Assembly: GCF_000701365.1 (NCBI RefSeq)
Contig: NZ_JNIK01000011.1
Span: 372,001 to 436,000, forward strand
Source of the DNA: Blastococcus sp. URHD0036
Lineage (GTDB): Bacteria > Actinomycetota > Actinomycetes > Mycobacteriales > Geodermatophilaceae
DNA length: 64,000 nucleotides
Reading direction: 5' to 3'
Below the pieces are notes generated by a model. The model saw nothing but the letters and a program-made list of their open reading frames with translations, searched no databases and had not been told where the DNA came from. The position numbers and the translations under genes are program-made. Positions 1 to 64,000 of the stretch are shown here, one piece after another. How positions within the stretch are numbered: the first letter of the stretch is position 1; every line of letters begins with the position of its first letter.

Positions 1-130
1 TGCCGCCGCGCCGGAGGACGACGGGCTGCCGGGGCCGGAGACCGTGGTCCCGGCCCTGCTCCGCCTGCTGGACGACGACCTCCCGTCCGGCCGGTACCGC
101 GCCGCCGACCTCGTGGCGGTGGCCCGATGA
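1..130 (+). CDS. 3' end of a short-chain dehydrogenase-like gene (partial)
   Basis: The frame starting at base 2 is open from the window edge and ends with TGA at 128-130, giving about 42 C-terminal residues that include VVPALLRLLDD and DLPSGRYRAADLV. This tail resembles the C-terminus of SDR-family NAD(P)-dependent oxidoreductases, where a VVPALLWLL-type helix precedes the end. The stop overlaps the next start codon (ATGA), so the two genes are probably translated together. The catalytic part lies outside the window, so the family call is tentative. Confidence 0.5.
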   Translation, partial: AAAPEDDGLPGPETVVPALLRLLDDDLPSGRYRAADLVAVAR

Positions 131-1155
131 CCGCGACGTTCACCCTCCCGCCCGGGAGCGAGGCGACCGCACCGCCGGAGCGCCGCGGTCTGACCCGCGA
201 CGGCGTCCGGCTGATGACCGTGCGGCCCGCCGGCATCACGCACTCCGCGTTCCGCGACCTGCCCGACCTGCTCTCCCCGGGCGACCTGGTCGTCGTCAAC
301 ACCTCGGCGACGCTGCCGGCCCGGCTCGACGTCCGGCGGCGGGACGGCGTGCTCGTGCCGCTGCACGTCTCGACCACGCTGGACGACGGCGACTGGGTCG
401 TGGAGCTGCGCCGTCCGGACAACGACGGCCCGGACCTCGGCGCCGAACCGGACAGCACCGTGCAACTCCCCGACGGGCGGGCCCTGCGGCTGGTCTCCGG
501 ACACCCGGACGCCGGTCGCGGTTCGCGGCTGTGGCGGGCCCGGCCCGAGCCCCCGGTGTCGGCCCGCACGGTCCTCGCCCTGCACGGCCGGCCGATCACC
601 TACGGATACCTCCGCGGGCCGGTCCGGCTCGCCGACACCCAGAACGTGTACGCCACCGAGCCGGGCAGCGCGGAGAACGCCAGCGCCGGGAGGCCGTTCA
701 CCGACCGGCTGCTGGTGCGGCTCATGGCGCGCGGGGTGCCGGTCGTGCCCGTCGTCCTGCACGCCGGGGTGTCCAGCCCGGAGCTGCACGAGCCGCCCGC
801 GCCCGAGCGGTTCGCCGTCCCGGAGGTCACCGCGCGGCTGGTCACCGCCACCGCGCGGGCCGGCGGGCGGGTGGTCGCCGTCGGCACCACGGTCACCCGG
901 GCGCTGGAGTCGGCGACCGGGGAGGACGGCGTCACCCGGCCGGTGGTCGGGTGGACGCGCCTCGTGCTGGGTCCGGAGCGGCCCGCCCGGGTGGTGACCG
1001 GCCTGGTGACGGGTCTGCACGCGCCCGAGGCCTCGCACCTGCAGCTGCTCGAGGCGGTCGCCGGCGGGGACCTCGTGCGGCAGGCGTACGAGGAGGCCGT
1101 CGCCGAGCGCTACCTGTGGCACGAGTACGGCGACTCGATGCTCTTCCTGCCCTGA
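127..1155 (+). CDS. QueA-like S-adenosylmethionine:tRNA ribosyltransferase-isomerase paralogue
   Basis: 342 residues. Several QueA-family landmarks are visible: VVVNTSATLPARL near the N-terminus, a central LHAGVSS followed by HEPPAPERFAV, VVAVGTTVTRALES, and the C-terminal HEYGDSMLFL. Canonical QueA transfers the ribosyl moiety of SAM to preQ1 in tRNA, making epoxyqueuosine. This copy is divergent (VVNTSA instead of VVNDTRV, and NVYATEPGSAENASAGRPFT instead of the usual YQTVYA...AAPTAGLHFT), and actinobacteria of this kind usually lack the rest of the queuosine pathway. It may act on another substrate. It overlaps the upstream SDR gene by 4 nt. Its TGA stop is the left end of a long palindrome shared with the convergent FhuF-like gene. 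Confidence 0.75.
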   Translation: MTATFTLPPGSEATAPPERRGLTRDGVRLMTVRPAGITHSAFRDLPDLLSPGDLVVVNTSATLPARLDVRRRDGVLVPLHVSTTLDDGDWVVELRRPDNDGPDLGAEPDSTVQLPDGRALRLVSGHPDAGRGSRLWRARPEPPVSARTVLALHGRPITYGYLRGPVRLADTQNVYATEPGSAENASAGRPFTDRLLVRLMARGVPVVPVVLHAGVSSPELHEPPAPERFAVPEVTARLVTATARAGGRVVAVGTTVTRALESATGEDGVTRPVVGWTRLVLGPERPARVVTGLVTGLHAPEASHLQLLEAVAGGDLVRQAYEEAVAERYLWHEYGDSMLFLP

Positions 1156-1203
1156 TGTGGAGTGCGCGAGCGCAGGTTTCCTGCGCTCTGGCACTCCACA
1201 TCA
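1153..1203. terminator. Bidirectional inverted repeat, family A copy 1
   Basis: A 24-nt arm pair (1153-1176 and 1180-1203) with a TTT loop and only two mismatched positions. The core is AGCGCAGG/CCTGCGCT flanked by GGAGTG/CACTCC. The outermost bases are the TGA stop of the QueA-like gene and, on the other strand, the TGA stop of the FhuF-like gene. The position between convergent genes fits a shared terminator, although there is no T tract. Confidence 0.75.
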
Positions 1204-1914
1204 CCCGATGCGCTCGGCGGTGTCCTCGAGGAGGACCTGGCGCTCGAAGGGCGTCCGGCGGGGGCAGGAGGTGCAGGTCGGCTCGTGCGGCAGCCGGTAC
1301 AGCAGGCAGCACGAGGCGCGCTGGGTGAACCGCACCGCCCGCGGGCCGACGTCGACGTAGCGGGGTGCGGGCAGCGGTGCACCGACCGCCGCCGCGAGCG
1401 GGCCGGCCAGGGCGGTCACGGCCCCGACGTCCCCCAGCGCCCGCCCCAGCGCCAGCAGCCGGTTGGCGATCGAGTCGGTGGCGATCGCCCACAGCGGCGC
1501 CGGCCGCACCGCCCCCGCTTCGGCGACCGCCCCGATCACGGCCTCGAGCGTCTCGCGCAGCTCCGCCGCGACGTCGCCCCACGGCGCACCCGACACCGCG
1601 GCGACCGGGGTGCCGCCGGCCAGCAGGGTCAGCGACAGGTCCGGCAGCCGGGGCGACAGGGGGACGCCGGTGGCGAGGCCCGCCAGCGGCGGCGTCACGA
1701 GGACGGACGACAGGGAGTACCACCACACCGTCGCGAGCACCCGCCGGTCGTCGCTGCGGTACCGCTGCCCGAGCTCGGCGACCCGCTCCGCCGTCCACCC
1801 CGGGTCGGCCAGCAGCGGCCCGGGGACGACGCTGCCGACCGGCGGCGCGACCAGGCCGAGAGCACCGGCGCCGGGCACCCGCGCGGCCACCGCCGCCTGC
1901 CCGCCGTCCGTCAC
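1201..1914 (-). CDS. FhuF-like 2Fe-2S protein (siderophore-iron reductase family)
   Basis: 237 residues from the GTG at 1914. The C-terminus carries CC-x10-C-x2-C ([16 protein letters not shown]), the four-cysteine signature that holds the 2Fe-2S cluster in FhuF, a cytosolic reductase releasing iron from ferric siderophores. A start further upstream at 1971 is possible, but it would run into the acs promoter region. The GTG at 1914 has a CAGACT -10-like box 6 nt ahead of it, which suits a leaderless message. No siderophore transport genes are nearby, so the substrate is unknown. It is convergent with the QueA-like gene and divergent from acs. Confidence 0.8.
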
Positions 1915-1970
1915 GCGCCCAGTCTGACCGGGCCCGGGGCAGCACCGTCGCAGCGGGCGGCGCGGAGCCA

Positions 1971-1991
1971 TACGGTGTGCTCCAGAGCACG
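1971..1991 (+). promoter_or_regulatory. acs promoter -10 with CRP-like palindrome
   Basis: TACGGT (1971-1976) fits an actinobacterial TANNNT -10. It overlaps the palindrome TGTGCTCCAGAGCACG (1976-1991). The GTG-N8-CAC spacing equals that of the CRP/GlxR consensus TGTGA-N6-TCACA. A site over the -10 and transcription start would be expected to repress. A CRP gene lies 8 kb away in this window. Confidence 0.55.
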
Positions 1992-2018
1992 TCGAGCCGC
2001 GCAGAGCTGGAGGGATCG

Positions 2019-3968
2019 ATGACCGAGTCGACCGAGGTGGAGGGCCGTCGCTTCCCGGTCCCGGCGGAGCTGGCCGCGCACGCCAACGTGGGGCCGGACG
2101 TCCACGCCGAGGCCGAGCGCGACCGGCTGGCGTTCTGGGAGACCCAGGCGCGCCGGCTGACCTGGACCCGGGAGTGGGACGAGGTGCTCGACTGGAGCAA
2201 CCCGCCCTTCGCGAAGTGGTTCGTCGGCGGCACGCTCAACGTCGCCTACAACTGCGTCGACCGGCACGTCGAGGACGGGCACGGCGACCAGGTCGCCTAC
2301 CACTGGGAGGGCGAGCCGGGCGACACCCGCACGATCACCTACGCCCAGCTGCAGGACGAGGTGTGCAAGGCCGCCAACGCCCTGCTGGAGCTCGGGGTGG
2401 CCGCCGGCGACCGGGTCGCGATCTACATGCCGATGATCCCGGAGACGGTCATCGCGATGCTGGCCTGCGCCCGCATCGGCGCCGTGCACATGGTGGTGTT
2501 CGGCGGCTTCTCCGCCGACGCCCTCGCCAGCCGGCTCGACGACGCCGGCGCCGTCCTCGTGATCACCGCCGACGGCGGCTACCGCCGGGGGGCGCCCAGC
2601 GCGCTCAAGCCGGCCGTCGACGACGCGGTGGGCCGCAGCCCCGGCGTCCGCAACGTCCTCGTGGTGAAGCGCACCGGCCAGGACGTCGAGTGGACCGAGG
2701 GCCGCGACCTCTGGTGGGACGACGTCGTCGAGCGCCAGTCCACCGAGCACAGCTGCGAGTCCTTCGACGCCGAGCACCCGCTCTACATCATGTACACGTC
2801 GGGGACGACGGCGAAGCCCAAGGGGATCCTGCACACCAGCGGCGGCTACCTCACCCAGGTCGCCTACACGCACTGGGCGACCTTCGACCTCAAGCCCGAC
2901 GACGACGTCTACTGGACGGCGGCCGACGTCGGCTGGGTGACCGGCCACAGCTACATCGTCTACGGGCCGCTGGCCAACCGGGCCACGAGCGTCATGTACG
3001 AGGGGACGCCGGAGACCCCGCACCGCGGCCGCTGGTTCGAGCTGATCGCCAAGTACGGCGTGACCATCCTCTACACCGCGCCGACGGTGATCCGGACGTT
3101 CATGAAGTGGGGCGAGGACATCCCGGCCGGCTTCGACCTCTCCTCGCTGCGCGTCCTCGGCTCGGTGGGCGAGCCGATCAACCCCGAGGCCTGGCTCTGG
3201 TACCACGAGCACATCGGCGGCGGCCGCTGCCCGATCGTGGACACCTGGTGGCAGACCGAGACCGGCGCGCACATGATCACGCCGCTGCCCGGGGTCACCG
3301 ACCTCAAGCCCGGCTCGGCGCAGACGCCGTTCCCCGGCATCAGCGCGAAGATCGTCGACGACGAGGGCAACGAGCTCGGCGACGACACCACCGGCCTGCT
3401 CGTACTCACCGCGCCCTGGCCGTCGATGCTGCGCACCATCTGGGGCGACGACGACCGCTACGTCGACACCTACTGGTCGCGGTTCGGCAAGGAGGTCTAC
3501 TTCGCCGGCGACGGCGCCAAGAAGGACGCCGACGGCGACATCTGGTTACTCGGCCGCGTGGACGACGTCATGAACGTCTCCGGCCACCGCATCTCCACGA
3601 CCGAGGTGGAGTCCTCGCTGGTCGGCCACCCCGCCGTCGCCGAGGCAGCGGTGGTGGGCGCCAGCGACCCGACCACCGGCCAGGGCATCGTCGCGTTCGT
3701 GATCCTCCGCGAGAGCGGCACCGACTCCGGCGACGAGCTGGTGCAGACGCTGCGTACCCACGTCGGCCGCGACATCGGCCCGATCGCCAAGCCCCGGCAG
3801 ATCATGGTCGTGCAGGAGCTGCCCAAGACCCGGTCGGGGAAGATCATGCGCCGCCTGCTGCGCGACGTGGCCGAGAACCGGGAGCTGGGCGACGTCACCA
3901 CGCTCACCGACTCGTCGGTCATGAACCTGATCAAGGACAAGCTCCCGGCGGCCCCCTCCGAGGACTAG
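2019..3968 (+). CDS. acs: Acetyl-CoA synthetase
   Basis: 649 residues, the usual length for AMP-forming acetyl-CoA synthetase (acetate + ATP + CoA to acetyl-CoA), a cytosolic enzyme of acetate scavenging. The ATG at 2019 follows a GGAGGGAT ribosome binding site. Visible motifs are the AMP-binding [20 protein letters not shown] (A5), [10 protein letters not shown], and the C-terminal [11 protein letters not shown], whose lysine (about residue 608) is the position acetylated by Pat-type acetyltransferases and freed by sirtuins. The P-loop reads SGTTAKPKG where the common form is SGSTGKPKG. The protein ends with a normal C-terminal swivel domain. A CRP-like palindrome sits at the promoter and a family A hairpin follows the stop. 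The position next to the holin/ephE/marP block matches acs (Rv3667) in M. tuberculosis. Confidence 0.97.
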
Positions 3969-3970
3969 TC

Positions 3971-4011
3971 CGGAGTGTGGGAGCGCAGGAAACCTGCGCT
4001 CCCACACTCCG
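3971..4011. terminator. Inverted repeat, family A copy 2 (acs terminator)
   Basis: Perfect 19-bp arms, CGGAGTGTGGGAGCGCAGG and its complement, with an AAA loop, starting 2 nt after the acs stop. The next gene runs in the same direction from 4114, so this copy separates two co-oriented units. Confidence 0.8.
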
Positions 4012-4113
4012 TCCGGGGGACACCGGGACGCGGACGGGACGGCGATCCGGCACGATCACCGATGACAGACGTGGTGGCCAGCGGGCCGCCGCCCGACCGA
4101 GGAGGAGCCACTC

Positions 4114-4620
4114 GTGGCCCACAGCGCATCCACGACCCCGCCCCCGAGTCGGCCCACCGGCACCGTCGACCCGTCGATCGGGACCCTGGTCCAGAGCGCG
4201 ATGGCCGACGTCTCGACGCTCATCCGCAACGAGATCGAGCTCGCCAAGGCCGAGGTCGGGAAGTCGGCGAAGAAGGCCGGCATCGGCGCGGGGGCCTTCG
4301 GTGCCGCCGGCGTCGTCGCGGGGTTCTCCTTCTTCTTCCTCTTCATCGCGATCGCCGAGGCGCTCACCGCACTCGGCCTGCCGCGGTGGCTCTCCTACCT
4401 CATCGTGTGGGTGTTCCTGCTGGTCGTCGCGGGCGTCGCCGCGCTGCTGGGCCGGCGCTTCATCAAGAAGATCGAGAAGCCCGAGCGGACCCTGGAGTCG
4501 CTGCGCGAGCTCCCCGACGTCATGCACCGCGAGGCGCCCGGCCAGCGCCGCCGCGACCTCCCGGTCGTGGCCCCCGGCGGCCAGGTCACCCGCCGCGACC
4601 CCGACACCTACCTGGTCTGA
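4114..4620 (+). CDS. Phage-holin-family (superfamily III-like) membrane protein
   Basis: 168 residues from a GTG preceded by GAGGAGG. The N-terminal 30 residues are Pro/Ser/Thr-rich, followed by an amphipathic stretch (TLIRNEIELAKAEVGKSAKKAG). Two membrane helices follow (about residues 50-80 and 88-112), then a basic C-terminal tail. This layout is that of the actinobacterial 'phage holin family' or Holin-X proteins, which are chromosomal and not tied to prophages; function is unknown. In M. tuberculosis the equivalent position (Rv3669) is also a membrane protein between acs and ephE. The next gene starts 10 nt downstream. Confidence 0.8.
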   Translation: MAHSASTTPPPSRPTGTVDPSIGTLVQSAMADVSTLIRNEIELAKAEVGKSAKKAGIGAGAFGAAGVVAGFSFFFLFIAIAEALTALGLPRWLSYLIVWVFLLVVAGVAALLGRRFIKKIEKPERTLESLRELPDVMHREAPGQRRRDLPVVAPGGQVTRRDPDTYLV

Positions 4621-4630
4621 CGCCTCCCCG

Positions 4631-5560
4631 GTGACGTCTCCGGCAGCCGAGGCGCCCGACGCCACCAGCGTCCTGCTCCCTGGCCCCTGGTCGCACCGGG
4701 CGCTGTCGGCCAACGGTCTGCAGCTCCACGTCGCCGAGGCCGGCGAGGGGCCGCTGGTGGTGCTCCTGCACGGCTTCCCGCAGTTCTGGTGGACCTGGCG
4801 GGCCCAGCTGCCCGCGCTGGCCGGCGCCGGGCTGCACGCCGTCGCCCCGGACCTGCGGGGATACGGGGCCAGCGACAAGCCGCCCCGCGGTTACGACCTG
4901 CCGACCGCCGCCGCCGACGTGGCCGCGCTGATCCGCGCCCTCGGGGAGAAGGACGCCGTCCTCGTCGGTCACGACTGGGGCGCGCTCGTCGCCTGGACCG
5001 TCGCGGCGCTGCACCCGCGCAGCGTCCGCCGTCTCGTCGTCCTCTCCATGGCCCATCCCCGGCGGCTGCGCGCCGGGATGGCCGATCCCGCGCAGCGCCG
5101 GGCGTTCCGCTACTTCCTGGGCGCCCAGCTCCCGCGGCTGCCGGAGCGACGGCTCACCCGCGCCGACGACGACCCGGTGGCGGACCTGATGCGCGCCTGG
5201 TCGGGGACGGAGTGGGCGCAGACCCCCGACTTCGCCGAGGCCGTCGACCGGTACCGCTCGGCCGCCCGCATCCCGCAGGCCGCCTACGGCTCGATGGAGT
5301 ACTTCCGGTGGGCCGGCCGCTCCCAGCTGCGCCCCGACGGGTTGCGGTACGCGCGGCGGATGGCGGCGCCGATCACCGCGCCCACCCTCCAGCTGCACGG
5401 TGGCGCCGACGCGTGCGTCCTGCCCACCACCGCGGCCGGCTCGGGGCGCTACGTGGCCGGCGCCTACGAGTTCGCCACGCTGCCCGGGGTCGGCCACTTC
5501 CCGCAGGAGGAGGCGCCCGGCGCGGTGACCGACGCGATCACCCGGTGGGCCAGGAACTGA
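4631..5560 (+). CDS. Alpha/beta hydrolase, epoxide hydrolase type (EphE position)
   Basis: 309 residues from a GTG at 4631. The oxyanion motif HGFPQFWWTW is followed by GHDWGA, where the nucleophile is Asp, the hallmark of epoxide hydrolases and haloalkane dehalogenases rather than serine esterases. The catalytic His is in GVGHFPQEEAP. A cap-domain region with Tyr/Trp residues lies between (YRSAARIPQAAYGSMEYFRW). Synteny with M. tuberculosis ephE (Rv3670) beside marP supports the call. The natural epoxide is unknown. It is convergent with marP, with a hairpin between them. Confidence 0.85.
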   Translation: MTSPAAEAPDATSVLLPGPWSHRALSANGLQLHVAEAGEGPLVVLLHGFPQFWWTWRAQLPALAGAGLHAVAPDLRGYGASDKPPRGYDLPTAAADVAALIRALGEKDAVLVGHDWGALVAWTVAALHPRSVRRLVVLSMAHPRRLRAGMADPAQRRAFRYFLGAQLPRLPERRLTRADDDPVADLMRAWSGTEWAQTPDFAEAVDRYRSAARIPQAAYGSMEYFRWAGRSQLRPDGLRYARRMAAPITAPTLQLHGGADACVLPTTAAGSGRYVAGAYEFATLPGVGHFPQEEAPGAVTDAITRWARN

Positions 5561-5571
5561 ACCACCTCCGT

Positions 5572-5612
5572 GCGGAACTGCACTTCTGCACGGTGCAGAA
5601 GTGCAGTTCTGC
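5572..5612. terminator. Inverted repeat between epoxide hydrolase and marP
   Basis: 20-nt arms (5572-5591 and 5593-5612) with a single mismatch and one central base. The arm contains GAACTGCACTTCTGCAC, itself holding the repeated word TGCA. It occupies most of the 55-bp gap between two convergent genes, which fits a bidirectional terminator of a different sequence family from A and B. Confidence 0.7.
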
Positions 5613-5615
5613 CCG

Positions 5616-6797
5616 TCATTCGCAGGGGCCGGTGTCCACGGACGCGGTGGCGGTCTGGCCGGTGGTCGCGGCCTGCGACACCTGCGGCGCCGTCAGCGCG
5701 TAGCCGGTCGTCGGGTCGGTGATGGCCGAGGCGAACACCACGCCGAGCACCTGGCCGTTGCTGTCGAACAGCGGCCCGCCGGAGTTGCCCGCGCGGACCT
5801 CGCCGAACAGGGCGTAGACGTCGCGGGTCACGGTCTGCTGGTCCCGGAAGTCGGGGCCGCTGATGTCCCCGCGGTCGCGCACCCGCGCCGGGCCGACGAA
5901 CAGCCCACCGCCGCCGGGGTAGCCCATGATGATCGCGTCGGCGCCGAAGTCGACCGGCTCGGCGGTGAAGACCAGCGGCACCTGCGGCAGGTCGGGCACG
6001 TAGAGCACGGCGACATCGACCTCCGGGTCCACGTACACCGGCACGGCCTCGTACTCCTCGCCCTCGGCGGTCACCACGGGGTCGCTCACCCCGGCGAGCA
6101 CGTGGGCGTTGGTCATCACGCGTTCCGGGGCGTAGACGAAGCCGGAGCCGTCGATCTGGCGGGAGCAGGAGGGCGCCACCCCGCGGATCTGCACGACCGA
6201 TCCCTGGACGCTGGCGACCACCGGGCTGTCCCGCAGGGCCGGGTCCGGCGCCGGGACGTCGCGGACCTCGGTGGGGGTCAGCGGATCCAGGACGTCGGGC
6301 AGCCCGCGCCGCTCGATGGCCTCCCGCAGCTGGTCGTAGACCGACCGCACGCCGTCCGGGACGCTCGCGTCGACCGCGCGCACGAGGGCCGACTGCCGCA
6401 CCTGGCTGGCCACCTCGGGGAACGGGGCGGTCGCCAGGGGGGTCGCCACCATCCAGGCCACGAGCAGCACCGCGACCGCCGACAGCGCCGCACCCGCCAC
6501 CGAGTCGACGACCTTGGCCGGCTCCCAGGTCACGCGGCTGCGCACGGCCCGCCCGATCGCCCCGGCCAGCAGCTGCCCGAGCAGCGCACCGGCGAGGACG
6601 ACGACGAGCGCGGCGAACACCCGCGCGACCGGTGAGGCGTCGACGCTGTCGGCCACGGCACCGGACAGCTGCGCCCCGACGACCGCGCCGCCGAAGAAGC
6701 CCAGGAACGACGCCGCCGACACCAGCAGCCCCTGCCGGAAGCCGGAGAAGGCGAAGGCCAGCGCGAGGACGATGACGACGACGTCGACGAGGGACAC
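5616..6797 (-). CDS. marP: MarP-like periplasmic serine protease
   Basis: 393 residues: four N-terminal membrane helices of the CvpA/colicin V production fold (residues 1-120), then a chymotrypsin-like protease domain. The catalytic triad is visible as His232 (TNAHVLAG), Asp261 (EVDVAVLYV) and Ser339 (GNSGGPLFD). Cys211 and Cys392 match the disulfide pair reported for mycobacterial MarP that keeps the active site poised under oxidation. MarP protects cells from acid and oxidative stress by processing cell-envelope targets. It is the last gene of the nth-tlpA-Nudix-cupredoxin-marP operon, 9 nt after the cupredoxin stop. Confidence 0.92.
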   Translation of the reverse strand: MSLVDVVVIVLALAFAFSGFRQGLLVSAASFLGFFGGAVVGAQLSGAVADSVDASPVARVFAALVVVLAGALLGQLLAGAIGRAVRSRVTWEPAKVVDSVAGAALSAVAVLLVAWMVATPLATAPFPEVASQVRQSALVRAVDASVPDGVRSVYDQLREAIERRGLPDVLDPLTPTEVRDVPAPDPALRDSPVVASVQGSVVQIRGVAPSCSRQIDGSGFVYAPERVMTNAHVLAGVSDPVVTAEGEEYEAVPVYVDPEVDVAVLYVPDLPQVPLVFTAEPVDFGADAIIMGYPGGGGLFVGPARVRDRGDISGPDFRDQQTVTRDVYALFGEVRAGNSGGPLFDSNGQVLGVVFASAITDPTTGYALTAPQVSQAATTGQTATASVDTGPCE

Positions 6798-6806
6798 GGC
6801 CTCAGG

Positions 6807-7289
6807 TCACCCCGCGACCGTCATGGTGCCGACCTGCCCGAGCTGGAGGTGGAAGCTGCAGTCGAAGCCGTAGTCGCCGACCGCCGTCACCTCGAACTCG
6901 ATGGTCTCGCTCTCCCCCGGCTGGAGCACGGGGATCTCCTCGTCGATCTCCGCGGGCCCGTCGCCGGGTGTGAAGCGGAAGTTGTGCACCATCTGGTCGG
7001 CGGTGCTGTCGACGGTGAGCCGCACCCGGCCCGGCGCCACCGTGAAGGTGTCGGGCACGAAGACGTAGTCGTCCGGCGTCTGGATGGTGACCTCCTGGAC
7101 GCCGTCGGCCCCCAGGGTCACCGTGCCGAGGGAGGGGTCGGCCGACTCCGACGCGTCTCCCCCGCCGCCGTCGTCGCTCCCGCAGCCGGCCAGCAGCACC
7201 ACTGCGGCAGCGACCGCGGCGACCCTCGTGCCGGGCCCCGCCGCGAACCTACGAGTGGTGGGGGGTACGGAGGTCCTCGTCCCGCTCAT
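6807..7289 (-). CDS. Lipoprotein cupredoxin with Gln in the axial-ligand position
   Basis: 160 residues. A signal peptide ends in LLAGC (lipidated Cys36), followed by a Gly/Ser/Asp-rich linker and a cupredoxin domain (about 60-160). Copper ligands are His102 (MVHNFRF), Cys144 and His147 (GFDCSFH). The usual axial Met five residues after the His is Gln152 (LGQVGTMTV), as in stellacyanins. The ATG overlaps the upstream Nudix stop (ATGA). M. tuberculosis lacks a gene at this place, so it is an addition to the conserved operon. It probably acts as an electron carrier or copper-binding protein outside the membrane, next to TlpA and MarP. Confidence 0.85.
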   Translation of the reverse strand: MSGTRTSVPPTTRRFAAGPGTRVAAVAAAVVLLAGCGSDDGGGGDASESADPSLGTVTLGADGVQEVTIQTPDDYVFVPDTFTVAPGRVRLTVDSTADQMVHNFRFTPGDGPAEIDEEIPVLQPGESETIEFEVTAVGDYGFDCSFHLQLGQVGTMTVAG

Positions 7290-8038
7290 CGCCCGGGAAC
7301 CGTACGCGCCGGACCGCCCGCCTGCCCGGGATCGGCGACCGTCGGCGCGGCGGCGTCCTCGGTGCCCCCCTGGTCGACCGAGCCGGGCACCCGGCCGGGC
7401 CGGATCTTCTCGGGGTCGATCGGGCGGACGTCGGAGGTGTCCCACGGCCGGGCGAGGCCGGCCGCCTCCAGCACCGCTTCGAGCACGCCGGCGGTGAAGC
7501 CCCAGACCTCCATGTCCGCGACCGCGAACGCCGGGCCGAGGAAGCCGGCCGGGTGCTTGAGCCGGTAGCGGTTGGCGGGATCGGTGAGCTCGGCCAGCGG
7601 GACGCGCGCCACCCGGGCGACCTCCTGCGGGTCGGCCACGATCACCTCCGACGGCTTCTCCCACCAGGCCACGACCGGGACGACGAGGTTGTCCGAGGGG
7701 CCGAGGAACAGCTCCGGCAGCGTGCCGAGCACCCGCACGCCGGCCGGGTCGACCCCCGCCTCCTCCTGCGCCTCCCGCAGCGCCGTCCCGACCGGGTAGT
7801 CGTCGCCCGGATCCGCACCGCCGCCGGGGAACGCCGGCTGGCCGGCGTGCGTGCGCAGGTGCGCGGACTTCTCGATGAGCAGCACGTCGGGGCCGTCCGG
7901 ACCCTCGCCGAACAGGACGAGGACGGCGGACCGGCGCGCCGTCTCGGTCCGCTCCTGCATCCGGTGCCGCAGCGGCAGCTCGGCGGCCGAGGCCATCAGC
8001 CGCCGGAGGAACTCGGGCAGGTCGTCGGTGCCGCTCAC
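7286..8038 (-). CDS. Nudix hydrolase (CoA pyrophosphatase-like)
   Basis: 250 residues from a GTG at 8038. The Nudix box reads GGADPGDDYPVGTALREAQEEAGV, with Asp in place of the first Glu but an intact REAQEEAGV metal site. The upstream HLRTHAGQPAFPGG element is typical of the CoA diphosphatase subgroup (NudL/Nudt7-like), so cleavage of CoA or acyl-CoA to phosphopantetheine and 3',5'-ADP is the best guess. The last 40 residues are Pro/Gly-rich. It overlaps tlpA upstream (GTGA) and the cupredoxin gene downstream (ATGA). The counterpart is Rv3672c in M. tuberculosis. Confidence 0.88.
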   Translation of the reverse strand: MSGTDDLPEFLRRLMASAAELPLRHRMQERTETARRSAVLVLFGEGPDGPDVLLIEKSAHLRTHAGQPAFPGGGADPGDDYPVGTALREAQEEAGVDPAGVRVLGTLPELFLGPSDNLVVPVVAWWEKPSEVIVADPQEVARVARVPLAELTDPANRYRLKHPAGFLGPAFAVADMEVWGFTAGVLEAVLEAAGLARPWDTSDVRPIDPEKIRPGRVPGSVDQGGTEDAAAPTVADPGQAGGPARTVPGR

Positions 8039-8616
8039 AGCTGCACCCCGAGGTGCTCGGCGACCAGCCCGGTGAGCTCCTCGAGGGACTGCACCTGCCC
8101 CACCTCGACGTAGGCGACGCCACCGTCGGCGTCGAGGAAGTAGGTGAACGGCAGCGCCGCGAGGCCGAGCTGGGCCAGCAGTTCGCCGTCGCCGTCGAAG
8201 GCGGTCGGGAAGGTCGCCCCGGCGTCCTCGGCGAACGACTCGGCCCGCGACGGGGTGTCGCGGCTGATCAGCCCGATCACGTGCACCTGGTCCCCGGCCA
8301 GGTCCGAGAGCTCCTGGACCAGCGGGAGCTCCTCGCGGCAGGGGCCGCACCAGCTGCCCCACAGGTTGACGACGGTCGGGACGCCGGGGGCGCGGCCCAG
8401 GTCGAGGGTGCCGCCGCCCGGACAGTCGAACGCGACGTCCGGCAGGGTCTCCGCGCCCTCGGCCGGCCGATCGGGCTGCTCGGGGCAGGGGTCGAGCGTG
8501 GTGTCGGCACTGAACCCGGACGACGGCGCGGGGTCGCCGTCGTCGTCGGCGTCCGCGGTGCAGCCGGAGAGGACGGCGACCAGGAGCAGACCGGCCGCCG
8601 CGAGAGCCCGCCTCAC
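8035..8616 (-). CDS. TlpA-like thioredoxin-fold lipoprotein
   Basis: 193 residues from a GTG at 8616 that overlaps the nth stop. The N-terminus is a lipoprotein signal (VAVLSGC). Two extra cysteines lie in the linker (LDPCPEQ and FDCPGG). The thioredoxin fold follows with [11 protein letters not shown] and the cis-Pro region ALPFTYF. TlpA proteins are membrane-anchored disulfide reductases for cytochrome maturation, copper or envelope protein redox. It may serve the cupredoxin and MarP (whose disulfide is redox relevant) in the same operon. The counterpart is Rv3673c. Confidence 0.9.
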
Positions 8617-9407
8617 TCGGTGTCCGAGGCGGCCGGGGTCTTGACCAGCTTCGCGGCCACCTCGGGGTCGGTGGGGCCGATCCCGAACGAGGGGCACCAC
8701 TGCGCAAGCCCGCAGGCGCCGCAGGCGGCCTTCTTGGCGTGGCAGACCCGCCGGCCGTGGAAGATCACGCGGTGGCTGAACATCGTCCACTCGCGCTTGG
8801 GGATCAGCTCGGCGATCTCGGCCTCGACCTTGACCGGGTCCTCCTCCGCGGTCCAGCCGAAGCGGCGCACCAGCCGGCCGAAGTGGGTGTCGACGGTCAG
8901 GCCGGGCACGTCGAAGGCGTTGCCGAGGACGACGTTGGCGGTCTTGCGGCCCACCCCGGGGAGGGTGACCAGGTCGCGCATCCGGCCGGGCGCCTCGCCG
9001 TCGAACCGCTCGACCAGCGCCTGCGCCAGCCCGATGGCCGAGTTCGTCTTGGCCCGGAAGAAGCCGGTCGGCTTGAGGATCTCCTCGACCTCGGCGCGGT
9101 CGGCGCCGGCCAGGGCCACGGCGTCGGGGTAGCGCGCGAACAGCCGCGGGGTCACCTTGTTGACCATCTTGTCGGTGGTCTGCGCCGACAGGACGGTGGC
9201 CACCAGCAGCTCGAAGGCGTTGGTGAAGTCCAGCTCGCAGTGCGCGTCGGGATGGATGACGGCGAGCTCCCGGGCCATCCGCCGGGCCCGGCGGGTGCGG
9301 GCGAGCGGGGACTCCTCCGGGTCGAACGGCACACCCCCGCGGGCGGCCGTGCGCCGCGCCGGCGCGGAACGGGGTGGGACGGGGCGCGCGTAGGCCGGCG
9401 TGGACAC
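8613..9407 (-). CDS. nth: Endonuclease III
   Basis: 264 residues from a GTG at 9407. The helix-hairpin-helix [14 protein letters not shown] supplies the catalytic Lys, VDTHFGRL the catalytic Asp, and the C-terminus has the 4Fe-4S loop C-x6-C-x2-C-x5-C ([17 protein letters not shown]). The enzyme removes oxidised pyrimidines and cleaves the AP site (base excision repair). About 30 basic, Pro/Ala-rich residues precede the conserved start ([11 protein letters not shown]). A TACCCT box 7 nt before the GTG supports this start as a leaderless message. First gene of a five-gene operon. Confidence 0.95.
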
Positions 9408-9414
9408 GCGATCG

Positions 9415-9420
9415 AGGGTA
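9415..9420 (-). promoter_or_regulatory. nth operon -10 box (leaderless)
   Basis: On the minus strand TACCCT (9420 to 9415) ends 7 nt before the GTG at 9407, so transcription should begin at or next to the start codon. Confidence 0.55.
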
Positions 9421-9558
9421 GGCGGCGTCACCGACGGGTTCGTCGTGAGACCATCGCGGGTGGCACCGCCCCGGGCACGGAGGCCCGACACGGGGGTGAC
9501 CGGGAACGCGCAGGCAGGATCCACGCCGCCGTCCCAGCAACCGGAGGAGGAGGTACGG

Positions 9559-9792
9559 GTGGTCGCCCTCGTCGTCATCCTGTTCCCCCCGCTGCTGATC
9601 GCCTTCCTGCTGGTGATGGAGCGCGTGGAGGAGCCGCTGCGCCGGCCGACCAGCCAGCGCGAGGTCGCCGACTTCGTCGACACGGCCTCGGTCGGCGAGG
9701 TCGAGACGCTCACCAACTCCGGTGTCGGGCGGGCCATGGGCCGCTGGCGGCAGCGCCGGCGCGTGAAGCGCGCCACTCCACCACTCGTCTGA
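9559..9792 (+). CDS. Small membrane protein (Rv3675-like)
   Basis: 77 residues from a GTG after a strong GGAGGAGGAGG site at 9543-9553. One membrane helix ([18 protein letters not shown]) is followed by an acidic region and a very basic C-terminus ([15 protein letters not shown]). Single-pass, probably cytoplasmic C-terminus by the positive-inside rule. A small membrane protein also occupies this place between nth and crp in M. tuberculosis. Function unknown. Confidence 0.8.
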
Positions 9793-9839
9793 CCGACCCG
9801 TTCCTCCCCCGTCCGGGGTGGGGGCCTCCCCACCGATCG

Positions 9840-9868
9840 GGTGACCACCGGCACAGCTCCCCTAGACT
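9840..9868 (+). promoter_or_regulatory. crp promoter with CRP-like binding site
   Basis: GGTGACCACCGGCACA (9840-9855) matches 7 of the 8 conserved arm positions of TGTGA-N6-TCACA apart from the outer base and one inner base. The -10 TAGACT lies at 9863-9868, so the site covers the -35 region. This is the place for autoregulation of crp. Confidence 0.6.
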
Positions 9869-9956
9869 CGACCCGAGATCGACGACCACCGGCAATCCCG
9901 GCCGTCGCCGATGCGGAACACCGTGTGTGCCGAGGGATCGGTCGAGAGGACGCGTA

Positions 9957-10631
9957 GTGGACGAGGTGCTGGCCCAGTCCGGGCTCTTCCAGGGCCTGTC
10001 GGAGGAGGCCGTCACCCCGGTCATCAGCCGGCTGGAGACGATCACGCTGCCGCGTGGCCGGGTCGTCTTCAACGAGGGCGAGCCCGGTGACAGCCTGTAC
10101 ATCGTCATGACGGGCAAGATCAAGCTGTCCCGCCGGTCGCCCGACGGCCGGGAGAACGTGCTCGCCGTCATGGGTCCGTCGGACCAGTTCGGCGAGCTGT
10201 CGGTCTTCGACCCGGGCCCGCGGACGGCGACGGCCACGGCCGTCACCGACGTGAAGCTGGCCCGGATGCCCCAGGCCGTGCTGCGCCCGTGGATCGAGAG
10301 CCACCCGGAGATCGGCGAGAAGCTGCTCCAGGTGCTGGCCCGCCGGCTGCGCCGCACCAACGACTCCGTCGCGGACCTGATCTTCACCGACGTCCCCGGC
10401 CGCGTGGCCAAGGCACTGCTGCAGATGGCCGACCGGTTCGGCAGCCGCGAGAGCGACGGCCTCCGGGTCAAGCACGACCTCACGCAGGAGGAGCTGGCCC
10501 AGCTGGTCGGCGCCTCCCGCGAGACCGTGAACAAGGCCCTGGCCGACTTCGTGCACCGCGGCTGGATCCAGCTGCAGGGCAAGTCGGTCGTCGTCCTCGA
10601 CGAGGACCGCCTGCGCCGCCGCGCGCGGTAG
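9957..10631 (+). CDS. crp: CRP/FNR-family cAMP receptor protein
   Basis: 224 residues, the same length as M. tuberculosis CRP (Rv3676). GTG start after GAGAGGA. Residues 1-115 form the cyclic-nucleotide-binding beta roll, with the phosphate-binding cassette around [17 protein letters not shown] long dimerisation helix follows ([14 protein letters not shown]). The winged helix has the recognition segment [21 protein letters not shown] global regulator of carbon and respiratory genes. A candidate CRP site overlaps its own promoter and another sits at acs. The position between the small membrane protein and the Nudix gene is conserved. Confidence 0.96.
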
Positions 10632-10651
10632 AGCAGTCTCTTCTCGGCGGA

Positions 10652-10683
10652 CCGATCGCGGGGCCCGGAGGGTTCCCGATCGG
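10652..10683. terminator. Imperfect hairpin between crp and the convergent Nudix gene
   Basis: CCGATCG (10652-10658) pairs with CGATCGG (10677-10683), extended by GG/CC after a one-base bulge. A second small palindrome, GTGATCC-N3-GGATCAC (10733-10749), covers the Nudix stop. Either could end transcription in this 114-bp convergent gap. Confidence 0.4.
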
Positions 10684-10745
10684 GACGCCGCGTGGGGCTC
10701 AGCGCAGGTCGGGGACGGCTCCTGGCCGCCGTGTGATCCGGAGGA

Positions 10746-11567
10746 TCACGAAGGAAGCGGCATGGCCAATCGCAGGCGGGTGCCGTCGGGGAGCACGGCC
10801 CAGCGGGCTTCGGCGTCCTTCTCGAACCGCGGCGTGATCGGGTGGATCGGCTCGGGCGGCGTGTGCGCGAGCACGTCGGCCACGTCGGTGTAGCGGCCGA
10901 GCTGCCCCAGCGTGTGCAGGGTGGGCGGCAGCATCGGCCGCAGTCCCGACGACGCCTCGGCCAGCGCGGCGGCCGGTGTCATCCAGCCGGCCTGGTCGGC
11001 CTCGCCGGAGACGTGCCGTGCCTCCTGCCCGACCGGGACGGCGGCCACGAAGAACCTCGTGTCGTAGCGACGCGGCTCGGACTCCGGTGCGATCCAGTGC
11101 GCGTAGGGGCGCAGCAGGTCCGAGCGCAGCTCCAGCCCGCGGGCGGTGAGCATCTCGGCGAGGGAGAGGTCGCGGCGCAGCAGGGCCTGCCGGGCCTCCT
11201 CCCAGTCGTCCCCGGTGACGTCCGGGACGACGGCGTCCGTGCCCGCCGGCCCGGCCAGGAGGACGCCGGACTCCTCGAAGGTCTCCCGGACGGCGGCGCA
11301 GACCAGTTCCCGCGCCACCCGCTCGTCGCAGCCGAAGGCGGCTCCCCACTCGGCCGGTGACGGACCGGCCCAGGCGACCGCGGTGTCGCCGTCGCGGGGG
11401 TCGACGCCGCCGCCGGGATAGGCGGTCATCCCCCCGGCGAAGGGCATCCCCCTGGTGCGGCGGAGGAGGTAGACCTCGAGGCCGGCGGCGCCGTCGCGCA
11501 CGAGGAGGACCGTGGCGGCCGCCTTCGGCGTCGCGGGCGGCAGGTCCTCCCCCGCCCCCCCGGTCAC
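10746..11567 (-). CDS. Nudix hydrolase with split Nudix box (NUDT19-like)
   Basis: 273 residues from a GTG overlapping the ridA stop (GTGA). The N-terminal Nudix strand ([21 protein letters not shown]) leads into PGGGVDPRD. About 30 residues then intervene before [12 protein letters not shown], so the box is interrupted by an insertion, as known for NUDT19-type enzymes that act on CoA derivatives. The substrate is not deducible. In M. tuberculosis this place holds a metallo-beta-lactamase-fold hydrolase (Rv3677c), which is absent here. Confidence 0.85.
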
Positions 11568-12037
11568 CGCAGTTCGACCATCAGCTCGACCTCGACCGGT
11601 GCCCCGAGGGGCAGCTCGGCGACGCCGACGGCGCTGCGGGCGTGCTGCCCGGCCGGCCCGAACACCTTGCCGAGCAGCTCGCTGGCGCCGTTCACGACCC
11701 GCGGCTGGCCGGTGAACCCCTCGGCGCTGGCCACGTAGCCCACGATCCGCACGATCCGCGCGATCGAGTCCAGGCCGACGAGGTCGTCGATGGCGGCCAG
11801 CGCGTTGAGGGCGCACACCTTGGCGTCGTGCGCGGCGTCCTCGACGTCGACCGACCCGCCGACCTTGCCGGTGCGCCGCAGTCCGCCGTCGACGAACGGC
11901 AGCTGGCCGGAGGTGAACACCAGCTGGCCGGTGCGGACGGCCGGCACGTAGGAGGCGACGGGCGCGGCGACCGGCGGCAGCCGGATGCCCAGCTCCGCCA
12001 GGCGTGCGGTCCAGCTCTGGGTCGCGGGTGCGGTCAC
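11564..12037 (-). CDS. RidA family (YjgF/YER057c/UK114) protein
   Basis: 157 residues, GTG start. The RidA fold is recognisable by [27 protein letters not shown] and [21 protein letters not shown], which keep the substrate-binding Arg and the Glu. RidA enzymes hydrolyse reactive enamine/imine intermediates released by PLP enzymes. This subgroup is longer than classical RidA. It starts 7 nt after the DUF4177 stop and overlaps the Nudix gene, forming a three-gene minus-strand unit. The counterpart is Rv3678c. Confidence 0.9.
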
Positions 12038-12044
12038 GGCGGCG

Positions 12045-12218
12045 TCAGCTCGCCGGGCGCTTGAGGTACGCGACGAGCTGTTCGGCGCCGCCGGGCCCGG
12101 GGAGCACGGTGACCAGCTCCCAGCCGTCGACCCCCCAGGAGTCGAGGATCGCCTTGGTGTTGTGGATCAGCAGGGGGATCGTGGCGTACTCCCACCGCTG
12201 CCGGGCCGCTTCGCTCAT
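12045..12218 (-). CDS. DUF4177 small protein
   Basis: 57 residues, beginning MSEAARQRWEYATIPLL and containing the DUF4177-type pattern WEY-x6-I...LDSWGVDGWELVTVLPG...AYLKRP. The compact alpha/beta protein has unknown function. A homologue of this size lies between ridA and the ArsA genes in mycobacteria (Rv3678A). The ATG at 12218 has TAGCGT 8 nt upstream, so the ridA-Nudix unit probably starts here as a leaderless transcript, divergent from the equally leaderless arsA gene. Confidence 0.85.
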   Translation of the reverse strand: MSEAARQRWEYATIPLLIHNTKAILDSWGVDGWELVTVLPGPGGAEQLVAYLKRPAS

Positions 12219-12226
12219 GGGGAGCG

Positions 12227-12232
12227 ACGCTA
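12227..12232 (-). promoter_or_regulatory. DUF4177-ridA -10 box (leaderless)
   Basis: Minus-strand TAGCGT (12232 to 12227) ends 8 nt before the ATG at 12218. Confidence 0.5.
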
Positions 12233-12285
12233 GCGCAGGCCCGGACGGCCGACCGCCTGCACGGGCCGGGACGGCGTCCTGCTCC

Positions 12286-12291
12286 TACGCT
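12286..12291 (+). promoter_or_regulatory. arsA/bagA -10 box (leaderless)
   Basis: TACGCT ends 7 nt before the GTG at 12299, with no ribosome binding site between. It faces the DUF4177 promoter across about 55 bp. Confidence 0.55.
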
Positions 12292-12298
12292 GGCGACG

Positions 12299-13291
12299 GT
12301 GAGCACCCTTCCCTCCCCCGTGCGCTGCCACGTGGTGTCCGGCAAGGGCGGGACCGGGAAGACGACCGTGGCCGCCGCGCTGGCCCTGGCGCTGGCCGCC
12401 GACGGCGGTCACGTGCTGCTGATCGAGACCGAGGGCCGGCAGGGCATCGCCCAGCTGTTCGACACCCCGCCCCTGCCCTACGAGGAGCGCCGGGTGGCCG
12501 TGGCCCGGGGCGGCGGCGAGGTCAAGGCGCTGGCGATCGACGTCGAGGAGGCCCTGCTCGAGTACCTCGAGCTGTTCTACAACCTCCGGCGGGCCGGCCG
12601 GGCGCTGCGCAAGATGGGCGCGATCGACTTCGCGACGACCATCGCGCCGGGCCTGCGCGACGTGCTGCTCACCGGGAAGATCAAGGAGGCCGTGACCCGC
12701 CGTAAGGAGGGGCACCTGGTCTACGACGCCGTCGTCGTCGACGCCCCGCCCACCGGCCGGATCACCCGGTTCCTCGGCGTCACCGGCGAGATGGCCGGGC
12801 TGGCCCGTTCCGGGCCGATCAAGACGCAGAGCGACGGCGTCATGGCCGTGCTGAAGTCCCCGCAGACCGCCGTACACCTGGTGACGCTGCTCGAGGACAT
12901 GCCCGTGCAGGAGACCGCGGACGCGATCACCGACCTCAGCGCGGCGGGACTGCCGGTCGGCTCGGTGGTCGTGAACATGGCCACCGAGCCCGTGCTCCCC
13001 GCCGCGGACCTCGCCGCCGCCGCGGCCGGCCGCCTCACCGGAGCCGACCTCGCCCCGGCGCTGGCCGCCGCGCACCTGCCCGACGGCGCCACCCTGGCCG
13101 ACGCCCTGGCCGCCGAGGCCGTGGAGCACGCCCGCCGGTGGGCCGCCCAGGACGCGCTGCGCAGTCAGGTCGCGGAGATGGGGCGCCCGACCGTGGAGCT
13201 GCCGATGCTGACCGGGCCGATCGACCTGTCGTGCTTGTACGAGCTGGCCGACCGGCTCGAGGAGCACCTGACGGCCGGGGTGGCGGCGTGA
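12299..13291 (+). CDS. ArsA-family ATPase, BagA-like
   Basis: 330 residues, GTG start. The deviant Walker [10 protein letters not shown] (residues about 16-24) begins an ArsA/GET3-type P-loop ATPase; [15 protein letters not shown] is the switch II-like region. The pair with the next gene matches Rv3679-Rv3680 of M. tuberculosis (BagA-BagB), which form a complex that protects against glycerol and nitric-oxide toxicity, not an arsenite pump. No arsB or arsR is nearby. The stop overlaps the partner start by GTGA, as expected for a heteromeric ATPase. Confidence 0.9.
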
Positions 13292-14490
13292 CCGGGCCGC
13301 TCCGTTCGGCGCTGCCGCTGGACCTCGCCGGGCTGATCGAGGACCGGGAGACCCGGATCCTCGTCTGCTGCGGCGCCGGCGGTGTGGGCAAGACGACGAC
13401 GTCGGCGGCGCTCGCGCTGGCCGCCGCGGAGGCCGGCCGCACCGTCGTCGTCCTCACCATCGACCCGGCGCGGCGGCTGGCCCAGTCCCTCGGTCTGGAG
13501 GAGCTGGACAACGAGCCGCGGGAGGTCGAGGTCCCGGGGGCCGACGGCGAGCTCCACGCGATGATGCTGGACATGAAGCGGACGTTCGACGACGTCGTCG
13601 CCGCGCACTCGACGCCCGAGCGGGCCGAGCAGATCCTGGCCAACCCCTTCTACCAGTCACTGTCGTCGTCCTTCGCCGGGACGCAGGAGTACATGGCGAT
13701 GGAGAAGCTCGGCCAGCTGCGGGCCACCGACCGGTGGGACCTCATCGTCGTCGACACCCCGCCGTCGCGGTCGGCGCTGGACTTCCTCGACGCCCCCAAC
13801 CGGATGGGCCGCTTCCTCGACGGCACGATGATCCGGCTGCTCACCGCCCCAGCGCGGGCCGGCGGCCGGGCGGGGATCCGGATCGTCGGCGCGGGCTTCA
13901 TGGTGTTCAGCCGGATCATCAGCAAGATCCTCGGCGGGCAGCTGCTGCGCGACATCTCCGCGTTCGTCTCGGCGCTGGACACGATGTTCGGGGGCTTCCG
14001 CGAGCGCGCCACCGCCACCTACGAGCTGCTGCGCCGGCCGGGCACGTACTTCGTCGTCGTCGCCACCCCGGAGCCCGACGCGCTGCGGGAGGCCTCCTAC
14101 TTCGTCGACCGGCTGTCGGCCGAGGGCATGCCGCTGGCCGGGCTCGTGCTCAACCGCACCCACCCGCCGGCGAGCACGGTGCTGAGCGCGACCCGTGCCG
14201 AGGCCGCGGCCGAGGAGGTCGCCGAGGCCGGTGGCGACGGCGCGGAGCTGGCCGCCGGGGCGCTACGGGTGCACGCCGAGCGGATGCAGCTGGCGACCCG
14301 CGAGCAGCGGCTGGCCGACCGGTTCACCAGCGCCCACCCGGAGGTGGCCGTCCGGGCCGTCCCCGCGGCCGCCGGGGACGTGCACGACCTCGACGGGCTG
14401 CGGGTCATGGCCGAGGAGCTGACCGGCCCCGACGGCGACACGCCGACCGGGGTGCCGCGGACCCGGGTGCTGCCAGCGCGCCGCGCCTGA
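13288..14490 (+). CDS. ArsA-family ATPase, BagB-like
   Basis: 400 residues from the overlapping GTG at 13288. Walker A is [12 protein letters not shown], the switch region is [20 protein letters not shown], and a hydrophobic segment [20 protein letters not shown] could contact membrane or a tail-anchor-like client. It forms a translationally coupled pair with the preceding ATPase. In M. tuberculosis whiB4 follows this gene on the opposite strand; here only 41 bp separate it from the penicillin-binding protein. Confidence 0.9.
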
Positions 14491-14517
14491 ACCGGCCGCC
14501 GGGGCGGCGCGGCACCG

Positions 14518-14523
14518 TACATT
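14518..14523 (+). promoter_or_regulatory. ponA2 -10 box (leaderless)
   Basis: TACATT ends 8 nt before the ATG at 14532. There is no Shine-Dalgarno sequence in the 41-bp gap. Confidence 0.5.
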
Positions 14524-14531
14524 CGTCGGCG

Positions 14532-17009
14532 ATGTCGACTACAGCTGCCCCCTCCCGCTCCGCCACCCTGGCGAAGCTCGCGGGGACCATCGTCCTGGCC
14601 GGCGCCCTGGTCGCCGGCGTGATGCTGCCCTTCGTGGGCGGCACCGGCCTGGTGGCGCGGAACTCCGCGTCCCTGCTGGACGCCCTCCCCGTGGAGCTCA
14701 CCGACGCCACGCCCGCGGGCAACAGCCGGGTGCTGGCCGCCGACGGCTCCCTCATCACGATGTTCTACGACAACAACCGCACCGTGGTGACCGGGGACCA
14801 GATCGCGCCGGTCATGAAGGACGCACTGGTCGCCATCGAGGACTCGCGCTTCTACCGGCACAACGGCCTCGACGTGCAGGGCACCCTGCGCGCGCTGGTC
14901 ACGAACGTCGCCGCCGGTGAGGTCGAAGAGGGTGGCTCGACGATCACCCAGCAGCTGGTCAAGCAGACGCTGATCGAGACCGCCGACAGCACGGAGGAGA
15001 TCGAGGCGGCCCGCGAGCAGGACGGCGCGGCCGGTGTGTCGCGCAAGCTCCGCGAGGCGCGGCTGGCGCTGGCTCTCGAGGAGACCTACAGCAAGGACGA
15101 GATCCTCACCCGCTACCTGAACATCGTGTACTTCGGGGAGGGCGCCTACGGCATCCAGGCCGCCGCCCAGAGGTACTTCAGCGTCAACGCGATCGACCTG
15201 ACGCTGCCCCAGGCCGCGATGCTGGCCGGACTGGTGCAGAGCCCCACGAACGACGACCCGGTCAACCACCCCGAGGCCGCGGTGGAGCGCCGGGACGAGG
15301 TCCTCAGCCGGATGCTCGACCAGGAGTACATCGAGCAGGCCGACCACGACGCGATCGTCGGCACCCCGGTGGAGGTGGTGCAGGGCCAGTCCCCGCCCAA
15401 CAACTGCGTCGACGCCGCGATCGGCGGCTTCTTCTGCGCCTACCTCGAGCAGTACCTGAGCGGCACGCTGGGGCTCACCGACCAGCAGATCCGCAGCGGT
15501 GGGCTGACCATCCAGACGACCCTGCGGCCGGACATGCAGGCCGCCGGCGACCAGGCGGTGCTCAACACCCTGCCGATGGGCGACCCGCTGGCCGCGATGT
15601 ACACCAACGTCGAGCCCGGCACCGGGCACGTCCTCGCGATGAGCGTGAACCGCGTGTTCGGCTGCGACGCCAACCGGCCCGAGTGCGAGTCGGTCGTGCT
15701 GAACACCGCCGCCAGCCAGGGCGCCGGATCGACGTACAAGGTCTTCACCGCCGCCGCCGCCCTGGAGCGCGGGTTCTCGCAGTTCTTCACGCAGACGACC
15801 GGCGACCCCTACGTCTCCCGGGTGTACCGCGGACCGTGCGAGGGCCGGAACACCAACGGGATGTACTGCGTGCGCAACGCGGGCAACTACCCGGCGACGC
15901 TGGACATGGAGCAGGCGCTCTACATGTCCTCCAACACCTACTTCCTCGCGCTCGAGGACGCGCTGGGCAACGTCGAGGGCCCGGTCCGGATGGCCGAGCG
16001 GATGGGCATGCACTTCACCACGACGTCGGGTGACGACATCATCGCGGAGAACCGCGGGTCGTTCACCCTCGGCGCCGAGGCCACCAGCCCGCTGGACCTG
16101 GCGTCGGCGTACTCCACCCTCGCCGCGAACGGCACCCGGTGCGACCCCACCCCGGTCACCGCCATCCTCGACCGCAACGGGGACCCGCTGCTCGGTGACG
16201 ACGGCGAGCCGGTGGTCAAGGGCGACACCTGCGCCGCCCAGGCCATCCCGCCGGGCGTGGCCACCACGCTCAACCAGATGCTGCGCCGGGACGTCGAGCC
16301 CGGGAACCCGGGTCAGACCGCCTCCCGCGCGTTCATCCCCGGGCACCAGATCGCCGGCAAGACCGGCACCTCGCAGAGCAACTTCTCGGTGGCGTTCGTC
16401 GGCTACACGCCCCAGTACACGGCGAGCGTCATGGTGCTCAACCCGAAGCAGAACCAGAACGTCGGCGGGTTCGGTGGCGGCAAGGGCGCCACGATCTGGC
16501 ACGACGCGATGGCGCCCATCCTCACCGGCCAGCAGATGGTCCCCTTCCCGCCGGCGGACCCGGTGGTGCAGAACGGCAACACGCGTGCGGTGCCGGGCTG
16601 CTCGACGGTGAGCGGCTGCCAGCAGGCCATGAGCGCGGCCGGGCTGCGGTTCGAGACGGCGTCGGTCGACAGCAACCGGCCCGAGGGCACCGTCGTCGGC
16701 ACCAACCCGCCGGCCGGCGGCCGTGCGATCCAGGACCAGGTCGTGACCATCCAGGTCAGCAACGGCTCGGACTACGTCGCGCCCGCCCCGGAACCCGCAC
16801 CCGCGCCGCAGACCGCCCCGCCGGCGTCACCGTCGCCGCCTGGACCGGGCGGTGGCGGCAACGGCAACGGCGGCGGGGGGAACGGCGGCGGCGGCGGTCC
16901 CGGCCCCGGTCCAGCACCGGGCACCACCGCGCCCGGTGCCACCGCGCCCGGTGCCACCGCGCCCGGCGCCACCGACCCCGGCACCGTCCCACCCACCCCC
17001 GGCGGCTGA
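14532..17009 (+). CDS. ponA2: Class A penicillin-binding protein with PASTA domain (PonA2 type)
   Basis: 825 residues. A short cytoplasmic tail and one membrane helix (about 15-38) precede a GT51 glycosyltransferase domain (EDSRFYRHNGLD, GGSTITQQLVKQ, YLNIVYFGEGAYGIQAAA). The transpeptidase has active-site STYK, SSN and KTGTSQ motifs. One PASTA domain follows (near residues 685-760; TASVDSNRPEGTVVGTNPP). The C-terminus is a low-complexity Pro/Gly tail with three identical ATAPG units. It polymerises and cross-links peptidoglycan outside the membrane. M. tuberculosis PonA2 (Rv3682) is in the same place and also ends in a PASTA domain. The TGA stop forms one end of a palindrome shared with the convergent YqeY gene. 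Confidence 0.95.
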   Translation: MSTTAAPSRSATLAKLAGTIVLAGALVAGVMLPFVGGTGLVARNSASLLDALPVELTDATPAGNSRVLAADGSLITMFYDNNRTVVTGDQIAPVMKDALVAIEDSRFYRHNGLDVQGTLRALVTNVAAGEVEEGGSTITQQLVKQTLIETADSTEEIEAAREQDGAAGVSRKLREARLALALEETYSKDEILTRYLNIVYFGEGAYGIQAAAQRYFSVNAIDLTLPQAAMLAGLVQSPTNDDPVNHPEAAVERRDEVLSRMLDQEYIEQADHDAIVGTPVEVVQGQSPPNNCVDAAIGGFFCAYLEQYLSGTLGLTDQQIRSGGLTIQTTLRPDMQAAGDQAVLNTLPMGDPLAAMYTNVEPGTGHVLAMSVNRVFGCDANRPECESVVLNTAASQGAGSTYKVFTAAAALERGFSQFFTQTTGDPYVSRVYRGPCEGRNTNGMYCVRNAGNYPATLDMEQALYMSSNTYFLALEDALGNVEGPVRMAERMGMHFTTTSGDDIIAENRGSFTLGAEATSPLDLASAYSTLAANGTRCDPTPVTAILDRNGDPLLGDDGEPVVKGDTCAAQAIPPGVATTLNQMLRRDVEPGNPGQTASRAFIPGHQIAGKTGTSQSNFSVAFVGYTPQYTASVMVLNPKQNQNVGGFGGGKGATIWHDAMAPILTGQQMVPFPPADPVVQNGNTRAVPGCSTVSGCQQAMSAAGLRFETASVDSNRPEGTVVGTNPPAGGRAIQDQVVTIQVSNGSDYVAPAPEPAPAPQTAPPASPSPPGPGGGGNGNGGGGNGGGGGPGPGPAPGTTAPGATAPGATAPGATDPGTVPPTPGG
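16926..16970 (+). repeat. Three 15-bp tandem repeats in the ponA2 tail
   Basis: Three copies of ACCGCGCCCGGTGCC (the third with one change) at 16926, 16941 and 16956 encode the TAPGA repeats of the Pro-rich tail. Slippage could vary the tail length. Confidence 0.85.
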
Positions 17010-17022
17010 GCCGGCCGGCTCA
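17007..17022. terminator. Perfect 16-bp palindrome joining two stop codons
   Basis: TGAGCCGGCCGGCTCA is its own reverse complement. Its first three bases are the ponA2 stop and its last three, on the other strand, the YqeY stop. A short candidate for a bidirectional terminator. Confidence 0.5.
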
Positions 17023-17472
17023 ACCGAGCTGGCGGCGGACCTCCGCGGCCACGCGTGAGCCCTCGGCCCGGCCGGCGACGGCGGCCGTCGCGGCGCCCAT
17101 GACCCGGCCCATGTCCTTCATCCCGGAGGCACCGGTCGAGGTGACGACGTCCGCGACGATCGCCGCCAGGTCGGCGTCCTCCAGCTGCGCGGGCAGGTAG
17201 TCGGCCAGCACGCCCTCCTCGGCCCGCTCCCGCTCCGCCTGCTGGGTGCGCCCGGCGCCGCCGAAGGCCTCGGCCGCCTCCCGCCGCTTCTTCGCCTCGC
17301 GGCGGAGCACGGCCTGCACCTCGTCGTCGGAGAGCTCCCGGGCCTCCTTGCCGGAGACCTCCTCGGCGCTGATGGCGGCGAGCACCATCCGCAGCGTGGC
17401 CGTGCGCAGCTCGTCGCGGGCCTTCATGGCGGTCGTCAGGTCGGCACGGAGGCGGGGCTTCAGGTCGGACAC
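17020..17472 (-). CDS. GatB/YqeY domain protein
   Basis: 150 residues from a GTG. All-helical YqeY fold seen in KARDELRTATLRMVLAAI, RREAKKRREAAEAF and DMGRVMGAATAAVAGRAEGSRVAAEVRRQL, the tRNA-binding tail shared with GatB. Stand-alone YqeY proteins are common, have unknown roles and lack amidotransferase activity. Divergent from the metallophosphoesterase gene. Confidence 0.9.
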   Translation of the reverse strand: MSDLKPRLRADLTTAMKARDELRTATLRMVLAAISAEEVSGKEARELSDDEVQAVLRREAKKRREAAEAFGGAGRTQQAERERAEEGVLADYLPAQLEDADLAAIVADVVTSTGASGMKDMGRVMGAATAAVAGRAEGSRVAAEVRRQLG

Positions 17473-17533
17473 GTGTCCAGCGTGACACGGCCCGCCCCGG
17501 CTCCGCGCACTCCGCCCGGGTCCGGCGGGCCCG

Positions 17534-17539
17534 TACCCT
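17534..17539 (+). promoter_or_regulatory. Metallophosphoesterase -10 box (leaderless)
   Basis: TACCCT ends 8 nt before the ATG at 17548, which supports that start over the in-frame GTG at 17473 abutting the YqeY start. Confidence 0.55.
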
Positions 17540-17547
17540 GGCTGGAC

Positions 17548-18459
17548 ATGCGCTGGTACACCGCCGCCCCCGCCCTGGCGCTCGCCTCCGGAGCGGCCAC
17601 GCTCGGCTACGCCGGCCTCTACGAGCGGACCCGCTGGACGCTGCGGCGCTTCGACGTCCCGGTGCTCGCCCCCGGCTCGGCGCCCCTGCGGCTGCTGCAC
17701 GTCTCCGACATCCACATGACGGCCGGCCAGCACTCGAAGCAGGCGTGGCTGGCCGGGCTGACCGGGCTGCGGCCGCACCTGGTCGTCGACACCGGCGACA
17801 ACCTCGCGGGGCAGGACGCCGTCCCGCCCACGCTGCGCGCGCTCGACGGGCTGCTCGACGTCCCCGGCGCGTTCGTGACGTCGTCCAACGACTACTACGC
17901 GCCCAGGCCCAAGAACCCCCTCAAGTACTTCAAGAAGAAGCACAAGCGGGTGCACGGCGACCCGCTGCCCTGGCGGGACATGCGCGACGCGTTCACCGGC
18001 CGCGGCTGGCTGGACCTGACCAACTCCCGCGGCGAGCTGACCGTCGACGGACGGCGCATCGTGTTCGCCGGGCTCGACGACCCACACCTGAAGCGGGACC
18101 GCTACGAGGCGGTGTCCGGGCCGGCCGACCCCACGGCCGACCTGCGCATCGGGGTGGTCCACGCCCCCGAGCCGCGGGTGCTCGACCGGTTCGCCGCCGA
18201 CGGCTACGACCTGCTGCTCTCCGGCCACACCCACGGCGGGCAGCTGCGCGTCCCGGGCTACGGCGCGCTGGTGACCAACTGCGGCCTGGACCGCGGCCGG
18301 GTGCGCTGGGTGAGCCGCTGGACCGAGCCGACCGCGGACCGGCCCACCGGCACGTACCTGCACGTCTCCGCGGGCCTGGGCACCAGCCCGTACGCGCCCG
18401 TCCGGTTCGCCTGCCCGCCGGAGGCGACCCTGCTGACGCTCACCGCCCGACCGGCCTGA
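17548..18459 (+). CDS. Membrane-anchored metallophosphoesterase
   Basis: 303 residues. An N-terminal helix (AAPALALASGAATLGYAGLY) anchors a calcineurin-like domain with metal motifs HVSDIHM (DxH), DTGDN, and GHTHGGQ at the C-terminal side. The usual GNHD/E block is replaced by TSSNDYYA, losing the His but keeping Asn-Asp. A Lys-rich loop (KYFKKKHKRVHGD) follows. Homologous to Rv3683, next to ponA2 in M. tuberculosis; related to YaeI/YkuE-type phosphodiesterases, some of which hydrolyse UDP-diacylglucosamine or phospholipids. Substrate unknown. Confidence 0.88.
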   Translation: MRWYTAAPALALASGAATLGYAGLYERTRWTLRRFDVPVLAPGSAPLRLLHVSDIHMTAGQHSKQAWLAGLTGLRPHLVVDTGDNLAGQDAVPPTLRALDGLLDVPGAFVTSSNDYYAPRPKNPLKYFKKKHKRVHGDPLPWRDMRDAFTGRGWLDLTNSRGELTVDGRRIVFAGLDDPHLKRDRYEAVSGPADPTADLRIGVVHAPEPRVLDRFAADGYDLLLSGHTHGGQLRVPGYGALVTNCGLDRGRVRWVSRWTEPTADRPTGTYLHVSAGLGTSPYAPVRFACPPEATLLTLTARPA

Positions 18460-18490
18460 GCCCGCCGCCGGACCGCGCCCGGCGGGGCGG

Positions 18491-18496
18491 TAGAGT
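18491..18496 (+). promoter_or_regulatory. tRNA-Pro -10 box
   Basis: TAGAGT, a good TANNNT box, lies 14 nt before the mature tRNA 5' end. No clear -35 is visible. Confidence 0.5.
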
Positions 18497-18510
18497 GGTC
18501 GACGCACGGC

Positions 18511-18587
18511 CGGGGTGTGGCGCAGCTTGGTAGCGCGCGTCGTTCGGGACGACGAGGCCGCAGGTTCAAATCCTGTCACCCCGACCA
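18511..18587 (+). tRNA. tRNA-Pro (anticodon CGG)
   Basis: 77 nt with encoded CCA. The 7-bp acceptor stem pairs CGGGGTG with CACCCCG. The D arm is GCGC-AGCTTGGTA-GCGC. The anticodon stem CGTCG/CGACG encloses TTCGGGA (anticodon CGG at 18545-18547), and the T arm contains GGTTCAAATCC. Not disrupted or duplicated, so no sign of use as an integration site. Confidence 0.97.
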
Positions 18588-18590
18588 GCT

Positions 18591-18616
18591 CAGGGGCCGC
18601 CGGAAGGCGGCCCCTG
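18591..18616 (+). terminator. Terminator of tRNA-Pro
   Basis: Perfect 11-bp stem CAGGGGCCGCC/GGCGGCCCCTG with a GGAA tetraloop, 3 nt after the tRNA, followed by the moderately T-rich ACTCGTTCT. Confidence 0.8.
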
Positions 18617-18675
18617 ACTCGTTCTCGGACCGGCCTCGGGTTGGCGGCCCGCGCGATCGGGCACGGGAGCACCTG

Positions 18676-20019
18676 ATGACCGAGTTGTTGCTCCTCCTCG
18701 CCGCGGTGCTGTTGACCGTGCTCACCGGGTTCTTCGTCGCCGCCGAGTTCTCCCTCACCACGGTCGACCGCGGCCGGGTGGAGGAGGCAGCCGAGGCCGG
18801 CGACCCCGGCGCCCGCGGCGTGGCGACGGCGCTGCGGAGCCTCTCCACCCAGCTGTCGGCCGCCCAGCTCGGCATCACGATCACCACGCTGGTGGTCGGT
18901 TTCCTGGCCGAGCCGGCCCTCGGCGAGCTGCTGCACGGCCCCCTGGAGGCGATCGGACTCCCCGAGGGCGCGGTGGCCGGGGTGTCCTACGGGATCGCCA
19001 TCGCGCTGGCGACCGCCCTGCAGATGTGGCTCGGGGAGCTCGGCCCGAAGAACCTCGCGATCGCCAACCCGCTGGCGGTGGCCTCGTTCGTCGCCCCGGG
19101 GATGCGGATGTTCACCCGGGCGACCGGGTGGATCGTCACCGCGCTGCAGCGGCTGGCCAACGCCGTCGTCCGGCGGCTGGGCTTCGAGCCCAAGGAGGAG
19201 CTCGACTCCGCCCGCGGCGCCGACGAGCTGGCCGCGGTGGCCCGCCGGTCGGCGGCGGAGGGCGACCTCTCCCCCGTCGCCGCCCGCCTGCTCACCCGGT
19301 CGCTGGAGCTGCGGCAGAAGTACGCGACCGACGTGATGACCCCCCGGACCCGGCTGTGGACCGTCGGCTCCGCCGCGACCGCCGCCGACGTCATCCGCGC
19401 CGCGACCGAGTCCGGGAACTCGCGCTTCCCGGTGTACGGCTCCGACCTGGACGAGGTGACGGGCATCGTGCACGTGAAGCACGCCGTCGCCGTCCCCGAG
19501 GCCGAGCGGGACCGGCGGACGGCGGGCGAGCTGGCCGCCCCGCTGCTGGCGGTCCCCTCGTCGCTGCAGCTGGAGCGGCTCCTGGACCTCCTCCGCGAGC
19601 AGGGGCTGCAGGTCGCCCTGGTCGTCGACGAGTGGGGCGCCACGCACGGTCTGGTGACCCTGGAGGACATCGTGGAGGAGCTCGTCGGGGAGATCACCGA
19701 CGAGACCGACCAGCCGCTGCGCACCGCCCGCCGCGTCGACGGCGACTCCTGGCTGCTCTCGGGCCTGCTACGACCGGACGAGGTGCTGGACCGGACCGGC
19801 ATCGCCGTCCCCGAAGGCCGGTACGAGACCCTGGCCGGCTTCCTCACCGAGCGCCTCCAGCACCTCCCGGAGGTCGGCGACCAGGTGAGCGTGCCCGGCG
19901 CCTGCCTGACCGTCGAGACGCTGGACGGACGGCGGGTGGCCCGGGTGCGCGCCGAACGGCTTCCCGAGCCCCCGTCCGAGCCATCGGCACAGCCGGCCGG
20001 GCAGGAGGTGGCGGCATGA
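18676..20019 (+). CDS. CNNM/CBS-domain membrane protein (hemolysin C / CorC-type)
   Basis: 447 residues; ATG after GGGAG. An N-terminal DUF21/CNNM membrane domain with three to four helices includes EFSLTTVDRGRVEE and SAAQLGITITTLVVGFLAEPA. A CBS pair follows (DVMTPRTRLW, SNSRFPVYG, GIVHVKHAV, LVVDEWGATHGLVTLEDIVEELVGEI), then a C-terminal CorC_HlyC (transporter-associated) domain. Family members include Mg2+ or Co2+ efflux proteins such as MpfA/YfjD. Overlaps the next paralogue by ATGA, suggesting a heteromer. Confidence 0.92.
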   Translation: MTELLLLLAAVLLTVLTGFFVAAEFSLTTVDRGRVEEAAEAGDPGARGVATALRSLSTQLSAAQLGITITTLVVGFLAEPALGELLHGPLEAIGLPEGAVAGVSYGIAIALATALQMWLGELGPKNLAIANPLAVASFVAPGMRMFTRATGWIVTALQRLANAVVRRLGFEPKEELDSARGADELAAVARRSAAEGDLSPVAARLLTRSLELRQKYATDVMTPRTRLWTVGSAATAADVIRAATESGNSRFPVYGSDLDEVTGIVHVKHAVAVPEAERDRRTAGELAAPLLAVPSSLQLERLLDLLREQGLQVALVVDEWGATHGLVTLEDIVEELVGEITDETDQPLRTARRVDGDSWLLSGLLRPDEVLDRTGIAVPEGRYETLAGFLTERLQHLPEVGDQVSVPGACLTVETLDGRRVARVRAERLPEPPSEPSAQPAGQEVAA

Positions 20020-21101
20020 GCGACGCCGTCGCCCTGCTGGTCCTGGTCGCCCTCCTGCTGGGCAACGCCTTCTTCGTGGCCGCCGAGTTCGCGCTGGTCT
20101 CGGTGCGGGCCGACCAGCTGGAGCCCCGCGCGGAGGCGGGTTCGGCACGAGCGGTGAAGGCGCTGGCCGCGCTGCGCAACGTCTCGAAGATGATGGCCGC
20201 CGCCCAGCTCGGCATCACGCTCTGCTCGCTGGGGCTGGGCGCCGTCGGCGAGCCCGCGGTCGCGCACCTGATCGAGGCGCCGATGGAGGCGCTCGGCGTG
20301 CCGGAGCAGCTGCTGCACCCGATCGCGCTGGTCATCGCACTGTCGCTGGTCACGGTCCTGCACATGGTGCTCGGCGAGATGGTGCCCAAGAACATCACCA
20401 TCGCCGGGCCCGACCGCGCCGCCCTGGCGCTCGGACCGCCGCTGGCCGCGTTCGCCCGGCTGCTCACGCCGGTCATCTGGTTCTTCAACACGACGGCGAA
20501 CGGCTTCGTGCGGCTGTTCGGCGTGCAACCCACCGACGAGGTCGCGGCCAGCTTCGACGAGACCGAGATCCGCTCGATGATCGCCCAGTCGCGGCGGGAG
20601 GGCCGGCTCGGCGACGAGGTGGGCGAGCTGGCCACCGGCGCGCTCACCTTCGAGCAGCACGCGGTCGAGGACGTGCTGATGCCGATGCCGTCGGTGGTGA
20701 CCGTGCCGCGGACGACGACGCCCCGGCAGCTCGAGGCGACCGTCGCCGAACACGGCTTCAGCCGCTACCCGGTGCGGAGCGAGGACGGCGCCCTGGCCGG
20801 CTTCGTGCACGTCAAGGACGCCCTCGGCGTCGAGGGCGAGGCGCGCGACCGGCCGATGCCCGACGACGCCGTCGTCCCCCTGGTGCCGCTGGCGCCGGGG
20901 ACCCCGCTGCCCGACGTCCTCGCCGAGATGCGGACCCAGGGCGCGCACCTGGGCGTGGTGGGCCCCCTGGACGGCCCGGCCGGCGTCGTGGCCCTGGAGG
21001 ACGTGCTGGAGCTGCTCATCGGCGACGTCCGGGACGCCGCCGCCGACCTCGCGGCCTCCGGGACCGGCGCGGAGACGGGAGCCGGTGCCGGGGGAAGATG
21101 A
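20016..21101 (+). CDS. CNNM/CBS-domain membrane protein, shorter paralogue
   Basis: 361 residues. Same CNNM membrane domain ([51 protein letters not shown]) and a CBS pair (DVLMPMPSVVTVP, GFSRYPVRSEDG, GFVHVKDAL, GVVALEDVLELLIGDV), but no CorC_HlyC domain: it stops after an Ala/Gly-rich tail. Paired long and short CNNM genes in tandem are a regular actinobacterial arrangement. Start overlaps the upstream stop. Confidence 0.92.
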   Translation: MSDAVALLVLVALLLGNAFFVAAEFALVSVRADQLEPRAEAGSARAVKALAALRNVSKMMAAAQLGITLCSLGLGAVGEPAVAHLIEAPMEALGVPEQLLHPIALVIALSLVTVLHMVLGEMVPKNITIAGPDRAALALGPPLAAFARLLTPVIWFFNTTANGFVRLFGVQPTDEVAASFDETEIRSMIAQSRREGRLGDEVGELATGALTFEQHAVEDVLMPMPSVVTVPRTTTPRQLEATVAEHGFSRYPVRSEDGALAGFVHVKDALGVEGEARDRPMPDDAVVPLVPLAPGTPLPDVLAEMRTQGAHLGVVGPLDGPAGVVALEDVLELLIGDVRDAAADLAASGTGAETGAGAGGR

Positions 21102-21105
21102 GCGG

Positions 21106-22910
21106 GTGACCGCCTCTGCTCCGTCGTCCGCCCTCTCCCCGGAGGTCACCGCCCGCTGGCAGGCCCGGTTCCGCGCCCCGCGGGTCAGCCTGCCCGACTG
21201 GGCGCTGGAGGCCCCGCACCGCAACCTCTACTCCTCCGACGTCAGCGGCGTCGTCGAGCAGTACGCCTGGGACCGCACGACCGACGTCCACCGGCAGGCC
21301 ACCGACCGGCCCAACGGCACGCTGATCGGCACCCTCTCCCCCGACGGCGAGACCATCTGGTGGTTCGCCGACACCGACGGCGACGAGTTCGGCGTCTGGA
21401 TGGTGCAGCCCTTCACCGGTGGCGAGGACCGCGTGGCGGTCCCGGAGGTCGGCCCGGCCTATCCCGCCGGGCTCGAGATCGGCGACACCGTGGTGGCGGT
21501 GGGCCGCTCCACCGACGACGGCAGCGAGCTGTGGCTGGCCCCGGTCGGTGGCTCCCCGCGGGTGGTCTACCGGCACGCCGACCCCGCCTCGGTCGACGCG
21601 CTGACGTACGACGAGGACCTGCTGGTGATCTCGCACTCCGAGCACGGCGACCCGCGGTACCCGGCGCTGCGCGTGCTGCGGACCGGGGACACCACGCTCG
21701 AGACCCCCGCGGTCGTCGCGGAGAAGTGGGACGGCGACGGCCGCGGGCTGCACGCCCTGGAGTTCGCGCCGCTGACCGGCGACCGCCGCCTGCTGGTGGG
21801 GCACGAACGGCGCGGCCGCGAGGAGCTGCTGGTCTGGGACGTCGAGGCCGACACTGAGACCGAGATCGTGCTGGACCTGCCCGGCGACGTGACCGCGGGC
21901 TGGTACCCCGACGGCTCGGCGCTGCTGGTCGGCCACGACCACGCCGCCCGCAGCGACGTCTACCGCTACGACCTCGCCACGGGGGCGCTGGAGCAGCTGG
22001 AGACCCCGCGCGGCGTCGTCCGCGGCGCCACGGCCCGGCCCGACGGCTCCGTCGAGCTCGCCTGGTCCTCGGCCGAGCTGCCGCCGGTGATCCGCCGGGC
22101 CGACGGTCCGGTCGTGCTGGCCGCGCCGGGCGAGGAGCCGCCGGCCGCCTATCCGGTCGAGGACCGCTGGGTGCCGGGACCGGGGGGCGACATCCACGCG
22201 CTCGTCGTCCGTCCGGCCGGCGAGGCGCCGTACGCGACCGCGTTCCTGGTGCACGGCGGCCCGGAGGCGGCCGACGACGACTCCTACCGCGCCCGGCGGG
22301 CGGCCTACGTCGATGCCGGCTACGCGGTCGTGCACGTCAACTACCGGGGCTCCACCGGCTACGGCAGCACCTGGCGGGACGCGCTGACCGGCCGCCCGGG
22401 ACCGACCGAGCTGGAGGACGTCGCCGCCGTCTACGACGCCCTGGTCGACGAGGGCTTCCTCGATCCCTCGCGTGCCCTGATCACCGGCGGCTCGTGGGGT
22501 GGCTTCCTCACCCTGCTGGGTCTCGGCACGCAGCCGGAGCGGTGGGCGGCCGGCATCGCCGAGGTGCCGGTGGCCGACTACCTCGCCGCCTACGAGGACG
22601 AGATGGAGGGGCTGCGCGCCTACGACCGCGCCCTCTTCGGCGGCTCACCGGACGAGGTGCGGGACGTGTACGTGCGGTCGTCGCCCATCACGTACGTCGA
22701 GCAGGTGCGCGCGCCGGTGCTCGTGGTGGCCGGCGCCAACGACCCGCGCTGCCCGATCCGGCAGATCGACAACTACCTGGGTGAGCTGGAGCGGCTGGAG
22801 AAGCCGCACGAGGTGTACCGCTTCGACGCCGGCCACGGCTCCCTGGTCATCGAGGAGACCATCCGGCAGGTCGAGCTCGCGCTGGACTTCGCCCTCCGCC
22901 ACGTGAAGCC

Positions 22911-22914
<4 letters not shown>
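21106..22914 (+). CDS. S9-family serine peptidase (prolyl oligopeptidase type)
   Basis: 602 residues. The N-terminal two thirds form a beta-propeller-like region with repeated TxDGxELW/SPDGETIWW segments. The C-terminal alpha/beta hydrolase domain has the nucleophile GGSWGGFLT, Asp in VVAGANDPRCP and His in DAGHGSL. S9 peptidases cleave short peptides or acyl-amino acids in the cytosol; no signal peptide is seen. A GTG at 21106, 9 nt after GGGGAAG, is preferred over an in-frame GTG at 21085 that would overlap the upstream gene. The stop TAG begins the palindrome shared with asd. Confidence 0.92.
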
Positions 22915-25328
<2,414 letters not shown>

Positions 25329-25335
25329 TCACCGG

Positions 25336-26955
25336 ATGGGCGGACACGAGCAGCTGCTGGACGGCGAGGACCCCGAGCTGTGGATGCTCAGCGCGGAGGA
25401 GCGCGGCAACCCCGCGACCGACGTGCCGGGCTGGACCGCCGGCAACCTGTGCACCCCCCTCGTGCACGGATCCACCTACTTCGACCGGCTGGTGGAGTGC
25501 GTGGAGCGCCTCGACGAGGGGGACCACCTGTTCTTCACCGACTGGCGCGGCGACCCCGACGAGCAGCTGCGGCCGGGCGGACCGACCGTGGCACAGCTGT
25601 TCACCGAGGCGGTGCGCCGCGGGGTGACGGTGCGCGGGCTCGTGTGGCGGTCGCACGTCGACGGGGCGGCGTTCAGCAAGGAGGAGAACCGCGCGCTGGA
25701 CCGCGAGATCGAGCACGGTGGCGGGGAGGTCATCCTCGACCAGCGGGTGCGCCGGTTCGGGTCGCACCACCAGAAGTTCGTCGTGCTGCGGCACGACCAG
25801 GACGCCTCGCGGGACGTCGCCTTCGTCGGCGGGATCGACCTGTGCCACAGCCGGCGGGACGACGGCGAGCACCGGGGCGACCCGCAGTCGCTGGCCATGG
25901 CGGAGGCCTACGGAGCGACCCCGCCGTGGCACGACGTGCAGCTGGAGCTCCGCGGGCCGGCCGTGCACGTGCTCGACACCGTGTTCCGCGAGCGCTGGGA
26001 CGACCCCCACGGCGCCGACACCGACCACCCGATCGCCTGGGTGCGCGACAAGCTGAACCACGCGCGCACCCACGGCGACCCGCTGCCGGCCCAGCTGCCC
26101 CCTCCGCCGCCCTGCGGGCCGCACGTGGTGCAGAACCTCCGGACCTATCCGGCGATCCGGCCCCCGTATCCCTTCGCGCCGCAGGGCGAGCGATCGATCG
26201 CCCGCGGGTACACGAAGGCGATCGAACGGGCGCACCGGCTGGTCTACCTGGAGGACCAGTACATGTGGTCGCAGGAGGTCGCGCAGCTGTTCGCCGACGC
26301 GCTGCGCCGCAATCCGGGCCTGCACCTGGTGGTCGTGGTGCCCCGGGTGCCCGACCAGGACGGCGCCTTCGCCTCACGGCCGCAGTACGTGGGCCGCTGG
26401 CAGGCGCTGGAGCTGTGTCGCGAGGCCGGGCCGGACCGGGTGCACGTGTTCGACGTGGAGAACCACGAGGGGACGCCGGTGTACGTGCACGCCAAGGTCT
26501 GCGTGGTCGACGACGTCTGGGCCAGCGTGGGCAGCGACAACTTCAACCGCCGGTCGTGGACGCACGACAGCGAGCTGTCGAGCACCGTCCTCGACACCAC
26601 GCGCGACGAGCGGGAGCCGCGGGACCCCACCGGTGTCGGGGACGGCGCCCGCGTGTTCGCCCGCGACCTGCGGCTGCAGCTCGCCCGGGAGCACACCGAC
26701 CGCGACCCCGACGGCGCCGAGGACGTCGACCTGCTCGACCCCCAGGCGTTCGTGGAGACGCTGGAAGCCGGGGCCGAGGCGCTCGACGCCTGGCATGCCG
26801 GGGGACGCGTGGGACCCCGCCCCCGCGGCCGGCTGCGGCGGCACGCGCCCGAGCGGCTGAGCCTGTCCACCCGGCTCTGGGCCACGCCGGTCTACCGGCT
26901 GCTCGACGACCCCGACGGCCGCCCCCTCAAGCTCCGCCTCCGCGGCGGCTTCTGA
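25336..26955 (+). CDS. Phospholipase D-like protein
   Basis: 539 residues from the ATG at 25336. Two PLD halves are visible. The first is [14 protein letters not shown] (His145, Lys147), where the conserved Asp four residues after the Lys is not in register (Asp154 is at +7), followed by [14 protein letters not shown]. The second is a textbook HxKx4[11 protein letters not shown] with [11 protein letters not shown]. This architecture is that of actinobacterial and plant-like PLDs acting on phospholipids, possibly by transphosphatidylation. No signal peptide. Divergent from lysC. Confidence 0.88.
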
Positions 26956-27195
26956 CCCCGGCATCGCTGCCTCGCTCGGCGCGCCCCCGCGGGCGTGGCG
27001 GGCCGGTGACGCACCTCACCGCACTCTCGACCTGCAGGGATGCGGACCGTTCCGTCCCAGGCCTTCCAGCGGCCGCTCTGCTCACCTAGTGTTCCCGTCC
27101 GAGCACGTAGCGCAGCGCATCCCGACGGTGACGTCGTGGCCGCCGCGCCGGCCGCGCCACCCCGAGCCCTTCCCCGGCCGTCCCCAGGAGCAGTC
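26956..27195. other. Intergenic region before the flavocytochrome gene
   Basis: 240 bp without a convincing gene. A TAGTGT -10-like box at 27087-27092 could give a leader of about 100 nt. Nothing else is recognisable. Confidence 0.4.
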
Positions 27196-28653
27196 ATGTC
27201 CCCGCAGCCCGCCCCGCCCCGCGGCGGTGGCCGGCATGCCCAGGCCCGGGTGGCCTACGCACCGCCGCCCGTGGACCGCGCCGCGCCGACCTCCGGCGCC
27301 TACCCGGTGGTCGAGCGCAGGCCACGGCGGGCCGCCCCGACCTCCGGGGGACGGGCGACCGCCTGGGTCGCCGCGCACATCGTCCTCGGGCTCACGCCGC
27401 TGGCGCTGTGCTTCGGGGAGGCCCGCGAGGGCCGCGGCTTCGTCGTCAACCTGTCGGTGGCGCTGGGTTTCGTGGCGCTGTCCGTGCTCGGCCTCCAGTT
27501 CGCCCTGGCCGCCCGCTTCACCGGCGCGGCCGCCCCGTTCGGGATCGACGCGGTCCTGCGCTACCACCGGCAGATCTCGTTCCTCGCCGTCGTCGCCGCC
27601 TTCGGCCACCCGGTGCTGCTCTTCTGCGTCTCCGACCACTACCGCCGGCTGCTCGACGTCGTCCACGACCCACTGCGGGCCAAGCTGGCGTGGTTGTCGG
27701 TCGTCGCACTGCTCGCGCTCATGGTCACGTCGATCTGGCGCCGGGCGTTGCGGATCAGCTACCCGGTCTGGCATGTCCTGCACTCGGCCCTCGGGGTCGT
27801 CATCGTCCTGGCGGGGCTGGGGCACGCGTTCGGCGTCCACTACTACTTCGGCGAGCCACTGGTCCGTCTGGTCTGGCTGCTCTACGCCGCGGCCTTCCTG
27901 TGGCTGGCCGTGTGGGTCCGGCTGGTCAAGCCCCTGATGCTGTGGCGGCGTCGGTTCCGCGTCGCCGAGCTGTGGCCGGAGCCGGGCGGCAGCGTCACCG
28001 TGGGCCTGGAGCCCGCCCGCCGGCACGCCCGACCCTTCCGCTTCCGGGCCGGGCAGTTCGCCTGGATCCTCCCGGGGCGAAGCCCGTTCACGCTGACCTA
28101 CCACCCGTTCTCGATGTCCTCGAGCACGCATTCCTCGCGCGTGGAGTTCACGATCAAGCAGGTCGGCGACTTCACCGACTCGATCCGGGGCCTGCGGGTC
28201 GGCGACACGGTGTACGTCGACGGTCCGCACGGGTCGTTCACCCTGGAACGACACCCCGGCATGGGGTTCGTGTTCATCGCGGCGGGGGTGGGCGTGACCC
28301 CGTTCCTCAGCATGCTGTCGACGCTCGCCGACCAGGGCGACCAGCGGCCCTGCACCCTCGTCCTCGCCAACCGCTACGAGGACCAGGTGACCGGCGTGCG
28401 CCAGCTCGCCCGGCTGCAGGGCCGGCTCAACCTGCGGGTGGTCCACGTCATCAGTCGCCCCTCCGACCAGTGGGAGGGCGTCCGCGGGCACGTCGACGCA
28501 GCCCTCCTGGAGCGGCTCCTGCCGCAGCACCGCCGCTCCCTGCAGTACTTCATCTGCTCGGGGGGACAGATGGTCGAGGCCGTCGAGGACTACCTCGACT
28601 GGCTCGACGTCCCCCGCGACCGCATCCACAGCGAGAAGTTCGGGATGGTCTGA
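27196..28653 (+). CDS. Ferric-reductase-like flavocytochrome (FAD/NAD oxidoreductase)
   Basis: 485 residues from the ATG at 27196 after CAGGAG. The Pro-rich N-terminal tail (about 55 residues) is followed by about six membrane helices with paired histidines (RYHRQISFLAVVAAFGHP; WHVLHSALGVVIVLAGLGHAFG) that suit two b-hemes. A ferredoxin-reductase module follows, with the flavin site FTLTYHPFSMSS and the NAD(P) site AGVGVTPFLSML. Transmembrane electron transfer like FRE/NOX or MsrQ-type proteins is expected; the acceptor is unknown. A 29-codon membrane peptide follows 1 nt after the stop. Confidence 0.85.
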   Translation: MSPQPAPPRGGGRHAQARVAYAPPPVDRAAPTSGAYPVVERRPRRAAPTSGGRATAWVAAHIVLGLTPLALCFGEAREGRGFVVNLSVALGFVALSVLGLQFALAARFTGAAAPFGIDAVLRYHRQISFLAVVAAFGHPVLLFCVSDHYRRLLDVVHDPLRAKLAWLSVVALLALMVTSIWRRALRISYPVWHVLHSALGVVIVLAGLGHAFGVHYYFGEPLVRLVWLLYAAAFLWLAVWVRLVKPLMLWRRRFRVAELWPEPGGSVTVGLEPARRHARPFRFRAGQFAWILPGRSPFTLTYHPFSMSSSTHSSRVEFTIKQVGDFTDSIRGLRVGDTVYVDGPHGSFTLERHPGMGFVFIAAGVGVTPFLSMLSTLADQGDQRPCTLVLANRYEDQVTGVRQLARLQGRLNLRVVHVISRPSDQWEGVRGHVDAALLERLLPQHRRSLQYFICSGGQMVEAVEDYLDWLDVPRDRIHSEKFGMV

Positions 28654-28654
28654 C

Positions 28655-28744
28655 ATGCGTTCACCCGGCACCACCGGCACCGCCCTGCTCACCAGTGTGG
28701 TGATCCTGCTGGCCTGCGTCCTCTGGGCGGCCGCGCAGGTGTGA
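28655..28744 (+). CDS. Candidate 29-residue single-pass membrane peptide
   Basis: ATG one base after the flavocytochrome stop. The product starts MRSPGTTGTALLTSVVILL and ends in CVLWAAAQV: a short polar N-terminus and one hydrophobic helix of about 19 residues. The tight spacing implies translational coupling with the flavocytochrome, so it could be a small accessory subunit, as in other membrane redox complexes. Too short for homology arguments; supported only by position and composition. Confidence 0.5.
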   Translation: MRSPGTTGTALLTSVVILLACVLWAAAQV

Positions 28745-28796
28745 GAGCCAGCTGCTCGGCGGGTCGACTCCCGGGCACCTCTCCTCCCCGTGCCCC

Positions 28797-28827
28797 GTGC
28801 TCTGCCCCGTCTCACGGGGCAGAGCAC
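28797..28827. terminator. Inverted repeat, family B copy 1
   Basis: Perfect 14-bp arms GTGCTCTGCCCCGT/ACGGGGCAGAGCAC with a CTC loop, 53 nt after the membrane-peptide stop. Confidence 0.75.
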
Positions 28828-28857
28828 AAGGGGCGGCCGGCGCGCATACACCGCGCG

Positions 28858-28899
28858 ACGCTCGTGCTCTGCCCACGGCTGTGGGCAGAGCACGAGCGT
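28858..28899. terminator. Inverted repeat, family B copy 2
   Basis: Perfect 19-bp arms (ACGCTCGTGCTCTGCCCAC and its complement) with a GGCT loop, in tandem with copy 1 thirty bases away. Copy 3 is at 37940-37979. Confidence 0.75.
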
Positions 28900-28954
28900 C
28901 CACAGGAGGACATGACGGCCCACCGGGGCCGGCACCCGGATCGACGATCCCCGT

Positions 28955-29584
28955 ATGCGAGACGTCGACGTCGCCGGGCTGCTCCGCCGCATCCGCCGTA
29001 CCGCTGACCTGTCACAGCGCGACCTCGCTGCCGCCCTCGGCGTCTCGAAGTCCGCCGTGGGGGCGGCCGAGGCCGGCACCGGTCGACTCGACCTGAGAAC
29101 TCTCACCCGCGCCGCTGCGCTCGCCGGGCTGCGGCTCGCGCTGGTCGACGGGGAGGGGCGCGAGGTCAGGGCGATGGCCGACGACGCCGTGCGGGACAGC
29201 GCCGGCAGACGGTTCCCCGCCCACCTCGACACCCGCCTCTCCGACGACGGTTGGTGGCACGGGCCCGAGCGCTACAGCAGGAGACAGCCCACGTACTCCT
29301 TCGACCGGGACCGCAGGCGACGCGACGCCTCCCGCTCGATGACCGGCGTCCCGGACGACCACCGTCAGCCGGGGCCGGGCGACTCCCCTGCCGAGCGGGC
29401 GGCGGCGCGGCGGGACGGGATCCGGCGCAGACAGCGCGCGGAGTGGGAGCGCCGGCGGGACGCCGGGGAGCTCGAGCCGATCCCGGCCTGGGTCTGCGAC
29501 TGCCCGCCCGGTTGCACCGAGGACGAGGCCGGCGTGCGCCAGCAGCACACCGACGACTGCGTGTGCAGGTGCGACCTCGGCTGA
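28955..29584 (+). CDS. XRE-family helix-turn-helix protein with Cys-rich tail
   Basis: 209 residues. An N-terminal HTH_3 domain (LLRRIRRTADLSQRDLAAAL, VSKSAVGAAEAGTGRLDL) is followed by a charged Arg/Asp-rich linker. The C-terminus is Cys-rich: WVCDCPPGCTEDE and HTDDCVCRCDLG, six cysteines as CxCx3C and CxCxC, which could bind metal. The ATG at 28955 has no ribosome binding site; an in-frame stop at 28913 excludes earlier starts. Target unknown. Confidence 0.75.
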   Translation: MRDVDVAGLLRRIRRTADLSQRDLAAALGVSKSAVGAAEAGTGRLDLRTLTRAAALAGLRLALVDGEGREVRAMADDAVRDSAGRRFPAHLDTRLSDDGWWHGPERYSRRQPTYSFDRDRRRRDASRSMTGVPDDHRQPGPGDSPAERAAARRDGIRRRQRAEWERRRDAGELEPIPAWVCDCPPGCTEDEAGVRQQHTDDCVCRCDLG

Positions 29585-29592
29585 GCCGCTGA

Positions 29593-29673
29593 TACCGTGG
29601 GGGCGTGCGCGGCAGCCTCCTGCTTACCCGCCGCGGCGAGGCCCTCTCCTAGGTCGGCCCCCTCGCCGCGGTG
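29593..29673 (+). promoter_or_regulatory. leuA attenuator region with leaderless leader promoter
   Basis: TACCGT (29593-29598) ends 6 nt before the GTG of the leader peptide. A stem with 11 perfect pairs, CCGCGGCGAGG (29631-29641) with CCTCGCCGCGG (29661-29671), extends by a G-T and a C-G pair and encloses the leader stop codon. Ribosome position on the leader would decide whether this stem forms. No T tract follows. Confidence 0.65.
29605..29652 (+). CDS. leuL: leuA leader peptide
   Basis: 15 codons from GTG to TAG: VRGSLLLTRRGEALS. Three consecutive Leu codons (CTC CTG CTT, 29617-29625) and a fourth near the end make it a leucine sensor. Leader peptides with Leu runs ahead of leuA are known in actinobacteria. 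Codons 9-13 form the left arm of the downstream stem, so a ribosome stalled at the Leu codons leaves the arm free to pair, while one that moves on covers it. Confidence 0.75.
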   Translation: MRGSLLLTRRGEALS

Positions 29674-29684
29674 ATCTGCCGTGA

Positions 29685-31865
<2,181 letters not shown>

Positions 31866-31869
<4 letters not shown>

Positions 31870-32195
31870 GACCGGGCCTCCCGCTCCTCGGCCGCCTGCG
31901 GAAGGCCGAGGTCCCGGCCGTCGCCGCTGGCCGACCGGCGCAGCATCCCGCCCACGTACCGGGCGATCGACACCGAGCCCACGAACGCCAGCAGCGAGAC
32001 CACCACCAGCACCGGGACCACGGTGGGGTCCCGCTCCAGCGCCGCGTAGACCGCCAGCCCGGCGGAGATGATCACCAGCAGCGTGTCGGTGGCGACGACC
32101 CGGTCCAGCAGCGACGGCCCCCAGGCCAGGCGGACCAGGGCCAGGAGCGCTCCTCCGCCGATCAGCCCGTAGAGCACGTAGGTCACGACCGTCAT
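31866..32195 (-). CDS. mnhF: Na+/H+ antiporter subunit MnhF/MrpF
   Basis: 109 residues with three helices and the MrpF motif RLAWGPSLLDRVVATDTLLV. Start overlaps the mnhE stop by ATGA. Membrane subunit of the Mrp antiporter. Confidence 0.93.
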
Positions 32196-32806
32196 CGCGG
32201 GGTCCCTCCTCTCGCGCGTCCCCGGCGCTCGAGGTCGCGGTCGATCGCCGCGAGGTCCTCGGCCGAGCCGAACGCCCGCACCAGCCGTTCCTCGACGACG
32301 AGGACGTCGGCCCGCTCCTGCTCGACGTGCGCGAGGTCGCGGACGTGCAGCAGGTGGACGGTGATGGTCCGGTCCTCGCGGTCGAGGTCGAGCACGAGGG
32401 AGCCCGGCACCAGCGACACGGCCTCGGCGACCATCGTGGACAGCAGGTCCGAGTCGGTACGCAGCTGCACCCGCACGATCGCCGAGTTGCCCTGCCCGCC
32501 GGGGCGCAGCGCCAGCCAGGCCACCTGCGCGCCGGAGAGCACGAGGTCCAGCACGAAGTGGCCGGCGAACGCCAGCAGCGGCAGGGGCCGCACGCGGGTC
32601 CCGCCCACCACGTGCGGAAGCGGCAGCAGCAGCGTCACCAGCAGCGCGACGGCGACGCCGGAGAGCACGTTCGCCCACGACCAGGTGCCCCAGAGCAGGA
32701 TCCAGACGAACACCAGCCAGGCCAGCAGCGGCAGCTGGTGCCGCAGCCGCAGCGGCGACCGGTCGGCGTTGCCCGAACCTCTGGGCGAACTCGCGAGCTC
32801 GTTCAC
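32192..32806 (-). CDS. mnhE: Na+/H+ antiporter subunit MnhE/MrpE
   Basis: 204 residues, GTG start overlapping the mnhD stop. Two N-terminal helices (LAWLVFVWILLWGTWSWANVL), then the MrpE cytoplasmic domain with NSAIVRVQLRTDSDLLSTMVAEAVSLVPGSLVLDLD in outline, followed by a charged C-terminal extension. Confidence 0.92.
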   Translation of the reverse strand: MNELASSPRGSGNADRSPLRLRHQLPLLAWLVFVWILLWGTWSWANVLSGVAVALLVTLLLPLPHVVGGTRVRPLPLLAFAGHFVLDLVLSGAQVAWLALRPGGQGNSAIVRVQLRTDSDLLSTMVAEAVSLVPGSLVLDLDREDRTITVHLLHVRDLAHVEQERADVLVVEERLVRAFGSAEDLAAIDRDLERRGRARGGTPR

Positions 32807-34488
32807 TCGGCGTCCTCGGCGGCCGGGGCGTCGAAGACGGCCTCGATGTACGGCGTCCGTTCCACGAGGTCGTCGGCGGCCCGGTCGGCCAGGCCGTAGA
32901 GGAACCCGGCGACGACGGTCAGGGCGACGGTCACCGCGACCAGCGCCGCCGTGGCGGACACCATCGCGCCCGGGAGCGGCCGGAGCGCCCGCACCGCGGA
33001 CGCGGCCGGCGCGATGTCCGGGTCGGCCGCCGTCGCCACGCGGGTGTGCCGGCGCCAGGCCACCTGCCGCGCGGTCAGGTCCCCGTCCTCCGCCGCGGGC
33101 GCGAAACCGTCGCCGGAGGGACCCGCGGCGGCCGCAGCGGCTGCGGCGGTGTCCTCGGCGGGAGCCTGCGTCGGCGGCCGCCAGAAGGCGCGGGTCCACA
33201 CGCGTGCGATGGCCACCAGCGTCAGCAGACTGGTGACGACGCCCCCGGCGACCAGCGTGTACGCCAGGGCGCTGCCGTCGGCCACACCTGCCTCGAGCAG
33301 CCCCAGCTTGCCGATGAACCCCGACAGCGGCGGGATGCCGGCGAGGTTCATCGCCGGGACGAAGAACAGCACCGCCAGCAGCGGCGCGCGCCGGGCCAGC
33401 CCGCCCAGCCGGTCGATGGACGTCGTCCCGCCCTGCCGCTCGATCAGGCCGGCGACCAGGAAGAGCGTGGTCTGGATGGCGATGTGGTGGACGACGTAGA
33501 AGATCGCGCCGGCCAGCCCGGCCGCCGTACCCAGGGCGATGCCGAACACCATGTAGCCGATGTGGCTGACCAGCGTGAACGACAGCAGCCGGCGCAGGTC
33601 GGTCTGCGCGACCGCGCCGAGGATGCCGATCACCATCGTGGCCAGCGCGGCCCACATCAGCAGGTCGTCCAGCGCGCCGCCGGGGAACAGCAGCGTCTGC
33701 GTGCGGATGATCGCGTAGACGCCGACCTTGGTGAGCAGGCCGGCGAACACGGCGGTGACCGGCGCCGGGGCGGTCGGGTAGCTGTCGGGCAGCCAGGCCG
33801 ACAGCGGGAAGACGGCGGCCTTGATGCCGAACGCGATGAGCAGCATCGACTGCAGCAGCACCTGCGTGCCCTCGGGCAGGTCCCCCAGCTTGACGGCGAG
33901 GTCGGCCATGTTGACCGTGCCCGTGGCCGCGTACACCAGCCCGATCGCGGCGAGGAACAGCAGCGAGCTGGTCAGGCTGACGACGACGTAGGTGATCCCG
34001 CCGCGGATGCGGGGCGCGGTCCCGCCCAGGGTGAGCAGCACGTAGCTGGCCATCAGCAGGATCTCGAAGCCGACGTAGAGGTTGAACAGGTCCCCGGCGA
34101 GGAAGGCGTTGCTCACGCCCGCCACGAGGACCAGGAACGTCGGGTGGAAGATCGACACCGGGGTGTCCTCGTCGCGGTCGGCCGAGCCCTGGCCGACGGC
34201 GAACACGAGCACCCCGAGCGCCACGGTCGAGGCCACGACGAGCATCAGCGCCGAGAGCCGGTCGACGACCAGCACGATCCCCAGCGGGACCGGCCAGCCG
34301 CCGACGGCGACCGCTGTGGGGCCCTCGGAGTCGGCCAGGAACAGCAGCGCGACCGACACCGACAGCACCGCGGTCATGACGAGCAGGCTGAGCGTCCGCT
34401 GCGCGCGGGGGTGGTGGGCCAGCAGGAGAGCACCGGCCGCCCCGAGCAGCGGCATCAGGACCGGCAAGGGCGCGAGGACGCTGATCAC
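32803..34488 (-). CDS. mnhD: Na+/H+ antiporter subunit MnhD/MrpD
   Basis: 561 residues from a GTG at 34488 overlapping mnhC. About 14 membrane helices of the Nuo N/M/L-type proton-pumping family, with VGFEILLMASYVLLTLGG, AAVFPLSAWLPDSYPTAPAPVTAVFAGLLTKVGVYAI, and SFTLVSHIGYMVFG containing the expected Lys, His and Glu. An Ala-rich loop (AEDTAAAAAAAAGPSGD) is inserted near residue 460. Probable proton-translocating subunit. Confidence 0.95.
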   Translation of the reverse strand: MISVLAPLPVLMPLLGAAGALLLAHHPRAQRTLSLLVMTAVLSVSVALLFLADSEGPTAVAVGGWPVPLGIVLVVDRLSALMLVVASTVALGVLVFAVGQGSADRDEDTPVSIFHPTFLVLVAGVSNAFLAGDLFNLYVGFEILLMASYVLLTLGGTAPRIRGGITYVVVSLTSSLLFLAAIGLVYAATGTVNMADLAVKLGDLPEGTQVLLQSMLLIAFGIKAAVFPLSAWLPDSYPTAPAPVTAVFAGLLTKVGVYAIIRTQTLLFPGGALDDLLMWAALATMVIGILGAVAQTDLRRLLSFTLVSHIGYMVFGIALGTAAGLAGAIFYVVHHIAIQTTLFLVAGLIERQGGTTSIDRLGGLARRAPLLAVLFFVPAMNLAGIPPLSGFIGKLGLLEAGVADGSALAYTLVAGGVVTSLLTLVAIARVWTRAFWRPPTQAPAEDTAAAAAAAAGPSGDGFAPAAEDGDLTARQVAWRRHTRVATAADPDIAPAASAVRALRPLPGAMVSATAALVAVTVALTVVAGFLYGLADRAADDLVERTPYIEAVFDAPAAEDAE

Positions 34489-34976
34489 CGGTTGCCCGCC
34501 GGCAGGTCGACGTCGTCGGCCGGCACGTCGTCGAGATCGGCGCCACGGAGGCTGTCGGCGTGCCCGGCCGGCCGGTCCCCGGGGACGAGGTCGTCCGGGT
34601 CGAGCTCGTCGGCGTCGGTGCCCTTCCGGGCGGCGACCCGGCGGTCCTCCTCGTCGGTGCCGACCACCTCCTGCCGGACCAGCCGCCACGAGCGGTGGAT
34701 CATCGCGAGCACGAACGCCGAGATCCCGAAGGTGATCACGATCGCGGTGAGGATCAGCGCCTGCGGCAGCGGGTCGTTCATGTCCTCCGGGTCGGAGACG
34801 CCCAGGATCGGTGCCAGCCCGGCCGGGCCGCCGCTGGACAGCAGCAGCAGGTTGGTGGCGTTGCCCATCAGCAGGAAGCCCAGCAGCACGCGGGTCAGGC
34901 TGCGGTCCAGCAGCAGGTAGACGCCCGCGGCGTAGAGGCCACCGATGATCAGCGGCAGCACGACGGTGGGGGTCAT
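34485..34976 (-). CDS. mnhC: Na+/H+ antiporter subunit MnhC/MrpC
   Basis: 163 residues, NuoK-like with three helices: LIIGGLYAAGVYLLLDRSLTRVLLGF, NATNLLLLS, DPLPQALILTAIVITFGISAF. The C-terminal 50 residues are a hydrophilic acidic extension beyond the usual MrpC length. Start overlaps the mnhA stop by ATGA. Confidence 0.94.
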   Translation of the reverse strand: MTPTVVLPLIIGGLYAAGVYLLLDRSLTRVLLGFLLMGNATNLLLLSSGGPAGLAPILGVSDPEDMNDPLPQALILTAIVITFGISAFVLAMIHRSWRLVRQEVVGTDEEDRRVAARKGTDADELDPDDLVPGDRPAGHADSLRGADLDDVPADDVDLPAGNR

Positions 34977-37831
34977 CGGACGACCACCTCTCCCTCGTTC
35001 AGCTCGATCGGGTCGTCCTCGTCGTCCTGGCGGTCCAGCTCGGCGCCCAGACTGCGCAGCACGTCGAGCACGAGACCGACGACGATCAGGTAGACGCCCA
35101 TGTCGAAGAACAGCGAGGTCACCAGCTTGACGTCGCCGAGAACGGGGAGCGTCGTCTCCAGGATCGCCGTCTGCAGCACCTCGCCGCCGAGCATCAGGCC
35201 GACCGCGCCGGTGCCGCCGGCGAAGAGCAGCCCGGTGCCCAGCAGCAGGCCGGGCGCGACCGGCGCCGCCTCCCCCAGCTCGTAGCGGCCGCCGGCGAGG
35301 TAGCGCAGGACGAGGGCGAGGCCGGCGACCAGCCCACCGGCGAAGCCGCCGCCCGGCTCGTTGTGGCCGGAGAAGAGCAGGTAGATCGAGAACACCAGGA
35401 TCGTGTGGAAGAGGATCCGGGTGACCACCTCGAGCACCACGGACCGCCGGTCGGGGTCCAGGGTGGCGCTGGCGGCCAGCCAACTCGGCCGGTGGTCGGC
35501 CTGGGCGAGCTCGGTGCGGGCGGCGCGGTCCACCCCGCCGGTGCGGCTGCGCAGGAAGACCAGGCTGGCGACCCCGGTGGCGGCCACCACGAGCAGCGAG
35601 ATCTCGCCGAGGGTGTCCCAGGCGCGGATGTCGACCAGGGTGACGTTGACGATGTTCTTGCCGCCGCCGAAGTCGTAGGCCGCCTCGGGGTAGTCCACCG
35701 ACACCGGCGTCGCCGTCCGCGCGCCCAGGGCCACGGCGCCGACCGCGGCCATGAAGGCGCCGACGGCCACGGCGATCACGCCGCGCACCGCCCGCTCGCG
35801 GGGCAGGTGCCGCTCGCCGATGTCCTTGGGCAGCTTGCGCAGCACCAGCACGAAGACGACGAGGGTGAGCGTCTCGACCAGGAACTGGGTCAGCGCCAGG
35901 TCCGGTGCTCCCTGGAGGGCGAAGAGGACCGCGGTGCCGTAGCCGGTCACGCCGACCACGAGGACGGCCGACAGCCGCTGCCGGATGCGCAGGCTGAGGG
36001 CGGCCGCGCTGACGACGACGACGCCGACCATCGCCTGCACCGGGGTGTCCCAGGCCCGCCACTCCCCCGGCCACGGCGCCTGCGTGAGCAGGAGGGTCCC
36101 CGGCAGCGCCAGGACCACCACGAGGATCGTGCCGAGGTAGGCCGGCAGCGAGCCGCGCTGCGTGGTGCCGGTGACCAGGACCGACAGCCGGTCCAGGCCC
36201 TGGATGACGTTCCAGTACCCCTCGTCGGCCGAGGCCCCCACCGCGAACCTGCGCTGGAACCGGCGGACGCCGTCGCGGGCGGCGAACAGGGCGTAGCCGC
36301 CGAGCAGGGTGACCGCCGTGAGCCCGAGCGCCGGCTGGAGCCCGTGCCACAGCGCCAGCTCCTCGTACTCCGGAGCGAGCAGCGGCAGCGTGTCGGCGTA
36401 CTCGGTGACCAGCGCGGCGAGCCGCGGGCTGGCCGGCCCGGCGAGCAGCCCGACCGACGCCAGGACGACGGGGGCGGCGAGGAACAGCGGGCCGGGCCGG
36501 TGCGCGACGACGGTGTCGGCGACGCCGGGCTTGCGGGCGAGGGCGCCCCACAGGAAGCGGAACGTGTAGGCGGCGGTCAGGATCGAGCCGACCACCAGCC
36601 CGGCCAGCTCGAACCCCGCGGCGGTGCGGGAGGCGAGGCCGCCCTCCCAGAGCGCGGTGAACGCCGCCTCCTTGCCGACGAAGCCGAACAGCGGCGGGAC
36701 GCCGGCCATCGACGCGCCGGCCAGGACCGCGACGCCGGCCAGCACGGGCAGCTGCCGGCCCAGGCCGGAGAGCTCGCGCAGGTCACGGGTCCCCGTCGCG
36801 TGGTCGATGACGCCCACGCTGAGGAAGAGGGCGGACTTGAACAGCGCGTGCGCGACGGTCATCGCCAGGCCGGCGGCCGCGAGCTCCCGGCTGCCGGCAC
36901 CGACGAGCACGAGCAGGAAGCCGAGCTGGCTCACGGTGCCGAAGGCGAGCAGCAGCTTGAGGTCGTTCTGCCGCAGCGCGCGGTACCCCCCGACGAGCAT
37001 CGTCGCGAGGCCGAGGCCCAGCACGATCGGCCGCCACCCGGGCACGTCGGCGAACCCGGGGGCCAGCCGCGCGACGAGGTAGATGCCCGCCTTCACCATG
37101 GCGGCGGCGTGCAGGTAGGCGCTGACCGGGGTGGGGGCCTCCATCGCGGCCGGCAGCCAGAAGTGGAAGGGCACCATCGCCGACTTGGTGATCGCGCCCA
37201 TGAGCACCAGCACGGTGCCGACGGTCATGACCGTGCCGCTGCCAGGGTCGGCGACGACCTCCGACAGCAGGTAGGACCCGCTGGTCTGGCCCACCATGAT
37301 CAGCCCGACCAGCATGGCCAGGCCGCCGGCGGTGGTGAGGACCAGTGCCTGGGTGGCGGCGCGGCGGGCGGCCAGCCGGCGCCCGGACCCGCCGATCAGC
37401 AGGAACGAGAAGACGGTCGTGAGCTCCCAGAACACGTAGAGCAGGAGCATGTCGTCGGCGAGGACGAGGCCGAGCATCGAGCCGGCGAACGCGACCATCG
37501 TGCCGGCGAACCGCGCGTTCCCCTCCTCGTCCGCGGCGAAGTACCGCGCGCAGTAGACGAGCACCAGCGCACCGACGCCGGTGACCAGCGCGGCGAACAG
37601 CAGCGCGAGCGCGTCCAGCCGGAAGGCCAGGTCCAGGTCCAGGGCCGGGACCCAGGAGACGGTCTCGGAGACCTCACCGCCGTCGAGCACCACGGACAGC
37701 TGCGCCAGCACCCAGCCGAAGGCGACTCCCGGGACCAGTGCGAGCGCGAGGAAGGCCGATCTGCCCCACCACCGGACGAGCACGGGCGCGAGCAGCGCGG
37801 CGAGCAGGTGGAGGAGCAGCAGAACGAGCAC
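34973..37831 (-). CDS. mnhA: Fused Na+/H+ antiporter subunits MnhA and MnhB
   Basis: 952 residues from the GTG at 37831, which has GGGAG at good distance; an in-frame GTG at 37867 is the alternative. Residues 1-about 780 are MrpA: NuoL-like channel core (YCARYFAADEE, YVFWELTTVFSFLLIG, PFHFWLPAAMEAPTPVSAYLHAA) plus the MrpA C-terminal helices (GAPDLALTQFLVETLTLVVFVLVLRKLP). From about 800 the MnhB domain follows (FHTILVFSIYLLFSGHNEPGGGFAGGLVAG). So the operon is (AB)-C-D-E-F-G, complete, all overlapping by 4 nt. Exchanges external H+ for Na+; important for salt and alkali tolerance. Confidence 0.94.
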   Translation of the reverse strand: MLVLLLLHLLAALLAPVLVRWWGRSAFLALALVPGVAFGWVLAQLSVVLDGGEVSETVSWVPALDLDLAFRLDALALLFAALVTGVGALVLVYCARYFAADEEGNARFAGTMVAFAGSMLGLVLADDMLLLYVFWELTTVFSFLLIGGSGRRLAARRAATQALVLTTAGGLAMLVGLIMVGQTSGSYLLSEVVADPGSGTVMTVGTVLVLMGAITKSAMVPFHFWLPAAMEAPTPVSAYLHAAAMVKAGIYLVARLAPGFADVPGWRPIVLGLGLATMLVGGYRALRQNDLKLLLAFGTVSQLGFLLVLVGAGSRELAAAGLAMTVAHALFKSALFLSVGVIDHATGTRDLRELSGLGRQLPVLAGVAVLAGASMAGVPPLFGFVGKEAAFTALWEGGLASRTAAGFELAGLVVGSILTAAYTFRFLWGALARKPGVADTVVAHRPGPLFLAAPVVLASVGLLAGPASPRLAALVTEYADTLPLLAPEYEELALWHGLQPALGLTAVTLLGGYALFAARDGVRRFQRRFAVGASADEGYWNVIQGLDRLSVLVTGTTQRGSLPAYLGTILVVVLALPGTLLLTQAPWPGEWRAWDTPVQAMVGVVVVSAAALSLRIRQRLSAVLVVGVTGYGTAVLFALQGAPDLALTQFLVETLTLVVFVLVLRKLPKDIGERHLPRERAVRGVIAVAVGAFMAAVGAVALGARTATPVSVDYPEAAYDFGGGKNIVNVTLVDIRAWDTLGEISLLVVAATGVASLVFLRSRTGGVDRAARTELAQADHRPSWLAASATLDPDRRSVVLEVVTRILFHTILVFSIYLLFSGHNEPGGGFAGGLVAGLALVLRYLAGGRYELGEAAPVAPGLLLGTGLLFAGGTGAVGLMLGGEVLQTAILETTLPVLGDVKLVTSLFFDMGVYLIVVGLVLDVLRSLGAELDRQDDEDDPIELNEGEVVVR

Positions 37832-37939
37832 GGGTCTCCCGGGAGTCGATGGCGGCTCGGGGACCACAGAACGTCGGTCGAACGACGGCCGGCGGTAGTG
37901 GAGAGCTTACCCACCGGACGTGACCACGCCCGGCGACGC

Positions 37940-37979
37940 CGCTCGTGCTCTGCCCACCATGGTGGGCAGAGCACGAGCG
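37940..37979. terminator. Inverted repeat, family B copy 3
   Basis: Perfect 19-bp arms built on GCTCGTGCTCTGCCCACC with a 2-nt AT centre. Lies between the ABC-F stop and the mnhA start, both on the minus strand, so it should end ABC-F transcription. Confidence 0.8.
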
Positions 37980-38001
37980 CGTCCGGGGCATGCCCGGGAG
38001 G

Positions 38002-39816
38002 TCAGCCCTCCGCGAGCTCGGCGGCGGCCAGCCAGTCGGTCTCGATCTGCTCCTTCTCCGCGAGCACCTCGCGCAGCTGGGCGTCGAGCTCGGCCGCCTT
38101 CGCGTAGTCGCTCGCCGCAGCGGCCAGCTGCCCGTGCAGCTTCTTCTCGTCGGCGTCGAGCTTCGCCAGCCGCCGCTCCAGGCGCGCCGCCTCCTTCTTC
38201 GCCGCGCGGGCGTCGGCGGCGGAGACCGCCGGGGCGTGCAGGGGGGCTCCGGTCCCGGTGCCCGTCCCGGCGTGCCCGCCGGACAGGGCGGCCTCGCCGG
38301 CGGCCCTCCGTGCCAGGTACTCCTCCACCCCGCCGGGCAGCGCGGCGATCGTGCCGTCGCCCATCAGCGCCACGACCGAGTCGCAGACGCGGTCGACGAA
38401 GTAGCGGTCGTGGCTGACCACCAGCACGGTGCCGGCGAACCCGTCGAGCAGGTCCTCCAGCGCGGTGAGGGTGTCGATGTCGAGGTCGTTGGTCGGCTCG
38501 TCGAGCACGAGGACGTTCGGTTCGCCCATGAGCAGCCGCAGCAGCTGCAGGCGCCGGCGCTCGCCGCCGGAGAGGTCACCCACCGGCGTCCACTGCCGGT
38601 TCGTGGCGAAGCCGAACCGCTCGGCCAGCGAGGACGCCGAGATCTCCTGGTTGCCGATCCGCGCGATCCGGGCGACCTCCTGCACGGCCTCGAGCACCCG
38701 CAGCCGCGGCGGCAGCTCGGCGACGTGCTGGGAGAGGTAGGCCGGGGCGACGGTCTGCCCCTGCACGATCCGGCCACGGTCGGGCACGATCTCGCCGAGC
38801 AGCATCCGCAGCAGCGTCGTCTTCCCGGCGCCGTTGACGCCGACGACGCCGATCCGGTCGCCCGGGCCGACGTGCCAGGTGAGGTCGGCGAAGAGGGTGC
38901 GCGGGCCGGCCGGGGTCTGCACCGCGTAGTCGACGTCCTCGACGTCGAAGACCGTCTTGCCGAGCCGGCGGGCGGCGAAGCCCTTGAGCGCCATGGTCTC
39001 CCGCGGCGGCGGTTCGTCGGCGATCAGCGCCTCGGCGGCCTCGATGCGGAACCGCGGCTTGCTGGTGCGCGCCGGCGGCCCCCGGCGCAGCCAGGCGAGT
39101 TCCTTCCGGACCAGGTTCAGCCGGCGCTCCTCGGTGACCGCGGAGATCCGCGCCCGCTCCGCCCGGGCCAGCGTGTACGCCGAGTAGCCACCCTCGTAGG
39201 CGTGCACGTCGCCGTCGGCGACCTCCCACGTGGTCGTGCACACCTCGTCGAGGAACCAGCGGTCGTGGGTGACGACCAGCAGCCCGCCGCTGCGCCGCTT
39301 CACGTAGTCGGCCAGCCAGGCGACGCCCTCCACGTCGAGGTGGTTGGTCGGCTCGTCGAGCACCAGCAGGTCCAGCGGGCGGATCAGCTGGGCGGCCAGG
39401 GCCACCCGGCGCCGCTCGCCACCGGACATCGGCGCGACCGGGCTGTCCAGCCCGAGCCGGTCGAGCTCCAGACCGGCCAGCACGCTGCGCACCGCCGGGT
39501 CGGCGGCCCACTCGTGCTCGGAGGCGAACCGCGTGGTCGGCAGGACGACGTCGCGCACCGTCGTCCCCGGCGGCAGCGTCCCGGACTGGTCGAGCACCCC
39601 CATCGCCAGGTCCCCGCGGCGGGTGACCCGGCCGGAGTCGGGCTCCTCGACGCCGGTGAGGACCGACAGCAGCGTCGTCTTCCCGCCGCCGTTGCGGCCG
39701 ACGATGCCGATCCGCTCACCGGCGGCGACGCCCAGGGAGACGTCGTCCAGGATCACGGTGGTGCCGTGCGCCTTGGACACCCGCTCGAGGTTGACCAGGT
39801 TCACGGGTGCGCTCAT
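38002..39816 (-). CDS. ABC-F ATPase (Uup-like)
   Basis: 604 residues. Two ABC domains: Walker A GRNGGGKTT with signature MSGGERRRVALA and LLVLDEPTNHLD; second GVNGAGKTT with LSGGERRRLQLL and VLVLDEPTNDLD. A linker (PtIM) lies between. The C-terminus is a coiled coil (ADARAAKKEAARLERRLAKLD), typical of Uup. Soluble; ABC-F proteins act on the ribosome or, for Uup, also on DNA and branched structures. The ATG at 39816 is preferred because GATACT ends 7 nt before it; a GTG at 39819 is adjacent. A 17-bp inverted repeat lies just upstream of this promoter. Confidence 0.92.
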   Translation of the reverse strand: MSAPVNLVNLERVSKAHGTTVILDDVSLGVAAGERIGIVGRNGGGKTTLLSVLTGVEEPDSGRVTRRGDLAMGVLDQSGTLPPGTTVRDVVLPTTRFASEHEWAADPAVRSVLAGLELDRLGLDSPVAPMSGGERRRVALAAQLIRPLDLLVLDEPTNHLDVEGVAWLADYVKRRSGGLLVVTHDRWFLDEVCTTTWEVADGDVHAYEGGYSAYTLARAERARISAVTEERRLNLVRKELAWLRRGPPARTSKPRFRIEAAEALIADEPPPRETMALKGFAARRLGKTVFDVEDVDYAVQTPAGPRTLFADLTWHVGPGDRIGVVGVNGAGKTTLLRMLLGEIVPDRGRIVQGQTVAPAYLSQHVAELPPRLRVLEAVQEVARIARIGNQEISASSLAERFGFATNRQWTPVGDLSGGERRRLQLLRLLMGEPNVLVLDEPTNDLDIDTLTALEDLLDGFAGTVLVVSHDRYFVDRVCDSVVALMGDGTIAALPGGVEEYLARRAAGEAALSGGHAGTGTGTGAPLHAPAVSAADARAAKKEAARLERRLAKLDADEKKLHGQLAAAASDYAKAAELDAQLREVLAEKEQIETDWLAAAELAEG

Positions 39817-39823
39817 CACGCCC

Positions 39824-39829
39824 AGTATC
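39824..39829 (-). promoter_or_regulatory. ABC-F -10 box (leaderless)
   Basis: Minus-strand GATACT (39829 to 39824) ends 7 nt before the ATG at 39816. Confidence 0.45.
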
Positions 39830-39840
39830 CCTGGCTGCCG

Positions 39841-39881
39841 CGGAGGAGATCCGCCGGTGTGACCCCGGCGGATCTCCTCCG
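39841..39881. repeat. Inverted repeat in the divergent ABC-F / GNAT promoter region
   Basis: Perfect 17-bp arms CGGAGGAGATCCGCCGG (39841-39857) and complement (39865-39881), 7-nt spacer. Unlike the other long repeats it lies between divergent genes, upstream of both starts, so an operator or insulator is as likely as a terminator. Confidence 0.7.
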
Positions 39882-40001
39882 GGCCCGGGGGACGCCGGCC
39901 TGGGCGTCCCAGTCAGCCGCAAGGGCCCCGCAAGTGCGCTCGCCGACGCTGTGCCCGCCGGCTCCTGCCGGTCGTTCCCGCACTACGTCCCGGAGGCCGT
40001 C

Positions 40002-40775
40002 ATGACCAGCGCCGCACCCGCCCCCCGCTCGTCCGGGGGCGACCGACGCGATCCGGCCCAGCGGCTCCGCCTGGTGGCCCTGACCCCGCCACCGGCGCCC
40101 TCGGGGGTGTGGTGGGCACGGATCGCCGACAGCGGCCCGGAGTCGCGGGAGCACGCCCTCGTCGCCGTCGGCTCCGGGCGCTTCGCCGCCGGGACCCCCG
40201 TGGACATGACGGCACTGCAGGCGGGGGGCCGGCGGCCGGCGGGCTGGCTGGTCGAGGTCGGCTACCGGACCGTCGACGGCGCGGTCGTGCGGCTCGTCCC
40301 CTCCGAGGACCTCAGCGACCGCTGCCCGACGCTGTGGTTCGCCGAGCTGCACCACGCCACCAGCCCGATCGCGGCGTCCTCGCTGCTGGCCTTCACCGGT
40401 GGGCCGTTCCGGGCGGGCGCGGTGGTGACCCCGCGCGAGGTGGCCGCGGCCGGCCTGCGGATGGCCGACCGCATCGGCGAGGTCCGCTGGTACAACCGCT
40501 CGGGGATCGTCGACGACGTCCGCGTCGCCCCGGCGCTGCGCCGCCGCGGGATGGGCACCCTGCTGGTCACCGCGGCCGAGGCGCTGGCGGTGCTGCGCGG
40601 CTGGGCACCGCTGCGCAGCGACGGCCGGCTCACCGACGCCGGCGCCGCCTGGCTCGAGGCCGCGCCGCCGGCCTGGCGGCCGCGGCTCGCCGACCGCAGC
40701 GAGGTCCTGCCCGACCCCGACGCGGCCGTCGACGAGCCGGTCGGCGTCACCCGCCTGCTCAAGGACTACGCCTGA
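40002..40775 (+). CDS. GNAT-like hypothetical protein
   Basis: 257 residues, ATG after CGGAGG. The only recognisable element is VAPALRRRGMGTLLVTAAEALAVLRG near residue 180, which resembles the acetyl-CoA-binding R-x-x-G-x-G/A motif of GNAT acetyltransferases. The rest (WLVEVGYRTVDGAVVRLVP, WFAELHHATSPIAA) is not diagnostic. Conserved-looking actinobacterial protein of unknown function. Confidence 0.65.
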   Translation: MTSAAPAPRSSGGDRRDPAQRLRLVALTPPPAPSGVWWARIADSGPESREHALVAVGSGRFAAGTPVDMTALQAGGRRPAGWLVEVGYRTVDGAVVRLVPSEDLSDRCPTLWFAELHHATSPIAASSLLAFTGGPFRAGAVVTPREVAAAGLRMADRIGEVRWYNRSGIVDDVRVAPALRRRGMGTLLVTAAEALAVLRGWAPLRSDGRLTDAGAAWLEAAPPAWRPRLADRSEVLPDPDAAVDEPVGVTRLLKDYA

Positions 40776-40795
40776 TCTCCCGTGGAGCTCAGGCG
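40769..40795. terminator. Hairpin enclosing both convergent stop codons
   Basis: CGCCTGA (40769-40775) pairs with TCAGGCG (40789-40795), and after one mismatch CTCC pairs with GGAG around a CGT loop. The TGA stops of the GNAT-like gene and of the transglutaminase gene are inside the stem. Confidence 0.65.
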
Positions 40796-41676
40796 AGGCG
40801 GGTGACCTCGACGGTGACGGTGTGCCCGTTGCTGCCGGCGCCGGAGAAGATGCCGCGGAACGGGGAGACGTCGCCGTAGTCCCGCCCCCGGCCCAGCGTC
40901 ACGTGGCGGGTGCCGACCTCGACGGAGTTCGTGGGGTCGAACCCGCACCAGCCGCCGTCCCACCACTCCACCCAGGCGTGACTCTCGCCGGTGACGGTCC
41001 GGCCGATCTCGGCGTCCCGCTTCGGGTGCAGGTAGCCGGAGACGTAGCGCGCCGGCAGCCCCAGCGCCCGCAGCAGGCCGACGGTGACGTGCGAGATGTC
41101 CTGGCAGACGCCCTTGCGGTGCCGCCAGGCCTGCATCGCCGTCGTCTTCACGTGGGTGGCGCCCGACAGGTACTCGATGTGCCCGCGCACGAACCGGCAG
41201 ACGGCGTCGGCGGCCTCGTGCGGCGGCAGGTCCCCGGCCACGGCGCGCGCCTCCGCGACCACCTCGTCGTCGACCGCGGTGAGCGGCGTGGAGCTGAGCA
41301 GCTCGCCGTAGGCGTCGCGCACCTCCGGACCGCGCAGGACCGCCCAGTCGACGTGCTCGTGCCCGACCGGGTCGGGGCCGGCCTCGACGATCGACGTGCC
41401 GGTGACCACCAGCTCCTCGTGCGGGGAGTGCAGGTCGAACGCGGTGACCGTGGAGCCCCAGTAGTCGCGGTAGGCGTGCACCGTCGCCGCCGGCTCGATC
41501 TCCACCCGGGAGCGCAGGGTCGTCTGCCGGCCGCTGTTCTCCGGGGTCAGGCGGGCCTCGTTGTAGGAGGAGCGGACCCGGCCGGCGTAGGAGAAGCGGG
41601 TGCGGTGCACGACCTGCAGCCGCCACCGGGACGACGACGGGCGCCCGCCGTGCACCTGCTGCTGCTGGACGCTCAC
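40789..41676 (-). CDS. Transglutaminase-like cysteine protease family protein
   Basis: 295 residues, GTG start overlapping the alpha-E stop (GTGA). The N-terminal bacterial transglutaminase-like domain (VVHRTRFSYAGRVRSSYNEARL) is followed by a catalytic domain with Cys in GVCQDISHV, His in GESHAWVEWW and Asp in GFDPTNS. With the two upstream genes it forms the conserved ATP-grasp/alpha-E/transglutaminase set predicted to make and cleave amide-linked peptides; no member has a settled substrate. No signal peptide, so cytoplasmic. Confidence 0.9.
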   Translation of the reverse strand: MSVQQQQVHGGRPSSSRWRLQVVHRTRFSYAGRVRSSYNEARLTPENSGRQTTLRSRVEIEPAATVHAYRDYWGSTVTAFDLHSPHEELVVTGTSIVEAGPDPVGHEHVDWAVLRGPEVRDAYGELLSSTPLTAVDDEVVAEARAVAGDLPPHEAADAVCRFVRGHIEYLSGATHVKTTAMQAWRHRKGVCQDISHVTVGLLRALGLPARYVSGYLHPKRDAEIGRTVTGESHAWVEWWDGGWCGFDPTNSVEVGTRHVTLGRGRDYGDVSPFRGIFSGAGSNGHTVTVEVTRLA

Positions 41677-42623
41677 GCCACGCCCTCCGGCACCCACACC
41701 TGAGGCGCCTGCTCGGTGAAGAAGTGGTTGCTCACCGCGGCACTGGCCGCCGAGCAGGTGCGCTGCAGCTCCTCCAGCCGCGCGGGCAGCCGGGACAGCA
41801 GCTCCGGGGTGCTCATGTACTCCAGCAGCGTCCGGGCCCGGCCGACGATCCGGTGTGCCTCGCCGGCGACGCCGATCCGGGTGGTGTCCCGGACGGTGCT
41901 GCGTTCCAGCTCGGCCAGGCAGCTCTCTGCCTGGTCCAGTGCGGCGAACACCGACCGCGGGAAGAGCCGGTCCAGCAGCAGGAACTCCGCGGCCCGGCTG
42001 GAGTCGACCACCCCGCGGTAGGTGCGCAGGTAGGGCTCGTAGGCGCCGGTGGAGCGCAGCACGAGCGTCCAGGACGGCGCGGCGTCCCCGGCCAGCACCC
42101 GCGTGGAGATGATCCGGGCGGTCATGTCCACCCGCTCCAGCGACCGCCCGAGCACGAGGAACAGCCAGCTCTCGTCGCGGCTCATCGTGGAGTCGGCCAG
42201 GCCGAACACCATCGCCGAGCGCTCCCGGACGAACCGGAACAGCGCGTGCGGCCCGTACCGCCGGGCCATCGTGCGCTGCTGCGGGAGGGCGTTGTGGGTG
42301 ACGTTGAGCGACTCCCAGATCTCCCCGGAGAGGACCTCGCGGGCGCCGCGGGCGTTCTCCCGGGCCGCCGACAGCGCGCCGACGATCGAGCTCGGGCTGT
42401 CCCGCTCGAAGGCCAGCGTGGCCAGCACCCGCTCGGTGTCGGCCTCGTCCTCCGGGCAGGGCGAGCCCATCAGCGCGAGGAGGTTGGCGCAGGCCCGGCG
42501 CTCGTCGATCCACGGGTCCTCGACCAGCCGCTGGGTGTGCACGTCGAGGATCCGGGCGGTGTCGTCGGCCCGCTCGACGTAGCGGCCGATCCAGAACAGC
42601 GACTCCGCGATCCGGCTCAGCAC
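41673..42623 (-). CDS. Alpha-E domain protein
   Basis: 316 residues from a GTG inside the end of the ATP-grasp gene. Starts VLSRIAESLFWIGRYVERADDTAR, the diagnostic opening of the alpha-E family, an all-helical protein with repeated ER pairs (LGRSLERVDMTARI). Always found with circularly permuted ATP-grasp proteins and probably part of the same enzyme complex. Confidence 0.93.
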   Translation of the reverse strand: MLSRIAESLFWIGRYVERADDTARILDVHTQRLVEDPWIDERRACANLLALMGSPCPEDEADTERVLATLAFERDSPSSIVGALSAARENARGAREVLSGEIWESLNVTHNALPQQRTMARRYGPHALFRFVRERSAMVFGLADSTMSRDESWLFLVLGRSLERVDMTARIISTRVLAGDAAPSWTLVLRSTGAYEPYLRTYRGVVDSSRAAEFLLLDRLFPRSVFAALDQAESCLAELERSTVRDTTRIGVAGEAHRIVGRARTLLEYMSTPELLSRLPARLEELQRTCSAASAAVSNHFFTEQAPQVWVPEGVA

Positions 42624-44239
42624 GGCGTCGTCCCCCCGTCCTCCGGAGCGTTTCGCGCGCGAAACGCTCCTTGTTGCTGCTGCTGGGACTGGCCGACGAC
42701 GGTGTCGTTCAGCGGCCCCGGGTCCTGCGCCGGCGGGTCGTCGGGCAGGTCGGCGGCGGTGAACTCGATGCGGGTCGACTCCGGCACCTCGCGGCTCGCG
42801 GCCGGGCGGGCGCCGCTGAGCACCCAGGTGTCCTTGGAGCCACCACCCTGGCTGGAGTTGACCACCAGCTCGCCCTCCGGCAGCGCGACCCGGGTCAGCC
42901 CGCCGGGCAGCACCCAGACCTTCGAGCCGTCGTTGACCGCGAACGGTCGCAGGTCCACGTGCCGGGGCGCGATCCGGCCGCCGATCAGCGTGGGGCACGT
43001 CGACAGACCGATCGGCTTCTGCGCGATCCAGTCCCGCGGGCGGGCCCGGACCTTCACCGCGAGGTCGGCCAGCGTCTTCTCGTCCGCGCGCGGGCCGATG
43101 ACGATCCCCTTGCCGCCCGAGCCGTCGACCGGCTTGAGCACGAGCTGGTCGAGCGAGGAGAGCACCCACTCGGTGGTCTCGCGGTCGTCGAGCCGGTAGG
43201 TCTCGGCGTTGGCCAGCACCGGCTCCTCGCCCAGGTAGTAGCGCACCAGGTCGGGCACCCAGGTGAAGAGCAGCTTGTCGTCGGCGACGCCGTTGCCGAC
43301 CGCGTTGGCGATCGTCACCCGGCCGGCGCGGGCGGCGTTGAGCAGGCCGGCGCAACCGATGACCGAGTCGGGCCGGAAGTGCACCGGGTCGAGGAACTCG
43401 TCGTCGATCCGCCGGTAGACGACGTCGACGCGGCGCTGGCCGTCCGTCGTCCGCATGCTGACCTGGTTGCCGGCGCAGACGAGGTCGCGGCCCTCCACGA
43501 GCTCGACGCCCATCTGGCGGGCCAGGAGGGCGTGCTCGAAGTAGGCGGAGTTGTAGACGCCGGGGGTGAGGACGACGACCGTCGGGTCGGCGACGTTGGC
43601 CGGCGCGGAGGCCTTGAGCGCGGCAAGCAGTCGCGTCGGGTAGTCGTCGACCGGCTGGATGCGGTGGTCGGCGAACAGCTCGGGCAGCACCTGGCTCATC
43701 GCCGCCCGGTTGGTGATGACGTAGCTGACCCCCGACGGCGAGCGCAGGTTGTCCTCGAGGACGCGGAAGTCGCCGGCCTCGTCGCGGACCAGGTCGATGC
43801 CGGAGACGTGCACCCGGACGCCGTTGGGCGGCACCAGCCCGTGCGCCTGGCGGTGGAAGTGCGCGCTCGTGGTGACGACGCTGCGCGGCACGACCCGGTC
43901 GGCGAAGACCTCCCCGGCGCCGTAGACGTCGGCCAGGAACGCCTCGAGCGCGAGCACCCGCTGGGCCACCCCGCGCTCGATGACGTCCCACTCCTCCGCC
44001 CCGATGACCCGCGGCACGATGTCGAGCGGGAAGGGCTGCTCCTCGCCGGCGTGGGCGAAGGTGACCCCGGCGTCGCGGTAGGTCTGGGAGAGCAGGTCGG
44101 CCCGGGCGGAGAGCTCCTCCCCCGCCATCGGCTGCAGCGAGGTGAAGAGCCCGGCGTAGGCCGACCGCGGCTGGCCGGGACTGCCGAACATCTCGTCCCA
44201 CTGCTGCCCGAGGGGGTAGCCGTCGAACAGGTCCGCCAT
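42617..44239 (-). CDS. Circularly permuted ATP-grasp protein
   Basis: 540 residues. Recognisable by DEMFGSPGQPRSAY, DIVPRVIGAEEW, RVLEDNLRSPSGVSYVITNR, LVLKPVDGSGGKGIVIG and HVDLRPFAVNDG (COG2308-type circularly permuted ATP-grasp plus DUF404/407 regions). Predicted peptide-forming amidoligase. The ATG at 44239 has TAGCTT 7 nt upstream (leaderless). The last 26 codons are unusual: five Gln, then GAFRARNAPEDGG, of which GAFRARNAP is encoded by a 26-bp perfect palindrome. First gene of the operon; its end overlaps the alpha-E start by 7 nt. Confidence 0.93.
   Translation of the reverse strand: MADLFDGYPLGQQWDEMFGSPGQPRSAYAGLFTSLQPMAGEELSARADLLSQTYRDAGVTFAHAGEEQPFPLDIVPRVIGAEEWDVIERGVAQRVLALEAFLADVYGAGEVFADRVVPRSVVTTSAHFHRQAHGLVPPNGVRVHVSGIDLVRDEAGDFRVLEDNLRSPSGVSYVITNRAAMSQVLPELFADHRIQPVDDYPTRLLAALKASAPANVADPTVVVLTPGVYNSAYFEHALLARQMGVELVEGRDLVCAGNQVSMRTTDGQRRVDVVYRRIDDEFLDPVHFRPDSVIGCAGLLNAARAGRVTIANAVGNGVADDKLLFTWVPDLVRYYLGEEPVLANAETYRLDDRETTEWVLSSLDQLVLKPVDGSGGKGIVIGPRADEKTLADLAVKVRARPRDWIAQKPIGLSTCPTLIGGRIAPRHVDLRPFAVNDGSKVWVLPGGLTRVALPEGELVVNSSQGGGSKDTWVLSGARPAASREVPESTRIEFTAADLPDDPPAQDPGPLNDTVVGQSQQQQQGAFRARNAPEDGGTTPC
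42645..42670. repeat. 26-bp perfect palindrome inside the ATP-grasp gene
   Basis: GGAGCGTTTCGCG joined directly to its complement. It lies in the coding region just before the stop and encodes GAFRARNAP. A related copy, sharing TTCGCGCGCGAA and the GGAGC outer part, is at 46131-46155. Confidence 0.85.
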
Positions 44240-44246
44240 TCCCGGG

Positions 44247-44252
44247 AAGCTA
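44247..44252 (-). promoter_or_regulatory. ATP-grasp operon -10 box (leaderless)
   Basis: Minus-strand TAGCTT (44252 to 44247) ends 7 nt before the ATG at 44239. Confidence 0.5.
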
Positions 44253-44310
44253 GTTCCGGACTGTGTCCCGCGCGTTTCGGCCAGACGTCGTCCGGCGGGC
44301 ACCGCCGTGC

Positions 44311-45075
44311 TCACCGCGCCGTCGCCAGCCCCAGCCAGGGGACGAGCGCCCCGTCCGCCAGCAGCCGGCCGACCCGGCCGGACTGCTCCTGCGCCAGCGC
44401 CCACCGCTCGTCGTGCCCGTGCCGCCGTTCGATCTCCGCGTCGACCGCGTCGGCCCGTTCGGTCCACTCCGCCGGACTGTCGGAGAGATCGGCCTGGCCG
44501 GTGGCGTCCAGCGCGAAACCCGCAGCGGCCAGCAGGCCGGGCAGCTCCTCGACCGTGGGGAACGTGTTGCCGTCGGGCTGCGGCCCGGTGAGCTCGCGGA
44601 CGGCGGCGAAGACCAGCAGCCCCACCCGGCCGCCCGGCGTCAGCACCCGGCGCAGCTCGGCCAGGGCCGCCGGCTTGTCCGGGATCGTGCACAGCACCCC
44701 GAGGCACCACGCGGCGTCGAAGGACGCGTCGGCGAACGGCAGCTGCTGGGCGGTGGCCACCACCGCGGGCAGGCCGAACAGGTGGGAGGCCGCCCGCACG
44801 GCGCCGACCATCGGCTCGGCGCAGACCGGCCGCACGCCCCGCTCGGCGGCGAGCCAGCCGGCCGGGCCGCCGACCCCGGCGCCGTCGTCGAGCACCCTGC
44901 TGCCGGTGGAGAGGTCCATCCCGTCGGCGAGCCACCGCAGCGCGCTCTCGCTGCCGCTGCCCCGGCAGCCCGCGGGGACGGCGTGCTCCGGACCCAGCGC
45001 GCGGACGGCCTGCTCCGTCCAGCTCGCGACGGTGTCGAACTCGACCTCCATCGCCTCGTCGGCCAGCTCAGCCAC
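44311..45075 (-). CDS. SAM-dependent methyltransferase
   Basis: 254 residues, GTG start overlapping the upstream gene by 8 nt. Class I methyltransferase: motif I VLDDGAGVGGPAGWLA, then AQQLPFADASFDAAWCLGVL and LRRVLTPGGRVGLLVF (Methyltransf_11 type). Substrate unknown. Coupling to the folate-dependent gene upstream suggests a C1 role but could be fortuitous. Confidence 0.85.
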   Translation of the reverse strand: MAELADEAMEVEFDTVASWTEQAVRALGPEHAVPAGCRGSGSESALRWLADGMDLSTGSRVLDDGAGVGGPAGWLAAERGVRPVCAEPMVGAVRAASHLFGLPAVVATAQQLPFADASFDAAWCLGVLCTIPDKPAALAELRRVLTPGGRVGLLVFAAVRELTGPQPDGNTFPTVEELPGLLAAAGFALDATGQADLSDSPAEWTERADAVDAEIERRHGHDERWALAQEQSGRVGRLLADGALVPWLGLATAR

Positions 45076-46114
45076 CGTGCTCCTCCCTGATCCGTGCGGC
45101 CACCTCGGCCTTGACCCGTGCGCCCTCGTCCTCGCCGTCGGCCGAGGCCAGACCGGAGAGGTTCACCCCTGCCACGCCCTCGATCGCCAGCAGCGCCCGG
45201 GCCTCGGCCACCGCCGTCGCGATGCCGGCCTCGCGCGGGTCCGGCGCGGCCAGCACCTCCTCGATAGCGTCGTCGTCCACCTGCAGGCCGGGGAACCGCT
45301 GCAGCACGCGGGCCGACCGCTCGTCGGTGTAGACGGCGACCGCGGCGACGAACGGGATCGTGGCGCCGGCTGCCCGGGCCGCGGCGACGAACCGGGCGAC
45401 CTCGGCCGGCGTCCGGACGTGGTTGAGCACGCACAGCTGCGCGCCGGCCAGCTGCTTCTGCGCGACCCGGGCCGGCCGCAGGTCCACCGGCGGCGCCGCG
45501 GGCGACTCGGGGACGGCGACGTTCAGCCCGGCCGCGGTGGCCAGCGCCACCAGCCGGGGCCCGTCGAGGTCGAAGACCTGGGTCGCACCGGGGCGGACGC
45601 CGGGGCCGCGGGCGTCACCGGTGACGCACAGGACGCCGTCCACCCCCAGCGCGGCGAGCCCCGCCACCTCCTGCTCCAGCACCACGCGGTTGCGGTCGCG
45701 GCAGGCCAGCGTCGTCCAGAGCCGGCCACCGGCGGCGTGTACCTCCGCGGCGACCACCGCCGGCGGGAAGTCCGGCCGGTTGGCGTGCTCACCGACCAGC
45801 AGCCCGTCCGAGACGGGGCCCACGACCTCGACCACGCGGCGCAGGGACGCCGGGTCGTAGGGGACGACGGAGAGGTCGGTCAGGATCACCGGACGGGTCC
45901 GCGCGGCCTCCAGGAGGCTGCCCGGCCGCGGTTCGGGTGCCGGCGCGGGCTCGGCCGGCCAGGTCACCAGCGGCTGACCGACGAAGACGCACCGGTGCTC
46001 GGCCACCTCGCACCGCTCGTCGGCCCGGACGCCACCGCAGGGGCCGAAGACCATCCGCTTGGGACAGCCCTCCCGGGCGGGCAGATCGGCGAGGAGGCTG
46101 GACGGCACGGTCAC
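45068..46114 (-). CDS. MetV-MetF type fusion: methylenetetrahydrofolate reductase-like protein
   Basis: 348 residues from a GTG. Residues about 14-45 hold GCPKRMVFGPCGG...RCEV...RCVF with Cys17, 26, 35 and 42, the signature of the MetV/'MTHFR C-terminal' cysteine domain of acetogen-type enzymes. The remainder resembles a MetF-like TIM barrel (ACRDRNRVVLEQEVAGLAALGVDGVLCVTGD, KQLAGAQLCVLNHVRTP, PFVAAVAVY), which in MTHFR reduces methylene-THF. So the cysteine domain sits in front of the barrel. Electron donor not deducible. Overlaps the methyltransferase gene. Confidence 0.75.
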   Translation of the reverse strand: MTVPSSLLADLPAREGCPKRMVFGPCGGVRADERCEVAEHRCVFVGQPLVTWPAEPAPAPEPRPGSLLEAARTRPVILTDLSVVPYDPASLRRVVEVVGPVSDGLLVGEHANRPDFPPAVVAAEVHAAGGRLWTTLACRDRNRVVLEQEVAGLAALGVDGVLCVTGDARGPGVRPGATQVFDLDGPRLVALATAAGLNVAVPESPAAPPVDLRPARVAQKQLAGAQLCVLNHVRTPAEVARFVAAARAAGATIPFVAAVAVYTDERSARVLQRFPGLQVDDDAIEEVLAAPDPREAGIATAVAEARALLAIEGVAGVNLSGLASADGEDEGARVKAEVAARIREEHGG

Positions 46115-46130
46115 ACCCTGACCGACCGCG

Positions 46131-46155
46131 GGACCTTTCGCGCGCGAAGTGCTCC
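46131..46155. repeat. Second copy of the TTCGCGCGCGAA palindromic element
   Basis: Imperfect palindrome with core TTCGCGCGCGAA (46137-46148) and outer GGA/GCTCC. On the minus strand it reads GGAGCACTTCGCGCGCG at its start, close to the element at 42645. Located between divergent genes. Confidence 0.7.
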
Positions 46156-46183
46156 TCGGGAACAGATCGAGGGCGATCCGCGC

Positions 46184-46217
46184 TAGGGTGGCCGCAAGGT
46201 AGTTGAGCTCTCAACTC
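46184..46217 (+). promoter_or_regulatory. Pirin operon promoter with MarR-type operator
   Basis: -10 TAGGGT at 46184-46189. The inverted repeat AGTTGAG-CT-CTCAACT at 46202-46217 lies just past the expected transcription start. TTGAG/CTCAA palindromes of this size are typical of MarR-family operators; bound repressor would block clearance. No marR gene is nearby. Confidence 0.65.
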
Positions 46218-46230
46218 AGAGGAGACCGAG

Positions 46231-47232
46231 ATGCCCGCCATCACCGTCGAGGACACCACCGTCCTCCCGCGCGTGCCCGTTCCCGCCCCCGGGACGGTGC
46301 GCCGCCGGGTCCGCTCGGTCACCACCGCGCCGTCCGGCTTCGAGGGCGAGGGCTTTCCCGTCCGCCGCGCCTTCGCCGGCGTCGACCTGAAGGACCTCGA
46401 CCCGTTCATCCACATGGACCAGATGGGCGAGGTCGAGTACGCCCCGGGTGAGCCCAAGGGCACCTCGTGGCACCCGCACCGCGGCTTCGAGACCGTCACC
46501 TACATCATCGACGGCACCTTCGAGCACGCCGACTCCCACGGCGGCGGCGGGCTGATCACCAACGGCGACACCCAGTGGATGACCGCCGGCAAGGGGCTGC
46601 TGCACATCGAGAAGCCCCCGGAGGCGCTGGTCCTCAGCGGCGGCCTGTTCCACGGTCTGCAGCTGTGGGTGAACCTGCCCCGGGCGCAGAAGTGGGCGGA
46701 GCCGCGCTACCAGGACCTCCGCGCGAACCAGTCCGTCCTGCTGGCCAGCCCCGACGCCGGCGCCTTCCTCCGCGTCATCGCCGGTGACGTGGCCGGCCAC
46801 ACCGGCCCTGGGTCGACCTACTCGCCGATGGCCATGGTGCACGCGACCATCGCGCCCGGGGCCACCCTCGACCTGCCGTGGCGGCCGGACTTCAACGCGC
46901 TGGTCTACGTGCTCTCGGGCGCGGGGACGGTCGGCATCGACGGCGCACCGATCCGCACGGGACAGCTCGCCGTCCTCGGCCCCGGTGACACCGTCACCGT
47001 CAGCGGCGCCAACCAGCAGGAGTCCCGGACCCCGGCCCTGGACGTCGTCGTCCTCGGCGGCCTGCCGATCCGCGAGCCGATCGCCATGTACGGCCCGTTC
47101 GTGATGAACACCCGGCAGGAGGTCATGGACGCGTTCACCGACTTCCAGGCCGGCCGGCTCGGCACGATCCCGGCCCAGCATGTTCCGCACGGCGACGTCC
47201 GGGGTGAGACTGGCCAGACGCCGGAAGCATGA
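46231..47232 (+). CDS. Pirin family protein
   Basis: 333 residues, ATG after AGAGGAG. Bicupin pirin with metal-binding WHPHRGFETV (two His) and LLHIE (His, Glu) in the N-terminal cupin; the C-terminal cupin keeps the fold (ALVYVLSGAGTV). Pirins can act as quercetin 2,3-dioxygenases or redox-sensitive regulators; which applies is unknown. A MarR-type operator precedes it and a second pirin follows. Confidence 0.93.
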   Translation: MPAITVEDTTVLPRVPVPAPGTVRRRVRSVTTAPSGFEGEGFPVRRAFAGVDLKDLDPFIHMDQMGEVEYAPGEPKGTSWHPHRGFETVTYIIDGTFEHADSHGGGGLITNGDTQWMTAGKGLLHIEKPPEALVLSGGLFHGLQLWVNLPRAQKWAEPRYQDLRANQSVLLASPDAGAFLRVIAGDVAGHTGPGSTYSPMAMVHATIAPGATLDLPWRPDFNALVYVLSGAGTVGIDGAPIRTGQLAVLGPGDTVTVSGANQQESRTPALDVVVLGGLPIREPIAMYGPFVMNTRQEVMDAFTDFQAGRLGTIPAQHVPHGDVRGETGQTPEA

Positions 47233-47260
47233 CGGCACTCTTCCCTCGACAGGCAGCCCC

Positions 47261-48229
47261 ATGAGCGACCTCGACGCCCGTCCCGCCGCCCGTGTCCTCG
47301 GGGGGACGGCGGAGACGCCCGCCCGGCCCGTGCTGGACCTCCTGCCCGGCAAGGAGGTCCAGCTCGGCCGGAGCACGCGGGTGCGGCGCCTGCTGCCCAC
47401 GCTGGGCCGACGGCTCGTCGGGGCGTGGGCGTTCGTCGACCACTACGGCCCCGACGACATCGCCACCGGCCGCGGCATGCAGGTCGCCCCGCACCCGCAC
47501 ACCGGGCTGCAGACGGTCTCCTGGCTGCTCCAGGGCCGGGTGCACCACCGCGACTCCCTGGGCAGCGACGTCGAGTTCGGGCCCGGCGAGCTGGCGCTCA
47601 TGACCGCGGGGCACGGCATCTCCCACTCCGAGCAGTCACCCGTGTCGCACCCGCGGTACCTGCACGGCGCCCAGCTGTGGGTGGCACTCCCCGACTCGGC
47701 CCGCGAGGTCGCGCCGGCCTTCGAGCACCACGCCGTGCTCCCCGGCTTCACCTCCGACGGGCTCACGGCCACGGTGCTCATGGGCTCCCTCGGCGGAGCG
47801 ACCTCCCCCGGCACGGCCTACACGCCACTGCTCGGTGTCGACCTCGACCTGGCCGCCGGCGCGGACGTCGAGCTGGCCCTCGAGCCGGACTTCGAGCACG
47901 CGCTGCTGGGCGCCTCCGGCGGCGCGGACGTCGAGGGCGCGCCGCTCGGGCACGGCCAGCTGCTCTACCTCGGCACCGGCCGGCGCACCGTCCGGATCCG
48001 CACGGAAACCCCGGCCAAGCTCCTCCTGCTCGGTGGCGAGCCGTTCGAGGAGCAACTGGTCATGTGGTGGAACTTCGTCGGCCGGTCGGGCGAGGAGATC
48101 GCCACGTACGCCGAGCAGTGGGACGCCGAGCACGAGCGGTTCGGCACCGTCGTCGGCTACGACGGCGACCGGCTGCCCGCGCCCGCGCTGCCTCCTGTCG
48201 CGTTGAAGCCCCGCGGCCGGGAAAGGTGA
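47261..48229 (+). CDS. Pirin family protein, second copy
   Basis: 322 residues from the ATG at 47261. Retains metal ligands in PHPHTGLQTV and ISHSEQSP. Clearly a different subgroup from the neighbour (FVDHYGPDDIATGRGMQVAPHP; C-terminal PFEEQLVMWWNFVGRSGEE, the YhhW-like ending). Same operon, 28 nt after the first pirin and 4 nt before the PPOX gene. Confidence 0.93.
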   Translation: MSDLDARPAARVLGGTAETPARPVLDLLPGKEVQLGRSTRVRRLLPTLGRRLVGAWAFVDHYGPDDIATGRGMQVAPHPHTGLQTVSWLLQGRVHHRDSLGSDVEFGPGELALMTAGHGISHSEQSPVSHPRYLHGAQLWVALPDSAREVAPAFEHHAVLPGFTSDGLTATVLMGSLGGATSPGTAYTPLLGVDLDLAAGADVELALEPDFEHALLGASGGADVEGAPLGHGQLLYLGTGRRTVRIRTETPAKLLLLGGEPFEEQLVMWWNFVGRSGEEIATYAEQWDAEHERFGTVVGYDGDRLPAPALPPVALKPRGRER

Positions 48230-48233
48230 GGCC

Positions 48234-48662
48234 ATGACCGATCCCGATCCCCGCCTGCTCGAGTTCGTCGCCGGCCGGAAGTGGGACGTGCTGGCCACGG
48301 TCAAGCGCGACGGCCGGCCGCAGCTGTCCAACATCGGCTACGCCTACGACCCCGACCAGCAGCTGTTCCGCGTCTCGGTGACCGCCGACCGGGCCAAGAC
48401 GCGCAACCTCGAGCGGGACGCGCGGCTCACGCTGCACGTCTCGTCCGACGACTTCTGGACGTGGGCCGCCGTCGAGGGCACCGCCGACCTGACGCCGGTG
48501 ACCACCGATCCGCACGACGCGGCGGCGGACGAGCTCGTGGCCTACTACCGCGGCATCAGCGGCGAGCACGACGACTGGGACGACTACCGCGCCGCCATGG
48601 TCCGGGACCGCCGGCTCGTCGTCCGCTTCCGCCCCGAGCACGTCTACGGCCAGCTGCCCTAG
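48234..48662 (+). CDS. PPOX-class F420-dependent oxidoreductase
   Basis: 142 residues. Split-barrel flavin/F420-binding protein of the pyridoxamine-phosphate-oxidase-like class: KWDVLATVKRDGRPQLSNIGYAYD, FRVSVTADRAKTRNLERDARLTLHVS, ELVAYYRGISGEHDDWDDYRAAM, and VRFRPEHVYGQLP. This set of motifs fits the TIGR03618-type F420-dependent proteins. The substrate is unknown; co-transcription with pirins suggests response to aromatic or quinone compounds. Confidence 0.88.
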   Translation: MTDPDPRLLEFVAGRKWDVLATVKRDGRPQLSNIGYAYDPDQQLFRVSVTADRAKTRNLERDARLTLHVSSDDFWTWAAVEGTADLTPVTTDPHDAAADELVAYYRGISGEHDDWDDYRAAMVRDRRLVVRFRPEHVYGQLP

Positions 48663-48665
48663 ACC

Positions 48666-49427
48666 TCACCCCTCCGGCTGGACCTCCATGACGGAGAAGG
48701 CGGCGCCCCAGGGGTCGCCCACGACGGCGAAGCGGCCGTAGGGGCTGTCCTGGGCCGGCATGAGGACCCGGCCGCCCGCAGCCGTGACCGCGGCGACCGT
48801 CTCGTCGGTCGAGCCGACCGCGAAGCAGACGGACCAGCCCTTCGGCAGGTCGGGCTGGGCCGGGCCGAGACCGCCCAGCGGTCGCTCCCCGGTGGCGAAG
48901 GTGGCGTAGCCGCCCATGTCGGGGATCTCGTCGAAGCGGAAGCCGAAGACCTGCGAGTAGAAGGTCTGCGCCCCGGCCACGTCGTCGACCGCGGCCTCCT
49001 CCCAGGTCAGCGACCCCGGCTCGTTGAACAGCCCGACGCCGGTGTGCTGACCGGACTGCCACAGCCCGAACGCGTACCCCTGCGGGTCGCGCGCGATGAC
49101 CATCGTGCCCATCGGGCCGACCTCCATCGGCTCCACGACGACGGCGCCGCCGGCCTCGCGGATCGCCGCGGCGGTCGCGGCCGCGTCGTCGGTGGAGAAG
49201 TACAGCGTCCAGCTCGGCGGGTCCGCCGGGTCCATCACCGGCCCCATGCCGGCCACCTGACGGCCGTCGCGCTCGGCGTTCAGGTAGCCCCCGTACTCCG
49301 GGTCGCCACCGGTGTAGGACCAGCCGAACAGCGACCCGTAGAACTGGCGGGCAGCGTCGATGTCCTTGGCGCCGTAGTCCAGCCAGCACGGCGTGCCGGC
49401 CGGCCAGGCGGTGTCCTGTGTGGGCAT
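48666..49427 (-). CDS. VOC (glyoxalase/bleomycin resistance) family protein
   Basis: 253 residues made of two VOC modules: PCWLDYGAKDIDAARQFYGSLFGW at the N-terminus and WEEAAVDDVAGAQTFYSQVFGFRF at about residue 140. Each ends with DPQGYAFGLWQ or DPWGAAFSVME. ATG after GGAGGAGG. Common in actinobacteria; ligand unknown. Ends 3 bp from the convergent PPOX gene, with no hairpin between them. Confidence 0.9.
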   Translation of the reverse strand: MPTQDTAWPAGTPCWLDYGAKDIDAARQFYGSLFGWSYTGGDPEYGGYLNAERDGRQVAGMGPVMDPADPPSWTLYFSTDDAAATAAAIREAGGAVVVEPMEVGPMGTMVIARDPQGYAFGLWQSGQHTGVGLFNEPGSLTWEEAAVDDVAGAQTFYSQVFGFRFDEIPDMGGYATFATGERPLGGLGPAQPDLPKGWSVCFAVGSTDETVAAVTAAGGRVLMPAQDSPYGRFAVVGDPWGAAFSVMEVQPEG

Positions 49428-49487
49428 GACTCCTCCTCCGGTGTGGGAGAGGTCACCGTGGCACCGTCGTGCGACAGTTCCCAGGGG

Positions 49488-50585
49488 TCAGGCCGCGCGG
49501 GCCGTCGTCCCCAGCAGCGGCAGGACCTCCTCGCCGACCCGCCACGCCTCCTCCAGGTGCGGCCAGCCCGACAGCACGAACTCGTCGAAGCCCAGCGCGG
49601 CGTACTCCGCGATCCGCTCCGCGACCTGCTCGTGGCTGCCGATCAGCGCGGTCGCCGCGCCCTCCCGGACCAGGCCGATCCCCGCCCACAGGCCCGGTGC
49701 GATCTCCAGCGAGCGGGCACCGTCCCCGGCGCTCCCCCCGTGCAGCGCGGTCATCCGCGCCTGGCCCACCGAGTCCATCCGGGCGAAACGCTGCTGCGCC
49801 GCGGCGATCGCCGCCGGCGACATCTGGGCGAGCATCCGGTCGGCCTCGGCCCACGCCTCCTCCGGGGTGTCCCGGCTGACGACGTGGAGCCGCAGCCCGA
49901 ACCGCACCTCGCGGCCGGCCGCCGCCGCCTTCTCCCGGACCCGGTCCAGCCGGACGGCGACCTGTGCCGGCGGCTCCCCCCAGGTCAAGTAGGTGTCGAC
50001 CAGGCGCGCGGTCACGTCCTCCGCCGGGCCCGAGGCGCCGCCGAGGTAGATCGGCGGCACCGGGTCTGGCGGCGAGGCCAGCCCACCGCCCTCCACGGTG
50101 AAGTACTCGCCCGCGAAGTCCACCGGCCCGCCGGCGAAGCACGCGCGCAGCACCTCGAGGAACTCCCCGGTCCGCGCGTAACGGGCGTCGTGACCGAGGA
50201 AGTCGCCGTAGGCCCGCTGCTCGACCGGGTCGCCCCCGGTGACGACGTTGAGCCGCAGCCGGCCACCGGACAGCCGCTGGAACGTCGCCGCCTGCTGCGC
50301 GGCGAGCGTCGGCAGCGTGAAGCCGGGCCGGAACGCGACGAGGAAGTGCAGCCGCTCGGTCAGCGCGGCCAGCGCCCCGCAGACCACCCACGGGTCCTCG
50401 CACCCGGAGCCGACCGGGGTCAGCACGGCCTCGAAGCCCGACTGCTCGGCGGCCCGGGCCACCGACGACAGGTACGCCAGCGTCGGCCGGCGGCTCAGCG
50501 CCGTGGGGTCCGACCCGCGGGCGGTCGTCACCGGGTTGACGGCGCGGCCGTCACCGCGGGTGGGCAGGAACCAGGAGAACTGCAC
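49488..50585 (-). CDS. ssuD: FMNH2-dependent alkanesulfonate monooxygenase (SsuD-like)
   Basis: 365 residues, GTG start. Luciferase-like monooxygenase fold with SsuD hallmarks: FSWFLPTRGDG, VLTPVGSGCEDPWVV (SsuD Cys region), GGRLRLNVVTGGDP, YARTGEFLEVLRACF, and PPIYLGGASGPAEDV. Releases sulfite from alkanesulfonates with FMNH2 and O2. No ssuE flavin reductase is in the window. Divergent from the ssuCAB-tauD genes across a 305-bp region that carries promoters in both directions (minus-strand TATGGT at 50629 to 50624). Confidence 0.9.
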   Translation of the reverse strand: MQFSWFLPTRGDGRAVNPVTTARGSDPTALSRRPTLAYLSSVARAAEQSGFEAVLTPVGSGCEDPWVVCGALAALTERLHFLVAFRPGFTLPTLAAQQAATFQRLSGGRLRLNVVTGGDPVEQRAYGDFLGHDARYARTGEFLEVLRACFAGGPVDFAGEYFTVEGGGLASPPDPVPPIYLGGASGPAEDVTARLVDTYLTWGEPPAQVAVRLDRVREKAAAAGREVRFGLRLHVVSRDTPEEAWAEADRMLAQMSPAAIAAAQQRFARMDSVGQARMTALHGGSAGDGARSLEIAPGLWAGIGLVREGAATALIGSHEQVAERIAEYAALGFDEFVLSGWPHLEEAWRVGEEVLPLLGTTARAA

Positions 50586-50644
50586 GGGGGTCCTCGGGGG
50601 CGTGGAGGGGTGGAGGCGGGCAAACCATACTTAACCGATGGGAT

Positions 50645-50674
50645 TTGACGGGATAGCCCTCGGCGGCCTACCGT
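50645..50674 (+). promoter_or_regulatory. ssu operon promoter
   Basis: -35 TTGACG (50645-50650), 18-bp spacer, -10 TACCGT (50669-50674): the best sigma-70-type promoter in the window. The surrounding 50620-50660 is unusually A/T-rich and also contains the ssuD promoter box on the other strand. Confidence 0.65.
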
Positions 50675-50730
50675 CCGCGGTCGTCGACCCCGGGACGCCC
50701 GTCCCGCCCCAGCCGGAGAGGAGTGCGCGC

Positions 50731-50808
50731 ATGGCCCCCGCCCCGCTCACCTCCCGGCGCACGGTCGACCACGCGCTCGTCGCCAGCGCGCTCTGTCGCC
50801 GCTCCTGA
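50731..50808 (+). CDS. Sulfur-metabolism leader peptide
   Basis: 25 codons, ATG after GGAGAGG. The product contains LTSRRTVDHALVASALCRR, matching the actinobacterial 'putative leader peptide' pattern LTxRxHVDL-xRxxSAxCR found ahead of sulfonate, sulfate and cysteine genes, and ends Cys-Arg-Arg-Ser. The Cys codon TGT sits four codons before the stop, so ribosome pausing at low Cys-tRNA is the likely signal. It lies 82 nt before ssuC. Confidence 0.8.
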   Translation: MAPAPLTSRRTVDHALVASALCRRS

Positions 50809-50890
50809 GCCCGACCCCCCGGCGCCCGCCTCCCGTGCGGGTGCCTCCCTCGACGTGCGGCCAGCGCCGGCGTCCACCCCCAGGAGCACC

Positions 50891-51760
50891 GTGTCCGCCC
50901 TGCTGTCCGCCCCCGTCGCCGAGACCGCGCTCGCCGAGCCGACGACGGCCGCCGCCCGGCGCCGCCGCGGCTCCGGCCGCTGGCAGCGCGTCGGTGTGCG
51001 CGTCCTCGCCACGGCCGCCCTGCTCGGTCTCTGGCAGCTGCTGTTCTCCCTCGAGATCTGGAACCCGGTGCTGCTGCCCTCGCCGGGCGCGGTCTGGGAC
51101 GCGTTCATCCGGACCTCGACCACCCACGACGACGGCACGGTCGGCTACCAGGGGAAGCTCCTGATCGAGCACCTCGCGATCAGCCTCGGCCGCATCGCCC
51201 TCGGGTCCGTCCTCGGCATCGCCGGCGGGCTGGTCATCGGCCTGCTGATGGGCACCCTCCCGTGGTTCCGCATCGTGGTCGAGCCGTGGGTGTCCTTCAT
51301 CCGCGTGCTGCCACCGCTGGCCTACTTCAGCCTCCTGATCATCTGGCTGGGCATCGACGAGTCCCCGAAGATCTGGCTGCTGGCGATCGCCGCCATGCCG
51401 CCGGTCGCCGTCGCCACCGCGGCGGCCGTCGTCGGAGCGCCCACGGCCCTGGTCGAGGCCGCCCGCGCCATGGGCGCCCGCGGCTGGCAGGTCACCACGA
51501 CCGTCGTCCTGCCCGCGGCGCTGCCCGAGATCGCCACCGGCATCCGGCTGGCCGTCGGCATCGCGTACTCGTCCCTGGTCGCGGCCGAGACGGTGAACGG
51601 CCTGCCCGGCATCGGCGGGATGATCCGCCAGGCGCAGACCTACCTCCAGTCCGACGTCGTGATCCTCGGACTGTTCGCCATCGGCCTCTCCGGCCTGGCC
51701 ATCGACGGCGTCCTGCGCGCCATCGAGCGCCGCGTCCTCCCCTGGCGTGGCCGCGCCTGA
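50891..51760 (+). CDS. ssuC: Sulfonate/taurine ABC transporter permease
   Basis: 289 residues, GTG after CAGGAG. About six membrane helices and the permease EAA loop EAARAMGARGWQVTTTVVLPAALPEIATGIRL in outline. SsuC/TauC family. First transporter gene after the leader peptide; gene order C-A-B differs from the E. coli ssuEADCB order. Confidence 0.92.
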   Translation: MSALLSAPVAETALAEPTTAAARRRRGSGRWQRVGVRVLATAALLGLWQLLFSLEIWNPVLLPSPGAVWDAFIRTSTTHDDGTVGYQGKLLIEHLAISLGRIALGSVLGIAGGLVIGLLMGTLPWFRIVVEPWVSFIRVLPPLAYFSLLIIWLGIDESPKIWLLAIAAMPPVAVATAAAVVGAPTALVEAARAMGARGWQVTTTVVLPAALPEIATGIRLAVGIAYSSLVAAETVNGLPGIGGMIRQAQTYLQSDVVILGLFAIGLSGLAIDGVLRAIERRVLPWRGRA

Positions 51761-51839
51761 CCTCCCCGGCCACCCCGCACCGAACCCGCTGCGTGCCGTC
51801 CGGCACCGCCGCGCCCCCCGAGAAGAGGACCCACCTCGC

Positions 51840-52904
51840 ATGAGCACGCCCCGCGGCTGGCGCCGACTCGCCGCCGCCCTCTCCCTGACCGCCCTCGTGA
51901 CCGGCCTCGCGGCCTGCGGCGACGACGACAACTCCTCCGGTGGGGACGGCGGCGAGAAGTCGATCCGCATCGCCTACCAGGCCTTCCCCAGCGGTGACCT
52001 GATCGTGAAGAACCAGGGCTGGCTGGAGGAGGCGCTGCCGGACTACGACATCGAGTGGACCCAGTTCGACTCCGGCGCCAGCATCAACACCGCCTTCGTC
52101 GCGGGCTCCGTCGACATCGCCGCGATCGGTTCCAGCCCGGTCGCCCGCGGCCTGTCCGCGCCGCTGGACATCCCGTACCAGGTGGCGTGGATCCTCGACG
52201 TCGCCGGTGACAACGAGGCGCTGGTGGCCCGCGAGGGCACCGGCATCGAGTCCGTCGAGGACCTCGCCGGCCACAAGGTCGCGACGCCGTTCAGCTCGAC
52301 CTCGCACTACAGCCTGCTCGCCGCACTCGACCAGGCCGGCGTCGACAGCGCGGACGTCGACCTGATCGACCTGCAGCCGCAGGACATCGTCGCCGCCTGG
52401 GACCAGGGCACCATCGACGCGGCCTACGTGTGGCTGCCCGCCCTGGACCAGCTCCGCGGGTCCGGCACCGACCTCATCAGCAGCCGGGAGCTCGCCACGA
52501 ACGGCAAGCCGACCCTGGACCTCGGCGTGGCCTCGACCGAGTTCATCGAGGGCGACCCCGAGGCCATCTCGGCCTGGCGGCAGGTCGAGGCCCGCGCGCT
52601 GCGGCTGATCGCCGACGACCCGGACGCCGCCGCCCAGGCCGTCGCCGAGGAACTGGGCATCGACCCCGCGGACGCCGCCGACCAGCTCACCCAGGGCGTG
52701 TTCCTCGACCCGACGGAGCTGACCAGCGAGGAGTGGCTGGGCACCCCGGACGCACCGGGCAACCTGGCCGCGAACCTCGAGGACGCCGCGCAGTTCCTCG
52801 TCGAGCAGCAGCAGATCCCCGAGGCCCCGTCCCTGGAGGACCTCCAGGACGCGATCTACCGCGAGGGACTCGAGGACGACGTGGCAGCGAGCGCCGGTGA
52901 CTAG
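51840..52904 (+). CDS. ssuA: Sulfonate/taurine ABC transporter substrate-binding lipoprotein
   Basis: 354 residues. Lipoprotein signal ending LVTGLAACG, then a Type II periplasmic-binding fold with [37 protein letters not shown], and [16 protein letters not shown]. Closest in pattern to TauA. Captures sulfonates for the SsuCB transporter. Its last 8 nt overlap ssuB. Confidence 0.9.
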
Positions 52905-53739
52905 GACGACCGACAGGACGCCGTTCCCGGCCGGGGACTCCTCCCCGGCCGGGGCGGCGCCCCTGCGCACCGGAGGGGCGCCGCTGTCGATCTCCGCCGT
53001 CTCCCACTCCTACGGCAAGGGAGCGGACGCCGTCCCCGCCCTCGGGCCCGTGTCGCTGGAGGTGCCGGCCGGCGAGTTCCTCGTCCTGGTCGGCCCCTCC
53101 GGCTGTGGCAAGAGCACCCTGCTGCGCCTGCTCGCCGGCTTCGAGGCGCCCACGAGCGGCCGGCTGCTGGTCGGCGGCGAGGAGCCCGAGCCCGGCCGGC
53201 AGGCCGGTGTGGTGTTCCAGCAGGCGCGGCTGCTGCCCTGGCGGACCGTCGGCGGCAACGTCGACCTGGCGCTGCGGCTGGCCGGGGTGCCGCGCGAGCA
53301 GCGCCCCGCCCGCGTCGAGCAGCTGCTGGACCGGGTGGGCCTGGCCGGCACCGCCGGGCGCCGCACCTGGGAGATCTCCGGCGGCCAGCAGCAGCGGGTC
53401 GCGATCGCCCGCGCCCTGGCCGGGTCCGCGCCCGTCCTGCTGCTCGACGAGCCGTTCGCCGCGCTCGACGCGCTCACCCGCGAACGGCTGCAGGAGGACG
53501 TCCGCCAGGTCTCGGCCGAGACCGGCAACACCTCGGTGTTCGTGACCCACAGCGTCGACGAGGCCGTGTTCCTCGGGTCCCGGGTCGTCGTCCTGACCCG
53601 GGCCCCGGGCACCGTCGCGCTCGACCTCGAGGTGCCTCTGCCGCGCTCCGGGCTCTCGCCCGACGACCTGCGCGGCCTGCCCGAGTACGCCGCCCTGCGC
53701 GCCGAGATCGGCGCCGCCGTCCGCTCCGTCGCCAGCTGA
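52897..53739 (+). CDS. ssuB: Sulfonate/taurine ABC transporter ATPase
   Basis: 280 residues, GTG start within ssuA. Walker [11 protein letters not shown]-loop [12 protein letters not shown], signature ISGGQQQR, Walker [13 protein letters not shown] and switch His [10 protein letters not shown]. NitT/TauT family ATPase. A 30-residue Pro/Gly/Ala-rich N-terminal extension precedes the domain. Confidence 0.94.
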
Positions 53740-53759
53740 CCGCTCCGAAGGGACCCCGC

Positions 53760-54626
53760 ATGACTCTCACCACCGCCACCCGCGCGCTCGCCGTCGAGCG
53801 CCTCGGTGCGTACCACGGTGCCCGGATCACCGACGTCGACCTGGCCAGCGCGTCCGACGAGACGCTGGCCGCGGTCCGCGCCGCGCTGGTCGAGCACAAG
53901 GTGCTGTTCTTCCCCGCCCAGTCCCTCGACCCGGACAGTCAGGTGCTGCTGGGCCGGCGGCTGGGCGAGCTCACGCCCTCGCACCCCGTCGTCCGTGGGC
54001 TGGACGACGAGCACCCGGAGATCTACTCCCTCGACGCCGCCGACAACGGCTTCGCCGACACCTGGCACACCGACGTCACCTTCGTGCGCCGTCCTCCACT
54101 CGGCTCGATCCTGCGCGCCGTCCAGCTGCCCCCGCTGGGCGGGGACACCAACTGGGCCGACGCCGAGGCCGCGTACGCCTCGCTGTCGGCTCCGGTGCGG
54201 GCGCTGGCCGACCAGCTGACCGCGGTGCACGACGGCAACCGCGAGTGGGGCTACCACCTGGCCCAGCGCGGCGGGAACCAGTGGGAGGACTGCGAGTACA
54301 CCCGCCTGGAGCCGGTCGAGCACCCCGTCGTCCGGGTCCACCCGGAGACCGGACGGCGCAGCCTCTTCGTCAACCCGGGGTTCACGTCGCACATCGCCGG
54401 GGTGTCGGAGGCCGAGAGCCGCGGCCTGCTCGACGCGTTCTACGCGCACCTGACCAAGCCGGAACACATCGTGCGGCACCGCTGGGCGGCCGGGGACGTC
54501 GCGATGTGGGACAACCGCTCGACGCTGCACTACGCCAACCGCGACTACGGCGACTTCCGGCGGATCATGCACCGGGTGACGCTGCGCGGTGACGTGCCGG
54601 TCGGCCCGGCGGCGATCGCGGGCTGA
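53760..54626 (+). CDS. TauD-like 2-oxoglutarate/Fe(II) dioxygenase
   Basis: 288 residues. The 2-His-1-Asp iron site is visible as WHTDVTF plus the distal His in MHRVTLRG; the 2OG-binding Arg follows. TauD/AtsK family: oxygenolytic release of sulfite from taurine or other sulfonates or sulfate esters. Last gene of the ssu unit, complementing SsuD to broaden the substrate range. Confidence 0.9.
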   Translation: MTLTTATRALAVERLGAYHGARITDVDLASASDETLAAVRAALVEHKVLFFPAQSLDPDSQVLLGRRLGELTPSHPVVRGLDDEHPEIYSLDAADNGFADTWHTDVTFVRRPPLGSILRAVQLPPLGGDTNWADAEAAYASLSAPVRALADQLTAVHDGNREWGYHLAQRGGNQWEDCEYTRLEPVEHPVVRVHPETGRRSLFVNPGFTSHIAGVSEAESRGLLDAFYAHLTKPEHIVRHRWAAGDVAMWDNRSTLHYANRDYGDFRRIMHRVTLRGDVPVGPAAIAG

Positions 54627-54635
54627 CCTGATCCG

Positions 54636-54677
54636 AGCGCGTCCTCCCTCACGGTCTGCGGTGAGGGAGGACGCGCT
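54636..54677. terminator. Inverted repeat between tauD-like gene and TPM gene
   Basis: Perfect 17-bp arms AGCGCGTCCTCCCTCAC and complement with an 8-nt loop, between convergent genes. Sequence unrelated to families A and B. Confidence 0.8.
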
Positions 54678-54702
54678 GCGCCGAGGGGGGGACGACGCCG
54701 AG

Positions 54703-56727
54703 CTAGAAGCGGCCGCTGCCGCCGCGCCGGCCGCCACCTCCGCCGCCACCCCCGCCCCCACCGCCGTGCCGGCGACCGGATCCGCCGAACGAACCGCCGC
54801 GGTAGCCACCGCCGCCGCCACCCCCGCCGAAGAGGATCCCGCCGAGCACGAGGCTGCCGATGTCCGGCCCGCGGCCGTAGCCGGGGCCGGCGAACCCGCC
54901 GCCGTAGCCACCGCCGCCGTAGCCACCGCCGCCGTACCCGCCGCCGGAGTTCCAGCCGGAGACGTCGGACTGGGCCCGCTGCAGGGCCTGCCCGGCGAGG
55001 GCATCGGCCTGCTGCGCCTCCTGCAGCGCGCTGACCGGGTCGGTGGCGGCCAGCCCGCTCGCCGCCGACAGGTGCCGCTCGGCCTCCGCCAGCCGGGTGC
55101 GGGCCTCGGCCCCGACGGCGCCGCGGCGGGTGGCGATGAAGTCACCGGCGGCGGCGACGGTCGAGCGGGCGTTGAGCAGCGCCTGGTCGAGAGCGGCCGC
55201 GGCGCGGCGGGCGCGGGTCTGCGCGTCGCGGGCCACGCCCAGCGCCTGCTCCAGCGCGATGTCGGCCTCCTCCAGCCGGCGCAGCGCGGTGAACGGGTCG
55301 GGCAGCGCACCCCCGGTCGTCGCCATCGCCTCGTCGGCGGCCACGATCGCGGCCTCGGCCCGGGCGATCTGCGGCTGGAGGCCACTGCGGTCGCCGGACG
55401 CGACGAGCGCCCGCGCCTCGGCGAGGTCCTGCTCGGTGTCGGCACGCGCGGCCGGGATCCGCTGCACCGCCGCCTCGAGGTCGGTCGCCAGCCGGCCGAT
55501 CGCGTCGAGGAGCTGGCCGGTCTGCACGACCGCGTCCTCGGCGGCGCGGATGTCGCCGACCGCGTCACCGGGCTTCCCCGCGTCGAGGCCGGTGCGGGCC
55601 TCGGTGACCTCCTGCTCGGCCGCGGCGAGCCGGGCCCGCGCCTGCTCGAGGTTGTCGGCGACCGGGGCGATCGCGGCCGGGGCGTACCGGCGCTGCAGCT
55701 CGCCCATCCGCTGCTCGTCGGCGGGGAGCCGGCCGTGCAGCGCGGTGATCCGGGGAGCCAGCGCCTCCAGCGCCTGCGGCGCGTTCTTCTCGAGGTCGCG
55801 CAACTGGTCGAAGGCATCGGCCTGCGCGTCGAGCCGGGCGTCCGCGGCGGAGGTCAGCTGCAGCATCTCGGTGAGCATCGCGCGGGTGGTCGGCTCGTCC
55901 TCCGGGATCTCGTCGTCGAGCTGCTGGCGGAGCGTGAACGCGCGGGTCAGCTCCTGCCGGGACTGGGCGAGCGCTTCGGTGAAACCGGTGACGGCGTCCT
56001 CGCCGTACTGGAGCCGGGCGAAGTCCAGATCCAGCTGCGAGCTCTTGACCGCCTCGTCGAGCTCGAGCAGGGCGGAACTCGCCTGCCCCTGGAGCGCATC
56101 GGTCGGCACGCCGGCGTGCGGGTCGGGCTTCTCCAGCCGCTTCACATCGGGGGCGGCGGACCTGCGACGGCGGGACCGGACGACGAGATAGGCCCCGCCA
56201 CCGAGCACCGCCAGGCTGCCGACGACGGCCACGGTCCCCAGTCCGCCGCCTCCACCTCCGGTCGCGTTCCCCAGCCCCTCGGCGAAGGCCACGGCGCCGG
56301 CCGCCCAGTTCTCGTCGGTGAACTGCGGCTCGACGTCGTCGGCGAGGAAGTCGTCGACCTCCTCCGTCGTGATGTCCGCGTCAGCGTCGGGGCCGATCAC
56401 GTAGGAGTACGCACGGTCGTCCACGGCCACCGCGAGCAGGACGTCGGACGACTCCAGGTTCGACTGCACCGCCGTCGCGTCCACCCAGTCGTCGGGGTCG
56501 ATGCCGTCGAAGGACTCGACGAAGACGACGACCATCTCGACGCCGTCGTCGGACTGCAGCGTCGCCACGGCGTCCTCGACGTCGGACTGCTCGGAGTCGC
56601 TGAGCACGTCCGCCCGGTCGTCGACCTGCCCGACGACGTCGACGGGGGGCTCGGCGAGGGCGGCCGGCCCGGTCAGGACCACCGCCCCGGCGACGGCGAG
56701 GACGACGGAGAACCTGCGGAGGACCAC
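54703..56727 (-). CDS. TPM-domain membrane protein with Gly-rich tail
   Basis: 674 residues from the GTG at 56727: MVLRRFSVVLAVAGAVVL begins a signal peptide cut after ALA. The TPM domain follows (about 25-160; DDRADVLSDSEQSDVEDAVATL, GVEMVVVFVESFDG), then one helix (LGTVAVVGSLAVLGGGAYLVV) and about 400 residues of cytoplasmic, mostly helical, Ala/Glu-rich sequence. The Gly-rich tail has YGGGG repeats (15-bp DNA units near 54895-54950) and ends in poly-Gly. TPM proteins are linked to envelope stress and PSII repair in others; function here unknown. TAGGGT lies 7 nt before the GTG, supporting it over an upstream start at 56799. Confidence 0.85.
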   Translation of the reverse strand: MVLRRFSVVLAVAGAVVLTGPAALAEPPVDVVGQVDDRADVLSDSEQSDVEDAVATLQSDDGVEMVVVFVESFDGIDPDDWVDATAVQSNLESSDVLLAVAVDDRAYSYVIGPDADADITTEEVDDFLADDVEPQFTDENWAAGAVAFAEGLGNATGGGGGGLGTVAVVGSLAVLGGGAYLVVRSRRRRSAAPDVKRLEKPDPHAGVPTDALQGQASSALLELDEAVKSSQLDLDFARLQYGEDAVTGFTEALAQSRQELTRAFTLRQQLDDEIPEDEPTTRAMLTEMLQLTSAADARLDAQADAFDQLRDLEKNAPQALEALAPRITALHGRLPADEQRMGELQRRYAPAAIAPVADNLEQARARLAAAEQEVTEARTGLDAGKPGDAVGDIRAAEDAVVQTGQLLDAIGRLATDLEAAVQRIPAARADTEQDLAEARALVASGDRSGLQPQIARAEAAIVAADEAMATTGGALPDPFTALRRLEEADIALEQALGVARDAQTRARRAAAALDQALLNARSTVAAAGDFIATRRGAVGAEARTRLAEAERHLSAASGLAATDPVSALQEAQQADALAGQALQRAQSDVSGWNSGGGYGGGGYGGGGYGGGFAGPGYGRGPDIGSLVLGGILFGGGGGGGGYRGGSFGGSGRRHGGGGGGGGGGGGRRGGSGRF

Positions 56728-56734
56728 GATGGCG

Positions 56735-56740
56735 ACCCTA
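56735..56740 (-). promoter_or_regulatory. TPM gene -10 box (leaderless)
   Basis: Minus-strand TAGGGT (56740 to 56735) ends 7 nt before the GTG at 56727. Confidence 0.55.
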
Positions 56741-56819
56741 CCGACGGCCCACGGTCGAGGACGGCCGTGAGCGGGTAGGGCGCAGCAGACCGCACGCACA
56801 CGACCGAGTTGGAGACGAC

Positions 56820-57179
56820 ATGGCCGACGAGCCCGACCGCATCCCCGCCGCCGAGCTCCCCCCGGGGACGGTGCGCCGGGTCGGCGACTGGGCGGTGGGC
56901 GACCGCGGCGGCGCCTACTTCGCCGTCTCCCGCCGGTGCCGGCACCAGCTGGCCGACCTCTCGGAGGGCGAGCTCGACGCCGAGGGCTGCCTGGTCTGCC
57001 CGTGGCACCAGAGCCGCTACGACGTCCGCACCGGCGAGATGGTCAGCGGGCCGAAGGGGTTCCTCGGCTACCACGGGCCCACGCCGGGCTACACGCAGTT
57101 CGTCCGGAGCTACGGGAAGTACCTCAAGCTGCGCGTCCGCCGGGCCCTCCGCCGCGGCGACGACGTCGTCCTCGAGTAG
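56820..57179 (+). CDS. Rieske 2Fe-2S protein
   Basis: 119 residues, ATG after GGAGACGAC. The cluster motif is CRH...CPWH (C-x-H-x17-C-x2-H). Stand-alone soluble Rieske ferredoxin-like domain with a basic C-terminus (RVRRALRRGDD). No oxygenase or reductase partner is adjacent. Convergent with the peptide transporter ATPase; a family A repeat separates them. Confidence 0.9.
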   Translation: MADEPDRIPAAELPPGTVRRVGDWAVGDRGGAYFAVSRRCRHQLADLSEGELDAEGCLVCPWHQSRYDVRTGEMVSGPKGFLGYHGPTPGYTQFVRSYGKYLKLRVRRALRRGDDVVLE

Positions 57180-57180
57180 T

Positions 57181-57219
57181 GGAGTGCGACAGCGCAGGAA
57201 TCCTGCGCTGTCGCACTCC
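57181..57219. terminator. Bidirectional inverted repeat, family A copy 4
   Basis: Perfect 19-bp arms GGAGTGCGACAGCGCAGGA and complement around a single central A. Begins 2 nt after the Rieske stop and ends 3 nt before the stop of the convergent ABC gene. Confidence 0.85.
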
Positions 57220-57221
57220 GC

Positions 57222-58913
57222 TCAGGCGAGGGACTGCCACGACGCGCGGCGGGCGGCCTGCTCGTCGGGGTCGGGCACCGGCAGCGACGCCAGCAGCCGC
57301 TGCGTGTACGGGTGCTGCGGCGCGCCGAGCACCTGCTCGCCGGTCCCCTCCTCGACGAGCTGTCCCCGGTAGAGGACGGCGATCCGGTCGGCCAGGATGT
57401 CGACGACGGCGAGGTCGTGGCTGATGAACAGGCAGGCGAAGCCGTACTCCAGCTGCAGCTCGGCGAACAGGTCGAGCACCCGCGCCTGCACCGACACGTC
57501 GAGGGCGGAGGTCGGCTCGTCGGCGATCAGCAGCTCCGGCCGCAGCGCCAGCGCCCGGGCCAGGCTCGCCCGCTGCCGCTGGCCGCCGGAGAGCTCGTGC
57601 GGGAAGCGGTCGGCGAACGACGTCGGCAGCTGCACGGCCTCCAGCAGCTCCTCGACCCGGCCGCGGGCCTCGTGCGCGTCCTTCGCCCGGCCGTGCACGA
57701 CCAGCGGCTCGGCGACGGCCTGGGCGATGGTCAGCAGCGGGTTGAAGCTCGACGCCGGGTCCTGGAACACGAAGCCGATCCGCTCCCGCACCGGGCGGAA
57801 GCGCTTCTCCTTGACGCCGTTCATCTCGGTGCCGAGGACCGTGAGGGAGCCGTCGGTGACCTTGGTCAGGCCGGCGATGGCCCGGCCGATCGTGGTCTTG
57901 CCGCTGCCGCTCTCACCGACCAGGCCGAGCACCTCGCCGGGGCGGATGGCGAAGCTGACGCCGTCCACCGCGGTGAAGTCCGGCGCCCGCAGCCGGCCCG
58001 GGTAGACGATCCGCAGGTCGCGGGCCGCCACCAGCGGGGCCGCCTGCGCCCAGTCCGCGGGGCGGGCGGCCGCGCGTTCCTGCGTGCGCGCCAGTCCCTG
58101 GCCCAGCCGGGGCACCGAGCCCAGCAGCTGCTTCGTGTACTCCTCGCGCGGCGCGGAGAACAGCGTCCGGACGTCGGCCTGCTCGACCAGCCGTCCCTGG
58201 AACATCACGGCCACCCGGTCGGCGAGGTCGGCGACGACGCCCATGTTGTGGGTGATCAGCACGATCGCGGTGCCGAACTCGTCGCGGCAGCGGCGCAGCA
58301 GGTCGAGGATCTCGGCCTGCACCGTGACGTCGAGGGCGGTGGTCGGCTCGTCGGCGATGATCACGCCGGGGTCGAGGACGAGCGCCTGCGCGATGACGAT
58401 GCGCTGCTTCTGCCCGCCGGAGAACTGGTGCGGGTAGTGGTCGATCCGCTTCTCGGGCTCGGGGATGCCGACCCGCCGGAGCACGTCGATCGCCTTCGCG
58501 CGGGCCTCGGCGCGGGAGTACCCGCCGTGCGCGCGCAGGCCCTCGATGATCTGCCAGCCCACCTTGTAGACCGGGTTCAGCGAGGTCGAGGGCTCCTGGA
58601 AGACCATCGCGGCGTCGCGGCCGCGGACGTCGCCGAGGTCGGACCGCTTCAGGGTGACGACGTCGGCACTGCTGCTGCCGTCCTTGCGGGTGAGCAGCAC
58701 CGCGCCGCGGGTGGTGGCCGTCTCCGGCAGCAACCCGAGGATGCTGCGCGCGGTCACGGTCTTGCCGCTCCCGCTCTCGCCGACGATCGCGAGCACCTCG
58801 CCGGGCCCGACCTCCAGCGAGACGTCCTGGACGGCGACGACGCGGCCGGCGTCGGTGGCGAAGGTGACCGAGAGGTCGCGGATGTCGACGACGGGGCCGG
58901 TGGTGGAGCTCAT
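57222..58913 (-). CDS. Oligopeptide ABC transporter, fused ATPases (DppD-DppF type)
   Basis: 563 residues with two complete ABC domains: GESGSGKTVTARS, FSGGQKQR, VIIADEPTTALD; and GESGSGKTTIGRA, LSGGQRQR, LLIADEPTSALD. Each ends with a C-terminal oligopeptide-type segment (PREEYTKQLL; PQHPYTQRLL). Drives uptake by the DppBC pore. Start overlaps dppC by ATGA. Confidence 0.95.
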   Translation of the reverse strand: MSSTTGPVVDIRDLSVTFATDAGRVVAVQDVSLEVGPGEVLAIVGESGSGKTVTARSILGLLPETATTRGAVLLTRKDGSSSADVVTLKRSDLGDVRGRDAAMVFQEPSTSLNPVYKVGWQIIEGLRAHGGYSRAEARAKAIDVLRRVGIPEPEKRIDHYPHQFSGGQKQRIVIAQALVLDPGVIIADEPTTALDVTVQAEILDLLRRCRDEFGTAIVLITHNMGVVADLADRVAVMFQGRLVEQADVRTLFSAPREEYTKQLLGSVPRLGQGLARTQERAAARPADWAQAAPLVAARDLRIVYPGRLRAPDFTAVDGVSFAIRPGEVLGLVGESGSGKTTIGRAIAGLTKVTDGSLTVLGTEMNGVKEKRFRPVRERIGFVFQDPASSFNPLLTIAQAVAEPLVVHGRAKDAHEARGRVEELLEAVQLPTSFADRFPHELSGGQRQRASLARALALRPELLIADEPTSALDVSVQARVLDLFAELQLEYGFACLFISHDLAVVDILADRIAVLYRGQLVEEGTGEQVLGAPQHPYTQRLLASLPVPDPDEQAARRASWQSLA

Positions 58914-59944
58914 CGCGTCGCCTCGATCCCCGCGAGCCCAGCGGGGCCCGCGCCGAGCGTGCCGCCGGGGACGACGGTGACCTCGCCGGTCTCGCCGGCG
59001 TCGGCCGCCCGCCGGCTGCGCAGCCGCGGGTCGACCAGGTCGTTGAGGCTCTCCCCGACCAGCGTCAGTCCCAGGACCACCCACACGATCGCCAGGCCCG
59101 GCGGGATCGAGGTCCACCAGATGCCACTGGTCACGTCCGACAGCGCCCGGTTGAGGTCGAAGCCCCACTCGGCGCCGGAGGTCGGCTCGATGCCGAAGCC
59201 GAGGAAGCCCAGTCCGGCGAGGGTGAGGATCGCCTCCGAGGCGTTCAGCGTCAGGATCAGCGGCAGCGTGCGGGTGGCGTTGCGCAGCACGTGCCGGGTC
59301 ATGATCCGCCAGTGGCTCGCGCCGATGACCTTGGCCGACTCCACGTAGGCCTCGGCCTTGATCCGCACCGTCTCGGCGCGGATGACCCGGAAGTACTGCG
59401 GGATGTAGATGACCGTGATCGCGATCGCCGCGGCCATGATCCCGCCCCACAGGCTGGACTGGCCGCCGCTGATCACGATGGCCGTGACGATCGCCAGCAG
59501 CAGCGGCGGGAACGCGTAGACGGCGTCGGCGACGACCACGAGCACGCGGTCCAGCCAGCCGCCGAAGTAGCCCGACACCAGGCCGAGCAGCACGCCGATG
59601 AAGAACGACAGCACGATGCCGACGACGATCACCGCCAGCGCCGTCCGGGTGCCGTAGATGACCCGCGAGAGCACGTCGTAGCCGCCGACGGTCGTGCCGA
59701 GCCAGTGCTCGCCGGACGGGGACTGCTGGGCGCCGAACGGACCGTCGGCGTCGCGCAGCTGGTTGTAGCCGTACGGCGCGAGCAGGTCGGCCAGTGCCGC
59801 CGTCAGCAGGAAGACGCCGGTGAGCACCAGCCCGGCGACGAGCATGCCGCGCTGGAGGCCGACGGCCTGCTTCAGCTGGCGGACGACGGGCAGCCCGCGC
59901 CGGCGCCGGACCGGGACGGCGGTCGTGGTCGCGGCGGTGGACAT
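58910..59944 (-). CDS. Oligopeptide ABC transporter permease (DppC type)
   Basis: 344 residues. DppC/OppC family with N-terminal OppC_N helix, GTTVGGYDVLSRVIYGTRTAL, and the EAA loop VESAKVIGASHWRIMTRHVLRN. Six helices. The ATG shares its A with the upstream TGA (TGATG). Confidence 0.94.
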   Translation of the reverse strand: MSTAATTTAVPVRRRRGLPVVRQLKQAVGLQRGMLVAGLVLTGVFLLTAALADLLAPYGYNQLRDADGPFGAQQSPSGEHWLGTTVGGYDVLSRVIYGTRTALAVIVVGIVLSFFIGVLLGLVSGYFGGWLDRVLVVVADAVYAFPPLLLAIVTAIVISGGQSSLWGGIMAAAIAITVIYIPQYFRVIRAETVRIKAEAYVESAKVIGASHWRIMTRHVLRNATRTLPLILTLNASEAILTLAGLGFLGFGIEPTSGAEWGFDLNRALSDVTSGIWWTSIPPGLAIVWVVLGLTLVGESLNDLVDPRLRSRRAADAGETGEVTVVPGGTLGAGPAGLAGIEATR

Positions 59945-61050
59945 CAGTACCTCACCCGGGGGTCGATGAGCGCGGCGACGACGTCGACGACGAAGTTGGT
60001 GACGGCCACGACGACCGCGAGCAGCACCACCATCCCCTGGACGGCGACGAAGTCGCGGGCCTGCAGGAACTCCGAGAGCTGGAAGCCCAGGCCGCGCCAC
60101 TCGAACGTCGTCTCGGTGAGGACGGCGCCGCCCAGCAGGAGTGCGATCTGCAGGCCGATGACGGTGATGATCGGGATGAGCGCCGGCCGGTAGGCGTGCT
60201 TGCGCAGCAGCCGGCGCTCGCCGACCCCGCGGGAGCGCGCCGCCTCGACGTAACCCATCCCGAGCGTGCCGATCACGTTGGTGCGGACCAGCCGGAGGAA
60301 GACCCCGGCGGTCAGCAGCCCGAGCGCGACGGCGGGGAGGATCGCGTGCTCCAGCACGTCGCGGACCGCCTCGCCGCTGCCGGTCTTGATGGCGTCGATC
60401 AGGTAGATGCCGGTCGGGTTGTCGACGGAGGTCTGGATGAGGATCTCGGTCCGCGTCGATGCCCGGCCGTTGGCCGGCAGCCAGCCCAGGCTGCTGGAGA
60501 AGACCAGCTTCAGCAGCATGCCGAGGAAGAAGACCGGCGTCGCGTAGCAGAGGATCGCGAAGACCCGGAGGACGGCGTCGGGCCAGCGGTCGCGGGCGTA
60601 GGCGGCGAAGCGGCCCAGCGGGATGCCGATGACGAACGCGACGATGAGCGCGTAGACCGCCAGCTCCAGCGTGGCGGCGCCGAAGTCGGCGAGGACCTCG
60701 AGGACGGGCTGGTTGGTCGACAGCGTGGTGCCGAAGTCCAGCCGGACCAGCTGGCCCAGGTACTCGAGGTACTGGGTGAACAGCGGCCGGTCGTAGCCCG
60801 CGGCGGCGACACGCTCGGCCAGCTCCGCGGGAGCCAGCCGGCCACCCAGGGCCGCGGTGATCGGGTCACCGGTGGTCCGCATGAGGAAGAAGACCGTCGT
60901 CACCAGGATGAAGACGGTCGGGAAGATCAACAGGAACCGGACCGTGATGTAGCTGCCCAGCCCGCCGCCGGTGCGCCGCCGGCGCGTCGGAGGAGCGGCC
61001 TCGGGGACGGTGGCCGGCTCGCCGGTCAGCTCGGTGCTGGTGGTCGTCAT
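59944..61050 (-). CDS. Oligopeptide ABC transporter permease (DppB type)
   Basis: 368 residues, ATG after CAGGAG. DppB family: FLLIFPTVFILVTTVFFLMR first helix, RLDFGTTLSTNQPV, and the EAA loop VEAARSRGVGERRLLRKHAYRPALIP. An insertion (about residues 205-245, SSLGWLPANGR and TRTEILIQ) is longer than in E. coli DppB. Confidence 0.94.
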   Translation of the reverse strand: MTTTSTELTGEPATVPEAAPPTRRRRTGGGLGSYITVRFLLIFPTVFILVTTVFFLMRTTGDPITAALGGRLAPAELAERVAAAGYDRPLFTQYLEYLGQLVRLDFGTTLSTNQPVLEVLADFGAATLELAVYALIVAFVIGIPLGRFAAYARDRWPDAVLRVFAILCYATPVFFLGMLLKLVFSSSLGWLPANGRASTRTEILIQTSVDNPTGIYLIDAIKTGSGEAVRDVLEHAILPAVALGLLTAGVFLRLVRTNVIGTLGMGYVEAARSRGVGERRLLRKHAYRPALIPIITVIGLQIALLLGGAVLTETTFEWRGLGFQLSEFLQARDFVAVQGMVVLLAVVVAVTNFVVDVVAALIDPRVRY

Positions 61051-61106
61051 CGCTCCTGCTCGTCCATCTGTCACCTGCCGGTGGCGGTCGCGCCGCACAC
61101 GGGGAG

Positions 61107-61142
61107 GCCCCGGGCGATCACCGTGAGGAGATCACCCGGGGC
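61107..61142 (-). terminator. Hairpin between the binding-protein and permease genes
   Basis: 13-bp arms GCCCCGGGCGATC and GATCACCCGGGGC with one wobble position and a 10-nt loop. In the middle of an operon, so likely an attenuating or mRNA-stabilising hairpin that lets the binding protein be made in excess. Confidence 0.6.
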
Positions 61143-61162
61143 CGGGTACCGCTGGTCGACCG

Positions 61163-62812
61163 TCAGGCCCGCTCGAGGGCCCCGTAGCGGAACTTGAACG
61201 ACGCGTCGAGGGTGTCCCCGGCGCCGCTCACGCCCGTGCGGACGACGGCGATCTGCGCACCCTGCAGGTAGGGCAGCGTCGACAGGTCGGCGGCGACGAG
61301 GTCCTGGATCTGCTCGATCAGGGCCGTGCGCGCTGCCTCGTCCGGCGTGGCCAGCTGCTGCAGGATCAGGTCGTTGACCTGCTGGTTGTCGTAGTGATTG
61401 CTCAGGAAGTTCTCCGTGAGGAAGAACGGCGTCAGGTAGTTGTCGGCGTCGGAGTAGTCCGGGAACCAGCCCAGCTGGTACGCGGGGTAGGTGTCAGCGG
61501 TCCGCTGCTCCGAGTACTGCGTCCACTCGGTGGTCTGCAGGTCGACGGTGAACAGGCCCGAGGACTCCAGCTGGTCCTTGATCAGCGCGTACTCGTCCCC
61601 CGAGGACGGGCCGTAGTGGTCGTTGGAGTACTGCAGCGACAGCTGCACGGGGGTCTCCACGCCCGCGGCCTCCAGGACCTGGGCCGCCTTGTCGGCGTCC
61701 GGGCCACCCTGGCCGTCGCCGTAGAGCGGCATCAGGGAGTCGGTGGCGCCGGTCAGACCGTCGGCCACGTAGGAGTACAGCGGCGAGTAGGTGCCCTTGT
61801 AGACCTGGTCGGCGATCTCCTGCCGGTCGATCAGGTCGGCCATCGCCTGGCGGACGGCGAGCGCCTTGGCCGGGTCGGCCTCGGCCGTCGTCGCACCGTA
61901 GGGCTGGGTGTTGAAGTTGAAGACGATGTAGCGGATCTCGCCGCCGGGACCGTCCACGACCTCGACGTCGTCGTTGCCGCGCAGGTCCTCGACGTCGGTC
62001 GCCGAGAGGCTGCGGTAGGCGACGTCGACGGCACCCTCCTCGATGTCCAGCTTCAGGTTCGAGGACTCCGCGTAGTAGCGGACGTTGATCGTGTCCGTCT
62101 TCGGCGCGCCCAGCAGACCCTGGTAGTCGGGGTTGGCGTCGTAGGCGATGAGGTCGTTGATCTCGTAGCTGGTGATGACGTACGGGCCGGCGAAGGCGTT
62201 GCCCTCGACGATGTCGTCGTCCGGGGTCAGCTCGTCGGCGGAGAAGACCTCCTCGTCGACGATCGGACCGACCGGGCTCGACAGCACCTGCGGGAAGGTC
62301 TGGTCGTCGGGGTTCGTCAGCGTGAAGACGACGGTGGTGTCGTCCGGCGCCGCGACGCTGTCGAGGTTGGCCAGCAGCGACGACGGGCCGTTCTCGTCGG
62401 CGATCGCGACCTGGCGGTCGAAGGAGAACTTGACGTCCGACGAGGTGAGCTCGTGGCCGTTGGCGAAGGTCAGCCCCGGCTTGAGGGTCACCGTGTACTC
62501 GGTCGGCGAGGTGAACTCGGCCGACTCGGCGATGTCGGGCTCGACGTCCGGGCTGCCCAGCGGGGTGTTCAGCAGGAAGGGATAGACCTGGTTCATCACG
62601 GCGAAGGAGCCGTTGTCGTACGAACCGGCCGGGTCGATCGTCGTGATCTTGTCGGTCGTGCCGACGATCAGCGCGTCACCACCGCCTCCGCCGCCGCCCG
62701 AGCCGTTGTCGTCGTCGCTGCTCCCGCCGCACGCGGAGAGCGCGAGCGCCGTCACGGCGATTCCTGCCGTGGCCGCGCGCACGCGCCGGCCACTGGTGCC
62801 CAGGGGGGTCAT
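61163..62812 (-). CDS. Oligopeptide ABC transporter substrate-binding lipoprotein (DppA type)
   Basis: 549 residues. Signal peptide ends LALSACGG (lipidated Cys), followed by a Gly-rich linker and an SBP_bac_5 domain: LIVGTTDKITTIDPAGSYDNG, EPDIAESAEFTSPTEYTVTLKPGLTFANG. Binds oligopeptides or similar ligands. First gene of the transport operon; ATG after GAGGT. Confidence 0.93.
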   Translation of the reverse strand: MTPLGTSGRRVRAATAGIAVTALALSACGGSSDDDNGSGGGGGGGDALIVGTTDKITTIDPAGSYDNGSFAVMNQVYPFLLNTPLGSPDVEPDIAESAEFTSPTEYTVTLKPGLTFANGHELTSSDVKFSFDRQVAIADENGPSSLLANLDSVAAPDDTTVVFTLTNPDDQTFPQVLSSPVGPIVDEEVFSADELTPDDDIVEGNAFAGPYVITSYEINDLIAYDANPDYQGLLGAPKTDTINVRYYAESSNLKLDIEEGAVDVAYRSLSATDVEDLRGNDDVEVVDGPGGEIRYIVFNFNTQPYGATTAEADPAKALAVRQAMADLIDRQEIADQVYKGTYSPLYSYVADGLTGATDSLMPLYGDGQGGPDADKAAQVLEAAGVETPVQLSLQYSNDHYGPSSGDEYALIKDQLESSGLFTVDLQTTEWTQYSEQRTADTYPAYQLGWFPDYSDADNYLTPFFLTENFLSNHYDNQQVNDLILQQLATPDEAARTALIEQIQDLVAADLSTLPYLQGAQIAVVRTGVSGAGDTLDASFKFRYGALERA

Positions 62813-63003
62813 CCACTACCTCGTTCTCGGATGTGGCGGCCCGTGCCGTCGAACGGCGGGCGCACGCCACCTAGATGGTTGGCTACCCATGAGTAGCACA
62901 CGGCGCGGGGCCATGGTCCCGACGGTTATCGGACCGTGACAGCCGGAAGATCTCCGCGGTGTCCGACCGCCGGACGGACGATCGCCTGCCGCGCGGCGTG
63001 CGG
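62813..63003. other. Intergenic region between recR and the peptide transporter
   Basis: 191 bp with no gene seen. An inverted repeat GCTAC-N6-GTAGC at 62882-62897, about 70 nt before the dppA start, is a possible operator in a relatively A/T-rich stretch. No convincing -10 box was identified. Confidence 0.35.
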
Positions 63004-63603
63004 CTACGCGTCTATCCGGCGGCGGCCCTCGAACGCCCGGCCCAGCGTCACCTCGTCGGCGTACTCCAGGTCCCCGCCGACCGGCAGCCCACTGGCCAGC
63101 CGCGACACCGCCAGACCCATCGGAGCGATCAGCCGCGCCAGGTAGGCCGCCGTCGCCTCGCCCTCGAGGTTCGGGTCGGTGGCGATGATCAGCTCGGTGA
63201 CCTTCCCGTCCATCAGCCGGGTCATCAGCTCCTTGACCCGCAGGTCGTCGGGACCGACGCCCTCGATCGGACTGATCGCGCCGCCGAGCACGTGGTACTT
63301 GCCGCGGAACTCACGGGTGCGCTCGATCGCGACGACGTCCTTGGGCTCCTCGACGACGCAGATGACGTCGTCGGTCCGCCGCGGGTCGCGGCAGATCCGG
63401 CACTGCTCGCCCTCGGCGACGTTGAAGCAGGTCACGCAGAACCGGACCTCGGCCTGCACCCGCTGCAGGGCCGCGACCAGCCGGACGACGTCGGCGGACT
63501 CGGCGGCCAGCAGGTGGAACGCGATGCGCTGCGCGCTCTTCGGCCCGACGCCGGGAAGCCGGCCCAGCTCGTCGATGAGGTCCTGGACGGCCCCCTCGTA
63601 CAT
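63004..63603 (-). CDS. recR: Recombination protein RecR
   Basis: 199 residues, normal length. HhH ([17 protein letters not shown]), a C4-type zinc finger ([16 protein letters not shown]), a Toprim domain ([33 protein letters not shown]) and C-terminal [17 protein letters not shown]. Works with RecFO in single-strand gap repair. Follows ybaB, as in most bacteria (Rv3715c-Rv3716c). Confidence 0.98.
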
Positions 63604-63633
63604 GACTCTCCTGTCCCGTCCGGCTGCCGGCGC

Positions 63634-63969
63634 TCAGGCGCCGGGCAGCCCGAGGCCGCCGCCGAGACCCCCGGCGAGGGGACCCATCCGGCTGGCGGCC
63701 AGCTCGTTGGCGAGACGACCGGCATCGCGGACGGCGGCGACGACCAGGTCCTGCAGGGTCTCGATGTCGTCGGGGTCGACGGCCTCCGGCGAGATGGCCA
63801 CCGCGGTCAGCTCGCCGCCGCCGGTCATCGTGGCGGTGACCAGGCCGCCACCGGCCGAGCCGGTGACCTCCTCGGCGGCCAGCCGCTCCTGGGCGGCGAC
63901 CAGCTGCTGCTGCATCTGCTGGGCCTGCTGCATGAGCTGCTCGAGGTCGGGGGCGCCACCGGGGAACAT
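63634..63969 (-). CDS. ybaB: YbaB/EbfC family nucleoid-associated protein
   Basis: 111 residues. [24 protein letters not shown] helix, then [40 protein letters not shown], which in outline is the YbaB fold. Binds DNA non-specifically as a dimer. The C-terminus is Gly/Leu-rich. dnaX is expected just beyond the right edge of the window. Confidence 0.97.
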
Positions 63970-64000
63970 GCCCCGAGCGTAGGCCCGGGGGACGACGTCC

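Follow-up and report, generated by a model that had tools for sequence, protein, structure and literature searches.

Four near-identical palindromes lie at the ends of genes in a 64,000-nucleotide stretch of the Blastococcus sp. URHD0036 genome (the window; the genome itself is called G000 below). Are they terminators that work without a T tract, or a dispersed repeat family adopted as gene-end punctuation? An earlier note on the window left the choice between these two, and took compensatory changes in the arms to suggest that the hairpin or cruciform itself is selected. We have followed the palindromes through the genome and to the orthologous junctions of related species.

The window copies and their class

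All four palindromes are confirmed, at 1153–1203, 3971–4011, 22910–22960 and 57181–57219; the third had been placed at 22911–22959, correct in position and one base short of the true stem on each side. The last three have stems of 19, 24 and 18 bp, respectively. A 3-nt loop is present in each copy and the variable inner positions had been described correctly, as had the two mismatches of copy 1, which fall at pairs 8 and 9 from GGAG. The half-arm GGAGTGNGNNAGCGCAGG has seven perfect matches in the window, every one within the four copies. Hairpin energies predicted for the window copies are −38 to −53 kcal/mol on either strand, and when the window was searched for RNA families at the gathering threshold a tRNA was the sole match. 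Independent gene calls put the neighbouring stops at 1155/1201, 3968, 22914/22956 and 57179/57222, adjoining or overlapping all four copies; the gene-end location is thus upheld, as is the convergent setting of three of the four, that at 3971 being tandem. The coordinates are collected in Table 1, together with a fifth element of another type.

Table 1 The 39-bp (GGAG-39) elements of the window and their neighbouring genes
Element	Position	Strand	Setting	Genes and stops
GGAG-39, subfamily A1	1159..1197	.	convergent gap; two inner mismatches; stem extends outward over both stops (1153-1203)	queuosine biosynthesis protein, stop 1153-1155; FhuF-type protein, stop 1201-1203
GGAG-39, subfamily A1	3972..4010	.	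tandem; 3 nt past stop	acetyl-CoA-synthetase-like gene
GGAG-39, subfamily A1	22916..22954	.	convergent gap; stem 22910-22960 spans both TAG stops	peptidase, stop 22912-22914; semialdehyde dehydrogenase, stop 22956-22958
GGAG-39, subfamily A'' (GGAGGAGATCCG...)	39842..39880	.	divergent gap; exception to stop-adjacent rule	
GGAG-39, subfamily A1	57181..57219	.	convergent gap	Rieske protein, stop 57177-57179; ABC-transporter, stop 57222-57224

The four copies represent a single subfamily within a wider class, overlooked in the earlier note, whose length is fixed and whose inner arms can be exchanged. A search for GGAG...CTCC palindromes of 29–55 bp in 2.18 Mb from nine genomes (with some overlap) found 121 of 39 bp and none of 38 or 40–47 bp; 111 of the 121 are stop-adjacent. 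A pyrimidine precedes and a purine follows the palindrome (Y..R flanks) in 118 of the 121, compared with 3 of the 31 palindromes of other lengths. Nineteen of these 31 are 33-mers, which we take, as a set rather than copy by copy, to be nested in the A'' type. The class can be written Y|GGAG-N31-CTCC|R: 39 bp with GGAG/CTCC ends, two inverted arms of 17–18 nt and a centre of 3–5 nt. At least four inner-arm types occur, assigned by a simple script rule or by eye: A1 (core AGCGCAGG), A2 (core RGCGAGG), A' (GGAGTCGC...) and A'' (GGAGGAGATCCG... and similar). An attempt to cluster all hairpins by single linkage on shared 10-mers was given up, as it strung together families that are unrelated.

Over whole genomes, GGAGT-N29-ACTCC is found at 47 places in G000, 20 in G001, 46 in G002, 18 in G008 and 2 in G003, with 0–2 in controls; inspection by eye recognised 42 palindromes among the 47 of G000 and 44 elements of type A' among the 46 of G002. 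The counts for GGAGG-N29-CCTCC, with the control in each case, are 25 vs 16 in G000, 16 vs 40 in G001, 17 vs 30 in G002, 14 vs 28 in G008 and 30 vs 20 in G003, where, the high control notwithstanding, 27 of the 30 are by eye palindromes with yet another kind of outer sequence, GGAGGCTG or GGAGGCC.

Among the groups examined, above-chance abundance is seen only in Geodermatophilaceae. The core pattern GGAG-N12-GGNNNCC-N12-CTCC has at least six matches in 12 of 66 family genomes and 0–4 in the other 54 (controls 0–6); the 12 include two with no sequences listed (G057, G062) and one, G010, in which some matches look fortuitous. In 132 genomes of the same order outside the family the count is 0–3, the same as in the control. 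An exact scan for the first subfamily, with one genome per species and possibly leaving out records near the window's own genome, gave eight stretches, all from Modestobacter, Trujillonella, Geodermatophilus or Blastococcus.

Position at gene ends and matching of the arms

A genome-wide search of the kind proposed in the earlier note, here with a 39-mer of 28 fixed bases and up to three mismatches, finds 30 places in the 5.18-Mb genome and none with the reversed control. Gene positions around them come from our own codon-usage caller rather than from an annotation, applied to 541,624 bases around the copies and to the window. With up to five mismatches allowed, subfamily A has 31 copies: 24 are convergent, 5 tandem and 1 divergent, and the last falls within a called gene, at its 3' end. 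In the convergent cases the gap mostly consists of the palindrome and 1–3 nt on either side up to the stops. Of 136 class members from five genomes, 77 have a stop within 12 nt on both sides, 46 on one side and 13 on neither, at least two of these 13 being in divergent gaps (39842 in the window and L044 9954); none of the 136 is well inside a called gene. The TGA of both genes is part of the arm, GGAGTGTGAG, at L050 and at L092, the orthologous locus of G001. The second option of the earlier note, that of scattered repeats taken up as marks of gene ends, is supported.

The same stretches hold 81 other convergent pairs. The gap is 15 nt or less in 38 of them and 37 of these are hairpin-free, so that such a hairpin is not required at convergent junctions; 26 of the 43 longer gaps have a hairpin. 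As these stretches were picked for family A, they overstate how many convergent pairs carry it; within the window the share is 3 of 10.

The arms of the 31 copies match closely. Of 558 pair cells, 525 are Watson–Crick, 5 G-T, 15 A-C and 13 other. Pairs 1–4, 16 and 17 are invariant, that is, GGAG at the ends and AG near the centre, and the most variable are pairs 7–10 and 13. For the A1 elements of G000 (n = 29), an average of 17.07 of the 18 pairs match, compared with 15.57 (SD 0.18) when arms are shuffled, a value reached in none of 5000 shuffles. This excess over arms drawn randomly from one subfamily and genome is seen in three sets, G000 A1 (n = 29) itself, G000 A'' (n = 18) and G002 A' (n = 42), with 0/5000 in each. 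The covariation described for four copies therefore extends past them. The selection that had been deduced from it is not established, since arm copying or palindrome replacement would also keep the arms matched, and such replacement of entire palindromes is seen between species.

Of 12 G001 places of subfamily A examined, 11 lie at G000 sites. In the 11 orthologous pairs there are 10 two-sided changes, all on pairs 5–10, and 19 one-sided changes scattered across pairs 5–18. Seven of the 10 two-sided changes, at four loci, replace one Watson–Crick pair by another; the pair at L104, which is out of register by an indel, contributes two of the 10 and none of the seven. Of 14 orthologous pairs compared, 11 of them with G001, four have TTT in one loop and AAA in the other, flips that look like inversion or template switching inside the palindrome. 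Sense-strand mismatches in 47 one-sided elements comprise 16 GU, 11 AC and 57 other, figures that do not separate RNA-level selection from DNA-level symmetry. In some elements the two arms differ in type and do not pair inside (12–13 of 18 pairs, and 8 of 18 in G056).

Exchange of arms at orthologous sites

At the G002 junctions orthologous to copies 1 and 3 a different palindrome of type A', GGAGTCGCTCGAGTGCG..., is found, again flanked by both stops. Elsewhere around the window elements, the gap orthologous to copy 1 measures 10 nt in G001 and contains one A'-like half, the stops overlap at the place of copy 3 in G003, which lacks an element there, the G001 place of 57181..57219 (L104 309) holds a decayed copy, and 39842..39880 is matched by one flank of a G002 A'' element.

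Of 47 G002 elements examined, 42 are of type A'. Thirteen of these have no G000 counterpart in the compared sequence, 6 face an element-free G000 place and 23 face a G000 element. In 22 of the 23 the G000 element is of another subfamily: the partners are A1 in 17 (3 with one arm unclassed), A2/A1 in 1, A2 in 1, A'' in 3 and A' in 1. As the G000 stretches were mostly chosen around elements, the ratio 23/29 is inflated and 23/42 is a safe lower bound; 18 of the 23 were mapped by both flanks and 5, less certain, by one flank only. At L084/L215, L038/L221 and L042/L214 the flanks are near-identical base for base up to the edge of the element; at other pairs they have diverged.

At six loci (L042, L043, L049, L052, L087 and L085) A-type arms are common to G000 and G001 and G002 alone deviates; at L085 they are also present in the other genera G003 and G021. 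This sharing makes it probable that A-type arms came first and that the exchange went towards G002. At L035, A1 has been kept in all three congeners. Identity at the acs locus is 89.8% for G000–G002, 87.8% for G000–G001 and 86.4% for G001–G002.

Sites may also be filled or empty. One junction has 43 nt with A1 in G000, a 1-nt gap in G001 and 42 nt with A' in G002. At the semialdehyde-dehydrogenase junction, where both genes are joined at 23 of 30 loci, most of the joined loci hold a strong hairpin, many of them of unrelated sequences, and three are tight and hairpin-free. Differing predicted hairpins are also found 3' of the acetyl-CoA-synthetase-like gene at 30 loci, and a 39-bp element is found there in G000, G008 and G003. 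The putative gene-end function of the hairpin is, on this comparison, interchangeable across unrelated sequences.

Function, known systems and alternatives

The best explanation, which we hold to be probable though far from secure, is that the elements are two-way mRNA 3'-end hairpins without a U tract, dispersed and homogenised by a copy-and-replace process. The positions, the fixed length, the flank rule, the arm matching and the exchange at orthologous sites are directly seen, and the 3'-end role and the machinery we infer. An element between convergent stops, or beside one, would fold to a GC-rich hairpin in the transcript of either gene. It would set the mRNA 3' end in both directions, with RNA polymerase stalled or released without a U tract, perhaps aided by Rho/Nus or in the manner of an 'I-shaped' terminator, and it would block 3'–5' exonucleases, the outcome being that neither gene is read through into its neighbour. 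An ongoing copy-and-replace process, by ectopic conversion or some mobilising enzyme, would keep the copies alike, swapping entire palindromes, or one arm alone, where an element already lies. A new arm type could in this way spread to most sites of a species without any change in where they lie.

The GC-rich hairpin soon after a stop codon is as expected of an intrinsic terminator. The U tract 3' of the hairpin is missing, as the earlier note had observed: three or more T in the next 8 nt are found at 1 of 62 hairpin ends (31 copies, both strands) and four at none. Among the structured transcript ends of S. clavuligerus, 353 highly structured ones without a U tract are reported vs 182 with one, and bidirectional transcript ends are known in Streptomyces (PMC8269248); low U content of terminators in high-GC actinobacteria is also described in PMC12207403, and by both papers structured ends lacking U are frequent in Streptomyces. 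The elements share a GC-rich stem without a U tract with these 'I-shaped' or bidirectional terminators, which, in the available text of both papers, are not described as a fixed-length repeat family. Intergenic stem-loops, some of them repeat families (Bor, Ype and Efa repeats), are likewise enriched at gene 3' ends and in convergent gaps of other bacteria (PMC1590033); these differ in species and sequence, and no fixed-length class with interchangeable arms is described in the available text.

REPs are the closest known kind. Like REPs and BIMEs, the elements are short multi-copy extragenic palindromes, many and dispersed, lying mainly 3' of genes, between convergent or unidirectional genes, and turning over in class between related species. 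REPs are found 3' of genes with different classes in related species (PMC3733652, PMC3686654, PMC2817692), the classes differing between orthologous RAYT loci (PMC3686654, PMC3733652), and CGTC REPs, too, have no known transposase (PMC3733652). The elements differ in their symmetric GGAG/CTCC ends, single 39-bp length, in-place exchange at orthologous sites and, in most convergent subfamily-A copies, stops 1–3 nt away. The flanks of the 31 copies carry no GTAG or CGTC end tag. They have Y at −1 in 62 of 62 ends, G at −2 in 47 of 62, and a stop codon; TAGC or TAGT beside some copies is a TAG stop and not a constant tag. RAYT/REP membership was rejected after PF01797, the model of the Y1/REP transposase, gave no matches in G000 and 13 relatives, with control genomes matching in 5 of 14. 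With both end tag and RAYT lacking, the elements are not filed as REPs. The main text of a recent REP survey (PMC12306157) does not contain 'Geodermatophil', and a literature search, mostly outside subscription papers, found no description of the elements. As for MITEs, no constant target-site duplication is visible by eye in the 31 flanks, the search for an enzyme having been for PF01797 only; a 4-bp CTAG duplication hinted at by copy 22916 was not upheld by the other flanks.

A link of the elements to a DUF559 gene lying between two of them, about 1 kb apart, was also considered. PF04480 matches a gene piece in L085 (E = 1.1e-8), and in L183 the called gene falls just under the curated cut-off. 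The link is weak because L085, L097, L182, L183 and L184 are, from their neighbour genes, one orthologous locus and because other closely spaced element pairs flank ordinary genes; the remnant apparently represents one old locus.

Outer bases and length are strict, the Y..R rule holds beyond the stem and some elements combine arms of two types. These features speak against a pure hairpin reading and suggest sequence recognition by some factor; arms of mixed type that are unpaired inside are not predicted by a pure hairpin function. We put forward, tentatively and with more doubt than conviction, an undescribed Geodermatophilaceae system for rewriting gene ends, in which a 39-bp palindromic cassette between stops would provide half-sites for a dedicated factor or be moved by an enzyme specialised in replacing it. 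Its arm code would drift between species, most sites of a genome being converted in place to the new code.

An unlikely but coherent alternative is that the arms are half-sites of a dimeric sequence-specific DNA protein (a nucleoid, topoisomerase or domain factor) acting where convergent transcription piles up supercoils, with species-wide arm change following a shift in the specificity of the protein. The fixed size, a Y..R rule reaching beyond the paired stem and the invariance of the GGAG ends and of AG at pairs 16–17 while pairs 7–10 vary would all suit such a protein, as would the confinement of all ten G000/G001 two-sided changes to pairs 5–10, the joining of different arm types within one element and the dominance of one type in G002 (42/47). 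However, the close coupling to stop codons better suits an RNA 3'-end role, the great differences between arm types would call for a very large number of coordinated changes in each genome, and several types stand side by side in G000.

We consider it improbable that the elements are selfish miniature elements of fixed size, moved by an undiscovered enzyme, for which gene ends are the least harmful insertion places and a terminator-like role is incidental. Subfamily waves, the junction that is filled in G000 and G002 and empty in G001, and a copy number varying strongly by genus and species (12 of 66 family genomes with at least six core matches, the rest with 0–4) are in its favour, but few copies are far from stops (13/136), no constant target-site duplication is seen by eye in the 31 flanks, the Y1 transposase is absent from 14 genomes (PF01797 being the model searched) and the 11 of 12 G001 places shared with G000 imply that movement is slow. 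Convergence of ordinary intrinsic-type terminators on an optimal GC-rich hairpin is strongly disfavoured: hairpins of unrelated sequence do occur at many comparable gene-end junctions, yet length, ends, flanks and long arms are the same at 30 places, arm types are lineage-specific and the pattern count outside the family is at chance level.

If the reading of the elements as two-way mRNA 3'-end hairpins is right, a small repeated cassette of fixed size sets transcript ends in these bacteria and is exchanged wholesale by species without moving. The elements would then be a natural experiment on two-way termination without a U tract in GC-rich bacteria and on the concerted rewriting of a dispersed repeat family without a known transposase, and the orthologous junction pairs, whether empty or holding A1, A', A'' or unrelated hairpins, would be material for testing what a gene end needs.

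Further hairpin families

Besides the GGAG-39 element, the 39-bp gene-end palindrome with GGAG/CTCC ends, a second hairpin family with the core GTGCTCTGCCCA is present in the genome of the window (G000), its congener G002, a genome of another genus (G003) and a further genome, G063. These hairpins are found mainly in tandem gaps, and the downstream gene is often the closer neighbour. A third family, of ~65 nt and with the outer arm GGCATAGGAAGC or similar, was found in several genomes.

Places of the two hairpin families (L-numbers, individual stretches from the genomes)
Family	Stretch	Position	Context
GTGCTCTGCCCA core	window	28797-28827	
GTGCTCTGCCCA core	window	28857-28900	
GTGCTCTGCCCA core	window	37940-37979	
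GTGCTCTGCCCA core	L044	13645	
GTGCTCTGCCCA core	L107, L108, L113, L121		
GGCATAGGAAGC type	L045	6494	
GGCATAGGAAGC type	L089	12914	
GGCATAGGAAGC type	L098	10026	
GGCATAGGAAGC type	L066, L078		3' of acs-like (acetyl-CoA-synthetase-like) gene

Other gene junctions

A long hairpin (TGATCATCGGCGGGTGGCTG...) occupies the same junction in two genera (L134 of G001, a second congener, and L136 of G066), where the congeners of G001 have GGAG-39 elements instead. At the junction at 40775/40789 of the window the gap is 13 nt in G000 and the stops overlap in G002, whereas the G001 orthologue, with convergent genes, carries five tandem GCAAYTCCGCGCTTCTG units. At 17007-17022 of the window, both convergent stop codons lie within a perfect 16-bp palindrome, TGAGCCGGCCGGCTCA.

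A DUF559 remnant

In L085 (8985-10050), a DUF559 gene remnant is flanked by two mixed-arm elements (GGAG-39 elements whose arms differ in type, with unpaired inner parts). Its counterparts in G001, G002, G003 and G021, the last from another genus, are apparently at the same locus.
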